Below are positions 1 through 64,000 of a stretch of 64,000 nt of DNA, piece by piece. A program made the translations under genes and the position numbers. The stretch is from an uncultured Flavobacteriaceae bacterium (GTDB taxonomy: Bacteria > Bacteroidota > Bacteroidia > Flavobacteriales > Flavobacteriaceae): contig CALSTV010000001.1 in assembly GCA_943789365.1 (NCBI GenBank), positions 2,852,001-2,916,000 on the forward strand. The letters are read 5' to 3'. Numbering within the stretch: the first letter of the stretch is position 1; each line of letters starts with the position of its first letter. The notes under the pieces were generated by a model. That model worked only from the letters and a program-made list of their open reading frames with translations. It had not been told where the DNA came from and searched no databases.

Positions 1-785
1 TCTGCTGAAGCTTGTACCCATTTTTGTTGTTGTTCGTTTAAGTTATTCCATAAATGTGTTCCCATGATTAATACATCAGGAACGGTGGTGTGTTCATCTA
101 ATGAATAGAATTTACAAACCTCATAATGTCTTGATAAATAAAAACTAGGAGGGTTGTTTTCTGCTCCATCTACAACACCTTGTTGTAAAGACGTGTAAAG
201 TTCTCCCCAGGAGATAGGGGTAGGGGAGCCACCAAGACTATTTACCATGTTCATGGCTGTAACACTTTCCATGACTCTAATTTTTAAACCTTCTAAATCT
301 TTTGGCGTTTGAACAGGTCTTTCTTTTGTGTAAAAACTACGAGAACCCGAGTCGTAATAGCCCATACCTTTGAGCCAATATTTCTGTCCACCATCTAATA
401 ATTCTTTTCCAATTTCTCCATCCAATACTTTAAAAGCGTGTGCACGGTCTCGAAAAAGAAATGGCAAACCAAAAACTTTCATGTTGGGAGAGAAATTTTC
501 CATAACTGCCGCCGAAACTTTGGTCATGTCCAAACTTCCAATCTGTAATAATTCTACACATTGGCGTTCTGTTCCTAATTGTTGATTGGGGTAAATTTCA
601 ATGGTCATTGTACCATTAGACCTTTTTTCTAAATCATTTGCCATAAATTCCATGGCCTTATGAACCGGATGGCTCATGTCTAAACCATGTGCCAATTTAA
701 TGGTTTTTGTTGTCTGAGTGTTGCTACACGAAGCGAACAAAAGAGTCACTAGAGAAATCGCGAGCAGCGTTGTTTTTTGAATCAT
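1..785 (-). CDS. dctP: TRAP transporter solute-binding lipoprotein DctP (partial, C-terminus off the left edge)
   Basis: Translating the minus strand from the ATG at 785 gives about 261 residues in an open frame that runs off the window. It begins with a lipoprotein signal peptide whose lipobox ends in FASC (Cys at about residue 20). The body matches the DctP family of periplasmic receptors for TRAP uptake of organic acids and uronates: IKLAHG near the start, the segment LKGLKIRVMES-like (here DLEGLKIRVMES), SWGELYTSLQQGVVDGAENN, and SFYLSRHYEV. The membrane subunits DctQ/DctM are presumably beyond position 1. Upstream lie a perfect TATATTTG -7 box (880-887) and a LacI-type palindrome shared with kduI, so the transporter is probably induced by the same uronate intermediate. 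Family assignment is firm; the ligand (an unsaturated or saturated uronate) is inferred from context. Confidence 0.93.
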   Translation of the reverse strand, partial: MIQKTTLLAISLVTLLFASCSNTQTTKTIKLAHGLDMSHPVHKAMEFMANDLEKRSNGTMTIEIYPNQQLGTERQCVELLQIGSLDMTKVSAAVMENFSPNMKVFGLPFLFRDRAHAFKVLDGEIGKELLDGGQKYWLKGMGYYDSGSRSFYTKERPVQTPKDLEGLKIRVMESVTAMNMVNSLGGSPTPISWGELYTSLQQGVVDGAENNPPSFYLSRHYEVCKFYSLDEHTTVPDVLIMGTHLWNNLNEQQQKWVQASA

Positions 786-879
786 TGATAGGTTTTTATA
801 TGATGTAATGCTAAGGTTTTAACAGAAATAATCAGCCATAGGTTTACACATGATTGCAGTTACTTCTCCTTAGAAACAC

Positions 880-925
880 CAAATATAAATAAAAACCACT
901 CAATAATGCAATCGATTGCATTATT
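880..925 (-). promoter_or_regulatory. dctP promoter with LacI-family palindromic operator
   Basis: Positions 902-925 form a perfect 24-bp palindrome with core TGCAATCGATTGCA. On the minus strand it is followed 14 bp later by TATATTTG (887-880), an exact match to the Bacteroidetes -7 consensus TAnnTTTG. The palindrome therefore covers the -33 region, the position expected for repression. A palindrome with the same CAATCGATTG core lies between the LacI gene and kduI (47,287-47,308), at nearly the same distance from its -7 box. Binding by the LacI protein encoded at 46,171-47,193 is inferred. The rest of 786-983 shows nothing else. Confidence 0.75.
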
Positions 926-983
926 TATTTTAAACTAAAAAAAAGAGAGCTTTAGTTGAAATAGTGCTTATTTATAGGTACGA

Positions 984-1421
984 TTAATTTGGATTAATCG
1001 CTCGAGATATTGACTGTTTATGAACCTTTTGATTTGTGTGTTTTAGAATAAAAAGCAATGCAAGTGGTGCCGCCCAATTGGCACCGCGTTCTACAAAATC
1101 CCAGATGGGTTCTCCTGAAATTGGACGAATTAAGGCAGTGGAAAGGGTCCATATAAAAGCCCAGATTACAACACCTCTATAGGGCTTATACAAAATAAAT
1201 AATGCGACTAGTAGGTCGAGATATCCTATATACACAATAATGCGTTCGGCTAGGTACAATGGAAACCCAACTACCTCAAGGTATGGGAGCCAATTGGGTT
1301 TTCCACTTATGGCGAACATTCCATGACCGATAAAGGTCATTGCAATTCCAATTCTTAAAATCCATGCTAGTTGTATGAGCTGTTTATTTGTGTTCATTTC
1401 AAACTGTTTTTTGATATTCAA
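984..1421 (-). CDS. DoxX-like integral membrane protein
   Basis: A 145-residue protein with four predicted membrane segments, resembling the DoxX/DoxD-like family: an early RIGIAMTFIGHGMFAI helix and a YIGYLDLLVALFIL helix. The family is linked to redox or sulfur metabolism in some organisms, but no function is established for this type. An internal Met at residue 9 (1397) is an equally good start. The gene begins 21 bp after the PL8 lyase stop, so it is probably the last gene of that transcript. It resembles the C-terminal half of the protein at 57,634-58,476, including the order GHGMFAI / GHGLYAI, a (G)xxDFLVA-type helix and a following ALIRPISG / AFARIVSG segment. The role in glycan use is unknown. 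Confidence 0.7.
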   Translation of the reverse strand: MNIKKQFEMNTNKQLIQLAWILRIGIAMTFIGHGMFAISGKPNWLPYLEVVGFPLYLAERIIVYIGYLDLLVALFILYKPYRGVVIWAFIWTLSTALIRPISGEPIWDFVERGANWAAPLALLFILKHTNQKVHKQSISRAINPN

Positions 1422-1442
1422 TAGTAGTGGTTAGCGACCGTC

Positions 1443-4400
1443 TTATTTTTTTGTTATTTGCAGTTTAACTGGAAGACCGTCTATACATTCCAAATGCAAT
1501 GTGGTGTTTCCTTCGTTATACGAGATTTTTTTGACTTGATTGTCTTCCGTTGTTGTGAAAGTACCTTTCATAGTAACCTCTAGGGGAACAGGTCTGCTAA
1601 AATTAATGTATTTATTGGCGTGATAGGCCTCAAAATTTAAATCGGGTTGAACAATAGATATATCCAATCTCCCCTTGTTGTTTTCAGAAATCATTACCAA
1701 AGCGGGTTCTGATACTTCTGAAATGACACCTGTATTTAGTTGTGTGTCAGCTTCAAAAATTACATAACCAGTCGTGTTGGTTTCTTTGTCCAAAACGATA
1801 TGTGCAATGCTGTCTGCCTTTAAAATTTCATAAGACTTGTCTTTTTTAGCAATTTTTCCGAACTTTTTATACGCATCTTTTGGAATGTTTGGATAAACCA
1901 CATATTGGTAAGCAGCAGATTGAGGGGCATTCCCATGATCTATCCATCCAGCGGCAAATCTACCTTTTGTTTCTTTGGCACCCTTTCCTTTGGAATTCAT
2001 AGCACCTGTTTTTATAGAATATTTGTTGTGGAAGGAATTTTGCGTTTTTCTAGAAACAAACACATCGTTGTCCGAAAGAATGGCATATCCATTTCCATAC
2101 GGGTCCACTAACCATGTTCCAGCTTCGTCTTCATATGGAAAGTCTGTAACCGTACCATCTTCATCTGTATAGATAGGTTTGTTAGTGCTTTTTAAATAGG
2201 ATTGGAAGAGGTTTGTTTGTGTTGGGTTTTTGCTGTCAATACTCGAAATATCAGTTCCAATGCAAATCAATTTATTTCCAAAAGAAAAAACAGATTTATG
2301 AGCCTTTAATTTCCCTGGGAACCCCACATTCACTTCATCTCCATCAGCATTTGAACCTTTGGATTCGTTCAATACCATTCCAAAAATACCGTTGCCATTT
2401 AAATCTGTAGCGCCGGCGAAGGTTTCCCCAGAACGATACATAAGTAAAGGGGTATTGGGTTCTAGTTCTTCTAACGGTAAATAAATAATGGTAGCTCCGG
2501 GGTAGCGATTCCAATCCCAACCTTTTTGTTTAAAACCACTTGCTGCTTCTCCTTTTTCGTTTAACAACTGAATGGTTCCATTTGCAGGGTAGCGTCCGTA
2601 TCGATTGGATGCAACGTATATTTCAGAGGCCCATACATATTTGCTGTAGCCTTTGATAATGGCTGCCCAGTTGTCTCTTCTGTGAATTGCAGTAGCGGCA
2701 TACGGAAAGGTTTTATAGCCTTCTAAAACTTCTGCTTTGACGTCGTGAATCTCAGCACATGTTTCTGTGTTTAATTTGTCCGATTTCCCCCATAAACGCA
2801 AATAAGCAGCTGCTACTTCTTTGTCTATTTCTTCTGTGCCTTTAGGGTTTCCTGAATAGGCCATCTGTAAGTACTGATATTTTAACGACTTGATGCTGTT
2901 GTCTTCTAGTGGGTGTCTTCCTGCATTTCCAAAACCATAGTCTAGTTTTTGACTGTAACTACGGGTGGCTAAGAATGCATTTTTAAAATTGGCATGCCCT
3001 TGTTCTCCAATTCTAAAAGTAGTTCCTGAAAGGGTTTGAATGATTTTAGGTACATTTCTAAAAGCACCCATTCCATAGGCAGGATAATGACCATTATGGT
3101 GCCAGGCAGTTCCGTCCACTTTAAAACCCCATTCTTGTTTTTGTTGTCCAAGCGTTATGCTTATGTAGTTTGAATAGCTGTTTAGCAAGGCTGCTTGTTT
3201 CTCAGGGCTGTCTACTAAAAAGAGTAGCATTAAATGATAATAGGCTTGGGTATTTAAATAATCAATATTTACATGGAATTTCGTTTCATCTCCTAATACC
3301 ATTCCTAAATTAAACAACCAGTGTAAGCTGCTACCAACCTCGTCTAATAGACCTTCTTTTTTGAGTGTTTTTCTCATGATAAAGAAGCCTTCAGTGATTT
3401 CCCTTACGTTATAACCTACATGATGACGTGTGCCTCCAGAGGCACCCGCTTGCCACCCTTGATCCAAATAATAGCGTGTTCCTAACAAGAACATACGTTC
3501 AATTTCTTTTTGATCCTCTGGCGTGGCACGATCGTGAAAGTTCGCCAGTTTTTTTAGCACTTTTCCCAAAGCATCAACTTCATTCGCTAGTTTTTCTCCT
3601 TGTTGATGCTCGTCAAAATAGATTTGTTCCGTTTTAAAATTCATAGGAGGTCCAACAACAGTTTTTCCATTGTCTACCAACTGAAGTTTATCGAAAGCTT
3701 TGGTCATCGTTTCCATGTATACCTTGTACTTTTTGTCAATGGTCATGGCTTTGTCTAGACGTGCCTCAATTTTAACGAGGTCTTGTTTTTGCGTGTTGTT
3801 GATTGGGGTTGTTGTAATGTTGGTGATAAGTTCCATGTTTTGCATTAGCGGCATCCAATGATCGGCGCCAGGCGTTTGGTCACTTTTGATAAAAGGAACA
3901 ATTTGATCTGGATAGGAATGTCTGTCGTCTTGGTATTGCGAGAATACAATATCATCAAAGAAAAGAGTTCCTTTTTTAGTCGAAGTGCTGATAGTGAATG
4001 TGTTAAAGTCAACGGAGGCGGTTTTCTCTGGGGCGGCTCCTTTCATTTCGTAATAAGGCACCCAAATGGTACGCCAACCGGTAAATGATAGTTCAATTTC
4101 AAAATAGATTTCATCTTTTTCGTCTGTAGATGCTGCAATTTTTATTTTTCCATCTTGCGCCACTTCGTTGTAAATAGACATGGAAAGGGTGGGACTCGCA
4201 GGAAAGTGATCTCCGTATTTAAGTGGACTTTCATTTTGGGGTAATACTCTAAAATGCTGAGTGCTTATTGATGAAGGAGCGGTCCAGTCCCATCGTAAAG
4301 AGGAGGTACCGTATTTGTGATGTGCTTCACTCAGCGATAGTTTGCTAGCTTTGTCTGAATTAAAAGTTGTAAGAACCGATTTGTTTTCAAACGATTCAAT

Positions 4401-4505
4401 GGCAGGCTTGTTTTTAGTTTGTGCGTTTATGGCCACTGTAGCTAATATGAAAAAGGTGATTAGCTGGTGTTTTAATGGAAAAATATTTGATTGTCTCATG
4501 CTCAT
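1443..4505 (-). CDS. Polysaccharide lyase family 8, chondroitin sulfate ABC lyase type
   Basis: 1020 residues, close to the length of Proteus vulgaris chondroitinase ABC I. Order: signal peptide (to about 30), an N-terminal beta-sandwich (about 35-200) typical of ABC lyases, the alpha/alpha toroid (about 215-600) and C-terminal beta-sandwich domains. The catalytic block GTAWHHNGHYPAY gives His470 and Tyr477, spaced seven apart as His501/Tyr508 are in ABC I. GRHP gives Arg530, and SEIY gives Glu628 at about the expected distance for the fourth catalytic residue. The enzyme should cleave hexosaminide-uronate bonds by beta-elimination, leaving a 4,5-unsaturated uronate for the GH88 enzyme. There is no T9SS tail, so it is probably periplasmic or exported by the Sec route. 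Residue equivalences come from memory of the family; substrate range (chondroitin, dermatan, hyaluronan or a marine relative) is not determined. Confidence 0.93.
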   Translation of the reverse strand: MSMRQSNIFPLKHQLITFFILATVAINAQTKNKPAIESFENKSVLTTFNSDKASKLSLSEAHHKYGTSSLRWDWTAPSSISTQHFRVLPQNESPLKYGDHFPASPTLSMSIYNEVAQDGKIKIAASTDEKDEIYFEIELSFTGWRTIWVPYYEMKGAAPEKTASVDFNTFTISTSTKKGTLFFDDIVFSQYQDDRHSYPDQIVPFIKSDQTPGADHWMPLMQNMELITNITTTPINNTQKQDLVKIEARLDKAMTIDKKYKVYMETMTKAFDKLQLVDNGKTVVGPPMNFKTEQIYFDEHQQGEKLANEVDALGKVLKKLANFHDRATPEDQKEIERMFLLGTRYYLDQGWQAGASGGTRHHVGYNVREITEGFFIMRKTLKKEGLLDEVGSSLHWLFNLGMVLGDETKFHVNIDYLNTQAYYHLMLLFLVDSPEKQAALLNSYSNYISITLGQQKQEWGFKVDGTAWHHNGHYPAYGMGAFRNVPKIIQTLSGTTFRIGEQGHANFKNAFLATRSYSQKLDYGFGNAGRHPLEDNSIKSLKYQYLQMAYSGNPKGTEEIDKEVAAAYLRLWGKSDKLNTETCAEIHDVKAEVLEGYKTFPYAATAIHRRDNWAAIIKGYSKYVWASEIYVASNRYGRYPANGTIQLLNEKGEAASGFKQKGWDWNRYPGATIIYLPLEELEPNTPLLMYRSGETFAGATDLNGNGIFGMVLNESKGSNADGDEVNVGFPGKLKAHKSVFSFGNKLICIGTDISSIDSKNPTQTNLFQSYLKSTNKPIYTDEDGTVTDFPYEDEAGTWLVDPYGNGYAILSDNDVFVSRKTQNSFHNKYSIKTGAMNSKGKGAKETKGRFAAGWIDHGNAPQSAAYQYVVYPNIPKDAYKKFGKIAKKDKSYEILKADSIAHIVLDKETNTTGYVIFEADTQLNTGVISEVSEPALVMISENNKGRLDISIVQPDLNFEAYHANKYINFSRPVPLEVTMKGTFTTTEDNQVKKISYNEGNTTLHLECIDGLPVKLQITKK

Positions 4506-4534
4506 GTTATTTGTATGCGAAGTTGTTCAGTTGT

Positions 4535-4600
4535 GTAAAACTAAACGAATTTACCTGCATTTAAGAGGGGGCAAATAGCCAATTTCGTGGTGTTTTTTGC
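4535..4600 (-). promoter_or_regulatory. PUL promoter F: C-rich direct repeat plus -7 box upstream of PL8 lyase
   Basis: On the minus strand a CCCCCT box (4571-4566) is followed after 22 bp by TAGTTTTAC (4543-4535), a -7-like element. About 21 bp upstream of the C box is a weaker half-site, ACACCAC (4593-4587), which matches the half-sites in front of the susCD operon. This is one of seven such promoters in the window. Its distal half is the weakest, so confidence is lower than for the others. Confidence 0.55.
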
Positions 4601-4620
4601 CCGTTATGATAGGAAAGGTA

Positions 4621-4658
4621 AAAAAAAAACCTCGATACCGTTTTAGGATATCGAGGTT
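4621..4658 (-). terminator. Rho-independent terminator after the first T9SS protein
   Basis: Stem cctcgata (4630-4637) pairs with tatcgagg (4649-4656), followed on the minus strand by nine T. It lies just downstream of the stop at 4680, so it should end the 4680-6122 transcript and keep it separate from the PL8 unit. Confidence 0.85.
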
Positions 4659-4679
4659 TAACTAATATAATCGGGGGAA

Positions 4680-6122
4680 TTAATTCACAATTACTTTTTT
4701 AGAAGTCACAGCACCATTGTCTGCTGTTACCTTCAAAAGATAGATTCCTTTTGCAAGCTTGCTTACATCAATAGCAGATCCATCTGTTTTTGCTACCGTT
4801 CTTCCTGTTAGGTCTACCAAGTTGGCAGAAACAATAGCATTCAATCCGTTGTTTTGGATGTTCATGATCGAGTTTGATGGATTAGGGTATACTGAGATGT
4901 TTTCATTTAAAAGATCATCATCAACTGATAAATCGCTGCTTCCAACCGTGAAATTGGCTTCTTGAAACTCAATAAACCCTGTGTTAGACGGCCATTCAGC
5001 AGCTAATACCATTCGGTAGTATCTATAGGCAATTCCATCGGTATCCAGTGTTCTAGACTGTTCTTCGGCATCTGATGCACTGTATTGAAGTGGCGTAAAT
5101 GAACCGCCACCAACATCTGTCCATGTAGTGTCGTCATTACTGGCTTCGACTTTCCAAAGCGATTGATATTCGTCTTTTTGTGCATTTCGAACACTATATC
5201 TTATTTCATTCAATTCAATTGGGCCATAATCGTCTGACACCTTAAATCGAACCCCTTCATTTTGAGGGATGTTAATTCCATTCAAGAAACGGGTCGAATA
5301 TGTTTCAGTAGTAAAAATTCTGTCAAAGTATTTCGGGTTGAAATTGGCATCTGAAATGGAAGCCGTAGGTTCATCAAAAACGCCTGGTTGACCTTGAGCG
5401 CTCACGTTTAAAGTGATAGCACCGTCTGCTACCTGTTCCGGAGTCAATTCAAAGTTTACATCTGAAACATAAAAAGTTCCATTTTTGTTTTCGTCAGTGT
5501 ACGCAGAAGCATCACTTAAATTTCTAAAAGCTACAGTCACAGTACTACTTGTATAGGCAGATAAATCAATTTTACCAAATACAAACACCGTACTTTTTAC
5601 TCCTGAGGTTGCAATTTCACCAACAATGTTGGCAGTTTCATCTGTCCATGTGGCTGTTGACGGTAAGCTGCCATGTACATAATCTGTAGAAACAAGTACA
5701 CTTAAGCTAGAATTACCTCCTTCTGCATAGCGTTGTTGTGTCCAAAATGAAACAGAGGGGGCATTTACAACAGAAAGATCTTGGGTAGTCATTAAAGCCC
5801 ATGCTTCAATTGCATGGTTGGTGTCTACTGGATTTCCACTAACGTTTTTAAAAGAAATGGTTCTTTGGTCTCTAGCAGTTCCTAAAGGAATTCTATTAAC
5901 GGGTCTGGAAACGAAAACTGGATCGGTATCTACGGCATCTGGAATATCTCCAACTCTTTTTCCTACATCACCGGCTGTCTGACCACCGAGATTCACTTTT
6001 TGTACGGTAAATCCTCTCGATTCATTCTCATACCTAAAGTCTTCATAGTAAAATGAGCTTTGCGCAATTGCTCCAATAGATAACAAAAGACAAGCCGATA
6101 TAAATAGTGTAATTTTTTTCAT
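4680..6122 (-). CDS. T9SS-secreted putative glycan-binding protein with discoidin-like domain (paralog 1)
   Basis: 480 residues: Sec signal peptide (1-20), a beta-sandwich module at about 22-228 starting YYEDFRYE and ending FYVSDVNF, a discoidin-like (F5/8 type C) domain at about 265-395 (WKVEASNDDTTWTDVGGG), and a type IX sorting tail from about 408 (VYPNPSNS ... GIYLLKV ... KKVIVN). No catalytic motif is visible. It is the tandem paralog of 6398-7852. The first module also appears at the C-terminus of the PL8 lyase at 8029-11901 and in the interrupted lipoprotein at 40309-41853. The likely role is capture of the polymer at the cell surface. It has its own promoter and terminator. The binding function is inferred from domain type and context. 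Confidence 0.8.
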   Translation of the reverse strand: MKKITLFISACLLLSIGAIAQSSFYYEDFRYENESRGFTVQKVNLGGQTAGDVGKRVGDIPDAVDTDPVFVSRPVNRIPLGTARDQRTISFKNVSGNPVDTNHAIEAWALMTTQDLSVVNAPSVSFWTQQRYAEGGNSSLSVLVSTDYVHGSLPSTATWTDETANIVGEIATSGVKSTVFVFGKIDLSAYTSSTVTVAFRNLSDASAYTDENKNGTFYVSDVNFELTPEQVADGAITLNVSAQGQPGVFDEPTASISDANFNPKYFDRIFTTETYSTRFLNGINIPQNEGVRFKVSDDYGPIELNEIRYSVRNAQKDEYQSLWKVEASNDDTTWTDVGGGSFTPLQYSASDAEEQSRTLDTDGIAYRYYRMVLAAEWPSNTGFIEFQEANFTVGSSDLSVDDDLLNENISVYPNPSNSIMNIQNNGLNAIVSANLVDLTGRTVAKTDGSAIDVSKLAKGIYLLKVTADNGAVTSKKVIVN

Positions 6123-6162
6123 AAGGTTGTTGATTTATATTAAACAGGTTTTTAATTATGAG

Positions 6163-6230
6163 GTAAAATTAGATAAGTGAACTTATTTTTTAGGGGGAGG
6201 GACAAATCGTTCAGGAGGGGGATATTGTTC
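6163..6230 (-). promoter_or_regulatory. PUL promoter A: C-rich direct repeat plus -7 box
   Basis: Minus strand: GAACAATATCCCCCT begins at 6230, and a second unit starting GAACGAT (6212) ends in CCCCCT at 6192. After 20 bp comes TAATTTTAC (6171-6163), close to the -7 consensus. The two GAAC boxes are 18 bp apart and the two C runs 24 bp apart, so spacing is less regular here than at sites B, C, E and G. Confidence 0.65.
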
Positions 6231-6324
6231 GTTGTTCGTTGTTTGTTGTTCGTTTTTGACTTTCGGCTTTTGGCTTTTGGCTTTTGGCTTTCGGTAGGTA
6301 GCTGGTAGCTAATAATAGATAGCC
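6225..6324. repeat. Degenerate short-word repeat tract
   Basis: This noncoding stretch is made of slightly varied short words: four GTTGTTCGTT-like units, then five TTTTGGC/TTTCGGC units, then GGTAGCTGGTAGC-type units. Comparable tracts with other words occur at 23,937-24,125, 25,717-25,745, 27,141-27,256, 48,213-48,300 and 55,082-55,155. No coding potential or clear folding is seen. Confidence 0.75.
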
Positions 6325-6342
6325 AGTTACTTTTAATAAAAT

Positions 6343-6375
6343 AAAAAACGAAAAGACAATGCCTTTTCGTTTTTA
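6343..6375 (-). terminator. Rho-independent terminator after the second T9SS protein
   Basis: The arms aaaaacgaaaag (6344-6355) and cttttcgttttt (6363-6374) form a 12-bp stem with a short loop and T-rich flanks on both strands. It follows the stop at 6398 and should end the 6398-7852 transcript. Confidence 0.8.
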
Positions 6376-6397
6376 TAAATGCTAGTTTGTAAATTTA

Positions 6398-7852
6398 CTA
6401 TTTCACTAAAACTTTACTGGAAGATATCGTGCCATCTTCTGAAGTGATTTGTACAATATACATTCCTTTGGCAAAATTGCTTACATCAATTGAATTTCCG
6501 TTGGTACTAAGGTATACTGTTCTTCCGGTTAAATCTGAAATTCGAACCTGGTCTATTTGCTTTGAACTGTTTACATGCAGTAGGTTCGAAACGGGATTCG
6601 GATAGACTGAAACGGTGTTTGCAACAACCTGATTTTCGTTAGTCAGTGTTGAGTTTCCTACTTTTACATTGATTTGCTGGAATTCAATAAATCCGGTGTT
6701 GCTTACCAATGGGAAATCGGTTGCTAGTACCATTCTAAAGTATTTATAGGCAACTCCTTGGGTGTCTACTGATTTTACGACTTCTGTGGCTCCAGACGCG
6801 GAATAATGTGGTGGATTGAACGCGCCTCCTCCAATATCTGTCCAGGTGCTATCATCGTTACTGGCTTCAATTTTCCATGAAGAAACAAAACCTTCTTTTT
6901 GTGCATTACGTAAGGAATAGTTGAACTCGGAGATTTCAATGGAACCATAAATGTCTGCTACTTCAAGTCGAATACCTTCGTCTGTTGGAATGATCTGACT
7001 GGCTACAAAACGAGTCGCATATGTTACTGTAGTAAAAATTCTGTCGAAATATTTAACGGTGAAGTTTGATTCATCCGTTTTGTCCAAAGCAGGAGTTGGA
7101 AGTTTAAAAACATTGGTTTGTCCGACTGCACTTTCATTTAAAGTCACCAAACCATTAGATACCGGTGTGACATTTCCTTTAAAAGTAACATCTGAGACGT
7201 AGAAAGTACCATTTCTTGATGAGCCAGTGTACGGAGCGCTTGCTTCATCGGTAGATTCTATTTTAAAGGCTACCGTAACTGTTGAACTTGAGTAGGATGA
7301 GAGGTCTAGTTCGCCATACACAAAGGTTTGTGCATCTAAACCGGAAGTGGCAATTTTACCTGTGATGTTTGCGGTTTCATCTGTCCATGTAGCTGTGTTT
7401 GGTGCGTTTCCTTCCGTATAGTCTGTGGAAACCATGATTTTCATGGTAGAAATTCCTCCATTGGCATAACGTTGTTCTGTCCAAAATGTCACATACGGAG
7501 ATTCTCGAATGGTAAGATCTTGAGTGGTCATTATCCCCCATGATTCCACGGCATAGTTTACGTTCGGACTACCAACGCATTTAAACGCTATGGTTCTAGG
7601 GTCAATTGTTTCTCCATTTGGTATTCTATTGGCAGGCCTTGAAGTAAAAACAGGACTCGAATCCCCTGCATCTGGAATATCGGAAACTCTTTTTCCTAAT
7701 TCTGTCGTACTTTGTCCACCGGTGGCAACGTTTTGTATGGTGAATCCTCGGGATCCATCATCTTGATTGAAGTCTTCATAAAAGAAGATTTCTTGAGAAA
7801 ACATCTGCAGACCTGCAAGAAGAAGTGCTAGTGTAAAAGTAATTTTTTTCAT
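6398..7852 (-). CDS. T9SS-secreted putative glycan-binding protein with discoidin-like domain (paralog 2)
   Basis: 484 residues with the same plan as 4680-6122: signal peptide (1-19), module beginning YYEDFNQDD and ending FYVSDVTF (about 22-232), discoidin-like domain (about 265-398, WKIEASNDDSTWTDIGGG), and a type IX sorting tail (VYPNPVSN ... GMYIVQI ... SSKVLVK). The two proteins align along their full length with the same motif order, so this is a local duplication that kept separate promoters (site B here, site A for the other) and separate terminators. They probably differ in ligand preference or expression level. No enzymatic residues are recognised. Confidence 0.8.
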   Translation of the reverse strand: MKKITFTLALLLAGLQMFSQEIFFYEDFNQDDGSRGFTIQNVATGGQSTTELGKRVSDIPDAGDSSPVFTSRPANRIPNGETIDPRTIAFKCVGSPNVNYAVESWGIMTTQDLTIRESPYVTFWTEQRYANGGISTMKIMVSTDYTEGNAPNTATWTDETANITGKIATSGLDAQTFVYGELDLSSYSSSTVTVAFKIESTDEASAPYTGSSRNGTFYVSDVTFKGNVTPVSNGLVTLNESAVGQTNVFKLPTPALDKTDESNFTVKYFDRIFTTVTYATRFVASQIIPTDEGIRLEVADIYGSIEISEFNYSLRNAQKEGFVSSWKIEASNDDSTWTDIGGGAFNPPHYSASGATEVVKSVDTQGVAYKYFRMVLATDFPLVSNTGFIEFQQINVKVGNSTLTNENQVVANTVSVYPNPVSNLLHVNSSKQIDQVRISDLTGRTVYLSTNGNSIDVSNFAKGMYIVQITSEDGTISSSKVLVK

Positions 7853-7885
7853 GATGATAAATTTTATAAGTGGTGGTTTGTTGTT

Positions 7886-7953
7886 GTAAAATTAATTAGG
7901 TAATTGGTTTGTTTAGAGGGGGTAGCCTGTCAGATTCATGGGGGATATTGTTC
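7886..7953 (-). promoter_or_regulatory. PUL promoter B: 22-bp C-rich direct repeat plus -7 box
   Basis: Minus strand: GAACAATATCCCCC begins at 7953. A second C run (7922-7918) lies exactly 22 bp further. After CCCCCT there are 22 bp and then TAATTTTAC (7894-7886). It drives the T9SS protein at 6398-7852. Confidence 0.75.
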
Positions 7954-8028
7954 TGTTAATGGTGAAAAACCCTAGTAGGCTTGGTGTTTTATGCTTTTTT
8001 AATTGTGTTCTATTAAGAAGATTCAAGT

Positions 8029-11000
8029 TTAGTGCTTTACAATGATTTTTTGTTGGTGTTTAGTGCCGTCTTTAAAAAGTATTTGAACAATATAGATACC
8101 CATGGCAAAAGAAGAAACGTTTATGGGCTTGGTGTTTTTTGATGCATAGATGTTTCGACCTGAGATGTCAAATAAGTTGACTTCCGTAACATTTTTATTA
8201 TCTATGTTAGCAAAATTTATAACTGAATTTGTGGGGTTTGGAAAAATGACAACAGGGGCAGATAATGTTGGTTCTTCCACGTCCAAATTATTTGGCGACG
8301 TAAAAAAATGCACATCAGAAATATAAAAGATTCCATTGCGATTACTAGATGAATACGGTGTGTTGTTACTCATGTATTTAAAAGCCAATGTAAAGTTATC
8401 GTCGTTGTAATTAGAAATATCCAAAGTAGATTTTAAGTAGACTAGATTATCTGCATTGTTGTTTTTAGCAATTTGGTTTAGATTCGGTGTGACATCAGTC
8501 CATGTGGCATTGGTTACATCGTTGGTGTAATCTGTTGATATGAGTACAGACAGCGAAGAAGTCCCGCCATTCGCATACCGAGATTCGGTCCAAAAAGTTA
8601 CATATTTATAAGCGTCATCTTGGTTTACATAAGGATTTGTAGCAGAAAGGTCAATCGTTGTCATTGGAATCCAGACGTCTAAGGCATAATTCGAGTTGTT
8701 TGCAGCACCAGAAATAGATATAGCTCTTTGGTCTCTTGTGCTATTATTTGGGATTCTGTTTGCAGGGCGTGTTTCGTTAAATTCACTATTAGAATCGCCT
8801 GCATCGGGTATGTCGGATATCACCTTTCCTAAATTTGCCAAATCTCTTCCGTCGGGGTTTGATACGATTTGTACCGCATATCCTCTAGTGCCATTATTGT
8901 ATCTAAAATCTTCGTAATACACGGTGGGATAAAATGGATTGTAAGTACCCGAATACAAAACAATGTCTACAGGAAGTCCATCTTTGGCGGTGATTGTAAG
9001 TGTGGTTTCTCCACTACCAGGAACAAGGTCAACACTTCCACCAGTATGTGAGTCTAAGGTCCAATCTCCCTGTAACACCAATGTAATACTTACTTCCTGA
9101 CTGTCTCCGTTGTTTTCTGCAAAATTTAAATTGGGGTTTACCAGTGTTAGGTCTAAAGTGTTTCCGGCAGTGGCTGTCATAGCCAAACAAGGTTGATTGT
9201 TTGATTTAATAGGACCCTTGTCGGCATAATTCCCTGCGGTAAAGAAGGCATAACCATGTTTATTAGTTGTAGATAGAATGTGCGCTGTTTGGTCTTGTTG
9301 TAAAACTTTATAGTGGGCTGTATGCTCGTTAGACATGTCGTCACTAAAGGCAATCATGTCGTTGCTGTTTGTTTTTGGGATGATTACATATTCGTATTCC
9401 GCATTGTTTGGAGCTGTACCATGGTTTATATATGCTGAAGCAAAGTTGCCATAGGTAAAAGTACCATTTCCGTTTTCATTCGGAGAGCTTTGGTATTTAC
9501 GGTCAACGCCAATAGCACTTCCGTTTTTGATATAATAGCCTGTGTTCACGGCATCTAAAATCCAATGATTGGTTCCACTTGTCAAACTCGAGTTATATGG
9601 GAATGCAGTTGTACTTATATTGTTTATTACAATTGGTGTTGAAGTGCTAGTCAATATGTTTTGGAACAAGTTTGTTGCTGTGGTGTTCAAAGTATCGTCG
9701 TTGTTGATGTTCGATCCCAAACAAACGACTTTTCCGTCAAAGCAAAACACAGATTTTTTAAATGTAAAACTGTCGTTATGCGTCGCAGTAATGGCTTTTT
9801 GTTGAAAGTCCATGGCAAACATACCATAGTTTCCTTCCAGTTTGTCCTCTATATACGGATTACTTTTAGTCTCAAACCGTAGGCTGGCAGCAAAATTTGA
9901 ATCTGTGGTTTCATCTTGTCTGCTGTTAACCGCTTCCAAATCATCCCAGTGAAGGTGAATCGTAGTGGCTCCAGGTGTTTTGTTCCAGTCCCAACCAGAA
10001 CGGTCTATAGCAGAGTTTTCATAGCCTCCGGCATACAGCACTTCCACAGCTCCATAACTTTGGTAGCGTCCAAAACGATTGTCAGAGGTATAAATTTCAG
10101 TTCCCCAAAAGTATTTGTTAAATCCTTTCATATCCACAACCCAATCCGATTGTCTATAGGCACCTAAATTTGCATAGTTGATTTGCCAAAAACCGGTTGG
10201 CGGTGTTTCTTCACCATAGCTATTCGTGTCTGAATCGCCTCCTGAAATGTAATTATAAGCTTCTATCAACTGTTCGTCAACGGGACTTGCAAGCCCTAAT
10301 TGTTTTAAACTTTTATTAATTGAAATACTGTTAAGTGGGCTTCTACCTGAGAGTGAGTTTGGAAAATTGTCGTCTGAAGCAATAACTCTAGCGACCAATA
10401 GGGCATTTTTAAAGAGGTCTTTTTTTTCAATGCTAATTCCATACATGCCTCCGGAGATATAGTTTACCGCTTGTGCTAGTGTATTGTAGGCCCCAAAGGT
10501 ATATTGAGGATAATAGGTGTTGTGATGAAAACCCGTGTAATCAATTTTCATGCCTTCTCCTTCTTTTGAATAGGGGGTGAGCCAAGTTTGAACATAGTTT
10601 CTAAAACCTTTTAGGTATTGTACTTTTTCTGTATCCGTGCTTCTGTACAAACAGGCTCCAAGTAGGGTAATACTTCTCGTTAAGGCATCGTCTAAATTGC
10701 TTTCATGTGCAGTAGGGTGCCAAATAATATCATTACAAACATACCATTCCACCATTTTTCTAGCTTCTTCCCATAAACCAGCATCTGTCAGTTCTGTTTG
10801 CATCAAATGAATTGCTTTGGGAATGTTTCGAAATGTATAGCCTATATGATGTGTGGTTTCTAGCAAACTTCCATCGGCATAGCCTTGATCTAACAAGTAG
10901 CGAATGCTGTTTAAGAAATAGGTAAGACTACTAGCCGTTCCCTTGTGTTTGTAGTCTTTTGCAAAGGTGTATATGAATTCTTCTACCGTATCTACGTTTT

Positions 11001-11901
11001 CGGCATCTGAATAATCTTTTCCATAAATGGGAACTCCAGTTACAATACCATTCACATATTGAATTTCTTGAGCATTGTATTTAGAAATGGCTGTATTTAC
11101 CGAAGAATTGCTAGGTGCCCCTCCTAAGATCATAGCATCGTAGGTAGCTTTTACAGCATTGAAATCTGTTAATTCTTCAGAAGTAGGCGTTGTAGGAGAA
11201 GCTGTTTTCGGCAAGGTTTGAAAGTACATCGCGTCTGACCAATGCTTTCCATTGTCTAGGTTTAAAAAATCTAACTGGTAATCCGGAGAACGGTAGGTGT
11301 TCCTCCCCATAGTATAGTCTATAAAGTCGAAATGAAAGGTACCACTTCCGGTTGAAGGAGCTGTGATTTTCATAGTGATGAGGTTGTCGGAATTTTTGTT
11401 TCCATACATTTCGTGCTTATAACTTGCCGAAGCCGCTCTCCATCCTGTAAAATTTAATTTAAAGGGATAGTAGAATTGTTTGGTTCCAGTGTTGTCATAA
11501 AATGCTATTTCTATAGCATCACTGGGCAAGGCTCCAATGTTGTATATCCACATACGGAACATGTTTTCAAAATAGCCTTGAACCTCAGAAACAATTAGTC
11601 CGTTACTTTGCAGGTCAGTAACCGTAAGCACATCACCTGCCGTCCAATCCCATTGCAAGGATTTTTCTTCAAGTTTATAATGTGAAGTTGAAGTGCTAAG
11701 TGTACCAAGTGAAGCGGTCCAGTTAGAAGGTACACTAATATTCTCAAAAGATTGGTCCTGTGCACTCATATGGATACCTATAAATAAATGAAATAGGAAG
11801 ATATATGTACAACGTGATTTTTTTGAGAAATGAGAGAAGTAGTTGATCAATGGTTTGGTTTTTAAAGTTGGAATAATCGTTATCGTAAAATTAAATAACA
11901 A
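8029..11901 (-). CDS. Large PL8 chondroitinase-type lyase fused to a glycan-binding module and T9SS tail
   Basis: 1290 residues. The N-terminal sandwich, toroid and C-terminal sandwich domains follow the plan of the PL8 lyase at 1443-4505. The catalytic set is present: GFHHNTYYPQY gives His460 and Tyr467, SGRSP gives Arg520, and a TEIY motif supplies the glutamate. From about residue 980 there is an extra module (YYEDFRYNNGTRGY to FYISDVHF) homologous to the first domain of the two neighbouring T9SS proteins, then a type IX sorting tail (IFPNPTNS ... QQKIIVKH). The enzyme is therefore probably exported to the cell surface. The first ATG (11901) lies upstream of the predicted -7 box at 11893-11885, so translation more likely starts at TTG 11850, directly before the signal peptide (SKKSRCTYIFLFHLFIGIHM). 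Lyase family is firm; the start is inferred. Confidence 0.92.
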   Translation of the reverse strand: MLFNFTITIIPTLKTKPLINYFSHFSKKSRCTYIFLFHLFIGIHMSAQDQSFENISVPSNWTASLGTLSTSTSHYKLEEKSLQWDWTAGDVLTVTDLQSNGLIVSEVQGYFENMFRMWIYNIGALPSDAIEIAFYDNTGTKQFYYPFKLNFTGWRAASASYKHEMYGNKNSDNLITMKITAPSTGSGTFHFDFIDYTMGRNTYRSPDYQLDFLNLDNGKHWSDAMYFQTLPKTASPTTPTSEELTDFNAVKATYDAMILGGAPSNSSVNTAISKYNAQEIQYVNGIVTGVPIYGKDYSDAENVDTVEEFIYTFAKDYKHKGTASSLTYFLNSIRYLLDQGYADGSLLETTHHIGYTFRNIPKAIHLMQTELTDAGLWEEARKMVEWYVCNDIIWHPTAHESNLDDALTRSITLLGACLYRSTDTEKVQYLKGFRNYVQTWLTPYSKEGEGMKIDYTGFHHNTYYPQYTFGAYNTLAQAVNYISGGMYGISIEKKDLFKNALLVARVIASDDNFPNSLSGRSPLNSISINKSLKQLGLASPVDEQLIEAYNYISGGDSDTNSYGEETPPTGFWQINYANLGAYRQSDWVVDMKGFNKYFWGTEIYTSDNRFGRYQSYGAVEVLYAGGYENSAIDRSGWDWNKTPGATTIHLHWDDLEAVNSRQDETTDSNFAASLRFETKSNPYIEDKLEGNYGMFAMDFQQKAITATHNDSFTFKKSVFCFDGKVVCLGSNINNDDTLNTTATNLFQNILTSTSTPIVINNISTTAFPYNSSLTSGTNHWILDAVNTGYYIKNGSAIGVDRKYQSSPNENGNGTFTYGNFASAYINHGTAPNNAEYEYVIIPKTNSNDMIAFSDDMSNEHTAHYKVLQQDQTAHILSTTNKHGYAFFTAGNYADKGPIKSNNQPCLAMTATAGNTLDLTLVNPNLNFAENNGDSQEVSITLVLQGDWTLDSHTGGSVDLVPGSGETTLTITAKDGLPVDIVLYSGTYNPFYPTVYYEDFRYNNGTRGYAVQIVSNPDGRDLANLGKVISDIPDAGDSNSEFNETRPANRIPNNSTRDQRAISISGAANNSNYALDVWIPMTTIDLSATNPYVNQDDAYKYVTFWTESRYANGGTSSLSVLISTDYTNDVTNATWTDVTPNLNQIAKNNNADNLVYLKSTLDISNYNDDNFTLAFKYMSNNTPYSSSNRNGIFYISDVHFFTSPNNLDVEEPTLSAPVVIFPNPTNSVINFANIDNKNVTEVNLFDISGRNIYASKNTKPINVSSFAMGIYIVQILFKDGTKHQQKIIVKH

Positions 11902-11951
11902 TTAAGTGTTGTTACAGGGGACTGCTGTTCTGAAAAGAGGGGTAAATTCAC
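11885..11951 (-). promoter_or_regulatory. PUL promoter E: 22-bp C-rich direct repeat plus -7 box
   Basis: On the minus strand two CCCC runs (11942-11939 and 11920-11917) are exactly 22 bp apart, the second preceded by GAACAGCAGT. After CCCCT come 22 bp and then TAATTTTAC (11893-11885). The -7 box lies inside the 5' end of the longest reading frame of the PL8 lyase, which argues for a downstream translation start. Confidence 0.72.
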
Positions 11952-12055
11952 CATTTTTAGGGTGTTGTTGTATGAATAAAACGTATTATTGTAGTTAAAG
12001 TGGGAATGAACAAATTTTTTACGAATCCATATATTGTACCCAAAAGTAAAGTAAG

Positions 12056-13603
12056 ATGAAAAAACAAGAAATTAAAAAGAAAGTGAAAACAAGTGCCCTG
12101 GTAGGACTTGTGTTTTTTTCGGTAATTTATATTTTTAGCAGTGCAAAAGATTCCAATTCTGAATTACCTAATATCGTCATTATTTACGCAGATGATATGG
12201 GATATGGTGATTTAAATTGTCAAAACCCAAATTCAAAAATACCTACGCCGTTTTTAGACCAGTTGGCTTCGGAAGGCATGCGTTTTACAGATGCTCATAG
12301 TTCTTCGGGTATTTGTTCTCCAAGTAGGTTTGCATTACTCACAGGAATGTACCATTGGAGAAGAAGACATGGGATTGTCGGTTCTTTTGGAAAACCATTT
12401 TTTAAGGAAAGCGATATCACTTTACCACAAGTTTTAAAGCAGAAAGGTTATGAAACAGCCTGTATTGGTAAATGGCATTTGGGGTGGGATTGGGAATTTA
12501 AAAACAAACCATCGGCACAAGTAAAACAATGGGGTAAAAAGCGTAAGGTATACATGCCTGACGATATCGATTGGAGCAAACCTATAAAAGGAGGGCCTTT
12601 GGATCGTGGATTCGATTATTATTTTGGTGATGGAACTATCAATTTTCCACCCTATGCTTGGGTTGAAAATGAAACAGTACTTACCAAGCCTACAGAACTT
12701 ATGGATATTAATGCCATTGGTTTTGATACGAAAGAAGGTAGTTGGGAGTTTCGACCCGGTCCAAAGGTAAAGGACTGGAACCCTTATGAGGTATTGCCTA
12801 CACTTACCCAAAAAACAATAGATTGGATTGCCGATAGAAATACCGAAAAACCGTTCTTTTTGTACATGGCATTGCCTTCACCACATGCACCAATTATACC
12901 AAACGATGAATTTATAGGTACATCGAATGCAGGTGGTTATGGAGACTATATGGTTCAGACCGATTGGGTAGCTGGGCAAGTTTTAAAGGCGTTAAAGGAA
13001 AAAGGATTGGAAGAGAATACCATCGTTATATTTACAGCAGACAACGGTCCAGAGAATTACGCATTTGAGCGTGCTGAAAAGTTCGACCATTATAGTATGG
13101 GAGATTTTAGAGGTTTGAAACGCGATGTGTGGGAAGGTGGACATCATGTTCCATTTATCATTAAATGGCCCCAACAAATTAAGGCAGGAACGGTTTCAAA
13201 TGAGGTTATTTCTCAAATAGATATTATGGCAACACTTTCTGAAATTACTGGTATTGAATTACCTGAGAATGCCGCGCCTGACAGCTATAATTTGTTACCG
13301 GTTATCAAAGGAGAATCATATAAATCGCCGTTGAGAACTGCGACAATTCACAATACTTATAATGACATTTGGGGGATTCGTGAAGGAGATTGGTTGTATA
13401 TAAATAGCCCATCTGGTGCTCGTAAGTCTCCTCCAAAATCATTTCAAAAATTGAGAAATTATAAGAGTTTCACAACCGAAGGATTGCTTTTCAATATGAA
13501 GGAGGATACTCAACAACGCGTGAATCTGTTTTCAGAAAAACAGAAAAAGGTAAAAGAAATGGATGCCCTGTTGCAATCGTATATTGACTCTGAAAGGTAT
13601 TGA
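12056..13603 (+). CDS. Secreted formylglycine sulfatase (S1 family), CSPSR type
   Basis: 515 residues with an N-terminal membrane or signal segment (about 12-30) followed by [15 protein letters not shown], which supplies the metal-binding Asp46 and Asp47. The sulfatase signature [13 protein letters not shown] places the Cys to be converted to formylglycine at residue 87, followed by IGKWHLG with the usual Lys and His. FTADNGPE near residue 330 gives the second metal-binding Asp-Asn pair. It should remove sulfate esters from the imported or surface-bound glycan and needs a formylglycine-generating enzyme, which is not in this window. It is the first gene of the only plus-strand block inside the left half of the locus. 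Its promoter is not obvious: the 150 bp upstream lack a convincing copy of the C-rich repeat on this strand. Confidence 0.94.
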
Positions 13604-13753
13604 GGTATTTGTATTCCTGTGTTCGTGTTTACCGGTAAAGAAGTATAGTACAGGAATCGAAATTCTAAAAAAAAGTAGTATGTTTATACCGAAGTCAACT
13701 TGTTTGTTGTTTAAACGTGCAATCGGATGAATTTCAAAATTAAAAGCTTGTAA

Positions 13754-14614
13754 ATGAAGAAGTTTATAAAGAATTTTTTAAAAGATAAATTTTTAGTTCT
13801 TAAGGTTAGAAATAGATTTGAGCCTGCTGTCCAGATAGGACAACGCCAGTTATTTCATCACTATAAAGAACTTGTAAAGAAAAAAGAACCAATTGCCCTT
13901 AAGGATACCGGGTTTCGGGTGTTTTCTCAGTTTGAAGAAGATGGCATTCTGCTATACATTTTTGCTGTTTTAGGTATGAAAAACAAGACTTTTGTTGAAG
14001 TTGGTTGTGATGATGGTGTCAATAGTAATTCCGCAAACCTTTATTTTAATTTTGGATGGAGAGGTTTGTTTATTGATGGTAATAAACAAAGTGTTAAGCG
14101 AGGGGTTAAGTTTTTTAACAAATATCCGCATAATTGGTTATACACACCCAAATTTATTTGTGAAATGGTAACCCGGGAGAATATAAATTCCTTGATTTCT
14201 TCAGGTGAAATCTCAGGAGAGATCGGCCTGTTGTCGATTGATATTGATGGTAATGATTATTGGATTTGGGATGCTATCGAGGTAATAGAACCTGAGGTGG
14301 TTATTATAGAAACGCATGTAGAGTTTGGTATGGAGAATATTGTTGTACCCTACGACCCTACGTATTGTTATCCCGGTAAACATCCTATTTATAATGGTGC
14401 TTCACCAGTTGCGATGCAAAAATTAGGCAAGAAAAAAGGCTATCGCTTGGTAGGAGCTAATGACCTGGGTTTTAACTTTATTTTTGTGAAAAATGGACTG
14501 GCGGAAGCATTCCTGCCAGAAGTAACTGTGGAATCCTTATTAACACACCCTTCAATTAAAAAAGCAGTTGCTAAATTTGAGCCCATCAAAGATTGGGAAT
14601 ATCTAAAAGGGTAA
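13754..14614 (+). CDS. FkbM-like SAM-dependent methyltransferase
   Basis: 286 residues, soluble, without a signal peptide. FVEVGCDDGVNSNSANLYF followed by GWRGLFIDG fits motif I and the adjacent acidic loop of a class I SAM-binding fold, and LLSIDIDGNDYWIW fits the later strand. The closest type I recognise is the FkbM-like group often found in surface-polysaccharide clusters, where such enzymes O-methylate sugars. It lies between two sulfatases in the same orientation (gaps of 150 and 284 bp). A methyltransferase is out of place among catabolic genes, so it may be a passenger or may act on the cell's own polysaccharide. No substrate can be read from the sequence. Confidence 0.68.
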   Translation: MKKFIKNFLKDKFLVLKVRNRFEPAVQIGQRQLFHHYKELVKKKEPIALKDTGFRVFSQFEEDGILLYIFAVLGMKNKTFVEVGCDDGVNSNSANLYFNFGWRGLFIDGNKQSVKRGVKFFNKYPHNWLYTPKFICEMVTRENINSLISSGEISGEIGLLSIDIDGNDYWIWDAIEVIEPEVVIIETHVEFGMENIVVPYDPTYCYPGKHPIYNGASPVAMQKLGKKKGYRLVGANDLGFNFIFVKNGLAEAFLPEVTVESLLTHPSIKKAVAKFEPIKDWEYLKG

Positions 14615-14898
14615 TAGTAGTAAACTATAAGGGGGTTTAGAAGCAAGGTTGTTAGGAATCTTTTTAACTTTTGGTGGCCCTAAACATAGTTCCGAATTTA
14701 TTTGTTATATTTATAAAAATTAATAGAACTAAGCGATATTTTGTTCTTCAATTAATTGGTTTTCATGACAGTGATATTATAATTGGTGGTAGGGGTTTGA
14801 GTCATCCTAAATACAACTGAATAGTTGTAAAATTTTCATTTATTTAGAAATTTTGTGAAATATTATAATCTGAATATTAACTAAATACCCTCCATCTT

Positions 14899-17277
14899 AT
14901 GAAAAATAACCTATTAAGTTTTGCAATGGCAATCGTAGTTTTGATTGGCTGTAGTGGTCCATCTCAGAATTCTCAAAAATCAACCATTGGGAATGATGGC
15001 TTGGATAGAACGATACTACCCATACAACCTCCTGCACACACTCCAGTAACCATTATGGATGCAAGGGATGCACCTAAAGCTGAATATTTTCAGGTGAAAG
15101 CACCAAAAGACGCACCAAATGTAGTCGTTGTAATGATTGATGATATTGGATTCGGAGCAACAGAAACATTTGGTGGCGCTATAGAGATGCCGACGTTTAC
15201 GAAACTGGCAGATAATGGATTGCGATTTAATCGATTTCATACAACTGCCCTTTGTTCTCCCACAAGAGCATCTTTATTATCGGGAAGAAATCACCACAAC
15301 GTAAATGTAGGCTCTGTAATGGAAATTGCAACTGGTTTCTCTGGAAATCAGGGGATACGACCAGACAATGCCAAATATTTTGCAGAAACGCTAAGACAGA
15401 ACGGTTACAGTACTGCTGCTTTTGGAAAATGGCACGAAACTGCTACCTGGGAGGTGTCTGTTTCAGGACCTTTCTTCCGTTGGCCAAGCAATTCTGGATT
15501 CGATAAATTTTACGGCTTTATTGGTGGAGAAACCAACCTTTGGGATCCTGTGATATTTGACGGAGTAACCAAAGTTCACAAAAAAGACACACCAAATTAT
15601 CACTTTACAACAGACATGACCGATGAAGCGATTAAATGGGTAAAGTTTCAACAAGCAATGACGCCAGACAAACCATTTATGATTTATTATGCTCCGGGAG
15701 CTACACATGCTCCGCATCATGCACCGAAAGAATGGATTGAAAAATACAAAGGGAAGTTCGATGCCGGATGGGAACAATTGCGTCAAACGACCTTTGCAAA
15801 ACAAAAAGAAATGGGCATCATTCCTAAGAATGCAAAACTTGCACCAATGCCAACCGATATTCAGGAATGGGAAAAACTGAGTAAAAATGAAAAAGCACTG
15901 TTTGCCTTACAAATGGAAACCTTTGCAGGTTTTGCTGAACATACTGATAATGAGGTAGGAAGAATGGTAGATGCTATTGATGGAATAGGGGCCTTAGACA
16001 ATACCTTGTTTATCTATATAATGGGAGATAATGGTTCTAGTGGTGAAGGAGGCTTGGAAGGTACTTTCAATGAATTGGTACATTTGAACGGAATATTTGA
16101 TGAAGAAACCATCGATGGAATGCTTGCTAAAGCAGACGATTGGGGAGGGCCAAATTCATTCCCGCATATGGCGGCAGCATGGGCGGTTGCAACAGATGCA
16201 CCTTTTACCTGGACCAAACAAATGGCAGCAGATTTTGGAGGTACCAGAAACTCAATGGTAATGCATTGGCCTAAAGGAATTAAGGCAAAAGGAGAAATTA
16301 GAGAACAATGGCACCATGTAAATGATGTTGCTGCAACTGTATTTGAGGCAACTGGAATTCCGGCCCCAAAATCAATTAATGGAGTCGAACAAATACCTTT
16401 AGATGGGGTTAGTATGCTTTACGCTGCAGACAATCCAACTGCTGAAGGACGTCATAAAGTACAGTATTTTGAAATGTTTGGAAATCGAGCGATCTACAGC
16501 AATGGTTGGATGGCACGTGTGATACACAGAGTTCCTTGGCAAAATGCACCCTTACATCCGCTAAAAGATGATGTATGGGAATTGTATAATATAGACGAAG
16601 ATTTTAGTTTGGTAAACGATCTTGCAGCTAAACACCCAGAAAAATTAAAAGAATTGCAGGACTTATTTGAGAAAGAAGCCATTGCAAACAATGTATACCC
16701 ATTAGACGATCGTGTTTTTGAACGTTTTAATGCTGCTATTGCAGGTCGACCTGATTTGATGGGAGATAGAAAATCTTTGACCCTAAGTAGCGGAATGGAC
16801 GGTATTTTAGAAAATACCTTTTTAAATATTAAAAACAATTCAAAGACCATCGATGCCAATGTAAGCTTAAAAGGAAACGACAAAGGAATCATTCTTTGTC
16901 AGGGTGGAAAGTTTGGTGGATGGGCTCTGTTTATGAAGGATGGAAAGCCAGGATATACCTATAATTACTTTGGATTGCATAGATATACAATTCAGTCAAA
17001 AAAAGCCATTAAAAATTCGAATGCTGCTATTAAACTAGAATTTAAATACGATGGAGGCGGTGTAGGAAAAGGTGGACTAGCAACGCTCTATGTAGATGGG
17101 AAAAAAGTGGCTCAGGGAAGAGTAGATAAAACCCAGCCAGCTGTATTCTCCGCAGATGAGACTGCCGATGTAGGTAAAGATGATGCGACGCAAGTAGCAG
17201 ATAAAGTTTTTAAAAATGTGAAAGATTCTGAATTTACGGGAGTTGTCAATAAAGTAACGATTAGCATTCCTAAATAG
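14899..17277 (+). CDS. Large lipoprotein sulfatase (S1 family), CSPTR type
   Basis: 792 residues. The lipoprotein signal ends in LIGC (Cys18). VVVVMIDDIGFGATE provides the metal-binding Asp pair (81-82). ALCSPTRASLLSG contains the formylglycine Cys119, and FGKWHE follows. After the sulfatase core (about 70-590) there is an extra C-terminal beta-rich region (about 600-792), as in the long arylsulfatases of Proteobacteria and marine Bacteroidetes that act on larger aryl or sugar sulfates. It should be anchored in a membrane facing the periplasm or the outside. It is the last gene of the plus-strand block and ends at a bidirectional terminator. The 284 bp before it hold no recognisable gene or operator. 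Confidence 0.93.
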   Translation: MKNNLLSFAMAIVVLIGCSGPSQNSQKSTIGNDGLDRTILPIQPPAHTPVTIMDARDAPKAEYFQVKAPKDAPNVVVVMIDDIGFGATETFGGAIEMPTFTKLADNGLRFNRFHTTALCSPTRASLLSGRNHHNVNVGSVMEIATGFSGNQGIRPDNAKYFAETLRQNGYSTAAFGKWHETATWEVSVSGPFFRWPSNSGFDKFYGFIGGETNLWDPVIFDGVTKVHKKDTPNYHFTTDMTDEAIKWVKFQQAMTPDKPFMIYYAPGATHAPHHAPKEWIEKYKGKFDAGWEQLRQTTFAKQKEMGIIPKNAKLAPMPTDIQEWEKLSKNEKALFALQMETFAGFAEHTDNEVGRMVDAIDGIGALDNTLFIYIMGDNGSSGEGGLEGTFNELVHLNGIFDEETIDGMLAKADDWGGPNSFPHMAAAWAVATDAPFTWTKQMAADFGGTRNSMVMHWPKGIKAKGEIREQWHHVNDVAATVFEATGIPAPKSINGVEQIPLDGVSMLYAADNPTAEGRHKVQYFEMFGNRAIYSNGWMARVIHRVPWQNAPLHPLKDDVWELYNIDEDFSLVNDLAAKHPEKLKELQDLFEKEAIANNVYPLDDRVFERFNAAIAGRPDLMGDRKSLTLSSGMDGILENTFLNIKNNSKTIDANVSLKGNDKGIILCQGGKFGGWALFMKDGKPGYTYNYFGLHRYTIQSKKAIKNSNAAIKLEFKYDGGGVGKGGLATLYVDGKKVAQGRVDKTQPAVFSADETADVGKDDATQVADKVFKNVKDSEFTGVVNKVTISIPK

Positions 17278-17296
17278 GATAAAATTAATGTTAACG

Positions 17297-17328
17297 AAAA
17301 AGGAGCAATTTATATTGCTCCTTTTTTT
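17297..17328. terminator. Bidirectional terminator between converging sulfatase and beta-helix operons
   Basis: Stem ggagcaat (17302-17309) pairs with attgctcc (17314-17321), with A and T runs on the outer sides so that both strands have a U tract. It separates the plus-strand sulfatase (stop 17277) from the minus-strand beta-helix gene (stop 17356). Confidence 0.9.
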
Positions 17329-17355
17329 ATGTCGCTAAGGTACCTTATGAGTTCC

Positions 17356-19905
17356 TTAGTTTAGAAGTAGCTTCTTAGTGACACTTCCTTTGTTAGTTTG
17401 CAATAACACGATATACATTCCTCTCGTGAAATTTCCGAGGAGAATGTGGGTCGTTGCTTCTTTGTTGTATACTAAAGAACCTATAGAATTGTATATTTTT
17501 ATGTTTTCTATACTGAGGTTTGAATCTAAAGATTGAATTTGAAGTACGTTTTTAACAGGATTAGGAAACAAATGTATGTTTCTAGCAATTAATTCAGTAT
17601 TTTCTATACCAGCAATATCCTCGTCATAAGTAGTCCAGGTGAGATTGTCTATGGCAATAGATTTGTTGGATTCCGTAGATGAATCGTTGCGCAGTGCAAT
17701 AGAAACATCACCTGTTATAACAATATTTTCAACGGTGTAGGTATACAACTCGGTGCCTGTGTGCGCAAAATTGTCGATTACGTTACCGTTTATAATAAGT
17801 TGTAAGTTGCGTTCAACACCTGCGTCCCAAAGGTCTTTACAAGTTACCGAGAATGAGCCGATTCCTCCAGGAAGATTGTTTGCAAGTACACCTGTTTTTC
17901 CTGAGCGCATATAGATACATTTACTGCTGTCTATATAACCAGCAGTACTTTTGGCTTCGATGTTCCAAACAAAGCCATTGTCTCCCATATAGCTGTCTGA
18001 AACCCATCCCGTGAAAGGCATGTTTTCAAAAGTTTCGATATGTGTTATTGGGGAGCCTATTGGACTTACGGTTACCTGTGCATTCGCAACAAAATTTCCA
18101 TCGGTGGTCGTTGCTGAAATTTGGACGGTCCCACTTGAAACACCTGTGACTATTCCATTCGTATTTACAGTGGCAATGCTTTCGTTTGAAGAAGACCAGG
18201 AAAAAGATTTGTCAATAGCATTACTTGGTAGCACTGTGGCGGTTAATTGTGCTGTTTGGTTTACCGTAATTTTTAGAATAGGAATGTCTATAGAGACACC
18301 TGTAACCTTACCTAAATCCAATAGCCAAGAAGGCAACCCTCCTAAACGATATGACAATTGCGCTTCGTATAAGGAAGTTTCATCTACATGTACTCCTGGC
18401 GATTCATTCTCTTGGTATTGCTTGTCTGTTCCAGAAATAGATTGAGATGTGTCTTCTGAGATGCTAAATCCTACCAGCCCCGAAACTATTGGAGGGATTA
18501 TTTTTGCGTAGGTATAATTATTTCGCCAAAATTCAAAATTGGTATTTGTATAGCCGATACCTTCAAAGTTCCATACTACCAAATGGCGTAAGTGATTGGG
18601 TTGATTGGATTCTGCTCCTCCGTAATTAAAACCTAAACCACCAACACAAGCATCAATCAAATTGGCTCTGGGTTGGCTCGCATGAATTTCTATACCCGAA
18701 TTGCCATTGGTAGGCATTTCATTGCGCCATAACACATTTCCTATAGAAGACCCCGCAACTCCGCAATTGTGATGTACACCAATGGAATTGTCCTTGTTCA
18801 AACCAATAAGATTGCCCGTTCCTAGATTAGCAGAAATAAATGCATGGCCTGGGTTCCCTTCATATTCGTTCATAAGAGCTGAGCATGAACTTGAAAGTTT
18901 GATACTAGCAGCGTTGCTTACATCGGAAAAATGCACATTGTAAATCCATCCGTTGGCAACCATTTGAAATTGAATGGCACTCCAACCTGAATCGTCTTGG
19001 AAAGACCTATGATGTTCAAATTCTTGCGTAAAACCACCTCGATAGTTTAAATCTTGAATACCCACTTCTTCAATGAATGTTATTTTTTCCAAATACCAAT
19101 TGTAATTGATGTCTATAGTCTTGTGTATTGGTTCTTTAAATGTGACCGTATTTCCGCTAATAGCTTCAATTTTATGAAACTCCCATGTGTTTATATCTGC
19201 GGCAATACTTGTGTATTCAGGAACCACGGCATATGGAAAAAATTCAGAAGCAAGTAATGTTGGATCGTTGTCCGAAAGTTTTAAGCTTACCCAATCACCA
19301 ACCTTTAGTTTAGAAGTACTTGCTACCTGAACGGAGAAACTTTCGCGTGTGGCATTGGCGCTAATTGTGGTTAATAGAGGACGAGAACTGTATGTTGGTC
19401 TAAATTGAATTAAATAAGGACAACTGTACAGTTTTTCGAGGTCAGTAGGGTTGGTATATTCATTCTGAACTAAGGTGGTACCGTCGGGACCCGATCCACT
19501 CCCTTTTAAGATGATATTCCCTTTTCGAATATAGATGACCTCGTCTATATCGTCGGTAGTTTCATTGATTAAAAATTCTCCAGGAGGAAAAAATACAATT
19601 CCAGAACCGTTTGTTTCGGCGGCAGAAATTGCGGCCATCACTGCTGTTTTGTCTGAAATATTGTCATTAGGAATTGCACCGTATTGAGTAACGTCAAAGA
19701 TACTGTGTGAAGGACTTGGAATACCTGCTTCGCCATAATGATAACCAGCAAAGCCAAAATTTGGTAAAATGGGCTCTGAATCCTGTTGTTGCGCTTGTAC
19801 CCAATCATCAAACAAGGCGCTAGGATTGTTTTGTGCTCCAACTGTAAAAACAGAAAATAAAATTAGGTAAACTAACGTATTTTGTAAATAGGAGGGTAGT
19901 GTCAT
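17356..19905 (-). CDS. T9SS-secreted beta-helix protein, candidate polysaccharide lyase (paralog with Ig-like and binding modules)
   Basis: 849 residues: signal peptide (1-24), a right-handed beta-helix of the pectate-lyase-like type (about 40-460; opening motif VTQYGAIPNDNISDKTA, then GIVFFPPGEF), a conserved C-terminal cap ending SLYEAQLSYRLGGLPSWLL, a bacterial Ig-like group 2 domain (about 538-617, SFSWSSSNESIATV), a binding-like module of about 140 residues (ETFENMPFTGW to AIDNLTW) and a type IX sorting tail (LFPNPVKN). Within the helix, His298-His299, Asp305 and Gly307-Trp308 form an HH-x5-D-[SY]-G-W motif shared by four proteins in this window. Its start overlaps the stop of the upstream beta-helix gene by 4 bp (19902-19905), which indicates translational coupling. 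Enzyme activity is inferred from fold and context. Confidence 0.82.
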   Translation of the reverse strand: MTLPSYLQNTLVYLILFSVFTVGAQNNPSALFDDWVQAQQQDSEPILPNFGFAGYHYGEAGIPSPSHSIFDVTQYGAIPNDNISDKTAVMAAISAAETNGSGIVFFPPGEFLINETTDDIDEVIYIRKGNIILKGSGSGPDGTTLVQNEYTNPTDLEKLYSCPYLIQFRPTYSSRPLLTTISANATRESFSVQVASTSKLKVGDWVSLKLSDNDPTLLASEFFPYAVVPEYTSIAADINTWEFHKIEAISGNTVTFKEPIHKTIDINYNWYLEKITFIEEVGIQDLNYRGGFTQEFEHHRSFQDDSGWSAIQFQMVANGWIYNVHFSDVSNAASIKLSSSCSALMNEYEGNPGHAFISANLGTGNLIGLNKDNSIGVHHNCGVAGSSIGNVLWRNEMPTNGNSGIEIHASQPRANLIDACVGGLGFNYGGAESNQPNHLRHLVVWNFEGIGYTNTNFEFWRNNYTYAKIIPPIVSGLVGFSISEDTSQSISGTDKQYQENESPGVHVDETSLYEAQLSYRLGGLPSWLLDLGKVTGVSIDIPILKITVNQTAQLTATVLPSNAIDKSFSWSSSNESIATVNTNGIVTGVSSGTVQISATTTDGNFVANAQVTVSPIGSPITHIETFENMPFTGWVSDSYMGDNGFVWNIEAKSTAGYIDSSKCIYMRSGKTGVLANNLPGGIGSFSVTCKDLWDAGVERNLQLIINGNVIDNFAHTGTELYTYTVENIVITGDVSIALRNDSSTESNKSIAIDNLTWTTYDEDIAGIENTELIARNIHLFPNPVKNVLQIQSLDSNLSIENIKIYNSIGSLVYNKEATTHILLGNFTRGMYIVLLQTNKGSVTKKLLLN

Positions 19906-21569
19906 TGCTTATTTTTTAATCGATGATTGAGTTGTGTTTGGTATAATGAACGCATTGGTTTATCGCTATTTAAACCTTCAACATATATCCAATTATCTTT
20001 TCGGTCATTTGTGTTGTGTTCAATACTGAGCTTTTGTGTTGAATTGGAGTTTCTAATTCCAATGATATTACTTCTGAGGTATTGTTTGTGGCAATCGATA
20101 TGCAGTTTGTTATTAAATTTTTTGGGATCTCTCCAGATCCAAGAATAAAAAATTTCATTGAAATCACCATCCTTCCAACCTGTTATTTCTAGGTTCCAAA
20201 AAGTATTGTGTTCTCCGGCATGTGGTAAGTTTTGTGGAGCACCACCTCCTGCAATTTTTTCAACCGTGTTTATGTTTTCGAAAAGGTTGTACATAGGCGG
20301 ACAGAATCCAGGACTCGCGATGCCATGTAAATCTATGGTACTTGGGTGTTTATAGTATATGTTCCTAAAAACATTTCCAAAAGAGCAGCCTTCTAAACTA
20401 GGGCCATGGGTTACTTTTGAATCTACGGTTATGTTTTGAACGAGATTGTCTGAAGCATGATACATTTTTGGAGAATAATGACCTTCCTTACCCGTAATTC
20501 GAACATTTTGAATGGTCACATTTCGACTGTTGACCAAATGGGTAGTTTGTGTATAATTATCGATATGAATGTCTTGAATCCACCCCTGTGAAACGCGGTG
20601 CAAGTTAATGGCACCCCAACCGTAATCCATTTCTCGGTTGCCGTGATGTGTATAGTTGCCATCCCAAGAAGATTCAAATCTAAACTTTTCAATCCCTATG
20701 TTTTTTAACATGGGGATAATTGAAATTTTTGGGGCATATTCGATGCCAATTTCTCTTCGTGTTGGTTGTTTTAAAAGGATATGTTTAGCGTCAATAATAC
20801 GCTCTATTTCAACAGCCCATTGAAAGGAATTAGCTCTTTGAATACCTGCTTCTGTATAACTTTTTTGAAAAGGTTCAAATGCTAGCGGCTGCATCAAATC
20901 GTTTATTAGATTGCCTTCGTTAGTAGTGTTTTGCATACTGATGAGAATGCAGGTACCATGAGATAAACCTGAGGTATTGTCTACTGTTATGACGTTTTTT
21001 CCGGCCGGAATTGTTTTTTCGATTGGTGCATGCACTTCTAAATCCTCTACAGAAAAAAAACGATCTGTCCCATGGAGGTTAAGCCCTGAATGAAAAACAA
21101 AAGGTGACAACCAAGGACTGTTTTCTTCAGACTGATTTGTAGGTGTACTGCTGTAAATTATAGTGCCATCTACTCCAGAACCTGCCCCTCTTAAAACAAG
21201 GTTGCTATGGTTGATTTTTACAATATCTGTCTTTGTACTGTCGCTGTTTACCATAAACTTTCCTTTTGGGAAAAGTATGAGTCCACCTCCTTTTAAGCCT
21301 GCCGTTTCCAGTGCTTGGTTGATGGCGGCTGTATCGTCCTTTCCGTCGTTTGGAATAGCGCCAAAATCTATAACATGGTACGTTTTATTAAAATGCGTAG
21401 GAATAGAAACTTCACCATAGGCATAACCAGCATATGAATAATCTGGAAGTCCAGAAGTAATTCCAACTTTTTTAAATGCTTTAAGTATCTCAGGCTCCCA
21501 TTTATTTGTCTTACTACAAGACATACAAAACGAAAGAAATAATAGGATATGGAAATACTTTAGTTTCAT
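19902..21569 (-). CDS. Lipoprotein beta-helix protein, candidate polysaccharide lyase (divergent paralog)
   Basis: 555 residues. The lipoprotein signal ends in CMSC (Cys at about 18). The beta-helix begins VIDFGAIPNDGKDDTAAI and GLILFPKGKF. The shared HH-x5-D-[SY]-G-W motif is present as His308-His309 ... Asp315-Tyr-Gly-Trp, with Tyr replacing Ser. Later motifs are also altered: VTHGPSLEGCSFGNVF instead of the HHNCGVAGSSIGN form, and APQNLPHAGEHNTFWN instead of QPNHLRHLVVWN. It has no Ig-like domain or sorting tail, so it is probably a membrane-anchored enzyme with a different specificity from its three relatives. It is translationally coupled to the next gene. The glycan and mechanism are unknown. 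Confidence 0.78.
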   Translation of the reverse strand: MKLKYFHILLFLSFCMSCSKTNKWEPEILKAFKKVGITSGLPDYSYAGYAYGEVSIPTHFNKTYHVIDFGAIPNDGKDDTAAINQALETAGLKGGGLILFPKGKFMVNSDSTKTDIVKINHSNLVLRGAGSGVDGTIIYSSTPTNQSEENSPWLSPFVFHSGLNLHGTDRFFSVEDLEVHAPIEKTIPAGKNVITVDNTSGLSHGTCILISMQNTTNEGNLINDLMQPLAFEPFQKSYTEAGIQRANSFQWAVEIERIIDAKHILLKQPTRREIGIEYAPKISIIPMLKNIGIEKFRFESSWDGNYTHHGNREMDYGWGAINLHRVSQGWIQDIHIDNYTQTTHLVNSRNVTIQNVRITGKEGHYSPKMYHASDNLVQNITVDSKVTHGPSLEGCSFGNVFRNIYYKHPSTIDLHGIASPGFCPPMYNLFENINTVEKIAGGGAPQNLPHAGEHNTFWNLEITGWKDGDFNEIFYSWIWRDPKKFNNKLHIDCHKQYLRSNIIGIRNSNSTQKLSIEHNTNDRKDNWIYVEGLNSDKPMRSLYQTQLNHRLKNKQ

Positions 21570-21676
21570 TGCTGTTGTTTTATTTTTTCATTGCGTGCAA
21601 AGTCATACCAGATTTTTAGCTGACTTCTCACGTGTAACAGCGCACTCCTCAATCTGCACTGTTCTCCAAACACGCC

Positions 21677-23257
21677 TTACTTCTCTTTAGGATAGACAAT
21701 GAGATCGTCATATTTTCTTTGTTGATACCAAGGGTCGTTTGTTTTTTTTAACTGTTTTCCTAGGTCAACAAGAAGTTTCTTTGCGAGTTCAGGAACTTCT
21801 TTGAGTTCTATTTTATGCAACTGGTAAGGGTCGTTTATATTGTCGTATACAAATGCTTTGGCTATTTTTTTTCCTTTTCTTTTGTCCCATTGCTTTTTGT
21901 CTTCCTGTAAACAAAGGGTATACTTTTCGGAATATAGACCTCTGGAATTGCCCAACATTAATAAGATGTTTTCAGGTTTTTCAATATTCGATGTTTTTGG
22001 ATTTTGCAGTAAATTTGAAAAGTCGGTTCCTTCAATATCCGCTGGAATGTTATTGGAAAGACCAGCCAATCCCATAGCGGTTGGTAATACGTCGGGAACA
22101 CTGAGGAGTACATCCGTAATTCCAGGAGTCAAACCTTTTGGCCAATGTACGATAAAAGGGATTGCCATGGCTTCTAATTCAATTACATTTTTTCCTTCCA
22201 GTCCATGACTTCCTAACATTTCTCCGTGGTCAGAACTAAAAATAACAATGGTGTTTTCTAAGGCGCCCATGCGTTTTAATTCATCAATGACCAGACCTAT
22301 GTATTTGTCGGAACTCGTGACATTGGCGTAATAGTGACGTGCGTATTTTGCAACTTCTTTGTCTGCGTTTTTACGGACGATCATGGCATCGTCAATTTCT
22401 GGGAATTTATCGGTGTCGTAATGCGCATGGAGGGCATCCATGTCTGTGTTTTTTTCATCCCAAGGGTTGTGTGGAGGATTCATAGACCATATCATACAGA
22501 ATGGTTTGTCGGAATCTCGTTGCCCATTTTTGTTTTGCAAATAGTCAATGATGATATTCGCTTCATTCTTAGGTGAAAATATTTTTGGCAAATGCAGTTC
22601 TCCATCTTTTTTACCAGCAATGGTTGCTGGGTCGTTGGAATAGATGTGTGGATTGTAATGTTCGTCTTTTAAAGCTTGGTAGAAGTATTCAATATTATGA
22701 CGTGGTTTACCGGTTGGAATATAAGTGTCGTAACGATTTACATGATGCCCACCCGGCGCTTTCGTAGTGCCAACATAAGTTCCGTTTTTATCAAATACTG
22801 GATCGTTTTTTAACCAATGACATTTTCCAAAATACGAAGTGTTGTATCCCGCCTTATAGAATAAGTCTGGTATGGTGCCAATATCGTCTCTTAAGCTTTC
22901 GTTCCTTCCAATTCGGCAATTGTTCCATATTCCGTTTTGTTCTGGGTATCTACCAGACATAAGCATCCCTCTGTACGGACTGCATAAGGGGAAATTGCTA
23001 ATCGCATTGGTAAAAACAACTCCGTTTTTTGCTAACATATCCATGGTAGGGGTCACCACAGGATCTGGTTTTCCTACAACGTGTTTTTTATATGGGGCTT
23101 CAGACCAAAAACCAGCACTATATCTTCTTAATTGATCAGGAAAGATGATGAGTACATTCGGTTTTTTTGAAGGGGTTTTTGTCAGTTCTTTTTTTTGACC
23201 TGTGCATGCTATGCTGAGGGCAGAGAATAATCCGAGAAGAATATGTGATGCTTTCAT
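21677..23257 (-). CDS. Lipoprotein sulfatase (S1 family), CSPYR type
   Basis: I place the start at the ATG at 23257 rather than the longer frame at 23335. The shorter start gives a clean lipoprotein signal (MKASHILLGLFSALSIAC), and a strong hairpin (23279-23300) occupies the region the longer form would translate. The product is 526 residues. VLIIFPDQLRRYSAGFW holds the metal-binding Asp. FPLCSPYRGMLMSG carries the formylglycine Cys (residue 92 from this start). FGKCHWL replaces the usual GKWH with Cys before His. VIFSSDHGEMLG provides the Asp-His of the second metal block. It belongs with sulfatases of the choline-sulfatase/glycan type and should desulfate an oligosaccharide. It is fifth from last in the GH88-led operon counting from its 5' end as gene four. 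Confidence 0.92.
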   Translation of the reverse strand: MKASHILLGLFSALSIACTGQKKELTKTPSKKPNVLIIFPDQLRRYSAGFWSEAPYKKHVVGKPDPVVTPTMDMLAKNGVVFTNAISNFPLCSPYRGMLMSGRYPEQNGIWNNCRIGRNESLRDDIGTIPDLFYKAGYNTSYFGKCHWLKNDPVFDKNGTYVGTTKAPGGHHVNRYDTYIPTGKPRHNIEYFYQALKDEHYNPHIYSNDPATIAGKKDGELHLPKIFSPKNEANIIIDYLQNKNGQRDSDKPFCMIWSMNPPHNPWDEKNTDMDALHAHYDTDKFPEIDDAMIVRKNADKEVAKYARHYYANVTSSDKYIGLVIDELKRMGALENTIVIFSSDHGEMLGSHGLEGKNVIELEAMAIPFIVHWPKGLTPGITDVLLSVPDVLPTAMGLAGLSNNIPADIEGTDFSNLLQNPKTSNIEKPENILLMLGNSRGLYSEKYTLCLQEDKKQWDKRKGKKIAKAFVYDNINDPYQLHKIELKEVPELAKKLLVDLGKQLKKTNDPWYQQRKYDDLIVYPKEK

Positions 23258-23278
23258 TAGAATGGGTGTAAAATTAAG

Positions 23279-23300
23279 AAGCATGGGCGAACCCATGCTT
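23279..23300. terminator. Intercistronic hairpin between CBM96-like gene and sulfatase
   Basis: A perfect 9-bp stem, aagcatggg (23279-23287) with cccatgctt (23292-23300), closes a CGAA tetraloop. On the plus strand it ends in TTTTT-like sequence; on the minus strand, the direction of the operon, the U tract is weak. It is more likely a partial terminator or RNA-stabilising hairpin that sets the ratio of upstream to downstream gene products. Confidence 0.65.
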
Positions 23301-23327
23301 TTTGTACTATGAGTTTTTGAATAAAAT

Positions 23328-23924
23328 TTACTCAACCATTAAGTAGGAAGCTACTTTTGGTGATTGTTCTTTTGAAGGTGCCATAGCACTAACTCTGTTA
23401 AAGTTTGTGTTCATCAAAGCCAAGGTCACTTTTCTATCTTTTTTACCATCGAACAAAGTACTCAGTTCTTTAGCATCCAATTCGATTGTCAATTTTTGGT
23501 TTTTACCATCTTTAGATTGAGGGACTTCCAAACTACCAAGCATTTCGCCAGGTTCTAAAGCATCTGACCAAGTGATAGACAATTCTCTCCATTTGTCATT
23601 TTCAACGGCAAATACTTCAAGGTTGAATGTTGCATCTGGATGCTCTTCATTGATATATACCTTCAAAGGAATGTGTAAGGTTGCTTTGTTTACTGATTTC
23701 ATCTTCTTCGGTAGCTCAAATTTCAAATAAGTGATTCTAGAGTATTTGTCGTTGTCTTGAGATTTATAGATCCTTAAGTTTTTAGGTTTTGATTCACCCA
23801 TGGCTGTGTCTTCTGTCTCTCCACCTTGAATAAATGCATCTTCTTTGACCATTATTTTCTTTTGTGCTTGGGCATTAGCACTGAATAAAAAGGTGATTGC
23901 TAAGATTGTAAGAATGTTTTTCAT
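23328..23924 (-). CDS. Secreted CBM96/DNRLRE-type carbohydrate-binding protein
   Basis: 198 residues: signal peptide (1-20, ending ANAQAQ) followed by a single beta-sandwich domain. DAFIQGG near the start, then ITYLKFELP and the pattern KATLHIPLKVY ... VFAVENDKWRELSITW fit the DNRLRE/CBM96 group, members of which bind alginate-like polysaccharides. No catalytic domain is attached, so this is a free binding protein, probably periplasmic. It sits third in the GH88-led operon, before a strong hairpin and a sulfatase. Family assignment comes from motif memory; ligand is inferred as the sulfated uronate polymer of this locus. Confidence 0.75.
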   Translation of the reverse strand: MKNILTILAITFLFSANAQAQKKIMVKEDAFIQGGETEDTAMGESKPKNLRIYKSQDNDKYSRITYLKFELPKKMKSVNKATLHIPLKVYINEEHPDATFNLEVFAVENDKWRELSITWSDALEPGEMLGSLEVPQSKDGKNQKLTIELDAKELSTLFDGKKDRKVTLALMNTNFNRVSAMAPSKEQSPKVASYLMVE

Positions 23925-23936
23925 GATTGTGTTATT

Positions 23937-24125
23937 TTGTGTTTGTTATTGTTTTTTAGTTCTCTAGTTCTTTGGTTTTCCTCCTTCGCTTTGCTACGGC
24001 GGACAGGTTTGGTTTTCTAGTTTTTAAGTCTTTATATCCAAATCTATTTCCAATTGTCCATTATCAATTATCCATTGCTTTCTAGCCTTGGGTTTTCAAC
24101 AATTTGCCTGCCAGTAGATTACATA
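23937..24125. repeat. Degenerate short-word repeat tract between operon genes
   Basis: Noncoding tract with runs of GTTTTTTAGTTCTCTAG / GGTTTTCTAG words, the element-like stretch CCTCCTTCGCTTTGCTACGG, and CCATTATCAATTATCCATT words. It separates the beta-helix gene (stop 24140) from the CBM96-like gene (start 23924). No promoter of the C-rich type is present, which supports read-through from upstream. Confidence 0.6.
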
Positions 24126-24139
24126 GTTCCCTTTCGAAT

Positions 24140-25696
24140 TTACTTATAGTCAAGCATCCATTCCGGCAGTTTTCCTAACCTCAGTTTTAATTGTTCTTCA
24201 AACAAGGATGTTGGTTTTACAGGTGTTCCTACACTTTCAAGGACCTGTACTTCGTCTTCGTTGAATGTGATCTCAGTACCATGAAAACCTACAATTATGG
24301 GGGGTACGATTCTCCAATACCAAGAGTCTGTTGCTACAAACCTAAAGTCTGATATTGGTGGGCTTGTAGCTTTGTAATTCCACAGCACCAAATAGCGGCC
24401 ATGATTGGGTAGGTTTTGTCTCGCTCCACCTGCTCTTCCTACAAAAAAACCACCTTCAATATTGTCAAATAATGTACAACGCGGTTGTGATGCGTGCGAT
24501 TCGAATGAGGTATGTGCTGGGTACTTGCAATTCCATACCACCGTTGCAGAGGTGCTGCCTCCACCTACACCCACGGCATGGTGCATTCCGGCTAAATCAT
24601 TTACATTGGCAATAAGAATTCCTGTAGAGCCTCCACCTGCATCAACGGCGCTATGACCAATACTACCTTCAATTTTTATATCTATGGCTGTACTATAAGC
24701 TGCTTGCGAAAAGGCAACGGCATTGGTAACGTTTTTAAATGTACAGTTGCGTACCCAAGAATTAACGGCTCTAGATACTTTTAGGATGCCCCAACCACTA
24801 TCGTCTTCTGCCGATCTGTGATGCACGAATTCTTTTGTCCAATTGGCTTCAAATCGTATGTTTTCAAAACCGAGTCCTTCAGAATGTGCATAGTTGTACA
24901 ATTTCCAACCATGTCGTTGTTTGATGTCGTAATGGATAGGCTCTTTAAAAGTAACTACTTTTCCTTTGATAGAAGCAATTTGATGACGTTCGTTTACCTG
25001 AACCCCTTTGTTGAGAATGGTTTTCCATGCATCTTCAACTTGTAATGGTTCTGTATCGTAGGAAATCAAATCTTTGTCGTTATTGATGACTTTCAGGATA
25101 ACCCATTTTCCAACTTTTAGTTTGGACGGGTTTTTAACTGTAATTTTATAAGTCTCTCTTTTACTGTTAGATGTTACATCCGTTAAAAAGTGATCACCGC
25201 CACCAGCACTGGTTTGGATGGCCATTGGGCAGGAGTACATTTTTTTAGGGTCTTTAGGAGGTAAATCGTTTTCAAAAAAGAGAATTGAACCATCTTCGCC
25301 GTCACCTTCTCCTCTAAAAACAATGTTTGAAGATTTGATGATAATTGGGTTTTGGTCGTCTTTTTTGGTGTTGATATAGTATTTTCCTTTTGGAAAGTAT
25401 ACAATACCTTCTTTGTTTTTTATAGCTGCTGCAATTGCTTTTTGAATGGCTTTTTTGTCAGATTTGTTATCCGATCCGTCAGCTCCGTATTTGGTTACAT
25501 CAAAAACTTTATAGTCTACATCGGGAATACCAACTTCGCTATATTTATAACCAGCATAGGAGAAATTTGGTAAAATGGCCTCTTTTCCTTTTTTATGTGC
25601 TTTTATATAATCTTCCCATACAGCACTTTCTTGTGCTTGTACAGTACAAAATGCTAATAATAATAATAATAATATGAACAGGGCTTTATTTTTCAA
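24140..25696 (-). CDS. Secreted beta-helix protein, candidate polysaccharide lyase (minimal paralog)
   Basis: 518 residues: signal peptide (1-21) and a single beta-helix domain with the conserved C-terminal cap (SLFEEQLKLRLGKLPEWML). Opening motif VTKYGADGSDNKSDKKAI and GIVYFPKGKYYI. The shared motif is His292-His293 ... Asp299-Ser-Gly-Trp302. Further blocks shared with the relatives at 17356 and 27954 are GHSAVDAGGG, GMHHAVGVGGGS, HASQPRCTLFD and LPNHGRYLVLWN. It has no binding modules or sorting tail, so it is the simplest form of the family here and the best single protein for an activity test. It is probably periplasmic, directly downstream of the GH88 gene. The cap may be the domain listed as DUF4955, which I cannot confirm here. 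Confidence 0.8.
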   Translation of the reverse strand: MKNKALFILLLLLLAFCTVQAQESAVWEDYIKAHKKGKEAILPNFSYAGYKYSEVGIPDVDYKVFDVTKYGADGSDNKSDKKAIQKAIAAAIKNKEGIVYFPKGKYYINTKKDDQNPIIIKSSNIVFRGEGDGEDGSILFFENDLPPKDPKKMYSCPMAIQTSAGGGDHFLTDVTSNSKRETYKITVKNPSKLKVGKWVILKVINNDKDLISYDTEPLQVEDAWKTILNKGVQVNERHQIASIKGKVVTFKEPIHYDIKQRHGWKLYNYAHSEGLGFENIRFEANWTKEFVHHRSAEDDSGWGILKVSRAVNSWVRNCTFKNVTNAVAFSQAAYSTAIDIKIEGSIGHSAVDAGGGSTGILIANVNDLAGMHHAVGVGGGSTSATVVWNCKYPAHTSFESHASQPRCTLFDNIEGGFFVGRAGGARQNLPNHGRYLVLWNYKATSPPISDFRFVATDSWYWRIVPPIIVGFHGTEITFNEDEVQVLESVGTPVKPTSLFEEQLKLRLGKLPEWMLDYK

Positions 25697-25716
25697 ATCA
25701 AAAAAAATTAAATTTA

Positions 25717-25745
25717 TTTCTACTTTCTACTTTCTACTTTCTGTT
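25717..25745. repeat. TTTCTAC heptamer tandem repeat
   Basis: Four near-identical TTTCTAC/TTTCTGT units in tandem run across the 3' end of the GH88 gene (stop at 25734). Change in unit number would alter its last codons or the spacing to the next gene. Confidence 0.7.
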
Positions 25746-26933
25746 TTCTAATTCTTTATACCTAACCAGTGCCTCTAAATAGTAATAGTCGGCGTAGTTT
25801 AAAGGTACGTCAATTTCGTTATTGTGTGGAATACTACCAACACTATGCATAAGAACAAAGTGTTTGTTTTCTCCCAGTTTAGCGGTGTATGCAGGAGAAG
25901 CCAAAGAATTCATGATTTTATCAATTCCTGCTCTGTAGGAAGTCTTTGAGTATCCATCGAGTTCAATCAATGCAGATGCAGTAACTGCTGCTGCCGAAGC
26001 ATCTCTTGGTTCATTAGGAATATTAGGCGCATTATAATCCCAATAAGGAATGCCATCTTCTGGAGTTCCCTCATAATTTAGGATATAGTTTGCAATTTTT
26101 TCTGCCATTGCCAAATAGGCAGGGTCTTTTGTGTATCTGTAACAGAGGGTGTAGCCATAGATTCCCCAAGCCTGACCTCTGGCCCAAGAGCTTTCATGCG
26201 CATACCCTTGAGCTGTATTTCTATTTCTTACGGCACCGGTTTCTGGATCATAATCGATCACATGGTAAGAACTATTGTCGGGGCGAAAGTGATGTTTCAT
26301 TGTCGTATTGGCATGTGCGATGGCAACATTTTTATACTTGTCATCTCCTGTAAGTTTTGACAGTTCAAATAATAATTCTAAATTCATCATATTGTCAATA
26401 ATTACGGGGTATTTCCATCCTCTTGTAGATTGCCATCCTTTGTCTACATCCCAGCTTTTGATACATCCTACATTTGGATTGAAGCGTGTAATCAATGAAT
26501 TTCCGGCGGTAATCATAACTTCTTTAAAAGCCTCATTTCCTGTTAAACGATATCCATTTCCATAAGAACAGTTAAATACAAAACCTAAATCGTGATTGGT
26601 CAATCGGAGTTTTTGATTTTCAAATATCGCTTGAAATTTCTCCGCAGCCATTCTCCATTTTTCGTCTTTTGTCAATTCGTATAAATACCAAGAACTTCCT
26701 GGGTAGAATCCTTCTGTCCAGTCGAAGTTTTTATGTATCCAATGCATTTCACCGTCGGCAGTAAGCGTTCTTGGAATGTTGTTTGCAGCTTCTGCATCTT
26801 TTAATAATAAAGACAATTGCTTTTCAGAAAATTCAATTTGTCTATCCGTCTGGGTTTTAGTTTCGCTCGTTGCCATGCAAGAAAAAAGCAAGATTGCAAT
26901 AGACAGAGTACATAGGAGTTTCATTGTTTTCAT
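25734..26933 (-). CDS. GH88 unsaturated uronyl hydrolase (lipoprotein)
   Basis: 399 residues. The lipoprotein signal ends in LFSC (Cys19). The alpha/alpha barrel carries HDLGFVFNCSYGNGYRL with Asp115 and VIIDNMMNLELLF with Asp180, matching in order and spacing the two catalytic Asp residues (Asp88 and Asp149) of Bacillus unsaturated glucuronyl hydrolase. The enzyme hydrates and releases the 4,5-unsaturated uronate from lyase-made oligosaccharides, giving the 5-keto-4-deoxyuronate substrate of KduI. Members of the family that act on sulfated disaccharides differ in specificity pocket, which I cannot judge here. It leads the operon 26,933-17,356 under promoter D. Confidence 0.93.
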   Translation of the reverse strand: MKTMKLLCTLSIAILLFSCMATSETKTQTDRQIEFSEKQLSLLLKDAEAANNIPRTLTADGEMHWIHKNFDWTEGFYPGSSWYLYELTKDEKWRMAAEKFQAIFENQKLRLTNHDLGFVFNCSYGNGYRLTGNEAFKEVMITAGNSLITRFNPNVGCIKSWDVDKGWQSTRGWKYPVIIDNMMNLELLFELSKLTGDDKYKNVAIAHANTTMKHHFRPDNSSYHVIDYDPETGAVRNRNTAQGYAHESSWARGQAWGIYGYTLCYRYTKDPAYLAMAEKIANYILNYEGTPEDGIPYWDYNAPNIPNEPRDASAAAVTASALIELDGYSKTSYRAGIDKIMNSLASPAYTAKLGENKHFVLMHSVGSIPHNNEIDVPLNYADYYYLEALVRYKELENRK

Positions 26934-26985
26934 AGGTATATATGATATAGTAATGTTGTCAGTTTTTAACCACTGTGGTTAACTG

Positions 26986-27056
26986 AGTGCAAGTTCTCTA
27001 TTATTTCTCTTTTTAAAGGGGGAGTCTGCGGTCTACAGAAGGGGGGATATTGAATA
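26986..27056 (-). promoter_or_regulatory. PUL promoter D: C-rich direct repeat in front of GH88 operon
   Basis: On the minus strand a six-C run preceded by TCAATAT (27046-27041) and a CCCCCT box (27022-27017) lie 23-24 bp apart. The expected -7 position 22 bp further (near 26,994-26,986) reads GAACTTGCAC, a poor match. The operator pair is clear; the promoter element is weak. Confidence 0.6.
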
Positions 27057-27140
27057 AATACTGTTGCATTGTACCCTGTTTATCTGTTTTCGTGATGTTT
27101 CAGGGTTGAAAAACAGTCTAGTAGCTTTTGTTTTGCCAAA

Positions 27141-27256
27141 GTCATCGTCAGCGTCAAAATCAAAAGTCAAAAGACGAAAGAGGCAGCAGGTAGCCGATAG
27201 CAGGTAGCAGGTTTCAAGTCAACGTCTGAGTTTAAGTCTGAGTCATCGTCAGTGTC
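27141..27256. repeat. Degenerate short-word repeat tract
   Basis: Noncoding tract of varied words: GTCATCGTCAGCGTCAAAATC, TCAAAAGTCAAAAG, GCAGGTAGCCGATAGCAGGTAGC and GTCTGAGTTTAAGTCTGAGTC. It runs up to the stop of the uracil-DNA-glycosylase-family gene. The GGTAGC words recur in the tract at 6225-6324 and the AGTC words in the tract at 55,082-55,155. Confidence 0.7.
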
Positions 27257-27827
27257 ACTTTAGAACCTGTGCTATGGTTTCTTTTAAATGCGGAAGAACT
27301 TCTTTTGGAAACCATTTGTTCTTGGCTTGCCATATATTGTTTCTAGGTGAGGGGTGGGGTAGCACAAAATAGTGGGGTAAATAGCTTTTATAATTTTGTA
27401 CGCGTTTTGTGAGTGTTTGTTTATTTGTTGTAGGTAGGTGATAATCTTGAGCATATTTTCCAATAAGTAGTATTAATTTTACTTGTTTCATTTCTTTAAG
27501 TAGCAGCTCGTGCCAAGCTGGAGCACATTCTTTTCTTGGCGGATTGTCTCCAGATTTCCCTCTTCCGGGATAACAAAAGCCCATAGGCATAATGCCGATT
27601 TTTTTTGAATCGTAAAAGTCTGCTTTTGAAATTCCCATCCATGTTCTCAAATTTTCACCACTTTTGTCGTTCCAAGCAATCCCAGTGTTATGAACGGCAA
27701 GTCCAGGAGCTTGTCCAATGATAATTATTTTACTTTCACTAGATAAGGATACAACAGGTCTGGGACCTAAGGGTAGATGGTTTGCGCAAAGGTGGCAGTT
27801 TTTTATATCGTGAAGTAGTTTGTCCAT
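27255..27827 (-). CDS. Uracil-DNA glycosylase family protein
   Basis: 190 residues, soluble. The N-terminus has a Cys pair (CHLC, residues 11-14). IIIIGQAPG (residues 34-42) and the C-terminal HPSPRNN motif are the two active-site blocks of the uracil-DNA glycosylase superfamily, and GFCYPG lies between them. It is expected to act on DNA bases, not glycans. It sits between two PUL transcription units, bounded by a terminator at 27,899-27,932 and a repeat tract, and has none of the PUL operators. It is best read as a resident or passenger gene unrelated to glycan use. The exact subfamily is uncertain. Confidence 0.8.
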   Translation of the reverse strand: MDKLLHDIKNCHLCANHLPLGPRPVVSLSSESKIIIIGQAPGLAVHNTGIAWNDKSGENLRTWMGISKADFYDSKKIGIMPMGFCYPGRGKSGDNPPRKECAPAWHELLLKEMKQVKLILLIGKYAQDYHLPTTNKQTLTKRVQNYKSYLPHYFVLPHPSPRNNIWQAKNKWFPKEVLPHLKETIAQVLK

Positions 27828-27898
27828 TGAAGGTTTGTTCGCTATTTATTTGTTTAAAATACAACAAAATATCCTAAAGTAAAATGTCATAGGTTTCA

Positions 27899-27932
27899 TA
27901 AAAAAGCCACCTATCGAAGTGGTAGGTGGCTT
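27899..27932 (-). terminator. Rho-independent terminator after the 997-residue beta-helix gene
   Basis: Arms aagccaccta (27904-27913) and taggtggctt (27923-27932) form a 10-bp stem, followed on the minus strand by a T run. It ends the single-gene transcript from promoter C. Confidence 0.88.
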
Positions 27933-27953
27933 ATGATTTGCTTTTGGTTTAAT

Positions 27954-30947
27954 TTATTTTCTAATGAGTGGTATGGTTTTAATTTCAGTACTACCAATGA
28001 GTCGGATATAATACATACCTGCCGGAACTTGCGAAAAGCTTGGTGAGAATGTAAGTTCTGAATTTCCTTCTGTGTTTTTACTAAGTACCAACCTACCATG
28101 CGTATCGTACATTTCGATTCTAGAGATAATAGGGGCTATTAATACGTGCAGTTCATTGTGAAAAGGATTTGGATATATTTTTGTTGTCACAATGGATTCT
28201 TCCACAACTTCTTCCTTGATTTTAGTAGCTTCTTTACTGCCGCTCTGAGTGGAATATGGGGTCCAGGACAAATCATCGAGGGCTATGGATTTGTTAGTGT
28301 TTGTAGGTGAGGCATTTTTAATTCCTAAAGTAAATGTGCCAGCAATGTTGATGTCTTCTACCGTGTAGGTATATATCTCTGAGCCTGTATGGGTAAAGGT
28401 ATCCACAACGTTTCCATTGACGAGTAGTTCTATGGTACGTTCAACACCGGTGTCCCATAAATCTTTACAAGTCACTGTGAAAGTGCCGATTCCTCCAGGG
28501 ATGTTTCCAGATTGTGCCCCTACTTTTCCAGAGCGCATATAAATATCTTTGGAACCATTTATATAGCCAGAAGTACTTTTGGAATTGAGTGTCCAAACAA
28601 AACCATTGTCTCCAGTATAAGTTTCTGTACTCCAGCCGGTAATGGTAGTGTTTTCAAAAGTTTCAGTGGCGCCAACAGCAATTTCACAACTGGCAGTAAG
28701 ACCGCCATCGGTGGTGCTGGCAGTTATGATGGCGATACCTGTAGAAATTCCCGTAACCAGTCCATTTGAACTTACGGTTACAATGGAGGTATCACTAGAA
28801 CTCCATGAAACCGAAGAGTCTGCTGCATAACTTGGGTATACTGTTTCATTTAACGTTGTGGTGTCACCAATTTGAAGCGACGCATTTGCGGGAATTTCTA
28901 CAGATGCTGGGTGAAATGGAGTGTAACTCGTCCATGTCAAATTGTCGAAAGCAACGGATTTATTGGAACCGGTAGGTGAGGCATTTTTGATAGCAAGGGT
29001 AAAGTCTCCTTCAATATCAATATTGTTTACATCAAAAGAATATATTTCGGTTCCACTATGTGTCATAGATCCTACAACCGAACCATTTATTATTAATTCT
29101 AAATTTCGATCTACACCAGAATCCCATAAGTTCTTACACTTAACAGAAAAAGAGGAAATTCCCCCTGAAATCGTTGCTGAGGTTGCCCCGGTTTTTCCAG
29201 ACTGGACATAGATGTTTTTTGAAGTGTCAATATAGCCTGAAGTACTTTTAGCTACCAAGGTCCAATCGATGTTGTTGTTACCTGTATAGGTTTCAGTAGA
29301 CCAACCGGTAATCGTCGTGTTTTCAAAAGTTTCTGTTCTTAAAGCAGATTCAATCCAAATTGGCAGTGCTCCTAATCTATGCGTCAATTGGGCTTCATAC
29401 AAAGAGGTTTCGTCAACATGAGTACCTGGAGATTCATTTTCTTGGTACTGTTTGTCGGTTCCTGAAATTGATTGCGAAGTGTCTTCTGAGATGGTAAAAC
29501 CGACCAAGCCAGAAACGATAGGAGGAATAATTTTAGCATAGGTATAATTGTTTCTCCAAAACTCAAAATTGGTATCTACATAGCCCTTTCCTTCGAAATT
29601 CCATAAGACTAAATGTCTAAGGTGATTCGGCTGATTGGATACGGAACCTCCATAATTCATGCCCAATCCACCTTTACAAGCATCAATTAAGTTGGCTCTT
29701 GGCTGGTTGGCATGAATTTCTGTTCCGCTGTTGCCATCTGTTGGCATTTCATTTCTCCAAAGTGTATTTCCAATGGAAGGACCGCTTACACCGCAACCGT
29801 GATGTATTCCTGTTGAATTGTCAGTGTTTAAACCAATCAAACAACCTGTAGACGCATTTGCGGAGATAAATGCATGTCCTGGATTTCCATAATAATTGTT
29901 TTGAATTGCTGAAGAATATCCGGTAAGTTTAAGTTGGGCTGCATTGCTCATTTGTGTAAAATAGACATTGCTAATCCAGCCATTTGCGACTTGATTGAAT
30001 TCAATGCCACTCCATCCTGAGTCTTGTTGCCAACCAGAATGATGTACAAAAGAAGTATCCATTCCCCCTTCGTAATTCAGGTCTTGTATGCCTACTTCTT
30101 CAATTACCGGAAAGGTTTCAAGATTCCAGTCATAGCTGCTGTCGATTGTTTTATGAATGGGTTCTACAAAAGTAATTGTATTGCCATTAATAGCTTCCAC
30201 TTTATGAATTTCCCAAGTTTTTACCTCAGCCGCAATGGAAGTATAGGACGCAACAACTGCATATGGAGCAAATTCTGCAGCAATTAAATTGGTGTCGTTG
30301 TCAGAAAGTTTGAGACGCACCCATTGTCCTACACTAATACCTGTTGTGCTAGCCACTTGTACATCATAGGTCTCTCTCGTAGCATTGGCAGTAATATTTG
30401 TAATATGTGTTCTGTTGGTGCTACTGGGTTTGAACTGGATAAGGTATGGACAGGTCCAATAGTTATTTGGGTTGGTAGGATTGGTATAGCTGGTTTGAAT
30501 AAGTGTTGTTCCACCAGCTCCAGAACCACTCCCTTTGAGTACAACATTGCTTTTGCTAATGCGTATGATTTCATCCACGTCGTCTGAAGTTTCGTTGATA
30601 TGAAATTCACCAGGTGGAAAGAATACAATTCCTCCAGATGGGTTGAGTTCTGCTGCGGCAATGGCGGCAAGAATAGCGTCCTTGTCAGAGTTGCCATCAT
30701 CTGCTACAGCACCATAAGCCGTATCGGTAACATTGTAGACCGTTTGGCTAAAGGAAGTAGGAAGCCCAATTTCGCCGTTGTGATATCCGGCATAACTGAA
30801 ATTTGGCAGAATGGGTTCTGTGCCACTTTCCAAAGAAGATACCCAGTTTTTTAACAGTTGACTGGGGTTGCTCTGCGCATAATTGCAGAAGCTGTGCAGC
30901 GTACAAACAATGAGTACAAACACAGGTAGTTTTTTGTAATTTATCAT
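27954..30947 (-). CDS. T9SS-secreted beta-helix protein with duplicated binding modules
   Basis: 997 residues: signal peptide (1-24), beta-helix (about 40-465) with the shared motif His302-His303 ... Asp309-Ser-Gly-Trp312, conserved cap (SLYEAQLTHRLGALPIWI), then a binding-like module (ETFENTTITGW to AFDNLTW), a bacterial Ig-like group 2 domain (SVSWSSSDTSIVTV), a second copy of the module (ETFENTTITGW to ALDDLSW), and a type IX sorting tail (IYPNPFHN). The two module copies are very alike, pointing to recent duplication, and the third copy is in 17356-19905. It has its own promoter (C) and terminator. It is probably the main surface-exposed enzyme or binder of the family. Activity is inferred. 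Confidence 0.82.
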   Translation of the reverse strand: MINYKKLPVFVLIVCTLHSFCNYAQSNPSQLLKNWVSSLESGTEPILPNFSYAGYHNGEIGLPTSFSQTVYNVTDTAYGAVADDGNSDKDAILAAIAAAELNPSGGIVFFPPGEFHINETSDDVDEIIRISKSNVVLKGSGSGAGGTTLIQTSYTNPTNPNNYWTCPYLIQFKPSSTNRTHITNITANATRETYDVQVASTTGISVGQWVRLKLSDNDTNLIAAEFAPYAVVASYTSIAAEVKTWEIHKVEAINGNTITFVEPIHKTIDSSYDWNLETFPVIEEVGIQDLNYEGGMDTSFVHHSGWQQDSGWSGIEFNQVANGWISNVYFTQMSNAAQLKLTGYSSAIQNNYYGNPGHAFISANASTGCLIGLNTDNSTGIHHGCGVSGPSIGNTLWRNEMPTDGNSGTEIHANQPRANLIDACKGGLGMNYGGSVSNQPNHLRHLVLWNFEGKGYVDTNFEFWRNNYTYAKIIPPIVSGLVGFTISEDTSQSISGTDKQYQENESPGTHVDETSLYEAQLTHRLGALPIWIESALRTETFENTTITGWSTETYTGNNNIDWTLVAKSTSGYIDTSKNIYVQSGKTGATSATISGGISSFSVKCKNLWDSGVDRNLELIINGSVVGSMTHSGTEIYSFDVNNIDIEGDFTLAIKNASPTGSNKSVAFDNLTWTSYTPFHPASVEIPANASLQIGDTTTLNETVYPSYAADSSVSWSSSDTSIVTVSSNGLVTGISTGIAIITASTTDGGLTASCEIAVGATETFENTTITGWSTETYTGDNGFVWTLNSKSTSGYINGSKDIYMRSGKVGAQSGNIPGGIGTFTVTCKDLWDTGVERTIELLVNGNVVDTFTHTGSEIYTYTVEDINIAGTFTLGIKNASPTNTNKSIALDDLSWTPYSTQSGSKEATKIKEEVVEESIVTTKIYPNPFHNELHVLIAPIISRIEMYDTHGRLVLSKNTEGNSELTFSPSFSQVPAGMYYIRLIGSTEIKTIPLIRK

Positions 30948-30989
30948 GTTATTTGGTTTTAAATGAATGGGTTAGATTCATTGGTTTCT

Positions 30990-31057
30990 CCAAATTTGAT
31001 AAATATAGGAAGTCCCTAATAGGGGGAAAATGTTCTAATAAGAGGGGGAGATTGTGT
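30990..31057 (-). promoter_or_regulatory. PUL promoter C: 22-bp C-rich direct repeat plus -7 box
   Basis: Minus strand: ACACAATCTCCCCCT (from 31057) and GAACATTTTCCCCCT (from 31035) are exact 22-bp-spaced direct repeats. After 22-23 bp comes CAAATTTG (30998-30991), a 7 of 8 match to the -7 consensus. A third G run at 31,075-31,079 may extend the array. The remaining bases to 31,214 show nothing else. Confidence 0.75.
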
Positions 31058-31214
31058 AAAAATGCTGGTTACTAAGGGGGTAACTGTTTGTCGTTTTTAT
31101 GTTCCAATTGTGAGCACATTTAAGGTATGCAAATAAACCATAATTGCTATGTGTTTTACCATGTCTAGTTCAACTAAAGTAGAGGTGTAAATAGAAAAGA
31201 AAAAGGATGTATAT

Positions 31215-32666
31215 TTACCAAGGTGTAGTGAAAAGATCTTGTGACGATATTGCAGTATTGCTAGGCAAAACCACTTTTCGTAGAAATTTACTGTCTTTGG
31301 TTTTTTTGCACCATTCGTATAAATGAGACCTGTAGATATCTAGTGTTTTTTGATGTCTTTTATCTTTTGCCAAGTTGTCCATTTCAAAGGGGTCTTTTTC
31401 GAGATCGAAAAGTTGTTCTTTGTTTTTACCCCAATTATAGAGCACATACTTATATTTTTTTGAAATGACAGCTCTTCCTATTGTTCCTAAAGCTTGCTTT
31501 CCTTCAAACTTTGTTTCTACAACCACAAAATCGCGCTTCGTTTCTTTTAGTTTACCTTCAAATAGCGACTTTAGACTTTCACCTGGCAGCGTTTCATTTA
31601 CAAGAACGTCGGCATAATCACAAATAGTAGGGTAAAGGTCTATACCGTTTGAAATTAATGCCGAGTTTGCTTTTTTTGATTTTTTAATTGTTCCGGGATA
31701 GCTCACAATAAAAGGAACTTTGGTTGTTTCCTGAAACAGTGCCGTTTTTTGATTCCATCCGTGAGCAGCATTTCCGTCTCCGTGATCTGAGGTGAATAGA
31801 ATAAGTGTGTTTTGTCGAATGCCTGCAGCATCGATTGCATCAATGATTTTTCCAATTTCGACATCTACTTTTTCAACCAGTTGATAGTACGCATAAAGGT
31901 ATTGTCTCCAATCTGCTTCAGAATAATGTGCTGTTGGATATACTTTTTTATTGGCTTCTTGCTCCCAAGTCAGTACTTCTGGAAAATCTTTTGATTTTTT
32001 AAAGTTTACGGGAAGTTGCGGTGTTTTTGCTAATTCTACTGCTGGAATATTTCCGTAGGGAAGGGGTTCATCTCGTGCCCATTCGCAAATGTTATGAGGG
32101 TTATCGAAAGAAACCACTAAAAAGAAAGGGTTTTCGGTTTTTTTCTTAGCGTTTATATATTCGATGCTTTTTTCAGCGAGTCCAATATCTCCCATTGGTG
32201 CAATAAATTCAAAGCCGTTTCCGGTCACCATACTGTGTTCATGTGCATGCCATTTTCCTCCATAGGCACAGTCATATCCGACATGACTTAGAACGTTTCC
32301 AATCACATGTTCTTTTTCTCCGGGGTTGAGATGATTGTCACCCTCTTTATTAGAGTTTACGCCTAAGTTATGTGGCATTTTTCCAGTAAACATACTCGAT
32401 CTGGATGGGGTACAAAGTGGAAAGGTAACATAGGCATTATCGAAACGTATACCACTTTTAGCAAGTTTATCTAGGTTGGGAGTTTTTACAGGGTGTTTTC
32501 CAACGAAACCTATAGCGTCGGCTTTGTGTTGATCGGTGAGGATAAGTACAATATTCGGACGTTCATTTTTTTGTGCAATTGTGTAATTTGGACTTAAAAA
32601 AGAAAGTAATACGAACGCGACAATACTCGTGTTTTGAATGTGCTTTAGCGCCAATTTAATATTCAT
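31215..32666 (-). CDS. Secreted sulfatase (S1 family), CTPSR type
   Basis: 483 residues with a signal segment (about 12-32). IVLILTDQHKADAIG gives the metal-binding Asp, and FPLCTPSRSSMFTG carries the formylglycine Cys85. GKWHAHEHS follows in place of the more usual GKWHLG, and FTSDHGDGNAAHG supplies the second metal block. The DQHKAD and SDHGD forms place it with the choline-sulfatase-like or N-acetyl-hexosamine-sulfate sulfatases rather than the classic arylsulfatases. It starts 5 bp after the PhoD-like stop, so the two are co-transcribed and probably coupled; it is the last gene of the susCD operon. Confidence 0.93.
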   Translation of the reverse strand: MNIKLALKHIQNTSIVAFVLLSFLSPNYTIAQKNERPNIVLILTDQHKADAIGFVGKHPVKTPNLDKLAKSGIRFDNAYVTFPLCTPSRSSMFTGKMPHNLGVNSNKEGDNHLNPGEKEHVIGNVLSHVGYDCAYGGKWHAHEHSMVTGNGFEFIAPMGDIGLAEKSIEYINAKKKTENPFFLVVSFDNPHNICEWARDEPLPYGNIPAVELAKTPQLPVNFKKSKDFPEVLTWEQEANKKVYPTAHYSEADWRQYLYAYYQLVEKVDVEIGKIIDAIDAAGIRQNTLILFTSDHGDGNAAHGWNQKTALFQETTKVPFIVSYPGTIKKSKKANSALISNGIDLYPTICDYADVLVNETLPGESLKSLFEGKLKETKRDFVVVETKFEGKQALGTIGRAVISKKYKYVLYNWGKNKEQLFDLEKDPFEMDNLAKDKRHQKTLDIYRSHLYEWCKKTKDSKFLRKVVLPSNTAISSQDLFTTPW

Positions 32667-32671
32667 ACTTA

Positions 32672-35278
32672 CTAAAATTTGATATGTAGTTCTTTTGTGT
32701 TGTTTTGCGAGGCAACGTTGTGCTTTATGAGTTGCTTTTGATCAGTGTCGGGGTCACTTACAACGATAGTGTATTTTCCATTTTTCAATACTTTAGGTTG
32801 AAACGAAGTATCTTTGAGTCGCAGTGTATATACAATTTCGTTCTCAAGCTCATCTATTATTTGCAACACAGGTTTCGACATTCCTGTAACATGAATGGTT
32901 GGTAAATAGGCTTTTGCATTTTTTCCAAAGTTATCTAGTTGATTTACAGTAATGGGCCAACCGTCGTATTGTTCAGTATCTCCTTCTGAAGGTTTTGATC
33001 CTCGAGGCCAGCATTCCAAAACGATATCTCTCGTTTGTTTGTGCATTTTTACAAGTCCATAACCCGCTGCTCTGTCGTAAAGTTTTGCAGGTTTTAAGCC
33101 TGTATATAATGGGTTTGAAATTGCTTGAACCGTAAATTTATTTCCAAATCCATCCTTAAAATCACCAGTGTATTTAGGTGCTTTCGTTGCTCTGTTTTTA
33201 CCAGGAGTTTGCGGATACCATCTTCTAGGCCAGTAGTTGGATATGGATGGAACGCAAAAAGCATAACCACTGTCGTTCCAATTATCTACTCCGTATTGAA
33301 TGGTACTCCCTAGGTGTTGGTCACCCGCTAGGTGAAATGCAAATCCTTTACGTATGGTTTTAACGGCTTTGTTTCTACCCGTTTGTGGCCATCCGTTCGA
33401 GTCTAAGTCACCTACGGGCTGATCGTCTGGCGGATAGTCTCCTTTTTTCACGATTCTCAAGGTTGGTACGACCACATCAGAAAGTGCTGCTTTGGGTAGG
33501 GTAGCGACGTTTGCAAAGATGGTTTGTGATAATACTATCTTCATTTCTGCACCGGCACTCCAGTCAGAAGCCCAATCTTCTAAAAATGTTAATTGACGTT
33601 CCCCTAGTAATTTTGCACCGGGAACATCGCCGTATTTCTCGATATTGAATTTCTTGTTTTCCGGCCAACCATTTACAATGCCTGCTTTTGGAAGTAGTGC
33701 TTTTGGTGCCGATTTAAATTTTCTGTCTTCCAAAATTGCAAAGCTCACTTTTCCGTAATTCATAGAGGTGTAGTATACACCAATTCCTTGTTTTACGGGG
33801 GTTGGGTCGTATGGATCGGGGAGGTGACTGGTTTGTGTACGTTCTACCATTTTAACCCATTCTGCTGGCATACGATAGCCACCACTGTCTTGAATGTGTT
33901 TTCTATGTCCGGTATTGATCAGTGTTTTTCTACCTCCTTCACCCCAAATATTTCCCATATAAACATCGTGGTCGTCGGTAATGCATACGGTTGGTCTGTC
34001 TTTTAACAAGTCACGATATGCCCATCCAAATAGATACCATTTTCTTAAATAATCAAGTTTTGAGGGGGCTAATGGTTCGAGTTGAATATAATATCCACCT
34101 ACTTCTTCATAAATCTGGTCTCCAGAGAAAAAGAGAACATCTGGGTTTTGATATTGTACTTCGTTAAAAATGTCTGAGTTTGGAAAACCCAAATCATTAT
34201 TACCTGTAAAACCGGCTATGACAAGTTCTTCTTTGTCAATTGGATTTTTTCTGAAAGTACCTTCCCAATAACAGTCCTTTGTTTTCTTATCTGCAATTTC
34301 AAGGTTGTAGACCAAACGGTATTGGATGTCTTTGGTGTCATTCCAATTTTCAAGCACAAAAGTTGCTGTTCGCGCATCTTTGTCGATAGGTGCTTCGCTA
34401 ATTTTTTTCCAGTTCCCTTGTTCTTTTATTTCTAAGCTAACTTTTTTTGTAGGGTGATCTACAGGCACCATTTGGGCGGTTAGTTTTACTTTTTTTCTAC
34501 TCATGGTATATTGAGAGAAAAGAATGGGACCGTAGTGTTGTTTGTCTTTTTTAACAACTTTGGTACCTTTGATACTCCAATCTTTAAACCAAACACTTTT
34601 TTGGTAGTTGCGTTCTGTAGATTCGCTGGCAAAATGACTAACGAGAACCAAATCGCCTATTAATTTTTCTGCAGCTATTTGTTTTTTTGAGATTTGGGAT
34701 AATAGTTTTCCAGTATCGCTGTCCAACAAAGACAGTTTAATAGTATAACTTCCATTTTCAGGAGCTAGTGTCACTTTTAGGTCTACGCTATTTTGAAGCG
34801 CTTGCATTACTGAATTGTTGCTATTATTTCTATTGGTTTGTTCAATAAATAAGGCTCCGTTAGTACCGACTCCCACATCGAGACCTTTTCCAAATACGGC
34901 ATGGTTTCTATAATCGTCGAATTCTCCTTGTGCGCCAATACAAAAACCAACCCAGCTGTTTTCTTTGTGTTTGTTTTTACCGAGTAGTCCAAGTGTCACT
35001 TGCATCTCTAAAGTACCTGATTGATTTCCAAGTTGACGAGTTAAATGGTGAATGTTTCTAAGTTCATTAGCGACCAAGCATTCGATTCTGTCGTTGTCAA
35101 CTTGCCAATCTTGTAATGGGTTTGCCCAATATTCGGGACCTATCCAGGTTCGTTTTTCAATGTCTGTAAAGTTACTTACAAAATAATCTGGTTTTTTGTT
35201 TTCTACACACTCAACCAAAGTGGCAACAGCCACAATAACTATAAAAAAGCTGGTGAATATTTTAATTTTTCTTTTCAT
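32672..35278 (-). CDS. PhoD-like metallophosphatase with N-terminal concanavalin-like domain
   Basis: 868 residues with a lipoprotein-like signal (VATLVEC, Cys at about 24). A beta-sandwich of LamG/concanavalin type covers about 35-240. The PhoD-type phosphatase core (about 340-760) shows GFTGNNDLGF, FFSGDQIYEE, ITDDHDVYMGN and LAGDQHLGS, the last three being metal-ligand blocks of alkaline phosphatase D enzymes. The usual DDHE is DDHD here. The binding-type N-domain and the position directly after SusD suggest that the target is the imported glycan rather than free phosphate: a phosphodiester, or possibly a sulfate ester given the abundance of sulfatases. Function is inferred; the fold assignment is good. 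Confidence 0.82.
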   Translation of the reverse strand: MKRKIKIFTSFFIVIVAVATLVECVENKKPDYFVSNFTDIEKRTWIGPEYWANPLQDWQVDNDRIECLVANELRNIHHLTRQLGNQSGTLEMQVTLGLLGKNKHKENSWVGFCIGAQGEFDDYRNHAVFGKGLDVGVGTNGALFIEQTNRNNSNNSVMQALQNSVDLKVTLAPENGSYTIKLSLLDSDTGKLLSQISKKQIAAEKLIGDLVLVSHFASESTERNYQKSVWFKDWSIKGTKVVKKDKQHYGPILFSQYTMSRKKVKLTAQMVPVDHPTKKVSLEIKEQGNWKKISEAPIDKDARTATFVLENWNDTKDIQYRLVYNLEIADKKTKDCYWEGTFRKNPIDKEELVIAGFTGNNDLGFPNSDIFNEVQYQNPDVLFFSGDQIYEEVGGYYIQLEPLAPSKLDYLRKWYLFGWAYRDLLKDRPTVCITDDHDVYMGNIWGEGGRKTLINTGHRKHIQDSGGYRMPAEWVKMVERTQTSHLPDPYDPTPVKQGIGVYYTSMNYGKVSFAILEDRKFKSAPKALLPKAGIVNGWPENKKFNIEKYGDVPGAKLLGERQLTFLEDWASDWSAGAEMKIVLSQTIFANVATLPKAALSDVVVPTLRIVKKGDYPPDDQPVGDLDSNGWPQTGRNKAVKTIRKGFAFHLAGDQHLGSTIQYGVDNWNDSGYAFCVPSISNYWPRRWYPQTPGKNRATKAPKYTGDFKDGFGNKFTVQAISNPLYTGLKPAKLYDRAAGYGLVKMHKQTRDIVLECWPRGSKPSEGDTEQYDGWPITVNQLDNFGKNAKAYLPTIHVTGMSKPVLQIIDELENEIVYTLRLKDTSFQPKVLKNGKYTIVVSDPDTDQKQLIKHNVASQNNTKELHIKF

Positions 35279-35320
35279 ATTAAAGTATTTGAGTAGTGTT
35301 TCTAATGGTTTATATAAACT

Positions 35321-35358
35321 TTAAAGTGCTTCTTTTCAGGGAAGCACTTTAATTTTTT
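35321..35358. terminator. Intercistronic hairpin between SusD and the PhoD-like gene
   Basis: A perfect 12-bp stem, ttaaagtgcttc (35321-35332) with gaagcactttaa (35341-35352), and an 8-nt loop. The T run lies on the plus-strand side; in the operon direction the flank is AAAGTTT. It likely acts as a partial terminator or 3' stabiliser, leaving more SusC/SusD message than downstream enzyme message. Confidence 0.75.
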
Positions 35359-35380
35359 CATTAAAGAAATTTTGTTGTTG

Positions 35381-37105
35381 CTACCATTCTGGTTTTTGAT
35401 CAAGTAAGTTGTTAATGTTTACTTCTTGTTGTGGGTAGGGCAATGACATATGTTTTGTCTCATCAAAGAATTGTCCTGATCTTAAAAATGCGTTGTGATT
35501 TTCATTTGTCGGACTGTAATCTGGGTTTCCAATGATGGTGGCGTTTAATAAGTCTAATTTTGTACCTAAGAGTTCCCAACGGATTAAGTCGCGTTTACGA
35601 AGTCCTTCATAACACAATTCACGTAAGCGTTCGTCTACCAATTCGTTAAAAAACAATTCTGTTGAAGCTACTACACCGGCACGTCCGGTTGCTTCTATAG
35701 GGATTAGTCCTGCGCGTGCTCTAACCTCATCTAAATATCCAATTGCCGTGGCTGTTGGACCGTTTAGTTCATTTTCTACTTCTGCCGCCATCAACAAAAT
35801 GTCTGAATATCTGAGTACAGGGAAGTTTACACCTGTAAAATTTCTATTGGGTGTTGGATTGGCTTCTAATAAAATATAAGGCTCAATTTCACCTTCTTCT
35901 GGTGTGATGTCTAAATCATCATAATTTGCAGGTTCCCAACGTTTGAATTTTCCTGGGCAATAGTTAGATGCTAGTGTGCTGGTTACACGTTTTGCGTCAC
36001 CACTTCCTGTATATTGCATTTCTGGAAGATTCCACAGTAAACGCAATTGGTCATTGTTTGCGGTGTATAAATCTTTTAATAACGGACTTGCGTTTTCCAT
36101 AGCATAGGCACCTGGGTATCCGTCGTTTCCTCCTCCAAAAGAAAAGGCAAGACCATTTAAACCTCCAATTCTACCATGGGCATCTATTCCTGTTTCTCTT
36201 AAATATCTAAAGGAGATTTCAAAAATGGATTCGTTGGTGTCGTACCTATTTTCAATATAGCTTAAGAAATGATCCCTGTAAGCATCTTTTGTTACTACAA
36301 GTTTAGGTCCATCTCCATTGTCGACAAATTCGAATTCGGAGGTGTCCATCACGAACTGTCCTGAGTTGATAACAATTTCGCATTGTTCTAGTGCTAAGGC
36401 GTATTTGCTCGCGTCTTTCATTGGGTACCCTGCCATTTTTAAATAGACTCTTGCCATAAGACCATGAGCAGCCATGCTGTTCGCTCTACCTTGTGTGTAA
36501 TTAGCATCTGTAATGGCAGGCAAGTTTTCAGCGGCAAAGGTGAAGTCGCTTATGATTTGAGCATACAATTCTTCTAAAGTTGAAGGCGCCATATTGTTTA
36601 CAGATTGATCCAGCGTTGAACTCAATGGCATAGGTACTTGTTCCCACCAGTCTACCAATAATGAATAGGCATGTGCTCTTAAAAAACGAGCTTCTCCAAT
36701 TAATGCATTGTATTCTTCTTCTTCAATATTTTCTTTGTTTAATCGCTCCAAAAACATATTGCTTAGATTGATAACTTGATACAAGGCTGTCCATAAGTCT
36801 TTTACATATCTGTCTGCCGAGGTATGTCTGTACAAACCAACGGTCCAATTTTCGTTGTAACGTCTGTTGTAATAGCCTTCATCTGTACCGGATTCCATAA
36901 TTACAGACATTGATTGTCCGTAAACTTGGTCACTTGCCAGGTAAGAATAGATTCCTGCAAGGGCAATTTCAGCTTCAGCGGTATTGGAATAGAAATCGTC
37001 AATTCCCCAGGTTGATCTTGGCTCTTCATCCAAAAAATCGGAACAGCTCGTCAAAAGGGCAATACTTGTGAAGAGGCCTAAAAAGATTTTATTTATATTT
37101 TTCAT
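35381..37105 (-). CDS. susD: SusD/RagB-family surface glycan-binding lipoprotein
   Basis: 574 residues. The lipoprotein signal ends in LLTSC (Cys21), followed by SDFLDEEP, the characteristic SusD N-terminus. The TPR-like helical core and the C-terminal part (DERLRELCYEGLRKRDLIRWELLG, NP.Y, and a terminal LPYPQQEVNIN) are standard. It lies 33 bp downstream of SusC and would form the lid of the SusCD import complex, selecting oligosaccharides at the outer membrane. Nothing is missing relative to family length. The ligand is inferred from the locus. Confidence 0.96.
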   Translation of the reverse strand: MKNINKIFLGLFTSIALLTSCSDFLDEEPRSTWGIDDFYSNTAEAEIALAGIYSYLASDQVYGQSMSVIMESGTDEGYYNRRYNENWTVGLYRHTSADRYVKDLWTALYQVINLSNMFLERLNKENIEEEEYNALIGEARFLRAHAYSLLVDWWEQVPMPLSSTLDQSVNNMAPSTLEELYAQIISDFTFAAENLPAITDANYTQGRANSMAAHGLMARVYLKMAGYPMKDASKYALALEQCEIVINSGQFVMDTSEFEFVDNGDGPKLVVTKDAYRDHFLSYIENRYDTNESIFEISFRYLRETGIDAHGRIGGLNGLAFSFGGGNDGYPGAYAMENASPLLKDLYTANNDQLRLLWNLPEMQYTGSGDAKRVTSTLASNYCPGKFKRWEPANYDDLDITPEEGEIEPYILLEANPTPNRNFTGVNFPVLRYSDILLMAAEVENELNGPTATAIGYLDEVRARAGLIPIEATGRAGVVASTELFFNELVDERLRELCYEGLRKRDLIRWELLGTKLDLLNATIIGNPDYSPTNENHNAFLRSGQFFDETKHMSLPYPQQEVNINNLLDQKPEW

Positions 37106-37138
37106 AATGTGTGTTTTTAAGTTTTCTACAATTATTGC

Positions 37139-40100
37139 TTAGAATGTAATGTCTATTCCTGTCATGATGGTCGTACTTTGCGGGTAAGCAGAGTAGTCTA
37201 ATCTAGGTGTTAATGCTCCAAATTTACCTACGGATACATCTGGGTCATAGCCCGAATAGTTGGTCCATGTAAATAGGTTTTGACCTGTTACATGTATTCT
37301 CATGCTCTTAATTTTTAATTGAGCCGCAAAGTCTTCAGATAAGTTATAACCTAAAGAAACTGTTTTTAGCTTGATATAAGATCCGTCTTCTACATGTCTG
37401 TTGTCAATTTGATTTCCTTTAGGAGGTGCTCCATAGACGTTAGAATAACGAATGGTTCCAACATTTGTATCGCTGTTTAATGGAGTCCAAGCATCTAGAA
37501 GGGCAGGGAACCCACTATTTCTTCCAGCACCAGGCACTTCAAATACCGCTTTGTTTGTGTTTAAAATATCGAAGCCAGAAGACCATTGTAATAAGAATGT
37601 AAAGTCTAATGGACCGTATTCAAAACTATTCGATAAACCACCAAAATGATCTGGGTTAGGGTTTCCTATGATCACTCTGTCGTCTGCGTTTATGGTGCCA
37701 TCACCATTTTGGTCAATAAATTTTACCGATCCAGGGGCTACAGGTAAGGTTCCGTTATCTGGAATTCCATCTTTTAAGACATAAGTTTGCAGACCGTTAT
37801 CCCAATTGAAATCCTCAAGTTGGTAAATTCTATCAAACTTCAATCCATACATCATTCCTACAGGTTGCCCAACTTGAGTTATGTATTGGTATTCAGGGTA
37901 AGACTGATTCCATTCAGGATCTGTATAAATTGCTTCTTGTCCTTGATTTAAGGCTAGTGTTTTGTTTTTGTTGAATGAGATATTGAAAGAGCTCGTCCAT
38001 CTAAAGTTACCCGTTTGAATATTTGTAGAGTTCAATGTAATCTCTAAACCTTGATTTTGAACTTTTCCTACGTTTTGCTGTACTCTGTCGAAACCGGCAT
38101 GTGGTGCCATTTCTGCATTCAATAATAAATCAGAGGTTTCTTTTTTGTAGTAATCTATAGTGGCTTCAAGCTTTTGGTTGAAGAGCCCTAAATCTAAACC
38201 GATATTGGTTTGTGCTGTGGTTTCCCAGCGTAAATCTGGAACTCCTAAATTACTTTGGTATGCACCAGGAACATAGTTTTGTTCTGGTCCCCATACATAA
38301 CCACTAGATGTGCTTGCATTGAGTTGACTATAGGCATCGTAGTCACCAATTCTATTGTTTCCTGTTTTTCCCCAACCAATTCTCAACTTGGCGAAAGAAA
38401 TAGCATCGATGTCCATCATAAAGTCTTCATCGCTAAACTTCCAAGCAGCAGAGAAAGACGGGAAGTATCCCCAACGGTTGTCTTCACTAAATTTAGAAGA
38501 ACCATCTGCTCTATAGGTTGCTGTTAATAAGTATTTGCTTTTATATGCATAGTTTACACGCGCAAAATAAGACAGAAGTGTGTTTCCTGAATAACTTGTA
38601 ACAGGAATAGAAGGCGATAATCCCAAGTCTAATTTCGCAATACCAAAGAGGTCCGTAGGGATTTCAGAGTTTTTCATACGAGCGTATTCGCTGTCTCTTT
38701 TTTGAGCTTCCATCCCTCCCAATAGGGTCATGTTGTGTTTTCCAATTTTCTTTTTATAAGTCAAGGTGTTGGAGGTAGAAAGGGTTTGATAACGTCTTGT
38801 TGTTAGGGTACCATTGATATGGTCTGTTCCTCGGGTACCTTGGTAGGTTTCTTGTCCAAAAAACAAGGTTTCATTTCTGTTGTCAATTTGATACGTACCA
38901 GACATTCTCAGGTAGAAGTTCGGTTTAAATTTATGCGTCAAAGCCAAAGATCCACGAATCACATCCGAACGGTTTTGTCGATCTGTGTTTTCCAAATTTT
39001 TAATGGGGTTAAAAAGGTAACGTTGGTTGTCTACATCGTAATCGATTCCACCTTCTTCTAAACCGTCGTCATTGATAGGTTCTACAGGTCTAAATTGAAT
39101 AGCATCTCTAATAATACTTGTGTATTTGTTACCAGAAATGGTAGGTCCATTTCTATTCAAATGACTGTATTGGATGTATCCGTTAAAGCTTGTTTTTGAG
39201 TTTACTTTATGACTGAATTTTAAGTTGTTTAATAATTTTTTAAATCCAGTATTTAGCATAGTACCTTCTTGGTCTAGGTATTCCGCAGAAAAGTACAAAC
39301 GAGAGGTTTGGTTACCGCCACTTAAACTTGCATTATATCTGGTTGTTGAGGCTAACTGGAAAATTTCATCTTGCCAGCTTGTTCCTTCCATGTCTCTATA
39401 TAGCTCTGGGTCAATCCAATCACCTTCAAAATAGCCTTGGTATTGTCCTGGTACATAGTTGTCTAATGCTTTTGCAATGTTTTCTTGGTGTTTTACGTAT
39501 TGGTATGGACTTAGTACTTCCAATCTATTTGGAATCCATTGTGTACTGTGCGCAACACTTACCTTTACGTCTGTTTTTCCATCACTACGACCTTCTTTAG
39601 TGGTAATTATGATGACTCCATTTGCTGCTCTTGAACCATATATTGCAGTTGCAGAAGCGTCTTTTAGAATATCGAAGCTTTCAATATCGCTGGTGCTGAT
39701 ACTTGCAGGGTCGAAATCTTCTAAAGGAATTCCATCGACCACATAAAGAGGCGAATTGTCACCTGTAATGGAGTTTCCACCACGAATTACAATATTCATA
39801 CTTTCTCCAGGAGTACCATCTACAGAGGTAATTTGCACCCCTGAAACACGACCTGCCAAGGCTTGGTCAAAGTTTGTAGTAGCTGTATTCACCAAATCTT
39901 CGGCGTCAATTTTGGCGATAGCACCTGTAAGGTCTTTTTTCTTTACAGTTCCATAACCAACCACAACAACTTCTTCTAGTCCTACACTAGATTCTGCCAT
40001 TTGAACATTGAGGCTTTCTTTATCTTCAATTTGAACTTCTTGCGTTTCAAATCCTACATAACTAAATAAGAGCACATCTTCTGAGGTTATATTCGTCAAA

Positions 40101-40276
40101 AGATACAATCCATCAAAATCTGAAGTGGTTCCTTTGGCTTGTCCTTGTACAATGATAGATACACCAGGCAAAGGATTTCCTTCGGAGTCTGTTATCGTTC
40201 CACTGATGCTGTTTTGTGCAAAAGCTGTGAGCGGTGCTATGATGCAAACCATCACAAATATGAGTATTTTTTTCAT
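37139..40276 (-). CDS. susC: SusC/RagA-family TonB-dependent oligosaccharide transporter
   Basis: 1045 residues: signal peptide (1-20), a carboxypeptidase-regulatory-like beta-sandwich (about 22-100, ISGTITDSEGNPLPGVSI), a plug domain (about 115-225) with the SusC signature block (SFDILKDASATAIYGSRAANG), and a 22-strand barrel ending in an aromatic residue (DITF). There is no N-terminal signalling extension of the anti-sigma type, which fits control by a hybrid two-component system. It imports lyase products with TonB energy. It lies 32 bp after the interrupted lipoprotein gene and 33 bp before SusD. Confidence 0.97.
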   Translation of the reverse strand: MKKILIFVMVCIIAPLTAFAQNSISGTITDSEGNPLPGVSIIVQGQAKGTTSDFDGLYLLTNITSEDVLLFSYVGFETQEVQIEDKESLNVQMAESSVGLEEVVVVGYGTVKKKDLTGAIAKIDAEDLVNTATTNFDQALAGRVSGVQITSVDGTPGESMNIVIRGGNSITGDNSPLYVVDGIPLEDFDPASISTSDIESFDILKDASATAIYGSRAANGVIIITTKEGRSDGKTDVKVSVAHSTQWIPNRLEVLSPYQYVKHQENIAKALDNYVPGQYQGYFEGDWIDPELYRDMEGTSWQDEIFQLASTTRYNASLSGGNQTSRLYFSAEYLDQEGTMLNTGFKKLLNNLKFSHKVNSKTSFNGYIQYSHLNRNGPTISGNKYTSIIRDAIQFRPVEPINDDGLEEGGIDYDVDNQRYLFNPIKNLENTDRQNRSDVIRGSLALTHKFKPNFYLRMSGTYQIDNRNETLFFGQETYQGTRGTDHINGTLTTRRYQTLSTSNTLTYKKKIGKHNMTLLGGMEAQKRDSEYARMKNSEIPTDLFGIAKLDLGLSPSIPVTSYSGNTLLSYFARVNYAYKSKYLLTATYRADGSSKFSEDNRWGYFPSFSAAWKFSDEDFMMDIDAISFAKLRIGWGKTGNNRIGDYDAYSQLNASTSSGYVWGPEQNYVPGAYQSNLGVPDLRWETTAQTNIGLDLGLFNQKLEATIDYYKKETSDLLLNAEMAPHAGFDRVQQNVGKVQNQGLEITLNSTNIQTGNFRWTSSFNISFNKNKTLALNQGQEAIYTDPEWNQSYPEYQYITQVGQPVGMMYGLKFDRIYQLEDFNWDNGLQTYVLKDGIPDNGTLPVAPGSVKFIDQNGDGTINADDRVIIGNPNPDHFGGLSNSFEYGPLDFTFLLQWSSGFDILNTNKAVFEVPGAGRNSGFPALLDAWTPLNSDTNVGTIRYSNVYGAPPKGNQIDNRHVEDGSYIKLKTVSLGYNLSEDFAAQLKIKSMRIHVTGQNLFTWTNYSGYDPDVSVGKFGALTPRLDYSAYPQSTTIMTGIDITF

Positions 40277-40308
40277 TTGGTATATTTTAAATGTTGTAAT
40301 GATTTGGT

Positions 40309-41169
40309 TTATTCTTCTGAGGCTTTGAAGTGTACATCTGAGATATAGTATCTACCAGGTCTACCCGCACTTCCAGACGAAGGTTTTCCTGGACCTTCAT
40401 ATAGAGATACAATTCTGAATTTCACTGCGAAACTTTTAGAACTTTTGTAGGTATTTAGATTCATTTCATTCCGAACCCATTTACCATCGGCGTTTCTAGA
40501 AGTGTCTTTTTTACCATCGGGATCACCGGCTCCTAATTTTTGGTCACCTGGGTAAGGAGTCCCAATGAATGGAGTACTTGTGGTACTATTTATTTGGCAG
40601 GATAACTGGTCGTTAATTTGTGTCCAGGTAGAAGTTGCGTCTTCACCCGTGTAGTTTTCTGAAATGTAAATCTCTAATTCTGTAGGGGTACCACCATCGG
40701 TCATGTATTCAACATATTGGTTTTTTGAATAGAATACCATGGATAAGTTGTAACCTAAGCTGTATTGCGTTAAGTCTTGAGGATTTATGGTTACAAAAGA
40801 TTCGTGCGGTTCCCAATCGTCTGCCGTCATATTCGTCCATATAGACTTATTACCAATCACGCTTTCTGGACGTTCTGAAGCGGCTAGGGGTGCCGGAGCG
40901 GCCTGTAACCAGGTTCTGTAATCTGTAACATCTCCCGCTTTGACTACTGTTTTTTCGTAACCATACAATTTGTTTTCAGCTTGTAAGGTAGGGTAGAAGA
41001 AGTAGTTTGTAAGTTTAGGTAAGTCTACTGGCGCATTTGATGCTACCAATATTAGGAAGCTTTCTCCTTGAAACATGGTCGTTTCTTGAGAGATGTTTGA
41101 AGTTACTAATACTTCTGGATATAAGTAGGTGTCTTCATCGACTGTAAAGCCGTCTTTAAGGGAGATAAT
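40309..41169 (-). pseudogene. C-terminal part of surface lipoprotein separated by an in-frame TGA
   Basis: Reading continues without a frame change from the TGA at 41172-41170 through 31 codons (IISLKDGFTVDEDTYLYPEV...) to the Met at 41076 and on to the stop at 40309, giving about 286 codons after the stop. The region contains a beta-sandwich (about 210 residues, INPQDLTQYSLGYNLSMVF to YYISDVHF) related to the module in the T9SS proteins at 4680 and 6398, of DUF5017/choice-of-anchor type. It would be the glycan-binding part of the lipoprotein. If the Met at 41076 were used, the product would lack a signal peptide and be cytoplasmic. A single base (GGA to TGA) explains the break. Confidence 0.8.
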
Positions 41170-41853
41170 TCAAGTTTCCTTATCGATATTTAGGTTTTCT
41201 TCTTGGTTTTCTGTTCCCAACGCAAATGTTACGTCTGGGTTTCCTGTAATTAAATAAGGTTGTGTAGTGGTGCCGCCAGAACCTACAACGATGTTTTGGG
41301 CAATAGGGGAGTACAATAGATTGGTTACCAGTCCCGGTCCTACACCCAAATGGAATACATCTTCAAAAACCGTTTCTTTTGGAACGTCATTAACAAACGT
41401 AGTTACTTTAACTGTAAAGTAGTAATCGTCAATACCAAATTGATTTTCATCAGCAATACTAATTCTACCACTTTTACTGGTGTTGATACCTATATAGGTT
41501 TTAATAGTATCTCCGTCTACCACATAATAATCTTCGGGTCTTAGGTTTTTTTCCTCTTCTATAGGGTTTTCAATGCTAACATCATTCATATAAGAAGCAT
41601 CCAAGATGGTGCCGTCTGCTTTTCTAGCTGAAACAATTTCGTAATAAGGAGGTAATCCACCTGTATTTATTGCGGGTACTCCAGTTTTTAATGCTGCATT
41701 TTCTCTCGCATTCAGTACTTCGAAATACGATAGGTTCGAAGGCGCTTCAATGTCCTCAATAAGAGGGTCTGTAGTAAACGTGTCTTGTTGACATCCTATA
41801 AGGAGCACAAAACAGCCAATTACTAACAAAATTATGTTTAGGTTGTTTTTCAT
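41170..41853 (-). CDS. N-terminal part of SusE-position surface lipoprotein (truncated by TGA)
   Basis: 227 residues ending at TGA 41172-41170. The lipoprotein signal (LLVIGCFVLLIGC, Cys21) is followed by a first domain with NLSYFEVLNAR and GLPPYYEIVSARKADG, and an Ig/cadherin-like repeat (GRISIADENQFGIDDYYFTVKVTT). The protein breaks inside the next repeat at FALGTENQEENLNIDKET; in such domains this is normally followed by Gly and a strand like IISLKDG, exactly what the downstream frame encodes. It is the first gene of the susCD operon, 224 bp from the regulator gene, in the position of a SusE/F-like glycan-binding lipoprotein. As encoded it keeps the anchor but loses the binding module. Confidence 0.82.
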   Translation of the reverse strand: MKNNLNIILLVIGCFVLLIGCQQDTFTTDPLIEDIEAPSNLSYFEVLNARENAALKTGVPAINTGGLPPYYEIVSARKADGTILDASYMNDVSIENPIEEEKNLRPEDYYVVDGDTIKTYIGINTSKSGRISIADENQFGIDDYYFTVKVTTFVNDVPKETVFEDVFHLGVGPGLVTNLLYSPIAQNIVVGSGGTTTQPYLITGNPDVTFALGTENQEENLNIDKET

Positions 41854-41889
41854 GAGTAGTAGATTTGTTTTTGGTTGATGTTCTGAACT

Positions 41890-41957
41890 GTAAAATTCAA
41901 AAATTGCATTGAAAATAGAGTGGTGTAAATTGTTCTAAGTAGCGGTGTGAATTGCTC
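41890..41957 (-). promoter_or_regulatory. PUL promoter G: 22-bp direct repeat plus -7 box in front of the susCD operon
   Basis: On the minus strand GAGCAATTCACACCGCT (from 41957) and GAACAATTTACACCACT (from 41935) are direct repeats spaced exactly 22 bp. Twenty bp further is GAATTTTAC (41898-41890), aligned with the -7 boxes of the other sites. The C run of the other sites is replaced by CACACC. This is the most regular copy of the motif and lies between the core operon and its likely regulator. Confidence 0.78.
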
Positions 41958-42077
41958 AAACCTTACTTTTACTGGGGTTTCCATTATGAATACACATAAG
42001 GATGGTTTGTTTTGAGGGCTACTTTTTTCTTTAAGTAGCTGTGAATAGTCGACAGTTAATTGACTAAAATAATGTTC

Positions 42078-45000
42078 CTAACTGTTTTTAGTTCGATAGG
42101 CTGAGGGCAGTTCACCAAATTGCTTTTTAAAACAGTTTCTAAAATATTTTAAATCGTTAAAACCAATTTCATAAGCAATTTCAGAGATGTTCATTTGCGT
42201 TTTTGCGATGAGCTGTGCTGCTTTTTTTAGTTTAATGGTTCTAATAAATTCGGTAATCGATTGGTCGGTTAGTGCTTTTAGCTTTCTGTAAAGAACAGAA
42301 CGACTCATGTTCATTTGTTCTGTAAAGACATAGACGTTGAATTCAGGGTCCGATAAATTGTCTTCAATAATTTGAATGGCTTTTTCTAAAAACAATTCAT
42401 CAGCAGAGGTGATGGTCAATTCTTTGGGTTTTAAAATGGCGTCTTTTTTAAATTTGCCAATTAGATTTTTTTGGGTTGCTAATAAATTGTCTACGCGCAC
42501 TTCGAGAATAGCTGCATCAAATGGTTTTGTAATGTATGCGTCTGCACCGATTTTATAGCCACGCTCTTGATGTGTACTGGCTGTTTTGGCGGTTAATAAT
42601 ACGATTGGAATATGACTAGTGGTCAAATTTGTTTTGATGTGTTTACAGAGTTCAAACCCATCCATTTCTGGCATCATGACGTCGCTCACAATGAGATCGA
42701 TATCATTTTTATGCGCAATAGTCACCGCTATTTTTCCGTTTTCAGCTTCGAATATATTGTATTTGTCTTTAAAAATGTCTTTTACAAAGTTGCGGACATC
42801 TGTATTGTCTTCCACAATAAGCAGGCTTGGCGTGTCTTTGTTGATTTCGGTTGCAACTGGTTGCTCATTTTGCTCTTTGCTGTTTTCACCTTCAATTAAA
42901 AAGGGTTTGTTGTCGCCTAAGTCTGAATTGAGTTGTCCTGTTTCTTCAACACATTCCGAATCCTTTAGATGCCCTCTTCCTATAAGGAATTTAACCGTGA
43001 AACTTGTACCTAGTTCCGCACTACTACTTACGCTAATTTTACCTTTATGTAGCTCTACCAAACTTTTAGTGAGCGCAAGCCCAATTCCGGTACCTGATTT
43101 GATACCCTCTTGGTCGAATCGATAAAAACGATCAAAAATATGCTGTAAATCTTCCCTAGGAATAATTTCACCAAAGTTGGTTATTTTTAAGATGAGTTCA
43201 TTTTTGCTGGTAGCTATTTCAATGAATATATCGTGATTGTCTGGCGAATATTTAAAAGCATTAGACAGCAAATTGAAAAGTATTTTTTTCATTTTAATTT
43301 TATCAAACCACAATTGAATGTCCTCGTCTTCTGTTTCAAAGGTGTATTTGATGTTCTTGTGATTTGCCAAGTCGTCAAAAGCAGCTTTTATGTTTTGCGC
43401 AAAACTGATAAAATTGGATTGGGCTGCGTGCAATTCTAATTTCCCAGATTCACTTTTTCGAAAATCGAGCAGTTGGGTAACTAATTGCAATAACATGTTG
43501 GCATTGCGTTGCATTATTTCATGCTGTTGTTGGATAAACGCATTTCCCATGTTCTCTTTAATCATGCGTTGAAGTGGTCCAATTATGAGTGTTAAAGGCG
43601 TTCGAAAATCATGTGAAATATTGGTAAACAATTTTAATTTCATTTGGTTTACTTCTTCGATACGTTCCTTATCTAACTTTTCTTGTTTGAGTTCATTTTT
43701 CTCTGAAATACGTGTAAGTATTAGTTTTCTCGTAAAATAGAGTATGGTGATTAACAGCAATACATACAGTAGGTATGCCCACCAAGTCTTCCATGGTGCA
43801 GGTTCAATATTTATTCGGATGCTTGCTCCTTTCTCATTCCATAGGCCATCATTGTTGGCTGCTTTTACTCTAAACACATAGTTCCCTTCGTCAATATTTG
43901 TATAGTTGGCTTCTTTTTTGTTGCCAATATAATTCCATTCTGTATCAAAACCTTCCAGTTTGTAAGCGAATTGGTTTTTTTCAGATTTTGAAAAACTCAA
44001 AGAGGTAAAATTGAAATTGAAATCGTTTTGTGTATAGGTCAAGTTAATTTGAGAGGTGGTGTCTGTGATATTTTTATAAGGAATGTTGTTTATTTTCAAC
44101 GCGTAAATATCAACATTGGGAATAAAGGTGTTTTCTGTAATGTCATTTGGGTTGAAATAGGTGATTCCATTGGTCCCGCCATAAATCAAAACACCGTTTT
44201 TAGTTTTGTGATAAGCGCCGTAATTGAACTCATTTCCTTGAAGTCCATCGAGTTCGTCAAAGTTTTTTATTTTTTTTGTTACTGTATTGAAGCGAAAAAT
44301 CCCATTGTTTGTACTGATCCATAAATCGTCTTCGTTTCCTGGTAGAATCCCATAGATTACTTCATTAGTAAGTCCTTGAGAAATGCCATATTTCTTTGTT
44401 TTTTTTGTGTTGAAATTGTATTCGAAGAGTCCCAGTCCTTCTGTTCCAATCCAAAGGATGTTGTTTGGTGCTTCATAAATACAATTGAAAGTTTGGGTTA
44501 CATCAGAGTCTGTCTCCAGCACTTTTATTTTGTCAATCTGTTTGGAGTTGATGTCAATTTGCTCCAATCCTTTTGAACTTCCTAAGAACAGGATGTTTGG
44601 ATTTAAAGACTGACTTATGTTTTCGGTAGATTTGTAGTTGTACTCTAAACGTGTGAATAACTCAGAACTACGGTCGTAGAATACAACTCCACCTGTAAGT
44701 GTTCCAATCCAGATATTGTGGTTTACATCTTCAAGCAGCGATAAAATTCTAAAATCTTTAATTTGAAATCCATCTGCTTGTTTTTGTTCGAACTTTTTAA
44801 AAATATAGGGCTTTTTAGAGCGGTCTAAAAAGTTAAGTCCGCCGTCGTGAGTACCAATCCAAAGGTTTCCTTCGTGGTCTTTTATCATCGACTTTACGTT
44901 GTTCGAACTTAGACTTCTAGGGGCTTTTTCATTATGGGTGTAATAGGTAAATCTACCGGATGTTTTGTTGTAATAATTAACACCACCACCTTCGGTACCT

Positions 45001-46151
45001 ATCCACATGTCTCCATTGTCGTCTTCGATAATAGCACTCACCACCTTGTAATTTAACATGGTGTTCGTGGCTCCTGAGGCTATTTGTTTAAAGGACTGAA
45101 AGCTGTGGTCGAAGTAATTAACGGCTCCTGCCCAGGTACCAATCCACATGTCACCCTTAGAATCTTTTAATATTTTGTAGATTGAATTCTGGCTTAGGCT
45201 GGTAGGGTTGTTTTCGTCATGTATGTATTTTTTAATGAGCTTGTGTTCCTTATCAATGATATGTAATCCGGTGTATGTTCCAATCCATAAATTTTCATTG
45301 TCATCTTCTGAGAATGAACGTACGGGGCTTTTTGTAACTGGTTTTCCGTTGTGTTTGTATTCAATAAAAGCATCGCTTTTTTTATCATAAATAGCTAGAC
45401 CTTTTTCATGCCCTATCCATATGTTGTTTTGAGCATCTTCGTATAGTCTAGGTGTGTTGCTGATGATTTGTTTTTGAGATTCTTTTTTTGGATAGCTATA
45501 ATGTTTCCAATGATTTGTTTTGAGGTTGTAGGCATCAATAGTAGTCTGTGTACAGATCCATAGCCAGTCGTTGCTATCCTTCAAAAGCGCTCTTGTTTTG
45601 TTGTTGGACAAGGTGTTAGATTTGTTCTTTTGAGCAAACAAGTGGCTAAAGCTGCCATCGACGATGTTTATGTTGGTGAGCCCTTTGTCGGTACTTACGC
45701 ATAAGGTATGATCATCAATTTGAATTACATCACAAATCTCGTTATCAGAAACGCTCTGGGCATTTGCTTTGTGTTTATAACGTGTAAAGTTTTCTTTTTC
45801 GGGGTTGTATTTATTGAGCCCGTTTTTAGTTCCAATCCATAAGTTGTTGTCGGTATCTTCAAAAATGCAAGTAATCCAACTATGGCTTAAACTTAGCGGG
45901 TCTTCAGAATTGTGTCTAAAAGTGATGAATTTACTTCCGTCGTATTTGTTTAAACCATCTCGTGTACCAAACCAAAGATACCCTTTGTAGTCTTGAAGAA
46001 TGGTAATGACAGAAGTCTGAGATAAGCCTTCTTTAGGGGTAATGTGTTTGAAGATAAGCGCATTAGGAACGGCAGTGCTTTCTTGTCCTTTTAGAGAAAC
46101 TCCAAAAAGGTTCAATAAACACACAACTAAAAGCAGTCGATATTTCAACAT
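42078..46151 (-). CDS. Hybrid two-component system regulator (HTCS)
   Basis: 1357 residues: signal peptide (1-22); about 14 Reg_prop beta-propeller repeats (WFGTRDGLNKYD, WIGTKNGLNKYN and so on, about 35-720) and a Y_Y_Y domain (about 725-785) as the periplasmic sensor; a membrane helix (about 787-807); HisKA with phosphoacceptor His847 in SHDFRTPL; HATPase with FGTGIGLAL-type motif (here SGTGIGLALTKSL); a receiver domain with Asp1157 in VSDVMMPEMDG; and an AraC-type DNA-binding domain (about 1245-1355, ending YFRNCFKKQFGELPSAYR). It should sense an oligosaccharide released from the polymer and activate the PUL promoters; the 22-bp direct repeats are natural AraC-dimer sites. It follows the LacI gene by 19 bp, so both are probably on one transcript. 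Confidence 0.97.
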   Translation of the reverse strand: MLKYRLLLVVCLLNLFGVSLKGQESTAVPNALIFKHITPKEGLSQTSVITILQDYKGYLWFGTRDGLNKYDGSKFITFRHNSEDPLSLSHSWITCIFEDTDNNLWIGTKNGLNKYNPEKENFTRYKHKANAQSVSDNEICDVIQIDDHTLCVSTDKGLTNINIVDGSFSHLFAQKNKSNTLSNNKTRALLKDSNDWLWICTQTTIDAYNLKTNHWKHYSYPKKESQKQIISNTPRLYEDAQNNIWIGHEKGLAIYDKKSDAFIEYKHNGKPVTKSPVRSFSEDDNENLWIGTYTGLHIIDKEHKLIKKYIHDENNPTSLSQNSIYKILKDSKGDMWIGTWAGAVNYFDHSFQSFKQIASGATNTMLNYKVVSAIIEDDNGDMWIGTEGGGVNYYNKTSGRFTYYTHNEKAPRSLSSNNVKSMIKDHEGNLWIGTHDGGLNFLDRSKKPYIFKKFEQKQADGFQIKDFRILSLLEDVNHNIWIGTLTGGVVFYDRSSELFTRLEYNYKSTENISQSLNPNILFLGSSKGLEQIDINSKQIDKIKVLETDSDVTQTFNCIYEAPNNILWIGTEGLGLFEYNFNTKKTKKYGISQGLTNEVIYGILPGNEDDLWISTNNGIFRFNTVTKKIKNFDELDGLQGNEFNYGAYHKTKNGVLIYGGTNGITYFNPNDITENTFIPNVDIYALKINNIPYKNITDTTSQINLTYTQNDFNFNFTSLSFSKSEKNQFAYKLEGFDTEWNYIGNKKEANYTNIDEGNYVFRVKAANNDGLWNEKGASIRINIEPAPWKTWWAYLLYVLLLITILYFTRKLILTRISEKNELKQEKLDKERIEEVNQMKLKLFTNISHDFRTPLTLIIGPLQRMIKENMGNAFIQQQHEIMQRNANMLLQLVTQLLDFRKSESGKLELHAAQSNFISFAQNIKAAFDDLANHKNIKYTFETEDEDIQLWFDKIKMKKILFNLLSNAFKYSPDNHDIFIEIATSKNELILKITNFGEIIPREDLQHIFDRFYRFDQEGIKSGTGIGLALTKSLVELHKGKISVSSSAELGTSFTVKFLIGRGHLKDSECVEETGQLNSDLGDNKPFLIEGENSKEQNEQPVATEINKDTPSLLIVEDNTDVRNFVKDIFKDKYNIFEAENGKIAVTIAHKNDIDLIVSDVMMPEMDGFELCKHIKTNLTTSHIPIVLLTAKTASTHQERGYKIGADAYITKPFDAAILEVRVDNLLATQKNLIGKFKKDAILKPKELTITSADELFLEKAIQIIEDNLSDPEFNVYVFTEQMNMSRSVLYRKLKALTDQSITEFIRTIKLKKAAQLIAKTQMNISEIAYEIGFNDLKYFRNCFKKQFGELPSAYRTKNS

Positions 46152-46170
46152 GGGGGAAATAAGTTTTTAG

Positions 46171-47193
46171 TTACTTATTCGATGAATTTCGGACAATTAA
46201 TTCAGAACTTAAAATTATCGAATCTTTTTCAGAATTAGCCGTTTTATTTTGAATTTGTTTTATCAATTCCGTAGCGGCAATATTCCCCATTTCAAAATCA
46301 GGTTGATTCACAGTTGTAAGACCCGGTTCTATAACAGCGGAAATAGGGTCGTTATTAAAACCTACAACAGCAATGTCGTTTGGAATTTGTATTCCTTTCG
46401 ATTTTAAGTATTGCATGGCACTAATGGCAGCCGTATCATTGGCAGAGTAAATACCATCGATTTGTTTGAGTTTCACTATTTTTTTTGCAATTTCGATTCC
46501 GTCGTTACTTGATAGTCCAGATTCGAAACAATAGGCTTCCTTGTAGAGGAGGTTGTGATCTTCAAGCGCTGTGATAAATCCTTTCTTTCTGTTTTTATAG
46601 AGTTCAATTTCCTGGGGGCCAGAAAAATGTGCGATGTGCTTACAACCTTGTTCAATAAGATGTTTTGTAGCGTTATAACTCGCTTGAAAATCGTCTATAC
46701 TTACAGAAGTACAGTTTTCAATATGGCAAGGTCTATCGTAAAAAACAATAGGCCCTCCGTGTTGTTTGAAAGCTAAAAGATGTTCATAGCTTGTAGTTTC
46801 CATAGAAATAGAAATCAAAACACCATCCACACGATTGGAAAGCAAAGTGTCCATAAACTTGGTTTCACGTTCTAAACTTTCCAATGATTGACAGATTACA
46901 ACATTGTAACCTGCTTCATATGCCGTTTCTTCGATACCAGCAATGACAGTGGCAAAGAAATTTCTCGAAATTCTTGGAACAATTACACCAATAGTATGTG
47001 TTTTGTTGGTGCGTAGATTCGAAGCCAAACTGTTTCGTTGGTACCCCAATTCAAGTGCTTTCTGACGAATTTTTTTTCGGGTCTTTTCTGAAACACGTGG
47101 GCTGTTATTCAAAGCCCTTGACACCGTTGAACTGTCAATATTCAGTGCTTTTGAAATGTCGTGTATCGTTGTTTTATTGCTTTTCATTTCCAA
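46171..47193 (-). CDS. LacI-family transcriptional regulator
   Basis: 340 residues: N-terminal helix-turn-helix (about 7-55, TTIHDISKALNIDSSTVSRALNN) with the hinge helix ending LASNLR, then a periplasmic-binding-protein-like sensor domain starting HTIGVIVPRISRNFF. An internal Met at residue 3 is an alternative start. It lies divergent to kduI with a perfect palindrome between them and is upstream of the hybrid regulator on the same strand. Its likely operators are the CAATCGATTG palindromes at 902-925 and 47,287-47,308, and its inducer a late uronate intermediate such as KDG, by analogy with KdgR-like and other sugar-acid regulators. DNA targets are inferred. Confidence 0.95.
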   Translation of the reverse strand: MEMKSNKTTIHDISKALNIDSSTVSRALNNSPRVSEKTRKKIRQKALELGYQRNSLASNLRTNKTHTIGVIVPRISRNFFATVIAGIEETAYEAGYNVVICQSLESLERETKFMDTLLSNRVDGVLISISMETTSYEHLLAFKQHGGPIVFYDRPCHIENCTSVSIDDFQASYNATKHLIEQGCKHIAHFSGPQEIELYKNRKKGFITALEDHNLLYKEAYCFESGLSSNDGIEIAKKIVKLKQIDGIYSANDTAAISAMQYLKSKGIQIPNDIAVVGFNNDPISAVIEPGLTTVNQPDFEMGNIAATELIKQIQNKTANSEKDSIILSSELIVRNSSNK

Positions 47194-47286
47194 TTAAGTC
47201 CTTTAAAAGTCAAATATATACCTTTTTTAGGTATTGAATTAATTTGTCGGTTTGGTAGTTGTACAAACATATAAAAAATAAAACAA

Positions 47287-47330
47287 AAAATACAATCGAT
47301 TGTATTTTAAATAATATTTACTATTTTTAC
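47287..47330 (+). promoter_or_regulatory. kduI promoter with LacI-family palindromic operator
   Basis: Positions 47,287-47,308 are a perfect 22-bp palindrome with core TACAATCGATTGTA. Thirteen bp later on the plus strand is TATTTTTA (47,322-47,329), a 7 of 8 match to the -7 consensus. The operator covers the -33 region of kduI and lies about 94 bp upstream of the LacI gene start, so autoregulation is likely too. Its partner is at 902-925. Confidence 0.8.
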
Positions 47331-47363
47331 CAAAAATTTTAAAAACAGAAAAACCTATATATT

Positions 47364-48206
47364 ATGGCAGAAAAATTTGAAGTACGTTATGCAGCTTCTC
47401 CAAGAGAGGTGAAACAAATGGATACTACAGAGCTTAGAGATGAGTTTTTAGTACAAGATTTATTGATTGCAGATAAGGTGAAATTGGTGTATTCTCACTA
47501 CGACAGATATATTGTTGGTGGTGCTGTACCAGTTGCTGGTCCTATCGCATTGGAGTCGATCGACCCTCTAAAAGCTTCCTATTTCTTAGAGCGAAGAGAG
47601 TTGGGGGCAATTAATGTTGGTGGTAGTGGAACGGTAACTGTAGACGGTGAAGTTTTTGCTATTGATTTTAAGGAGGCTTTGTATGTAGGACAAGGAGCAA
47701 AGGAAGTTGTGTTTGCAAGTGATGACGCTGCCAACCCAGCGAAGTTTTATATCAATTCAACACCGGCACATAAAGCATTTCCTAATAAAAAAGTAGGACG
47801 TGAAGATGCAGAGGTTGTGGAATTGGGAAGTCCTGAAACTGTAAATGCACGTACCTTAAGAAAACTTATTGTAAACAGTATTGTGGATACTTGTCAGTTG
47901 CAAATGGGAATGACTGAAATTAAGTCGGGTTCTGCTTGGAACACAATGCCAGCACACGTGCACGATAGAAGAATGGAGGTATATTTCTATATGGAAATTC
48001 CTGAAGAGCAAGCAGTTTGTCACTTTATGGGACAAACAAATGAAACGAGACATATATGGATGGGAAATAACGAAGCGGTTATCTCACCACCATGGTCAAT
48101 TCATTCTGGTGCCGGAACAAGTAATTATACTTTTATCTGGGGTATGGCAGGTGAAAACTTAGATTACGGAGATATGGATGTAGCCAAGATTACCGATTTG
48201 AGATAG
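47364..48206 (+). CDS. kduI: 5-dehydro-4-deoxy-D-glucuronate isomerase
   Basis: 280 residues, the usual length. The cupin metal site is intact: PAHVH gives His198 and His200, RRME gives Glu205, and SIHSGAG gives His247, matching the zinc ligands of Escherichia coli KduI within two residues. It isomerises 4-deoxy-L-threo-5-hexosulose uronate, released by GH88 after lyase cleavage, to 2,5-diketo-3-deoxy-D-gluconate in the cytoplasm. First gene of the plus-strand operon kduI-kduD-DUF4861, under the LacI-type palindrome. Confidence 0.98.
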   Translation: MAEKFEVRYAASPREVKQMDTTELRDEFLVQDLLIADKVKLVYSHYDRYIVGGAVPVAGPIALESIDPLKASYFLERRELGAINVGGSGTVTVDGEVFAIDFKEALYVGQGAKEVVFASDDAANPAKFYINSTPAHKAFPNKKVGREDAEVVELGSPETVNARTLRKLIVNSIVDTCQLQMGMTEIKSGSAWNTMPAHVHDRRMEVYFYMEIPEEQAVCHFMGQTNETRHIWMGNNEAVISPPWSIHSGAGTSNYTFIWGMAGENLDYGDMDVAKITDLR

Positions 48207-48212
48207 AAATAG

Positions 48213-48300
48213 AGAGCGGCGATTGGTAGTTGGTATTGAGTATTAGGTGTCGATTATCGATTATCGAGTACCGAGTATCGATTAACTCTCAATTACACAA
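48213..48300. repeat. Degenerate CGATTATCGA-type repeat tract between kduI and kduD
   Basis: The gap between the kduI stop and the kduD start carries words such as GTCGATTATCGATTATCGAG, TACCGAGTATCGATTA and TTGGTATTGAGTATTAGG. A long in-frame extension of kduD can be read through it (ATG at 48,230) but it is low-complexity and not protein-like. It is the same class of intergenic filler as the other tracts. Confidence 0.65.
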
Positions 48301-48319
48301 CAAAAAACAATTACACATT

Positions 48320-49114
48320 ATGTCAATAAATTTATTTGATTTAACAGGAAAGGTAGCTTTAATTACAGGAGCTACTCACGGTTTAGGTATGGCAATGGCT
48401 ACTGGACTTGGAAATGCTGGTGCAACGATTGTTGTTACTGGAAATTCGTCACAAACAAAATTAGATGCAGCAGTAGCTTCGTACAAGGCAGCTGGATTGA
48501 ATGCACATGGTTACTTGTTCGACGTAACTGATGAAGCAGCAGTAAAAGATAGTATCAAAGCAATTGAAACTGAAGTTGGTGCCATTGATATTCTAGTAAA
48601 CAACGCGGGAATTATTAAAAGAACACCTTTGGTAGATATGGAAGTAGCAGATTTTGAAGCAGTGATTAAAGTAGATCTAGTATCTCCTTTTATTGTTTCT
48701 AAATATGTAGTACCAGGAATGATTGAAAGAGGAGCTGGAAAAATTATCAATATTTGTTCTATGATGAGTGAACTGGGAAGAAACTCGGTAGGTGCTTATG
48801 CAGCAGCGAAAGGAGGCTTGAAAATGCTTACTCAAAATATGGCTACGGAATGGGCAAAATTCAACATTCAGACCAACGGGATTGGACCTGGATATTTTGC
48901 GACCAGCCAGACGGAGCCTATTCGTGTAGAAGGACATCCTTTTAATGATTTTATTGTGAATAGAACACCAGCAGGTGTTTGGGGAGATCCTAATGATTTA
49001 CAAGGGGCAGCAATTTTCTTAGGATCAAAGGCTAGTGATTTTGTAAATGGACAAGTCGTTTATGTAGATGGAGGTATTTTGGCTACCATCGGAAAGCCAT
49101 CTAACGAAGATTAA
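48320..49114 (+). CDS. kduD: 2-dehydro-3-deoxy-D-gluconate 5-dehydrogenase (short-chain dehydrogenase)
   Basis: Start taken at ATG 48320 (MSINLFDLTGKVALITG), giving 264 residues, because the longer frame from 48230 only adds repeat-tract sequence. The Rossmann motif TGATHGLG (16-23), NNAG, and the catalytic Ser with YAAAK are those of classical short-chain dehydrogenases, and the overall length and ends (QVVYVDGG) fit KduD. It reduces the KduI product to 2-keto-3-deoxygluconate with NAD(P)H. Cytoplasmic; second gene of its operon. The later enzymes KdgK and KdgA are not in the window. Confidence 0.95.
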   Translation: MSINLFDLTGKVALITGATHGLGMAMATGLGNAGATIVVTGNSSQTKLDAAVASYKAAGLNAHGYLFDVTDEAAVKDSIKAIETEVGAIDILVNNAGIIKRTPLVDMEVADFEAVIKVDLVSPFIVSKYVVPGMIERGAGKIINICSMMSELGRNSVGAYAAAKGGLKMLTQNMATEWAKFNIQTNGIGPGYFATSQTEPIRVEGHPFNDFIVNRTPAGVWGDPNDLQGAAIFLGSKASDFVNGQVVYVDGGILATIGKPSNED

Positions 49115-49146
49115 TAAAACGATCACAAAAACTTAAACCCAACACC

Positions 49147-50322
49147 ATGAGAATTTTATATACTTTAGTTTGCTTACTAAGTATGGTTTTGATTTCTGCT
49201 TGTTCGCAGGACGAGCAGAACAAAACAATTTTAGTAAAGAACAGTTTAAACGAGGCGCGATCTTCGGAAGTGGTTTCGTTGTCTAAGGCATTTTTAAAAG
49301 AGACGAATCTTACTAATTTAGGCATTCGAGACATGAATTCTGGAGCCCTACAGGTTACACAATTGGTCGATGAAGACGGTGATGGAACTATGGATGTTCT
49401 GTTATTTCAAACCGCTGTGGAAGCAAACAGTACCGCCAGTTTTGAAGTGGTGGCATTGACAGATAAAGAACAACCTGAGGCAGAAAACTTGTGTTATTCT
49501 CGTTTTGTTCCTGAACGTATTGATGATTATACATGGGAAAACGATAAAATTGCTTTTCGTGTGTATGGACCTACTGCACAACGTTTAACCGAAGAAGGAA
49601 AACCAGGTGGAACGCTTTCTAGTGGTGTAGATGCTTGGTTGAAAAGAGTGTCCTATCCTGTAATTGATAAGTGGTACAAAGAAACCATGATTGATAAAAC
49701 AGGTAGCTATCACGAAGATACGGGTGAAGGTTTGGATAATTTTCATGTAGGTGTAAGTAGAGGTGTTGGAGGCATTGCCGTAAAAAATAACGGTACCTTC
49801 TTTTATTCTAAGAACTACGTGAAATGGAGAACCATTACTACAGGTCCTTTGCGAACGAGTTTTTATTTAGAATACGAGAACTGGGACGCTGGTGGTAAGA
49901 CTATTAAAGAAAGTAAAATTATTAGTTTGGACCTTGGAAATAACCTTTCTAAGTTTGAAACCTTTATTGAAGGGACTGATACAATCTCGGCAGGACTTAC
50001 CTTACACGAAAATGATGGTGAGGTTTTTGGAAATATTGAAAAAGGTTGGGTTACTTATTGGCAACCACATGCTGATTCTGAAATTGGTACGAGTATACTT
50101 GCAGCAAAACCTAGTTTTAATAGTTTTGAGAAGCACGAAGTATTGGAAAAAGATTTGAGCAATGCTTATGCACAACTTAACGTCAAAGAGAATAAAGTAG
50201 TGTATTACGCTGGTTTTGCTTGGAAGAAAAGCAAGCAATATCCTACAAAGGAATCTTGGATTGCTTATTTAGATGCTTTTGCCGATCGAATAAACAACCC
50301 GTTGGAAATTGTTTTAAAGTAA
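49147..50322 (+). CDS. DUF4861-family lipoprotein
   Basis: 391 residues. Lipoprotein signal ending LISAC (Cys19). The remainder is a single beta-rich domain with DEDGDGTMDVLLFQ, ERIDDYTWENDKIAFRVYGP, DNFHVGVSRGVGGIAV and the C-terminal WIAYLDAFADRINNPLEIVLK, which I recognise as the DUF4861 family that often accompanies kduI/kduD and uronate-polymer PULs. The conserved acidic and aromatic blocks suggest a carbohydrate-active or sugar-epimerising role, but none is established. It starts 32 bp after kduD and ends at a strong terminator, so it belongs to the uronate operon. Confidence 0.85.
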   Translation: MRILYTLVCLLSMVLISACSQDEQNKTILVKNSLNEARSSEVVSLSKAFLKETNLTNLGIRDMNSGALQVTQLVDEDGDGTMDVLLFQTAVEANSTASFEVVALTDKEQPEAENLCYSRFVPERIDDYTWENDKIAFRVYGPTAQRLTEEGKPGGTLSSGVDAWLKRVSYPVIDKWYKETMIDKTGSYHEDTGEGLDNFHVGVSRGVGGIAVKNNGTFFYSKNYVKWRTITTGPLRTSFYLEYENWDAGGKTIKESKIISLDLGNNLSKFETFIEGTDTISAGLTLHENDGEVFGNIEKGWVTYWQPHADSEIGTSILAAKPSFNSFEKHEVLEKDLSNAYAQLNVKENKVVYYAGFAWKKSKQYPTKESWIAYLDAFADRINNPLEIVLK

Positions 50323-50361
50323 GCGCAATGCTAATTTATAGGGAATGAATACCTATGGTCT

Positions 50362-50396
50362 ATAAAAAAACCTTCTGAATTTCAGAAGGTTTTTTT
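50362..50396. terminator. Bidirectional terminator after the uronate operon
   Basis: ccttctgaa (50371-50379) pairs with ttcagaagg (50381-50389), flanked by seven A and seven T, so it can end transcripts from both sides (DUF4861 gene and the converging PagL-like gene at 50409). It marks the right end of the polysaccharide locus. Confidence 0.9.
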
Positions 50397-50408
50397 GTTC
50401 GTGTTTTT

Positions 50409-51611
50409 TTACCATGCAAACGGATGGAAGACCACACCGAATTCTGCCCAATCGGCTGCAAATCCACGTCTGGTTTTTAGTCCTACGTGAAAACTCATCC
50501 AATCCCAGGCATTGTATTGTATTGCTGGGCGTGCCCATACTTTTTCTTTTCCTTTGTCACCGTTTTCTCCAAAATAACCTCCTAGTTGGGTCTTTACAGT
50601 AATTTTCCAAAATGTATAGTCGTATCCAAAGTGATAAGCGTATAAATAGCGGTCGTTTGGATCAGGGTAATTGATAATCAAACTTTCGTCATAAAACAAG
50701 TCAAAACCTACGCTTACTCCGTGTTTCATGTCGAATTCTCTTGTGTATTCAATAGATCCCGAAAAGGTGTTGTAGCGATTGTCTTCATAGCCGCCTCCTT
50801 GTTCGTTTTCGGTATGACCATTTTGAACAGAACCAAAGGCAGTCAGTATGTGGATTTTATTCTTGCCTGCTTTTTCAATTGGTGTGCTCTGAATTCTTTT
50901 AAATCGCGATTGTATTACTTCATTTGTAAACAAGTCTCTATTCACTTCCTTTTGGGCTTTGTTGTAATGGTATTTTAAACCTGTATGCAAACCAATCATA
51001 TTCAACCCATAATTAGGGGTGAACGATCTACCATTGCTAAAATGAGTGTAGTCTAGACCGTAGGTAAAATCCATATCTCTGGTCATTGCCGTATGTCCGC
51101 TAAATGCAAAATTGATATATACTGCAAACTTTGCTCCGATAGCATCATTGGTAGGGTTGTTCGTTTCATCGTAAGGCACAAGGTTATAGGTAAGTCCAAA
51201 AGCGGGACTGAAATGCCAAGTAGTTCTTTTGTCTCCATAATAATTTCCAAAAGGCATGTCTAAAAACCCGTACAATGCATTTGGATTTCCGAGTACGGCA
51301 GGGTCTCCAATATAACCGCTGTAAAATCCAACACCATAAGTCATGGCATTGTAATATTTGTTGCTCCAATCTTCTGGGTCGTTGTTTTGCCAGCCAAGTC
51401 TAACCTCCAAAGCACCATAGCCTGAGGTAAGAGCATCGTCTAGATCTTGTCCTGAATAAAAATGAGAACCAAAATGACCGATTACCTGAACATATCTGAA
51501 TTTTCCGAAGTTTTCGATATCTTTTACTTCGTTGTAGTCCAGTTTTTCTTCCTGTGCAGTTAATCCTATATGCATAAGGACTACAAGGAAGTAAAGAAAC
51601 GATTTACCCAT
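50409..51611 (-). CDS. PagL-like outer-membrane beta-barrel protein (putative lipid A 3-O-deacylase family)
   Basis: Start chosen at ATG 51611 (MGKSFLYFLVVLMHIGLTAQ), which gives a clean signal peptide and 400 residues; the longer frame adds a charged stretch. Alternating hydrophobic strands suggest a barrel. The block YTHFSNGRSFTPNYGLNMIG holds His190 and Ser192 in the arrangement of the PagL deacylase active site (HxSN...PN.G.N..G). The protein is about twice as long as typical PagL, with an N-terminal extension and a later region (about 230-400), so it may be a wider barrel of related fold. The role would be outer-membrane lipid A remodelling. Confidence 0.68.
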   Translation of the reverse strand: MGKSFLYFLVVLMHIGLTAQEEKLDYNEVKDIENFGKFRYVQVIGHFGSHFYSGQDLDDALTSGYGALEVRLGWQNNDPEDWSNKYYNAMTYGVGFYSGYIGDPAVLGNPNALYGFLDMPFGNYYGDKRTTWHFSPAFGLTYNLVPYDETNNPTNDAIGAKFAVYINFAFSGHTAMTRDMDFTYGLDYTHFSNGRSFTPNYGLNMIGLHTGLKYHYNKAQKEVNRDLFTNEVIQSRFKRIQSTPIEKAGKNKIHILTAFGSVQNGHTENEQGGGYEDNRYNTFSGSIEYTREFDMKHGVSVGFDLFYDESLIINYPDPNDRYLYAYHFGYDYTFWKITVKTQLGGYFGENGDKGKEKVWARPAIQYNAWDWMSFHVGLKTRRGFAADWAEFGVVFHPFAW

Positions 51612-51796
51612 TGCTGAAAAATTAGATTTTTGTGCTCGCTGAAACAAAGATTTGCAAAATTGAGGGGTCATAGTAATTATTGTTAAATAATGTTAAGGTT
51701 TTTGTTATTGAGAAATAAATATAAAAGTATTTTATCAAATTTAAGATATTCAAGGCATAATTTTACAAAAAAAGAAGAGTTCTGAATGAAAATCTC

Positions 51797-52699
51797 CTAA
51801 TTAATTTGCCGCCCTTGTTTTATTTTTCGCTTTTTTATCAATTCATTGAGAAGGATTAAGCCCACGATACAAGAAGATGCTATATAAAAGGTTGGTGACA
51901 TTTTTTCTTCTTCTCCAAAGATAAAATACGCGAGTACTATGGAATATACTATTTCCAAATTCAGCGATAAGTTTACCGTAAAAGGAGTGAGGTATTTCAT
52001 GATTTCCACAGCTATTAGAAAAGGTATGGCGGTACAAAGTATGGCAAGAATAAGGATGTACACAATGTCCATCCTTGACGGCGTAAATAAGTTTTCTGGA
52101 ATATCAAAAAAACAGACAAACGCTATACTCACCCAGAATAGGGCGGCGACCAATTGAATAAATGTAATGGTAAATGCATTGGATTCTTTGATAAGTAAGC
52201 CGTTAAAGGTTGAAAACAATGCGGCCGTCAATGCTGCCAATACACCAAAACCAACACCAAGGATTGGGTTTTTAACGGTTTCTAGTTCACTCAGCGCTAT
52301 GGAAGCAATGCAAACCCCAATGGCAAGACCAATGAACAATTCGTTGTAGTTTAATTTTCGTTTGTAAAAATAGGGTTCTATCAAGGCCGTGAAAAACGTT
52401 CCAGAAGAAAAAGCAATAAGGGTGATAGAGATATTACTCGTCTTAATACCTCCATAAAAACAGAGCCAATGCACGCCTACAATCAGCCCAATAAAAAATA
52501 ATTTTAGGTAGACTTTTTTTGTGCCCTTTAATTTTTGTTTGCTCAGTAAAAAATAGCACAGTAAGCTGAAACTGACTACCACCAAACGCCACCATACCAG
52601 TGGAACGGAGTCATAACTAATCAAGGCGCCTAAGATGGACGTAAGTCCCCATAAAATAACGATGAGTTGTAAAAGGAGGAAAGCAGTTTTTTTTGACAC
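51797..52699 (-). CDS. EamA/DMT-superfamily transporter
   Basis: 300 residues with ten predicted membrane helices in two EamA repeats (about 8-140 and 155-285). Motifs such as LWGLTSILGALI and VVWWRLVVV-like sequence near the start, and LEIVYSIVLAYFIFGEE near the end, are typical of the family. Substrates vary from amino acids to metabolites and cannot be assigned. It stands alone, 82 bp from the thioesterase gene upstream, and has no visible link to the polysaccharide locus. Confidence 0.9.
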   Translation of the reverse strand: MSKKTAFLLLQLIVILWGLTSILGALISYDSVPLVWWRLVVVSFSLLCYFLLSKQKLKGTKKVYLKLFFIGLIVGVHWLCFYGGIKTSNISITLIAFSSGTFFTALIEPYFYKRKLNYNELFIGLAIGVCIASIALSELETVKNPILGVGFGVLAALTAALFSTFNGLLIKESNAFTITFIQLVAALFWVSIAFVCFFDIPENLFTPSRMDIVYILILAILCTAIPFLIAVEIMKYLTPFTVNLSLNLEIVYSIVLAYFIFGEEEKMSPTFYIASSCIVGLILLNELIKKRKIKQGRQIN

Positions 52700-52781
52700 G
52701 GCGAGGGGTTTACTTTGGGCAAAGGTAACGAATTACCATGCCAAAGCGCAAGCCTTTTATTGTGTATGGAGGTAATGACGT

Positions 52782-53336
52782 TTAGTCATCGTTTAGCTGA
52801 ATAAGCACATTGTGCTTTTTAATTTCATCCTTATAAGCTTCGTAAGAAAACTCATTTTTGTGAAAATCTTGTTTTCGTTTGCGCTTCATCTCCAGTCGGT
52901 TTAACGAGCGAATAAAACGACGCACCCCTTCTTTGGTTTCAATTTTTAACTTAGGAACTTCTGCATTGCTACCATCTTCATTTTTAGCGACCATTAAGAA
53001 GTACGAAGAATTACAGTGTTTTTTAATACCGGTTTGAATATTTTCTGAAGTGACACGGATACCAACCGTCATTGACGTTCGTCCTACATAATTCACCCTG
53101 GCTTTTAAGGTAACCAGTTCTCCAACTTCGATCGGATTTAAAAAATCAACCGTGTTTATCGAGGCCGTAACACAGTATTTTCCTGAGTATTTCGAAGCAC
53201 AAGCAAAAGCAATTTGATCCATAAGGTTCAGGATATAACCTCCGTGAATTTTACCGCTAAAGTTAGAATGTGAAGGCAACATTAATTCTGCTAAGGTTAC
53301 CGAAGATTCTTGAGAGGTTTTTGTTTGTGTAGCCAT
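52782..53336 (-). CDS. Acyl-CoA thioesterase (hotdog fold, YciA/BFIT type)
   Basis: Start chosen at ATG 53336 (MATQTKTSQ), giving 184 residues; the longer form from 53360 adds eight residues. FSGKIHGGYILNLMDQIAFACASKYSG carries the hotdog helix with the catalytic Asp, and VDFLNPIEVGELVTLKARV and YVGRTSMTVGIRV are standard strands. The C-terminal 45 residues are charged and helical (RLEMKRKRKQDFHKNEF), probably an oligomerisation tail. It hydrolyses acyl-CoA thioesters in the cytoplasm. Confidence 0.9.
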   Translation of the reverse strand: MATQTKTSQESSVTLAELMLPSHSNFSGKIHGGYILNLMDQIAFACASKYSGKYCVTASINTVDFLNPIEVGELVTLKARVNYVGRTSMTVGIRVTSENIQTGIKKHCNSSYFLMVAKNEDGSNAEVPKLKIETKEGVRRFIRSLNRLEMKRKRKQDFHKNEFSYEAYKDEIKKHNVLIQLNDD

Positions 53337-53521
53337 GATTTTACTTTTTATGAACTGCAAATTTACTACTTATTATTCGCTTTTTATCACAAACCCCGAA
53401 ACTAGATTAAGAATCATGAGAACTACAATATTTGTAGTCTATTTTGATATTTTATAAAAAAAAGACAGGTCTTATTTAGGAACACGATAATTAAACATTA
53501 ATACTAGAATAAGGTACCTAT

Positions 53522-53795
53522 ATTTAGGCATGCTCAGACTCAAAACCAACCCCCCCCCGCTGCCGCACGAATCCTTTCGTGTGGTTTGTTTTAATTAAAA
53601 TACTCCGATATTGATTAAAACAAAAAGTTTTGTGCTTTGACAGCAAATAAAAAGTTTAGAAGTTAACTGAAAGTAGTTTTAGAAAAATTCAAAAGTTGAT
53701 ATGAATTTCGTTTATTAGATAGTTAGTTCGTTGCGCACACGAAGGGATTTGTGCGGCAGCGGGGTCTCGACTCCGCTCGACCAGACATTTAGGCA
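53522..53795. mobile_element. MITE-like noncoding element with inverted repeats and 9-bp flanking duplication
   Basis: In a gene-free 550-bp stretch, ccccgctgccgcac... at 53555-53584 and its reverse complement at 53735-53764 match at 27 of 30 positions. Each arm contains an internal CACGAA/TTCGTG mini-hairpin. The pair is enclosed by the direct repeat ATTTAGGCA (53522-53530 and 53787-53795), with 24 and 22 bp between repeat and arm, as a target-site duplication would be. The centre is A+T-rich with no reading frame. A nine-C run (53550-53558) borders the left arm. The remaining bases to 53,888 hold nothing else. Mobility is inferred; no matching transposase is in the window. Confidence 0.6.
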
Positions 53796-53888
53796 CTTGT
53801 TTTATGCGAAAACCAGCCCGCTGGTAGGTGGGTATTCGTGATACGGTAGTGGAAGTTTACACTAAAAACTCGCCAGAGGGCGAGAGGC

Positions 53889-55073
53889 TTACAACTGCAC
53901 CTTTCGGCACTTCAATACCATCCGCTTACTTTCAAGATTGGTTGTAAAAAATAAATAGACCGACCCTCCGTCTTTGATTTTGGTTTTTTTACGAATTTGA
54001 GCTACCGTTTCTGGGAAATTACGAATGCTGATATTGGCTTTCTTTTCTGGTAAGGCTTTAAGAAGCTGCTTTTTATCGTAGGGAAGAATTTGTTCTATTA
54101 AAAAGGATCGCCCAGGAAAGTCCTTTAAAAGTTGTTCGGAAGTATATAAATGACTGTGTTGTTCAAGTTTATGAAGGTTAAAATGCGTCGCAATCTGATG
54201 GAAGGCACCCGATTTTAATATGGCTGCATTTGGCTCATATAAATAGGAGGCAGGCAGTGCGTAGTTGGCATGTGAATGGGGACCGAGTTCGAACTCAAAG
54301 TTTTGTGTGTTATTCTTTTGTAGGTTGCAGGTTTTAACTGTGATGGGGGCTGTATAATTCTTTTCGAGCACAAATAGCAGTTCCTTTACTTCGTTTTGTA
54401 CCGCAACAACATGAATCTCTTTAACAAAATTAAGAGCGTTTATGGTGTTTTGAATGTCGAGTATCGGAGAGTTTTTTAGAAGTATACGATCTGTATATTC
54501 AAAAAGAAAATCTAGATTTTGGGGCACATTTGGCACACAGTCTTCCAATAAAAAAACTTTTCCTTTGACGTCATTTCTTCTCGATGGATCGATATAAATC
54601 CAATCAAAATGTTGCTTCGTTTCTTTTAAGGTTTCAAAACTGTCTCCTTTAAAAGTGCTCAGGTTTTCAATGCCTAGTATTGCAGCATTGTGTTTTACCA
54701 AGTCCGAAAGTTCTGGATTCAATTCACAATGCACTACCTTATTTACGCTTTTAGAAAAATAGGAAGCGTCAATTCCAAAACCGCCTGTTAAGTCAATGAG
54801 GCTATCTCCTGTAACGAGCGCTGATTTGTATAAGGCAGTAGGTTCAGAAGATGTTTGTTCGAGGTTGAGTTTTGGTGGAAATAAGATGTTTTCAGTTGCA
54901 AACCACAGTGGAAGTTTCTTTTTGGCTTTCTGTTTCCCTTCAATTTGTTGCGCCAAATCTTGTATGCGAATCCCTTCAAACGGACTGCCTTTGAGTATGA
55001 CTTTGTTTAAGTCTTTGTCCAAATTATCAAAGATAAATTTTTGAACTTCCGGTAAAAGCAGTTTTGTATTCAC
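53889..55073 (-). CDS. Class I SAM-dependent methyltransferase with THUMP-like domain
   Basis: 394 residues. ALVTGDSLIDLTGGFGIDASYFS (about 87-109) is the SAM-binding motif I, VVHCELNPE the following acidic loop, and WIYIDPSRR the DPxx-type catalytic loop, with Ser in place of the Pro of DPPY. The C-terminal third (PGRSFLIEQILPYDKKQLLKALPEKKANISIRNFP) fits the THUMP-like module found in Bacteroidetes methyltransferases of this type. A nucleic-acid substrate is likely but not established. No operon partner. Confidence 0.85.
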   Translation of the reverse strand: MNTKLLLPEVQKFIFDNLDKDLNKVILKGSPFEGIRIQDLAQQIEGKQKAKKKLPLWFATENILFPPKLNLEQTSSEPTALYKSALVTGDSLIDLTGGFGIDASYFSKSVNKVVHCELNPELSDLVKHNAAILGIENLSTFKGDSFETLKETKQHFDWIYIDPSRRNDVKGKVFLLEDCVPNVPQNLDFLFEYTDRILLKNSPILDIQNTINALNFVKEIHVVAVQNEVKELLFVLEKNYTAPITVKTCNLQKNNTQNFEFELGPHSHANYALPASYLYEPNAAILKSGAFHQIATHFNLHKLEQHSHLYTSEQLLKDFPGRSFLIEQILPYDKKQLLKALPEKKANISIRNFPETVAQIRKKTKIKDGGSVYLFFTTNLESKRMVLKCRKVQL

Positions 55074-55081
55074 TTTTTTAG

Positions 55082-55155
55082 TGCTTAGTCTTAGTTTTGG
55101 TCAGAGTCATAGTCACAGTCACAGTCAGAGTCACAGTCCGAGTCACAGTCCTAAG
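55082..55155. repeat. AGTCACAGTC hexamer-like repeat tract
   Basis: Between two minus-strand genes, about ten six-base words of the type AGTCAC/AGTCAG/AGTCCG follow one another (AGAGTCATAGTCACAGTCAC and onward). It is the most regular of the short-word tracts and shares AGTC words with the tract at 27,141-27,256. Confidence 0.8.
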
Positions 55156-55163
55156 TTAAATAA

Positions 55164-56246
55164 CTACAAATCCCTTGTTAGCGAGCTTACAATTTTATTG
55201 TCAGACAAAAATTCTTTTAAGATTACCTTGATGGCCGTATAGGTAGGTACGGCGAGTACCATTCCTAAAATACCATATAGCAACCCACCAATAATAATAA
55301 CTAAAAATATTTCTAGTGGATGTGATTTTACGCTTTTTGAAAAAATAATGGGTTGACTGAAAAAATTGTCTATCAATTGAGCTATCAGATAACCGGTCAT
55401 AACATACAAAGTGGTTGGTAGAATTTCGGTTTGAAAATCCTGACCAAGATTTTCGGTCATAGTCAAAGTAAACATAAGTGCTCCACCAATTAATGGGCCA
55501 ATATATGGGACAAGGTTTAGCAAGGCACAAATAAACGCAATGACTACCGCATTCTCGATACCAAAAATAAGCAGCACCACGGTATAGATAACAAACAAAA
55601 TAGTTATCTGAATAAGCAAGCCGATAAAATATCTCGAAAGTAATTCTTTGATGATATCGACCGATTTTGAAACTCTTGCTTCCTTAGAGTCAGGAATAAA
55701 AGCAAAAAATGCATTGTGTACAATCTGGTTGTCTCTCATTAAGAAAAAAGTGATAAACAAAACAGAAAACAAGCCCATGGTAAAAGAACCGACGCCGCCA
55801 AGAATGGTGGTGAACAAGTCAGGAATATTTTTTACTTTGGAGAGTAAATCCAAACTTTTTAACTCTTCAAAAACATCAATTCCTTTTGATAAGAAGTAGC
55901 TGTTGAGCTGTTGAAAGATATGTTCAACATTTTTCTTAAATCCGTCTGTGTTTAAAAGGGATAAGTTTTCACCTTGTTTCAATATCAAAGGGACAAACAT
56001 ATTGATCAAGCCAATGACAATCATCACAAAAAACACCATGGTAATTACGACGGAGATGGAATTAGGAATTTTTATTTTATCGCGTAACAATCGTACCAAC
56101 GGACGTGCCACTAAGCTCAAAACAGCAGCGATACAAATGTAGACGATAACCGATTTTATGGTGTATAAAAACCAAATAAACACAAAGGTTCCTGTGACAA
56201 TAAGTAAAGCTCTGATAATTCCGTTAGAAAGTGTTTTTGAGTCCAT
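55164..56246 (-). CDS. AI-2E family transporter (PerM-like permease)
   Basis: 360 residues with about eight membrane helices in the AI-2E exporter/PerM layout: paired N-terminal helices, a soluble insertion (about 95-150), then the C-terminal cluster with IDNFFSQPIIFSKSVKSHPLEIFLVIIIGGLLYGILGMVLAVP, the most conserved stretch of the family. Members export signalling molecules or act as Na+/H+ antiporters; the substrate here cannot be read. It lies 11 bp after the metallophosphatase gene and may share its transcript. Confidence 0.92.
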   Translation of the reverse strand: MDSKTLSNGIIRALLIVTGTFVFIWFLYTIKSVIVYICIAAVLSLVARPLVRLLRDKIKIPNSISVVITMVFFVMIVIGLINMFVPLILKQGENLSLLNTDGFKKNVEHIFQQLNSYFLSKGIDVFEELKSLDLLSKVKNIPDLFTTILGGVGSFTMGLFSVLFITFFLMRDNQIVHNAFFAFIPDSKEARVSKSVDIIKELLSRYFIGLLIQITILFVIYTVVLLIFGIENAVVIAFICALLNLVPYIGPLIGGALMFTLTMTENLGQDFQTEILPTTLYVMTGYLIAQLIDNFFSQPIIFSKSVKSHPLEIFLVIIIGGLLYGILGMVLAVPTYTAIKVILKEFLSDNKIVSSLTRDL

Positions 56247-56257
56247 GCCTTAAGTTG

Positions 56258-57490
56258 TTATTTATGAATACTTACAACAGCTCCGTTTTTAGGAGTCCAT
56301 ATCTTTAAATTTTCAGGTGTTTTGAAAGGATTGTTATTTGGAACTTCTTCAACATCTTCAGCGTTTTCAACAAGTAACGTTCTACATTCAATTTTTTCAG
56401 TATCGACAAAAATCCATTTTACTTGATTGAATTTTCCTGAATCACGTGTCCATGATTTGGCATCGTTAGCGGGACGTAGCGGCGCTCCCCAACAACCTTC
56501 ACCCACATAGACCGTTCCTTTGTTGTTTTCGCGTATAAATCCTTCCTCACTATCTGGCCCCGTACTTGGTTTTAAGGGCCATGTTCTTTTTACCGTATGC
56601 GCGTCGCATTCAACCACCAAGCGAACTTCTTCGTCGTAAAACAATTGTGCCCACGCAGCATATTGTAAGTTGTGCTCAGCTTTGCTAGCAACATGCGGAC
56701 GCATGGGTTTGTGGTATTGCGCTGATTTCCAGATAACATCATTGTTTTCTTTTAGGTCTTTTTTTAGCCAATCGGTTTGGTTTCCTTCAATGGCAATCAT
56801 ACTATTTAGGGTGTAGCTTCTAAAGAGGTTTTTACCAAAAGTTATGGCAAAATACACATCTTCTGAAGGGGTGTCAAAAAGGTTGTAAACAGATTTATTT
56901 GATTTTTCATGATTTCCTCGAGCGGCAATAATGGGAATCATACGACCGTCTTTTGAAGTCGTCAACTGCCAATCGTCCATCCAGTCTCTCCATTGTCCTT
57001 CTACATCTCTAGCGGTCATATCGCCTCCAAATAATACTGCATGCGGTTTTAATTTGGAAACAAGTATATTGGCATTTTGCCTTGGTAAACGGTTGTTTCT
57101 AGAATCACCTCCAGCAATAAATGACAAGGGTTCGTTCTTAGCAGGAGCAGTTTTAAACCAAAAGCGTTCGCTGCTGCCTTCACTGTCTTTTATGACAAAA
57201 TAGTATGCTGTGTCGGGTTTTAGATTCTCCAATCTTGCAAAGTGATTGTTCATTCCCTGGTAGGCAATAATACGACTCGGTTCTTGCTGATATTTATAGT
57301 TGTCTGCTTGTGTGCCTCTATCTTTTGTGCCGTAATACACAATGGGAGCATCTCCCGAAATTTGATTCCAACAGACTACAATAGAAGTCGATGGATTGCT
57401 TCGAATTGTCAAACGATACTTATCGGTTTTGGCAAAAGAAGAAAATACAAAAAGAAATAGGATGCCCGAGAGCCAGTATGTGTTTTTCAT
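56258..57490 (-). CDS. Secreted metallophosphoesterase with N-terminal fibronectin-like domain (purple acid phosphatase-like)
   Basis: 410 residues: signal peptide (1-20), a fibronectin type III-like domain (about 25-115, SIVVCWNQISGDAPIVYYG to YYFVIKDSEG) and a calcineurin-like phosphoesterase domain. Metal blocks are FIAGGDSRNN, LFGGDMTAR, AARGNHEKS and a later DAH. This arrangement is that of purple acid phosphatase-like enzymes. It is expected in the periplasm or outside and probably releases phosphate from organic esters. It precedes the AI-2E gene by 11 bp. Confidence 0.88.
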   Translation of the reverse strand: MKNTYWLSGILFLFVFSSFAKTDKYRLTIRSNPSTSIVVCWNQISGDAPIVYYGTKDRGTQADNYKYQQEPSRIIAYQGMNNHFARLENLKPDTAYYFVIKDSEGSSERFWFKTAPAKNEPLSFIAGGDSRNNRLPRQNANILVSKLKPHAVLFGGDMTARDVEGQWRDWMDDWQLTTSKDGRMIPIIAARGNHEKSNKSVYNLFDTPSEDVYFAITFGKNLFRSYTLNSMIAIEGNQTDWLKKDLKENNDVIWKSAQYHKPMRPHVASKAEHNLQYAAWAQLFYDEEVRLVVECDAHTVKRTWPLKPSTGPDSEEGFIRENNKGTVYVGEGCWGAPLRPANDAKSWTRDSGKFNQVKWIFVDTEKIECRTLLVENAEDVEEVPNNNPFKTPENLKIWTPKNGAVVSIHK

Positions 57491-57633
57491 TAGGATTTTA
57501 ATGTAAATTGATGCTTACAATATTAAGCAAAATCTACTGAATAACATATTTTAACTTCGATTTGAATTTTTTTCATTCATTTTATAGACTTAGCTTGATT
57601 TTTTAGTAAACTTGTAGCTTCAATTTTGTTAGG

Positions 57634-58476
57634 ATGAAGGGATTACAATGGCTACCTATTTTAAAATTTTCGACTTTTTTTGTCTTTTTTGGACGGGCAT
57701 GGCAACACCTGTTTTGGGATGCGCCGTATCGCAGTCTGTTATGGGATGAAAGTTTGTTAAAGCCGGTTGTAGAAGGACTGTTTGGAGGTTCATGGACAAC
57801 TTATGTAACTGCTACTTCAACAGATGTTTTTATTCAAAATAGTATCTTTTATACTGGTGTGCTCTATTTGATGGCTGCCATTGCTGTGTTGTTTTACGAA
57901 AAGTACAGAAATAAATTGTTGTATTACATCATCATTTTTGGAGGTGCAAATCTGATATTCCTTTCTTTTTTACTGATGAAGGAAAAATTTTATCATTTTG
58001 CTCAGTTTTTCGAGCATGCCATTCAATTTTCCTTGCCTTTTGTGTTTGTAAAAACAGTTCGAGAGGAATGGACGCTCAGACGATTAGAAATCGTGCTAAA
58101 ACTATTGGTGGCCATTGTTTTTGTGTCGCATGGTTTGTATGCGATTGGTTACTATCCGGTACCTGGGAATTTTGTGGATATGGTATTGGGAATTCTCCCG
58201 ATGTCCGAATCACAAGCTAAGATTTTATTGTCTGTTGCAGGTTTTATGGATTTTTTAGTGGCCTTCTATATTTTTGTGCCTAGGGTAAAGGTCTTTGCTT
58301 TATGGTATGCTGTAGTGTGGGGGTTGTTGACGGCTTTTGCCCGTATTGTCTCAGGCTTTCATATTGATTTTGCTTTGCAATCCATACATCAAGAATTGTA
58401 TGGGACCCTCTACCGATTAGGACATGGATTGGTGCCGTTGGTACTGCTACTCATACATCGAGAGCAAAAAGCTTAA
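57634..58476 (+). CDS. DoxX-like membrane protein
   Basis: 280 residues with seven or eight membrane helices. The second half (about 130-275) has the DoxX-like order VFVSHGLYAIGYYP, GFMDFLVAFYIF, AFARIVSGFH and HGLVPLVLLL, and resembles the 145-residue protein at 984-1421. The first half is a similar four-helix unit (FGRAWQHLFWDAPYRSLLWDE ...), so the protein may be an internal duplication. Its stop overlaps the stop of the converging ACP phosphodiesterase gene. Possible -7 boxes are TAAACTTG (57607-57614) and CAATTTTG (57621-57628). Function unknown. Confidence 0.72.
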   Translation: MKGLQWLPILKFSTFFVFFGRAWQHLFWDAPYRSLLWDESLLKPVVEGLFGGSWTTYVTATSTDVFIQNSIFYTGVLYLMAAIAVLFYEKYRNKLLYYIIIFGGANLIFLSFLLMKEKFYHFAQFFEHAIQFSLPFVFVKTVREEWTLRRLEIVLKLLVAIVFVSHGLYAIGYYPVPGNFVDMVLGILPMSESQAKILLSVAGFMDFLVAFYIFVPRVKVFALWYAVVWGLLTAFARIVSGFHIDFALQSIHQELYGTLYRLGHGLVPLVLLLIHREQKA

Positions 58477-59066
58477 GAGCTTGGGAGATTGGCAATAAAC
58501 TGATCTGAAAATAGCTTTAGTTCTTTAAAGAAGTCTGAAAAATCTGCTTCAAATTCTAGGTAATGGGCCTCTAGGTCTTCTTTGGCAAGATCCATTTGAG
58601 AAATGCCTTTTGTCCGTTTGTTCATTCCCCATAATATTTTTGAAATTCCCGGTATGGTTCTGTAGTTGTATAACCAATCTTGTTCGGTCATAAAAGGCAA
58701 TAAGTATTGCGTTCGTTCGGGCAGCAAGTCAAAATTGTTGGCGAGCAGACGATAGCTATTTTGCGAAAAATCTTTTAGAGAAGTGTTTGAATATGCATCC
58801 CAGTTTTTTGCGAGGTAGTGGTCGTAAATAATATCGATGACAACGCCTTTATAATGCCCATATCTATCATGTAGCCTTCTTTTACTTCGCTTTACAATAT
58901 GGTGAGTGTCGGTAAATGTATCAATGGCGCGGTGGTGTATGATGCCGTTTTGAATTTCTAAGGGCAGGTGTTGGTAATTTTTTGCTTTAATAGCATCGGC
59001 AATAAAATTACCGATTTGTCGCTCGGGGTGTTCGTTGGCTAAATAGAGGTGTGCTAAGAAATTCAT
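58473..59066 (-). CDS. acpH: Acyl carrier protein phosphodiesterase (AcpH-like)
   Basis: Start chosen at ATG 59066 (MNFLAHLYLA), the conserved N-terminus of the family, giving 197 residues; the longer frame adds 15 unrelated residues. IGNFIADAIKAKNY, GIIHHRAIDTFTDTH and DIIYDHYLAKNW carry the Asp and His metal-binding residues. It is expected to remove the phosphopantetheine arm from acyl carrier protein. Converges with, and overlaps by 3 bp, the DoxX-like gene. Confidence 0.9.
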   Translation of the reverse strand: MNFLAHLYLANEHPERQIGNFIADAIKAKNYQHLPLEIQNGIIHHRAIDTFTDTHHIVKRSKRRLHDRYGHYKGVVIDIIYDHYLAKNWDAYSNTSLKDFSQNSYRLLANNFDLLPERTQYLLPFMTEQDWLYNYRTIPGISKILWGMNKRTKGISQMDLAKEDLEAHYLEFEADFSDFFKELKLFSDQFIANLPSS

Positions 59067-59161
59067 GTTATGAAAATACAAAAATACTTGGCAATTAATG
59101 GGGTTTACCAAGAATATGTTTTGTGTTGCATAACGAGGAGGAAAGAGACTGGGTTTTAAGC

Positions 59162-59198
59162 AAAAAAAAAGATGCTAATCAATAGCATCTTTTTTTTA
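59162..59198. terminator. Terminator after the carbonic anhydrase gene
   Basis: gatgct (59171-59176) pairs with agcatc (59184-59189), extended by A and T runs on the outside. It lies between the ACP phosphodiesterase start and the carbonic anhydrase stop (59213) and ends the SulP-carbonic anhydrase transcript. Confidence 0.85.
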
Positions 59199-59212
59199 GA
59201 TATGAGGTATGT

Positions 59213-59839
59213 TTATAAAAAGCTTACGGCTCCAGAACCTACATCGTACATAGCACCAACAATTTCGATTTCTCCATTGTTTTTCATTTCGGCTAATACT
59301 TCGCTTTCTGCAACAATTCTATCGATGGTGAGTTGCACATTTTTCTCTGCAACGGTATTTACAAATTCGATATTACCAGAATTTCTCAAACTGGCATCTG
59401 AAGGTTCAGCAACAGCATCTACAGCTGGAGCAATATTACCGAGCATACTTGTTAAATTTCCTAATTCGGCATGGTCGCAAGCACCTTTAACGGCTCCACA
59501 ACTCGTATGCCCCAAAACTACAATTACTTTAGTTCCTGCCAATTTACAAGCAAACTCCATACTTCCCAAAATATCTGTATTTACAAAGTTACCTGCAATA
59601 CGAACACTGAAAATATCTCCAACTCCTTGGTCAAAAATAAGTTCTGATGAGACTCTAGAATCGATACAACTTAAAATCGTAGCAAAAGGAAATTGTCCTT
59701 TACTAGTGTCATTTACCTGTTCTAAAAGATTTCTATCTGCTTTTTGATTTTGTAAAAATCGTGTGTTTCCATCCTTTAAAGCTTGAACGGAAGAAGCTGG
59801 GGTCATGGTTGCTTGTGTTTCTTTAGTATGTGCTTTCAT
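59213..59839 (-). CDS. Beta-class carbonic anhydrase
   Basis: 208 residues. The zinc site is complete: SCIDSR gives Cys58, Asp60 and Arg62, and GHTSCGAV gives His111 and Cys114. It interconverts CO2 and bicarbonate in the cytoplasm. The gene starts 11 bp after the SulP transporter stop, so the two form an operon, and the transporter probably handles bicarbonate. The C-terminus (IVGAMYDVGSGAVSFL) is the usual end of the family. Confidence 0.96.
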   Translation of the reverse strand: MKAHTKETQATMTPASSVQALKDGNTRFLQNQKADRNLLEQVNDTSKGQFPFATILSCIDSRVSSELIFDQGVGDIFSVRIAGNFVNTDILGSMEFACKLAGTKVIVVLGHTSCGAVKGACDHAELGNLTSMLGNIAPAVDAVAEPSDASLRNSGNIEFVNTVAEKNVQLTIDRIVAESEVLAEMKNNGEIEIVGAMYDVGSGAVSFL

Positions 59840-59850
59840 ATCTTGTATTT

Positions 59851-61449
59851 TTATTGGTTTGTTCTTTTAGGGTTCAATTTAAAAAATTCAATATAACTGT
59901 CAGGGTTTTCAACGACACCGCGTTCCGAGATCAATTTAATAGTGATTTTTCGGTCGTGTGCTTTAAAGGCAAAATCTTCCAAAATCTCAATGATATCATT
60001 GTCTAAATATCGAGTCTTTCGAACGTCTAACTCTAAATAAGAATCTTCAGGTAAATTATCTAATTCTTTTAAGATGGCACCTTTATTAAAGAAAGTAACC
60101 TCTTCGGCTAAGGTCATTTTGATACGTCCGTCGTCCACATCTTCTCCTTCTTTGTGTAAGAAGAAAGAGTTTTGGTAACTCTTGATCAAGATTACTAAAA
60201 TTCCAATAGAAAGTCCTAAGACAATTCCGGTAAGCAAATCTGTAAAGACAATACCCACTACGGTCACCACAAAAGGAATCCATTGTTTCCATCCTAAAAG
60301 ATACATTTTTTTGAATAAAGACGGTTTTGCCAATTTGTAACCTACCATCAATAATACAGCGGCAAGCACAGATAATGGAATTTTATTCAATAAATCAGGA
60401 ATGACAATCACAGAGATCAACAAGAGGAAACCGTGTAAAATGGTAGAGATCTTGCTTTTTCCTTTGGATTGAATGTTTGCAGAACTTCTAACAATAACCT
60501 GAGTTACAGGAAGTCCTCCAATCATTCCAGAAAAGATATTTCCAACACCTTGAGCCAACAACTCTCTATTGGTAGGGGTTACGTTTTTATTTGGATCAAT
60601 TTTATCTGTTGCTTCAACACATAACAAAGTTTCCAGACTGGCTACCAATGCCATGGTAAAACCAACTACCCAAATTTCGGGGTTGGAGATAGCGGCGAAG
60701 TTTGGAGAACTAAATTGAGCTAAAAAAGAATCAAAGTCATCTGGAACGGGTACACTCACTAAATGCGAAGATGCAATGCCAAATGTTGCATTGGATTTAG
60801 TGATGAGGTAATAAATAATACCCAAGGCTACCACAACTAATGGTCCTTGTATCACCTGAAAAATCTTTCCTTTTTTCGAAAGCACTTTGTCCCAGAAAAT
60901 AAGAATTGACAGCGAAATAAGTCCAATCAATGCAGAACCTGCTTGGATAAAACTCATTGATTTAAAAATTTCAGAAAAGGTGTTTTCCCCATCCATTTGA
61001 GAAAAAGCCAAGTCGCCTTCAGGATCGGCATCGTATCCGATAAAATGCGGAATCTGTTTTAAAATAATGATGATACCAATACCCGTCAACATTCCTTTAA
61101 TAACGGATGAAGGGAAGAAGTAACCGATAATCCCTGCTTTGATAATGCCAAAAATAACTTGAATGACTCCGGCAATCACAACGGCTACCAAAAAGTTTTC
61201 ATAACCTCCAAGTGACCCTATGGCTGTAAGAACAATGGCTGCAAGTCCAGCTGCTGGACCACTGACACCTACTTTAGAACCGCTTAATGCGCCAACTACA
61301 ATTCCTCCAATAATTCCGGCAATTACTCCCGAAAATAATGGGGCTCCACTAGCTAAGGCAATTCCTAAACACAGAGGTAATGCCACAAAGAATACGACAA
61401 TACTTGCGGGTATGTCGCTCCTTAAATTTGAAATAAAACTTTTTTTCAT
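59851..61449 (-). CDS. SulP-family inorganic anion transporter (putative bicarbonate transporter)
   Basis: Start chosen at ATG 61449 (MKKSFISNLRSDIPASIVVFF), giving 532 residues; the longer frame adds ten residues upstream. Ten or more membrane helices (about 15-425) with the SulP pattern ALPLCLGIALASGAPLFSGVIAGIIGG, ATDKIDPNKNVTPTNRELLAQGVGN and GGLPVTQVIVRSSAN, then a C-terminal STAS domain (about 435-530). SulP proteins move sulfate or bicarbonate; linkage to a carbonic anhydrase favours bicarbonate. Sulfate export from glycan desulfation is a weaker alternative. Promoter and operator lie at 61,477-61,545. Confidence 0.94.
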   Translation of the reverse strand: MKKSFISNLRSDIPASIVVFFVALPLCLGIALASGAPLFSGVIAGIIGGIVVGALSGSKVGVSGPAAGLAAIVLTAIGSLGGYENFLVAVVIAGVIQVIFGIIKAGIIGYFFPSSVIKGMLTGIGIIIILKQIPHFIGYDADPEGDLAFSQMDGENTFSEIFKSMSFIQAGSALIGLISLSILIFWDKVLSKKGKIFQVIQGPLVVVALGIIYYLITKSNATFGIASSHLVSVPVPDDFDSFLAQFSSPNFAAISNPEIWVVGFTMALVASLETLLCVEATDKIDPNKNVTPTNRELLAQGVGNIFSGMIGGLPVTQVIVRSSANIQSKGKSKISTILHGFLLLISVIVIPDLLNKIPLSVLAAVLLMVGYKLAKPSLFKKMYLLGWKQWIPFVVTVVGIVFTDLLTGIVLGLSIGILVILIKSYQNSFFLHKEGEDVDDGRIKMTLAEEVTFFNKGAILKELDNLPEDSYLELDVRKTRYLDNDIIEILEDFAFKAHDRKITIKLISERGVVENPDSYIEFFKLNPKRTNQ

Positions 61450-61476
61450 TACTGTAAATATTTTAATAATTTGCCT

Positions 61477-61545
61477 CAAATATAACGATACTTTTTAAAA
61501 TGATAGTATTACTATCATAAATAGTTGTTAAAATTATTATATTTG
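61477..61545. promoter_or_regulatory. Divergent SulP/TetR promoters around a palindromic operator
   Basis: ATGATAGT and ACTATCAT (61500-61507 and 61511-61518) form an 8-bp inverted repeat with a 3-bp centre. On the minus strand TATATTTG (61484-61477) lies 15 bp away, and on the plus strand TATATTTG (61538-61545) lies 19 bp away; both match the -7 consensus exactly. One operator dimer site could repress both the transporter operon and the regulator gene. Binding by the TetR protein at 61600 is inferred. Confidence 0.75.
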
Positions 61546-61599
61546 CCACACAACGGATAACTATTTTTCGTTTAGCATCTACTAAAATTCATAGTGTAA

Positions 61600-62274
61600 A
61601 TGAGCATAGCTATAAAAATATCTTTGAATGAAGGGTTGTATCTCAAAGAGCCTCAAGATTCCAAATTGGGACGAAAAATCATGCAATACAGTATTGAAAT
61701 GATTGATGAGTTTGGCTTTGAGGCATTTACTTTTAAAAAACTTGCGCAAAAAATAAACTCTACAGAGGCTTCCATTTATCGCTATTTTGAAAACAAACAC
61801 CTTTTGTTGTTGTTTTTGGTGAACTGGTATTGGGAATGGGTGAATTACCTTATTGGAATCAATACTATGAACATTGCGAATCCTAAAGAAAAGCTAAAAA
61901 TAGTGGTGCATTCTATTGTCTCTGCTTCAAAGGAAGATCCGGGGGTTGCCTATGTGAATGAAAATAAACTGCACAATATTGTCATATCTGAAGGAAACAA
62001 AGCCTATCATACAAAAGATGTCGATCAGGAAAATTCCAAAGGTTTTTTTAAGAGCTATAAAGCATTGGCAACGGCAGTGTCTAAGGTGATTTCTGAAGTA
62101 AATCCAAACTTTGAATATCCGTATACCTTAGCAACCAATTTGTTTGAAATGTCGAACAACCACATTTATTTTGCGCAACATTTACCGCGACTTACAGATG
62201 TTGCGGCACATAAAAATAAGGCAGATGAATTGGAAACCATGCTTAATTATTTTGTAGATAAGCTGCTTTCTTAA
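61600..62274 (+). CDS. TetR/AcrR-family transcriptional regulator
   Basis: 224 residues. The N-terminal helix-turn-helix (about 25-70) reads MIDEFGFEAFTFKKLAQKINSTEASIYRYFENKHLLL, a standard TetR DNA-binding region. The C-terminal ligand domain is not assignable. It is divergent from the SulP-carbonic anhydrase operon with a shared palindrome between the two, so it probably controls that operon and itself. The ligand is unknown. Confidence 0.92.
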   Translation: MSIAIKISLNEGLYLKEPQDSKLGRKIMQYSIEMIDEFGFEAFTFKKLAQKINSTEASIYRYFENKHLLLLFLVNWYWEWVNYLIGINTMNIANPKEKLKIVVHSIVSASKEDPGVAYVNENKLHNIVISEGNKAYHTKDVDQENSKGFFKSYKALATAVSKVISEVNPNFEYPYTLATNLFEMSNNHIYFAQHLPRLTDVAAHKNKADELETMLNYFVDKLLS

Positions 62275-62287
62275 CCTGAAGGATCGT

Positions 62288-62491
62288 TTATTTTTCTTTG
62301 ATTTTTCCCCAAAAGTAAAGCAACAACGCAACCGACTCTATAGAAAGGCCAATCGCTAGAACAAGCGTTCCGGCACCTTCTTCTTGCTTGTATAGGTTGA
62401 TGATGATGCCTGCAAGCACCCAAAGAAAACCGAGAATAAAAATTTTAACGGTATTGTTTTTCAGCATTTTTTTAAGGTTTGTATTATTCAA
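62288..62491 (-). CDS. Small two-helix membrane protein
   Basis: 67 residues with two membrane segments (about 15-33 and 40-61) and basic ends (KKMLKNNTVK and WGKIKEK). Frame, start and Lys-rich termini are convincing for a small inner-membrane protein, but I do not recognise a family. It converges with the TetR gene (13 bp between stops). The 182 bp upstream hold no gene; 62,606-62,625 carries a GGAGTGGAGTCGAGAGG word related to one next to the MITE-like element. Confidence 0.6.
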   Translation of the reverse strand: MNNTNLKKMLKNNTVKIFILGFLWVLAGIIINLYKQEEGAGTLVLAIGLSIESVALLLYFWGKIKEK

Positions 62492-62673
62492 AAGTACTTA
62501 TTAATTTTTTAATGAAGTTTTAAGAGGTCGGCATAAATCCACCTGCTACCGGAGGCTATGGTTAAAACCAAATAAAATAACATCCTATTGGGGATTTCTT
62601 TGTCACCTGGAGTGGAGTCGAGAGGTCGTTCTATCTTTTAGAAGTCATAATATAGCATTGTTTCTTTACAAAA

Positions 62674-63633
62674 CTATTTTTCCGGCTTGTATTTCGACTT
62701 TCTAAACAGGGTTTCAGCATCTAGACTGAGCATATTTGTCAAGGAAGTTTTGTTGTTTTTCATATAGGAGCGCACTATTTTATAGCCAACCCACTGACCA
62801 ATACCTCCAGGGGACTCCACATCAAAATCGTAGTAAAACTTTGAAAAAGGAGCTGTATTTAAAAATCTATTCTGTAAAGAACTGTCTGTACGGTACAGCA
62901 TATCTTCTGTAATAAAATAAGACCATATTTGTCTTTCATTTTCAATACTCCATTGCATTTTTTCTTTTGCATAGCCCAAACGAATATGTTCAGGACAGTT
63001 AGGTAACAAGAGTTCAAGCAAGTAAAGCTTTTTACCATAATAGAGCATGGATTCTATAAAACTTCTTCCATTTTTTGTAGGGAATTCTACATCGATAAGT
63101 GCATTTGCCAGCGCAACAATTAAGTGTTCTGGTGTATAATTGTTAGCGATGTATTGAGGGAAGCTGTTGTAAACTTCAGAATTTGCACCTAAAAACATAT
63201 CCAAGGAGACAAAAACAAGAGTATCTGCATAGATAACAGGATGTTCATAATCCAAGCCTCCAATCACACTAAACGTTTTTGGAGGAGTAAAATCCGGTTG
63301 GTAGTAGCGAAGGTGTTTGTAAAGACTTGTGATGGCTGTTTTTTCATTTTTCAAATCGCCAAAAACGCTGTCTGCCATTTGGTAGAGCAATTTTTCCTCA
63401 GAATCGTTAAGCATCGATAGCCAATGACTGTCTTCAATTTCGGTTGGGAATAAATAGGGGTATTTTTGTTTGATGTCTTGCAAACTTTGCTTGTTTGCCG
63501 AAAAGAATTCATGGTGAAACGGTACAAAGTCGAGTTCCAAATGAATCTGAGAAATGGTTTGTTCGGTCTGAGTTGTTTTGGAGCAGTTAGTCAAGCATAC
63601 AGCTAGGATAAGGATGGCAATCAGATTTTTCAT
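62674..63633 (-). CDS. gldB: Gliding motility lipoprotein GldB
   Basis: 319 residues. Lipoprotein signal ending CLTNC (Cys17). The body has IYADTLVFVSLDMFLGANSEVYN, YNSFPQYIANNYTPEHLIVAL and the C-terminal ESPGGIGQWVGYKIVRSYMKNN, which I recognise as GldB. GldB is needed for gliding motility in Flavobacterium johnsoniae. The divergent neighbour is nadE, an arrangement I recall from other Flavobacteriia. Gliding fits the type IX sorting tails elsewhere in the window. Confidence 0.92.
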   Translation of the reverse strand: MKNLIAILILAVCLTNCSKTTQTEQTISQIHLELDFVPFHHEFFSANKQSLQDIKQKYPYLFPTEIEDSHWLSMLNDSEEKLLYQMADSVFGDLKNEKTAITSLYKHLRYYQPDFTPPKTFSVIGGLDYEHPVIYADTLVFVSLDMFLGANSEVYNSFPQYIANNYTPEHLIVALANALIDVEFPTKNGRSFIESMLYYGKKLYLLELLLPNCPEHIRLGYAKEKMQWSIENERQIWSYFITEDMLYRTDSSLQNRFLNTAPFSKFYYDFDVESPGGIGQWVGYKIVRSYMKNNKTSLTNMLSLDAETLFRKSKYKPEK

Positions 63634-63705
63634 GTATCGTGGAAAAAATTGATGAATTTTGTTTTCTTTCTAATGTAAAACGACAAAAAACACTGTTTAT
63701 TTGCT

Positions 63706-63713
63706 TACTTTTG
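63706..63713 (+). promoter_or_regulatory. -7 box of the nadE promoter
   Basis: TACTTTTG matches TAnnTTTG exactly and lies 32 bp upstream of the nadE ATG. No clear -33 TTTG is visible. Confidence 0.6.
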
Positions 63714-63745
63714 TGAGGTATCAAAAATACTAAAATTCTTTAGAA

Positions 63746-64000
63746 ATGAATTCAGAAAAAGTTGCAAATCATATCGTAGGGTGGCTACGGTCTTATGCGG
63801 AAAAGTCAAATGTAAAAGGTTTTGTAGTTGGGGTTTCAGGAGGTATAGATTCAGCGGTTACTTCAACCTTATGTGCGAAAACAGGATTGCAGACTATCTG
63901 TGTTGAAATGCCTATTCACCAAGATCCTTCCCAAGTGTCTCGTGCCTTGGAACATATTGATAACTTAAAAGAGAATTATAGCAATGTGAGGAGTGTACGC
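63746..64000 (+). CDS. nadE: NAD synthetase (partial, C-terminus off the right edge)
   Basis: An open frame from ATG 63746 to the window end gives 85 residues (MNSEKVANHIVGWLRSYAEK...). The P-loop block GVSGGIDSAVTS at about residues 29-40 is that of the ammonia-dependent NadE synthetase, which makes NAD from deamido-NAD and ATP. The start is 32 bp after a clear -7 box. Divergent from gldB. Confidence 0.94.
   Translation, partial: MNSEKVANHIVGWLRSYAEKSNVKGFVVGVSGGIDSAVTSTLCAKTGLQTICVEMPIHQDPSQVSRALEHIDNLKENYSNVRSVR

Follow-up and report, generated by a model that had tools for sequence, protein, structure and literature searches.

Seven C-rich direct repeats stand ahead of seven gene groups for the breakdown of a sulfated sugar polymer in a marine bacterium. 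They are very probably operators of the adjacent AraC-type hybrid two-component regulator (HTCS) at 42078-46151, a prediction based on sequence comparison. The window is the whole stretch of DNA analysed, 64,000 nucleotides of an uncultured Flavobacteriaceae bacterium. The regulator and the repeats are given below, with the distance between half-sites (d, in bp) and the score under a model built without the window.

42078..46151, minus strand: HTCS, candidate binder of the repeats (from Pfam and the correlation between domain and site)
41920..41957, minus strand: direct repeat, d=22, upstream of the susCD operon; score 29.8
31020..31057, minus strand: direct repeat, d=22, upstream of the DUF4955 gene 27954-30947; score 28.7
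27018..27055, minus strand: direct repeat, d=22, upstream of the GH88-family gene 25734-26933 and those that follow it; score 18.7
11914..11952, minus strand: direct repeat, d=23, upstream of the PL8 gene 8029-11901; score 13.4, the lowest of the seven
7916..7953, minus strand: direct repeat, d=22, before 6398-7852; score 21.4
6192..6230, minus strand: direct repeat of irregular spacing (best d=20), upstream of 4680-6122; score 22.1
4565..4602, minus strand: direct repeat, d=22, upstream of the PL8 gene 1443-4505; score 20.7

The regulator is one ORF of 1357 aa with Pfam hits to Reg_prop, Y_Y_Y, HisKA, HATPase_c, Response_reg, and HTH_18. It joins in a single chain the parts that define the HTCS class: a Reg_prop/Y_Y_Y sensor, a histidine kinase, a receiver, and an AraC-type HTH.

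We described the repeat with a two-block model, using one matrix for both half-sites. It was trained on five related loci, with the window left out. The training regions followed a rule (ORFs of at least 190 aa and a gap of at least 100 nt) that was set after some upstream sequences had been inspected, and the start codons in the ORF list are mechanical. The learned half-site is GAACAATtTACCCCcC, present twice. Half-sites lie 21-22 bp apart in 14 of the 16 training sites scoring at least 15. In the held-out loci, pairs scoring at least 18 peak at d=21-23. HTCS operators are expected as two directly repeated sites with a mean distance of about 21 bp, and the window, training, and held-out loci all present this arrangement.

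All seven copies are present where the initial annotation had placed them. It had also described a fixed pattern, GAACAATnT-CCCCCT. The pair of C-rich blocks is real, but the unit shared with other genomes is GAACAATtTACCCCcC. The 41919 copy departs from the fixed pattern, with ACACCGCT/ACACCACT, and the 4563 copy has CACCAC as its first block. A spacing of exactly 22 bp had been claimed for four copies; the model gives it for five (41920, 31020, 27018, 7916, and 4565). At the other two, the model gives 23 at 11914 and an irregular spacing at 6195 (best 20).

Of the 39 ORFs that reach 190 aa, seven have a sense-strand site scoring at least 13.4 within 300 nt upstream, and the other 32 reach at most 2.2. 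The repeats had been said to stand only before polymer units, and not before kduI, dctP, or housekeeping genes. This division agrees with the claim, but some polymer genes have no site. Two sulfatases of the same locus, on the plus strand at 12056 and 14899, lack one and score -10.1 and -3.1. Upstream of kduI and dctP the repeat was sought in the window and is absent; the score before dctP, which is cut by the window edge, is -4.8.

The chance level was taken from 20 Markov-1 simulations. Simulated DNA gives 0.05 peaks of at least 18 and 2.2 peaks of at least 13 per 64 kb. Six window sites score 18.7-29.8. The seventh (11914) has 13.4, so it is not by itself beyond chance in a scan of the whole window. 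The window has one more peak, of 18.1, at 27350-27387 within a coding region. Beyond the window, 220 kb of the same genome, away from HTCS genes, hold no site of at least 18. The pattern CCCC-N15-19-CCCC-N15-30-TTTTAC occurs at four places genome-wide, three of them in the window, and its backward control gives 0. Pattern GAACAATNTNNCCCCNN has one match outside the window.

These data bear on the reading that chance, or the composition of C-rich intergenic DNA, gave rise to the repeats. Pairs of CCCC are indeed not rare: CCCCN{16,20}CCCC gives 86 rows genome-wide and 15 in the window, with an uninformative backward control because the pattern reads the same both ways. The 11914 site also agrees with that reading. 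Against it, a model trained elsewhere recovers the sites, the genes split 7 to 32, and the background has no hit of at least 18. The sites are biased in strand and phased to the -7 box, and the held-out tests, if they hold on repetition, refute it. We give this reading practically no weight.

The following -7 boxes were read at the sites.

41890..41899, minus strand: -7 box variant TGAATTTTAC
11885..11893, minus strand: -7 box TAATTTTAC
7886..7894, minus strand: -7 box TAATTTTAC
6163..6171, minus strand: -7 box TAATTTTAC
4535..4543, minus strand: -7 box TAGTTTTAC

Four of the seven window sites (11913, 7916, 6192, and 4563) have the strict form TAnnTTT[AG] 20-22 nt past the second C block. One-mismatch forms follow at 41919 (at 20) and 31017 (CAAATTTG at 22), and the 27015 site has AACTTGCA in its place. 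The count of six boxes in seven given by the initial annotation stands if one-mismatch forms are allowed; the strict count is four. The box of PL8 gene 8029-11901 falls within the called ORF, so the called start of this gene is too far upstream. Over 37 sites, 20 present the strict box 21-25 nt past the C block (exactly 23 at 15 of them), and at 10 a recognised box in register was sought and is absent.

The sigma-A -7 element of F. psychrophilum is TAnnTTTG, and the flavobacterial promoter places it at -12 to -5 (PMC9723704). An SM5 variant reads TAnnTTGY (PMC9723704). TAATTTTAC matches the TAnnTTT of that promoter and keeps a constant position behind the repeat. However, the window copies have A instead of G, and the promoters of the GH88 genes carry a TTGC form instead. 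We rejected TAATTTTAC as a regulon-specific box. It fits the general sigma-A element, and a similar box, judged by eye, follows the predicted LacI operator.

The search of relatives found 30 HTCS places. The neighbourhoods of 26 besides our own were taken in, and G243, G352, and G274 were left out. A sense-strand site of at least 12 lies within 420 nt after the HTCS in 14 of the 20 held-out relatives, with the other six under 12 and none of the 20 on the antisense strand. For the same count, 500 column-permuted models average 0.34, with a maximum of 6. When whole held-out loci are scanned at a threshold of 15, the count is 18; one of 60 column-permuted models matched it (19), and the reversed model gives 8. 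The sites adjoin orthologs of this HTCS in the five training loci and in these 14 relatives. They stand before susCD/enzyme operons next to the HTCS, and this position is conserved with the orthologs.

The site score also rises with the similarity of the HTCS DNA-binding domain (rho 0.59, n=30 held-out; shared ancestry uncorrected). Among close relatives only, rho is 0.46 (n=22, p 0.03; shared ancestry likewise uncorrected). Among the own paralogs it is 0.28 (n=8 scorable) and not significant. These correlations leave out the window and the five training loci; one of 37 loci (L120, an HTCS match with an internal stop) was dropped, having no domain hit. Motif likeness then follows the likeness of the DNA-binding domain, with shared ancestry uncorrected. 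The initial annotation had pointed to the AraC domain of this HTCS. Co-occurrence with orthologs, the correlation of domain and score, and the separate LacI palindrome described below support that domain as the predicted binder.

Another AraC-type regulator, a paralogous HTCS, or several HTCSs together could bind the repeats, rather than 42078-46151 alone. Close to two further HTCS genes of the genome, L124 and L125, C-rich direct repeats score at least 18 at three places, and the correlation for the own paralogs alone is not significant. Set against this are the sites beside the orthologs and the scores that climb with similarity to this very domain. We consider such another binder unlikely and retain the adjacent HTCS. 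With such repeats near two more HTCS genes, this HTCS may not be the sole user of the site, and cross-talk among the paralogs is possible.

The same repeats bear on the earlier view that the whole regulon can be read from the window, which does not hold. The same genome has at least one more site, before a sulfatase about 1 Mb away. This distant sulfatase was rejected as a strictly conserved member of the regulon: seven of eight homologous loci score at most 1.1. Its homologue in G001 (L174) reaches 18.0, one of the eight loci examined among 19 matches. A sulfatase copy inside the G002 locus has a site of 29.8. In the Wenyingzhuangia copy the site was sought, with a score of -8.1.

A second regulator and a second type of site are present in the locus.

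46171..47193, minus strand: regulator of the LacI family, on the strand of the HTCS gene and 19 bp upstream of it (from Pfam and ORF positions)
47289..47306, no strand: perfect palindrome AATACAATCGATTGTATT, putative LacI operator between lacI and kduI (from conservation)
905..922, no strand: perfect palindrome AATGCAATCGATTGCATT, putative second LacI operator about 120 bp before dctP (DctP by Pfam)

The two palindromes differ by two mismatches. AATACAATCGATTGTATT at 47289..47306 is the only exact copy in its own genome. It is identical in four other genomes, G001, G002, G007a, and Wenyingzhuangia L038 (one locus analysed among 80 listed), and was sought and not found in the G006, G023, and G007b stretches. 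A palindrome with a central CG, beside lacI and conserved in relatives, is the form expected of a LacI-family operator. The genes kduI and dctP share a LacI-type palindrome, conserved in genomes of the same genus, and not the repeat. The kduI of G006 carries an HTCS-type repeat.

The LacI-family regulator is encoded beside the HTCS and the locus, and this position could make it the binder of the repeats. We rejected it: it has its own conserved palindrome, of a different kind, beside lacI and before dctP, and the genes with this palindrome have no repeat. Binding of the repeats by LacI is therefore highly improbable, and the HTCS stays as the predicted binder.

We propose the following mechanism. 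The Reg_prop/Y_Y_Y sensor would detect an oligosaccharide of the polymer, for which chondroitin sulfate is the leading candidate. The activated HTCS would then bind as two subunits, one per half-site, on the same face of the DNA and two helical turns apart. The arrangement seen most often has 23 bp between the end of the second half-site's C block and the -7 box. For a box at -12 to -5, our own arithmetic would put the half-sites near -71 to -56 and -49 to -34. Because of this distance and box position, the second half-site would abut the -33 region. AraC-like class II activators have their proximal half-site at a constant distance, next to the -35/-33 region or overlapping it, and the geometry read from the predicted -7 boxes agrees with it. 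The HTCS might recruit RNA polymerase at the -33 region in this way, and the genes for polymer binding, transport, and cleavage would be switched on. The monomer branch (the kduI operon and dctPQM) would be under LacI through the separate palindrome. The lacI-HTCS operon itself would probably be under LacI too; both assignments are drawn from position and conservation.

In E. coli, AraC uses two direct half-sites, araI1-araI2, about two turns apart, and the proximal one abuts the -35 region. The window repeats are alike in the distance of their direct half-sites and in the proximal one next to a promoter element. Unlike AraC, the regulator here is a membrane-spanning hybrid sensor, the promoter is of the Bacteroidota type, and the sequence is unrelated.

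Direct repeats about 21 bp apart on average were already predicted for HTCSs of Bacteroides thetaiotaomicron (Ravcheev et al. 2013, PMC3878776). This species encodes 36 HTCSs, and its HTCS_Hya (BT3334) regulon concerns chondroitin sulfate/hyaluronan (PMC3878776). The regulons described there share with the window an AraC-type HTCS and a repeat of about 21 bp before susCD/enzyme operons. In both, motif likeness tracks the likeness of the DNA-binding domain, and distant genes may belong. Unlike those regulons, ours is from a marine flavobacterium, with half-site GAACAATtTACCCCcC and seven separate units. Our searches of the open-licence literature brought up no operator described for an HTCS of a marine flavobacterium. 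The control design is thus one already predicted in gut Bacteroides, and the predicted marine flavobacterial repeat adds another example.

Tentatively, and with somewhat less than even confidence, we suggest a two-tier circuit. LacI, as a repressor responding to the monomer, would control through one palindrome the genes for monomer uptake and catabolism and the HTCS operon, and the HTCS would switch on the polymer genes through repeats 23 bp before the -7 box. In marine flavobacteria the C-rich grammar may be shared by several HTCS paralogs, perhaps with cross-talk, and genes may swap regulators in evolution, as with the kduI of G006. The split between an HTCS regulon for the polymer and a LacI regulon for the monomer can be tested directly. 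HTCSs are numerous in Bacteroidota, and a motif fixed relative to the -7 box would make their regulons, stray genes included, readable from sequence.

The hybrid two-component regulator (HTCS) is encoded at 42078-46151 on the minus strand, in a genome of 3.73 Mb on three contigs. Downstream of it lie genes for SusC, SusD, a PhoD-like protein, several sulfatases, DUF4955/pectate-lyase-fold proteins, a GH88-family protein, two PL8 lyases and proteins with a T9SS-type tail. Upstream are the LacI regulator, KduI, an SDR and a DUF4861 protein, and dctP, dctQ and dctM lie at and past the left edge of the window. This gene set is consistent with a sulfated substrate polymer that contains uronate, for example chondroitin sulfate. 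Flavicella marina 2A-7 encodes a close HTCS relative (L064). An in-frame TGA splits the leading gene of the susCD operon (40309-41853, minus strand) in two. Its orthologs in the related genomes G002, G001 and G007a and in Wenyingzhuangia are each encoded by one uninterrupted ORF (491-515 aa). The split may represent a pseudogene, a recent mutation or a sequencing error.

The initial annotation described seven copies of a C-rich direct repeat, and their sequences are indeed present at those places. Loci of HTCS relatives were mapped. A two-block EM model, with the spacing (d) between half-sites free from 20 to 25, was trained without the window on 21 upstream regions from five loci (G002, G001, G007a, G006 and the Wenyingzhuangia locus). 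It converged on GAACAATtTACCCCcC. Sixteen of the 21 training regions scored at least 15, with d=21-22 in 14 of these 16; the other five scored at most 0.5. Scanning both strands of the window, this model recovered all seven sites, with scores of 13.4-29.8. Chance peaks per 64 kb (20 Markov-1 simulations) were 0.05 at a score of at least 18 and 2.2 at a score of at least 13, so the weakest site, at 11914, is not significant on that scan alone. The split by gene is clean. Among 39 ORFs of at least 190 aa, the upstream score is at least 13.4 in seven and at most 2.2 in 32, the latter including the plus-strand sulfatases at 12056 and 14899. A repeat-like match of 18.1 also occurs inside the coding region of a UDG-family gene (27255-27827), at 27350-27387 on the minus strand. 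It may be chance or a relic, and the GH88-gene site lies about 330 bp downstream of it.

Matches to the HTCS at E of at most 1e-300 were found in 25 of 397 family genomes, own genome counted. Twenty further HTCS neighbourhoods formed the held-out set. Within a fixed stretch of 420 nt behind the HTCS, a sense-strand site of at least 12 is present in 14 of the 20 and an antisense one in none. With 500 column-permuted models, this test gave a mean of 0.34 and a maximum of 6. Over the whole 395 kb of held-out sequence, pairs with a summed score of at least 18 number five at d=21, four at d=22 and two at d=23; no other d between 8 and 60 has more than two. At a score of at least 18 there are 8 peaks (60 permuted models: mean 0.98, maximum 6; reversed model: 2), and at a score of at least 15 there are 18 (mean 5.45, maximum 19; reversed model: 8). 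Thus, the motif stands out strongly where it is expected, and scanning the divergent loci blind gives a signal of moderate strength only.

The scan was also carried beyond the window. In 220 kb of the same genome away from HTCS genes (11 stretches), no site reaches 18 and one reaches 15. The pattern CCCC-N15-19-CCCC-N15-30-TTTTAC occurs four times genome-wide, three of these within the window, and its backward control not at all. The fourth match has a score of 19.5 with d=22 and of 20.5 with d=25:

L166 3309-3349 (genome ~1,873,650), minus-strand reading: repeat plus -7 box before a solitary sulfatase gene some 1 Mb from the locus

This sulfatase is 71 percent identical to one inside the G002 locus, whose site scores 29.8. 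Among its other homologs a site is mostly absent: one of eight has it, and the Wenyingzhuangia copy does not.

Promoter geometry was examined in 48 regions, 37 of which have a site of at least 12. At 20 of these 37 sites a strict TAnnTTT[AG] box lies 21-25 nt past the C block, at 15 of them exactly 23 nt past it; between -5 and 60 such boxes total 25. The TTGY form occurs at 23-25 in seven other sites, and neither box is present at ten. The sigma-A box of Flavobacterium psychrophilum, TAnnTTTG, spans -12 to -5, and a TAnnTTGY variant (SM5) occupies the same place (PMC9723704). Aligned on that box, the half-sites would span roughly -71 to -56 and -49 to -34. These positions are close to those of AraC at araI1-araI2. 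The GH88-gene promoters (window ~26985-26997, and the G002, G007a and Wenyingzhuangia loci) have TTGC rather than TTTTAC at the -7 position, which recalls the SM5 variant of F. psychrophilum (PMC9723704).

The genes kduI and dctP had been set apart as lacking the repeat. This is borne out, and both carry another operator-like palindrome instead, so that they have a second putative operator in common:

47289-47306, lacI/kduI gap: perfect palindrome AATACAATCGATTGTATT, putative LacI-type operator
905-922, before dctP: perfect palindrome AATGCAATCGATTGCATT, two mismatches from AATACAATCGATTGTATT

The first is identical in the same-genus genome G001 and in G002, G007a and Wenyingzhuangia. It has a single exact copy in this genome and two-mismatch versions at two places, of which the one at 3,565,863 is inside a coding sequence and not palindromic. 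Exact palindrome copies stand elsewhere at dctP of G002 and, at the equivalent place in G001, at a 347-aa gene not typed by Pfam. Given that the lacI and HTCS genes are neighbours on the same strand, the HTCS is probably under LacI control as well. G006 has no lacI next to its HTCS gene; a gene 37 percent identical to lacI lies about 8 kb off. The G006 stretch yielded no copy of the palindrome, and kduI there carries an HTCS-type repeat (25.8).

Site score follows HTCS DNA-binding-domain similarity among close relatives (rho 0.46, p 0.03, n=22), and in the eight scorable paralogs of this genome rho is 0.28 (p 0.51). Both values are uncorrected for shared ancestry, so the correlation is evidence for the HTCS as the binder but falls short of proof. 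For Bacteroides thetaiotaomicron, Ravcheev et al. 2013 (PMC3878776) predicted direct repeats, on average 21 bp apart, for 16 of 36 HTCSs. That study describes dimers two helix turns apart, motif likeness that tracks domain likeness, and BT3334 (HTCS_Hya) for chondroitin sulfate and hyaluronan. HTCS response-regulator parts have been used in EMSA on promoters with predicted sites (PMC11253607). The operator type is therefore known, and the present example comes from a marine flavobacterium. Among openly licensed papers, we recognised none that gives an operator of this kind for an HTCS of a marine flavobacterium. In 180 kb surrounding nine other HTCS genes of this genome, four peaks of at least 18 occur at three places, where C-rich direct repeats lie 20-23 bp apart in intergenic DNA:

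HTCS locus L124, genome 3,094.6 kb and 3,095.6 kb
HTCS locus L125, genome 2,468.3 kb

These repeats suggest an operator grammar common to HTCS paralogs.
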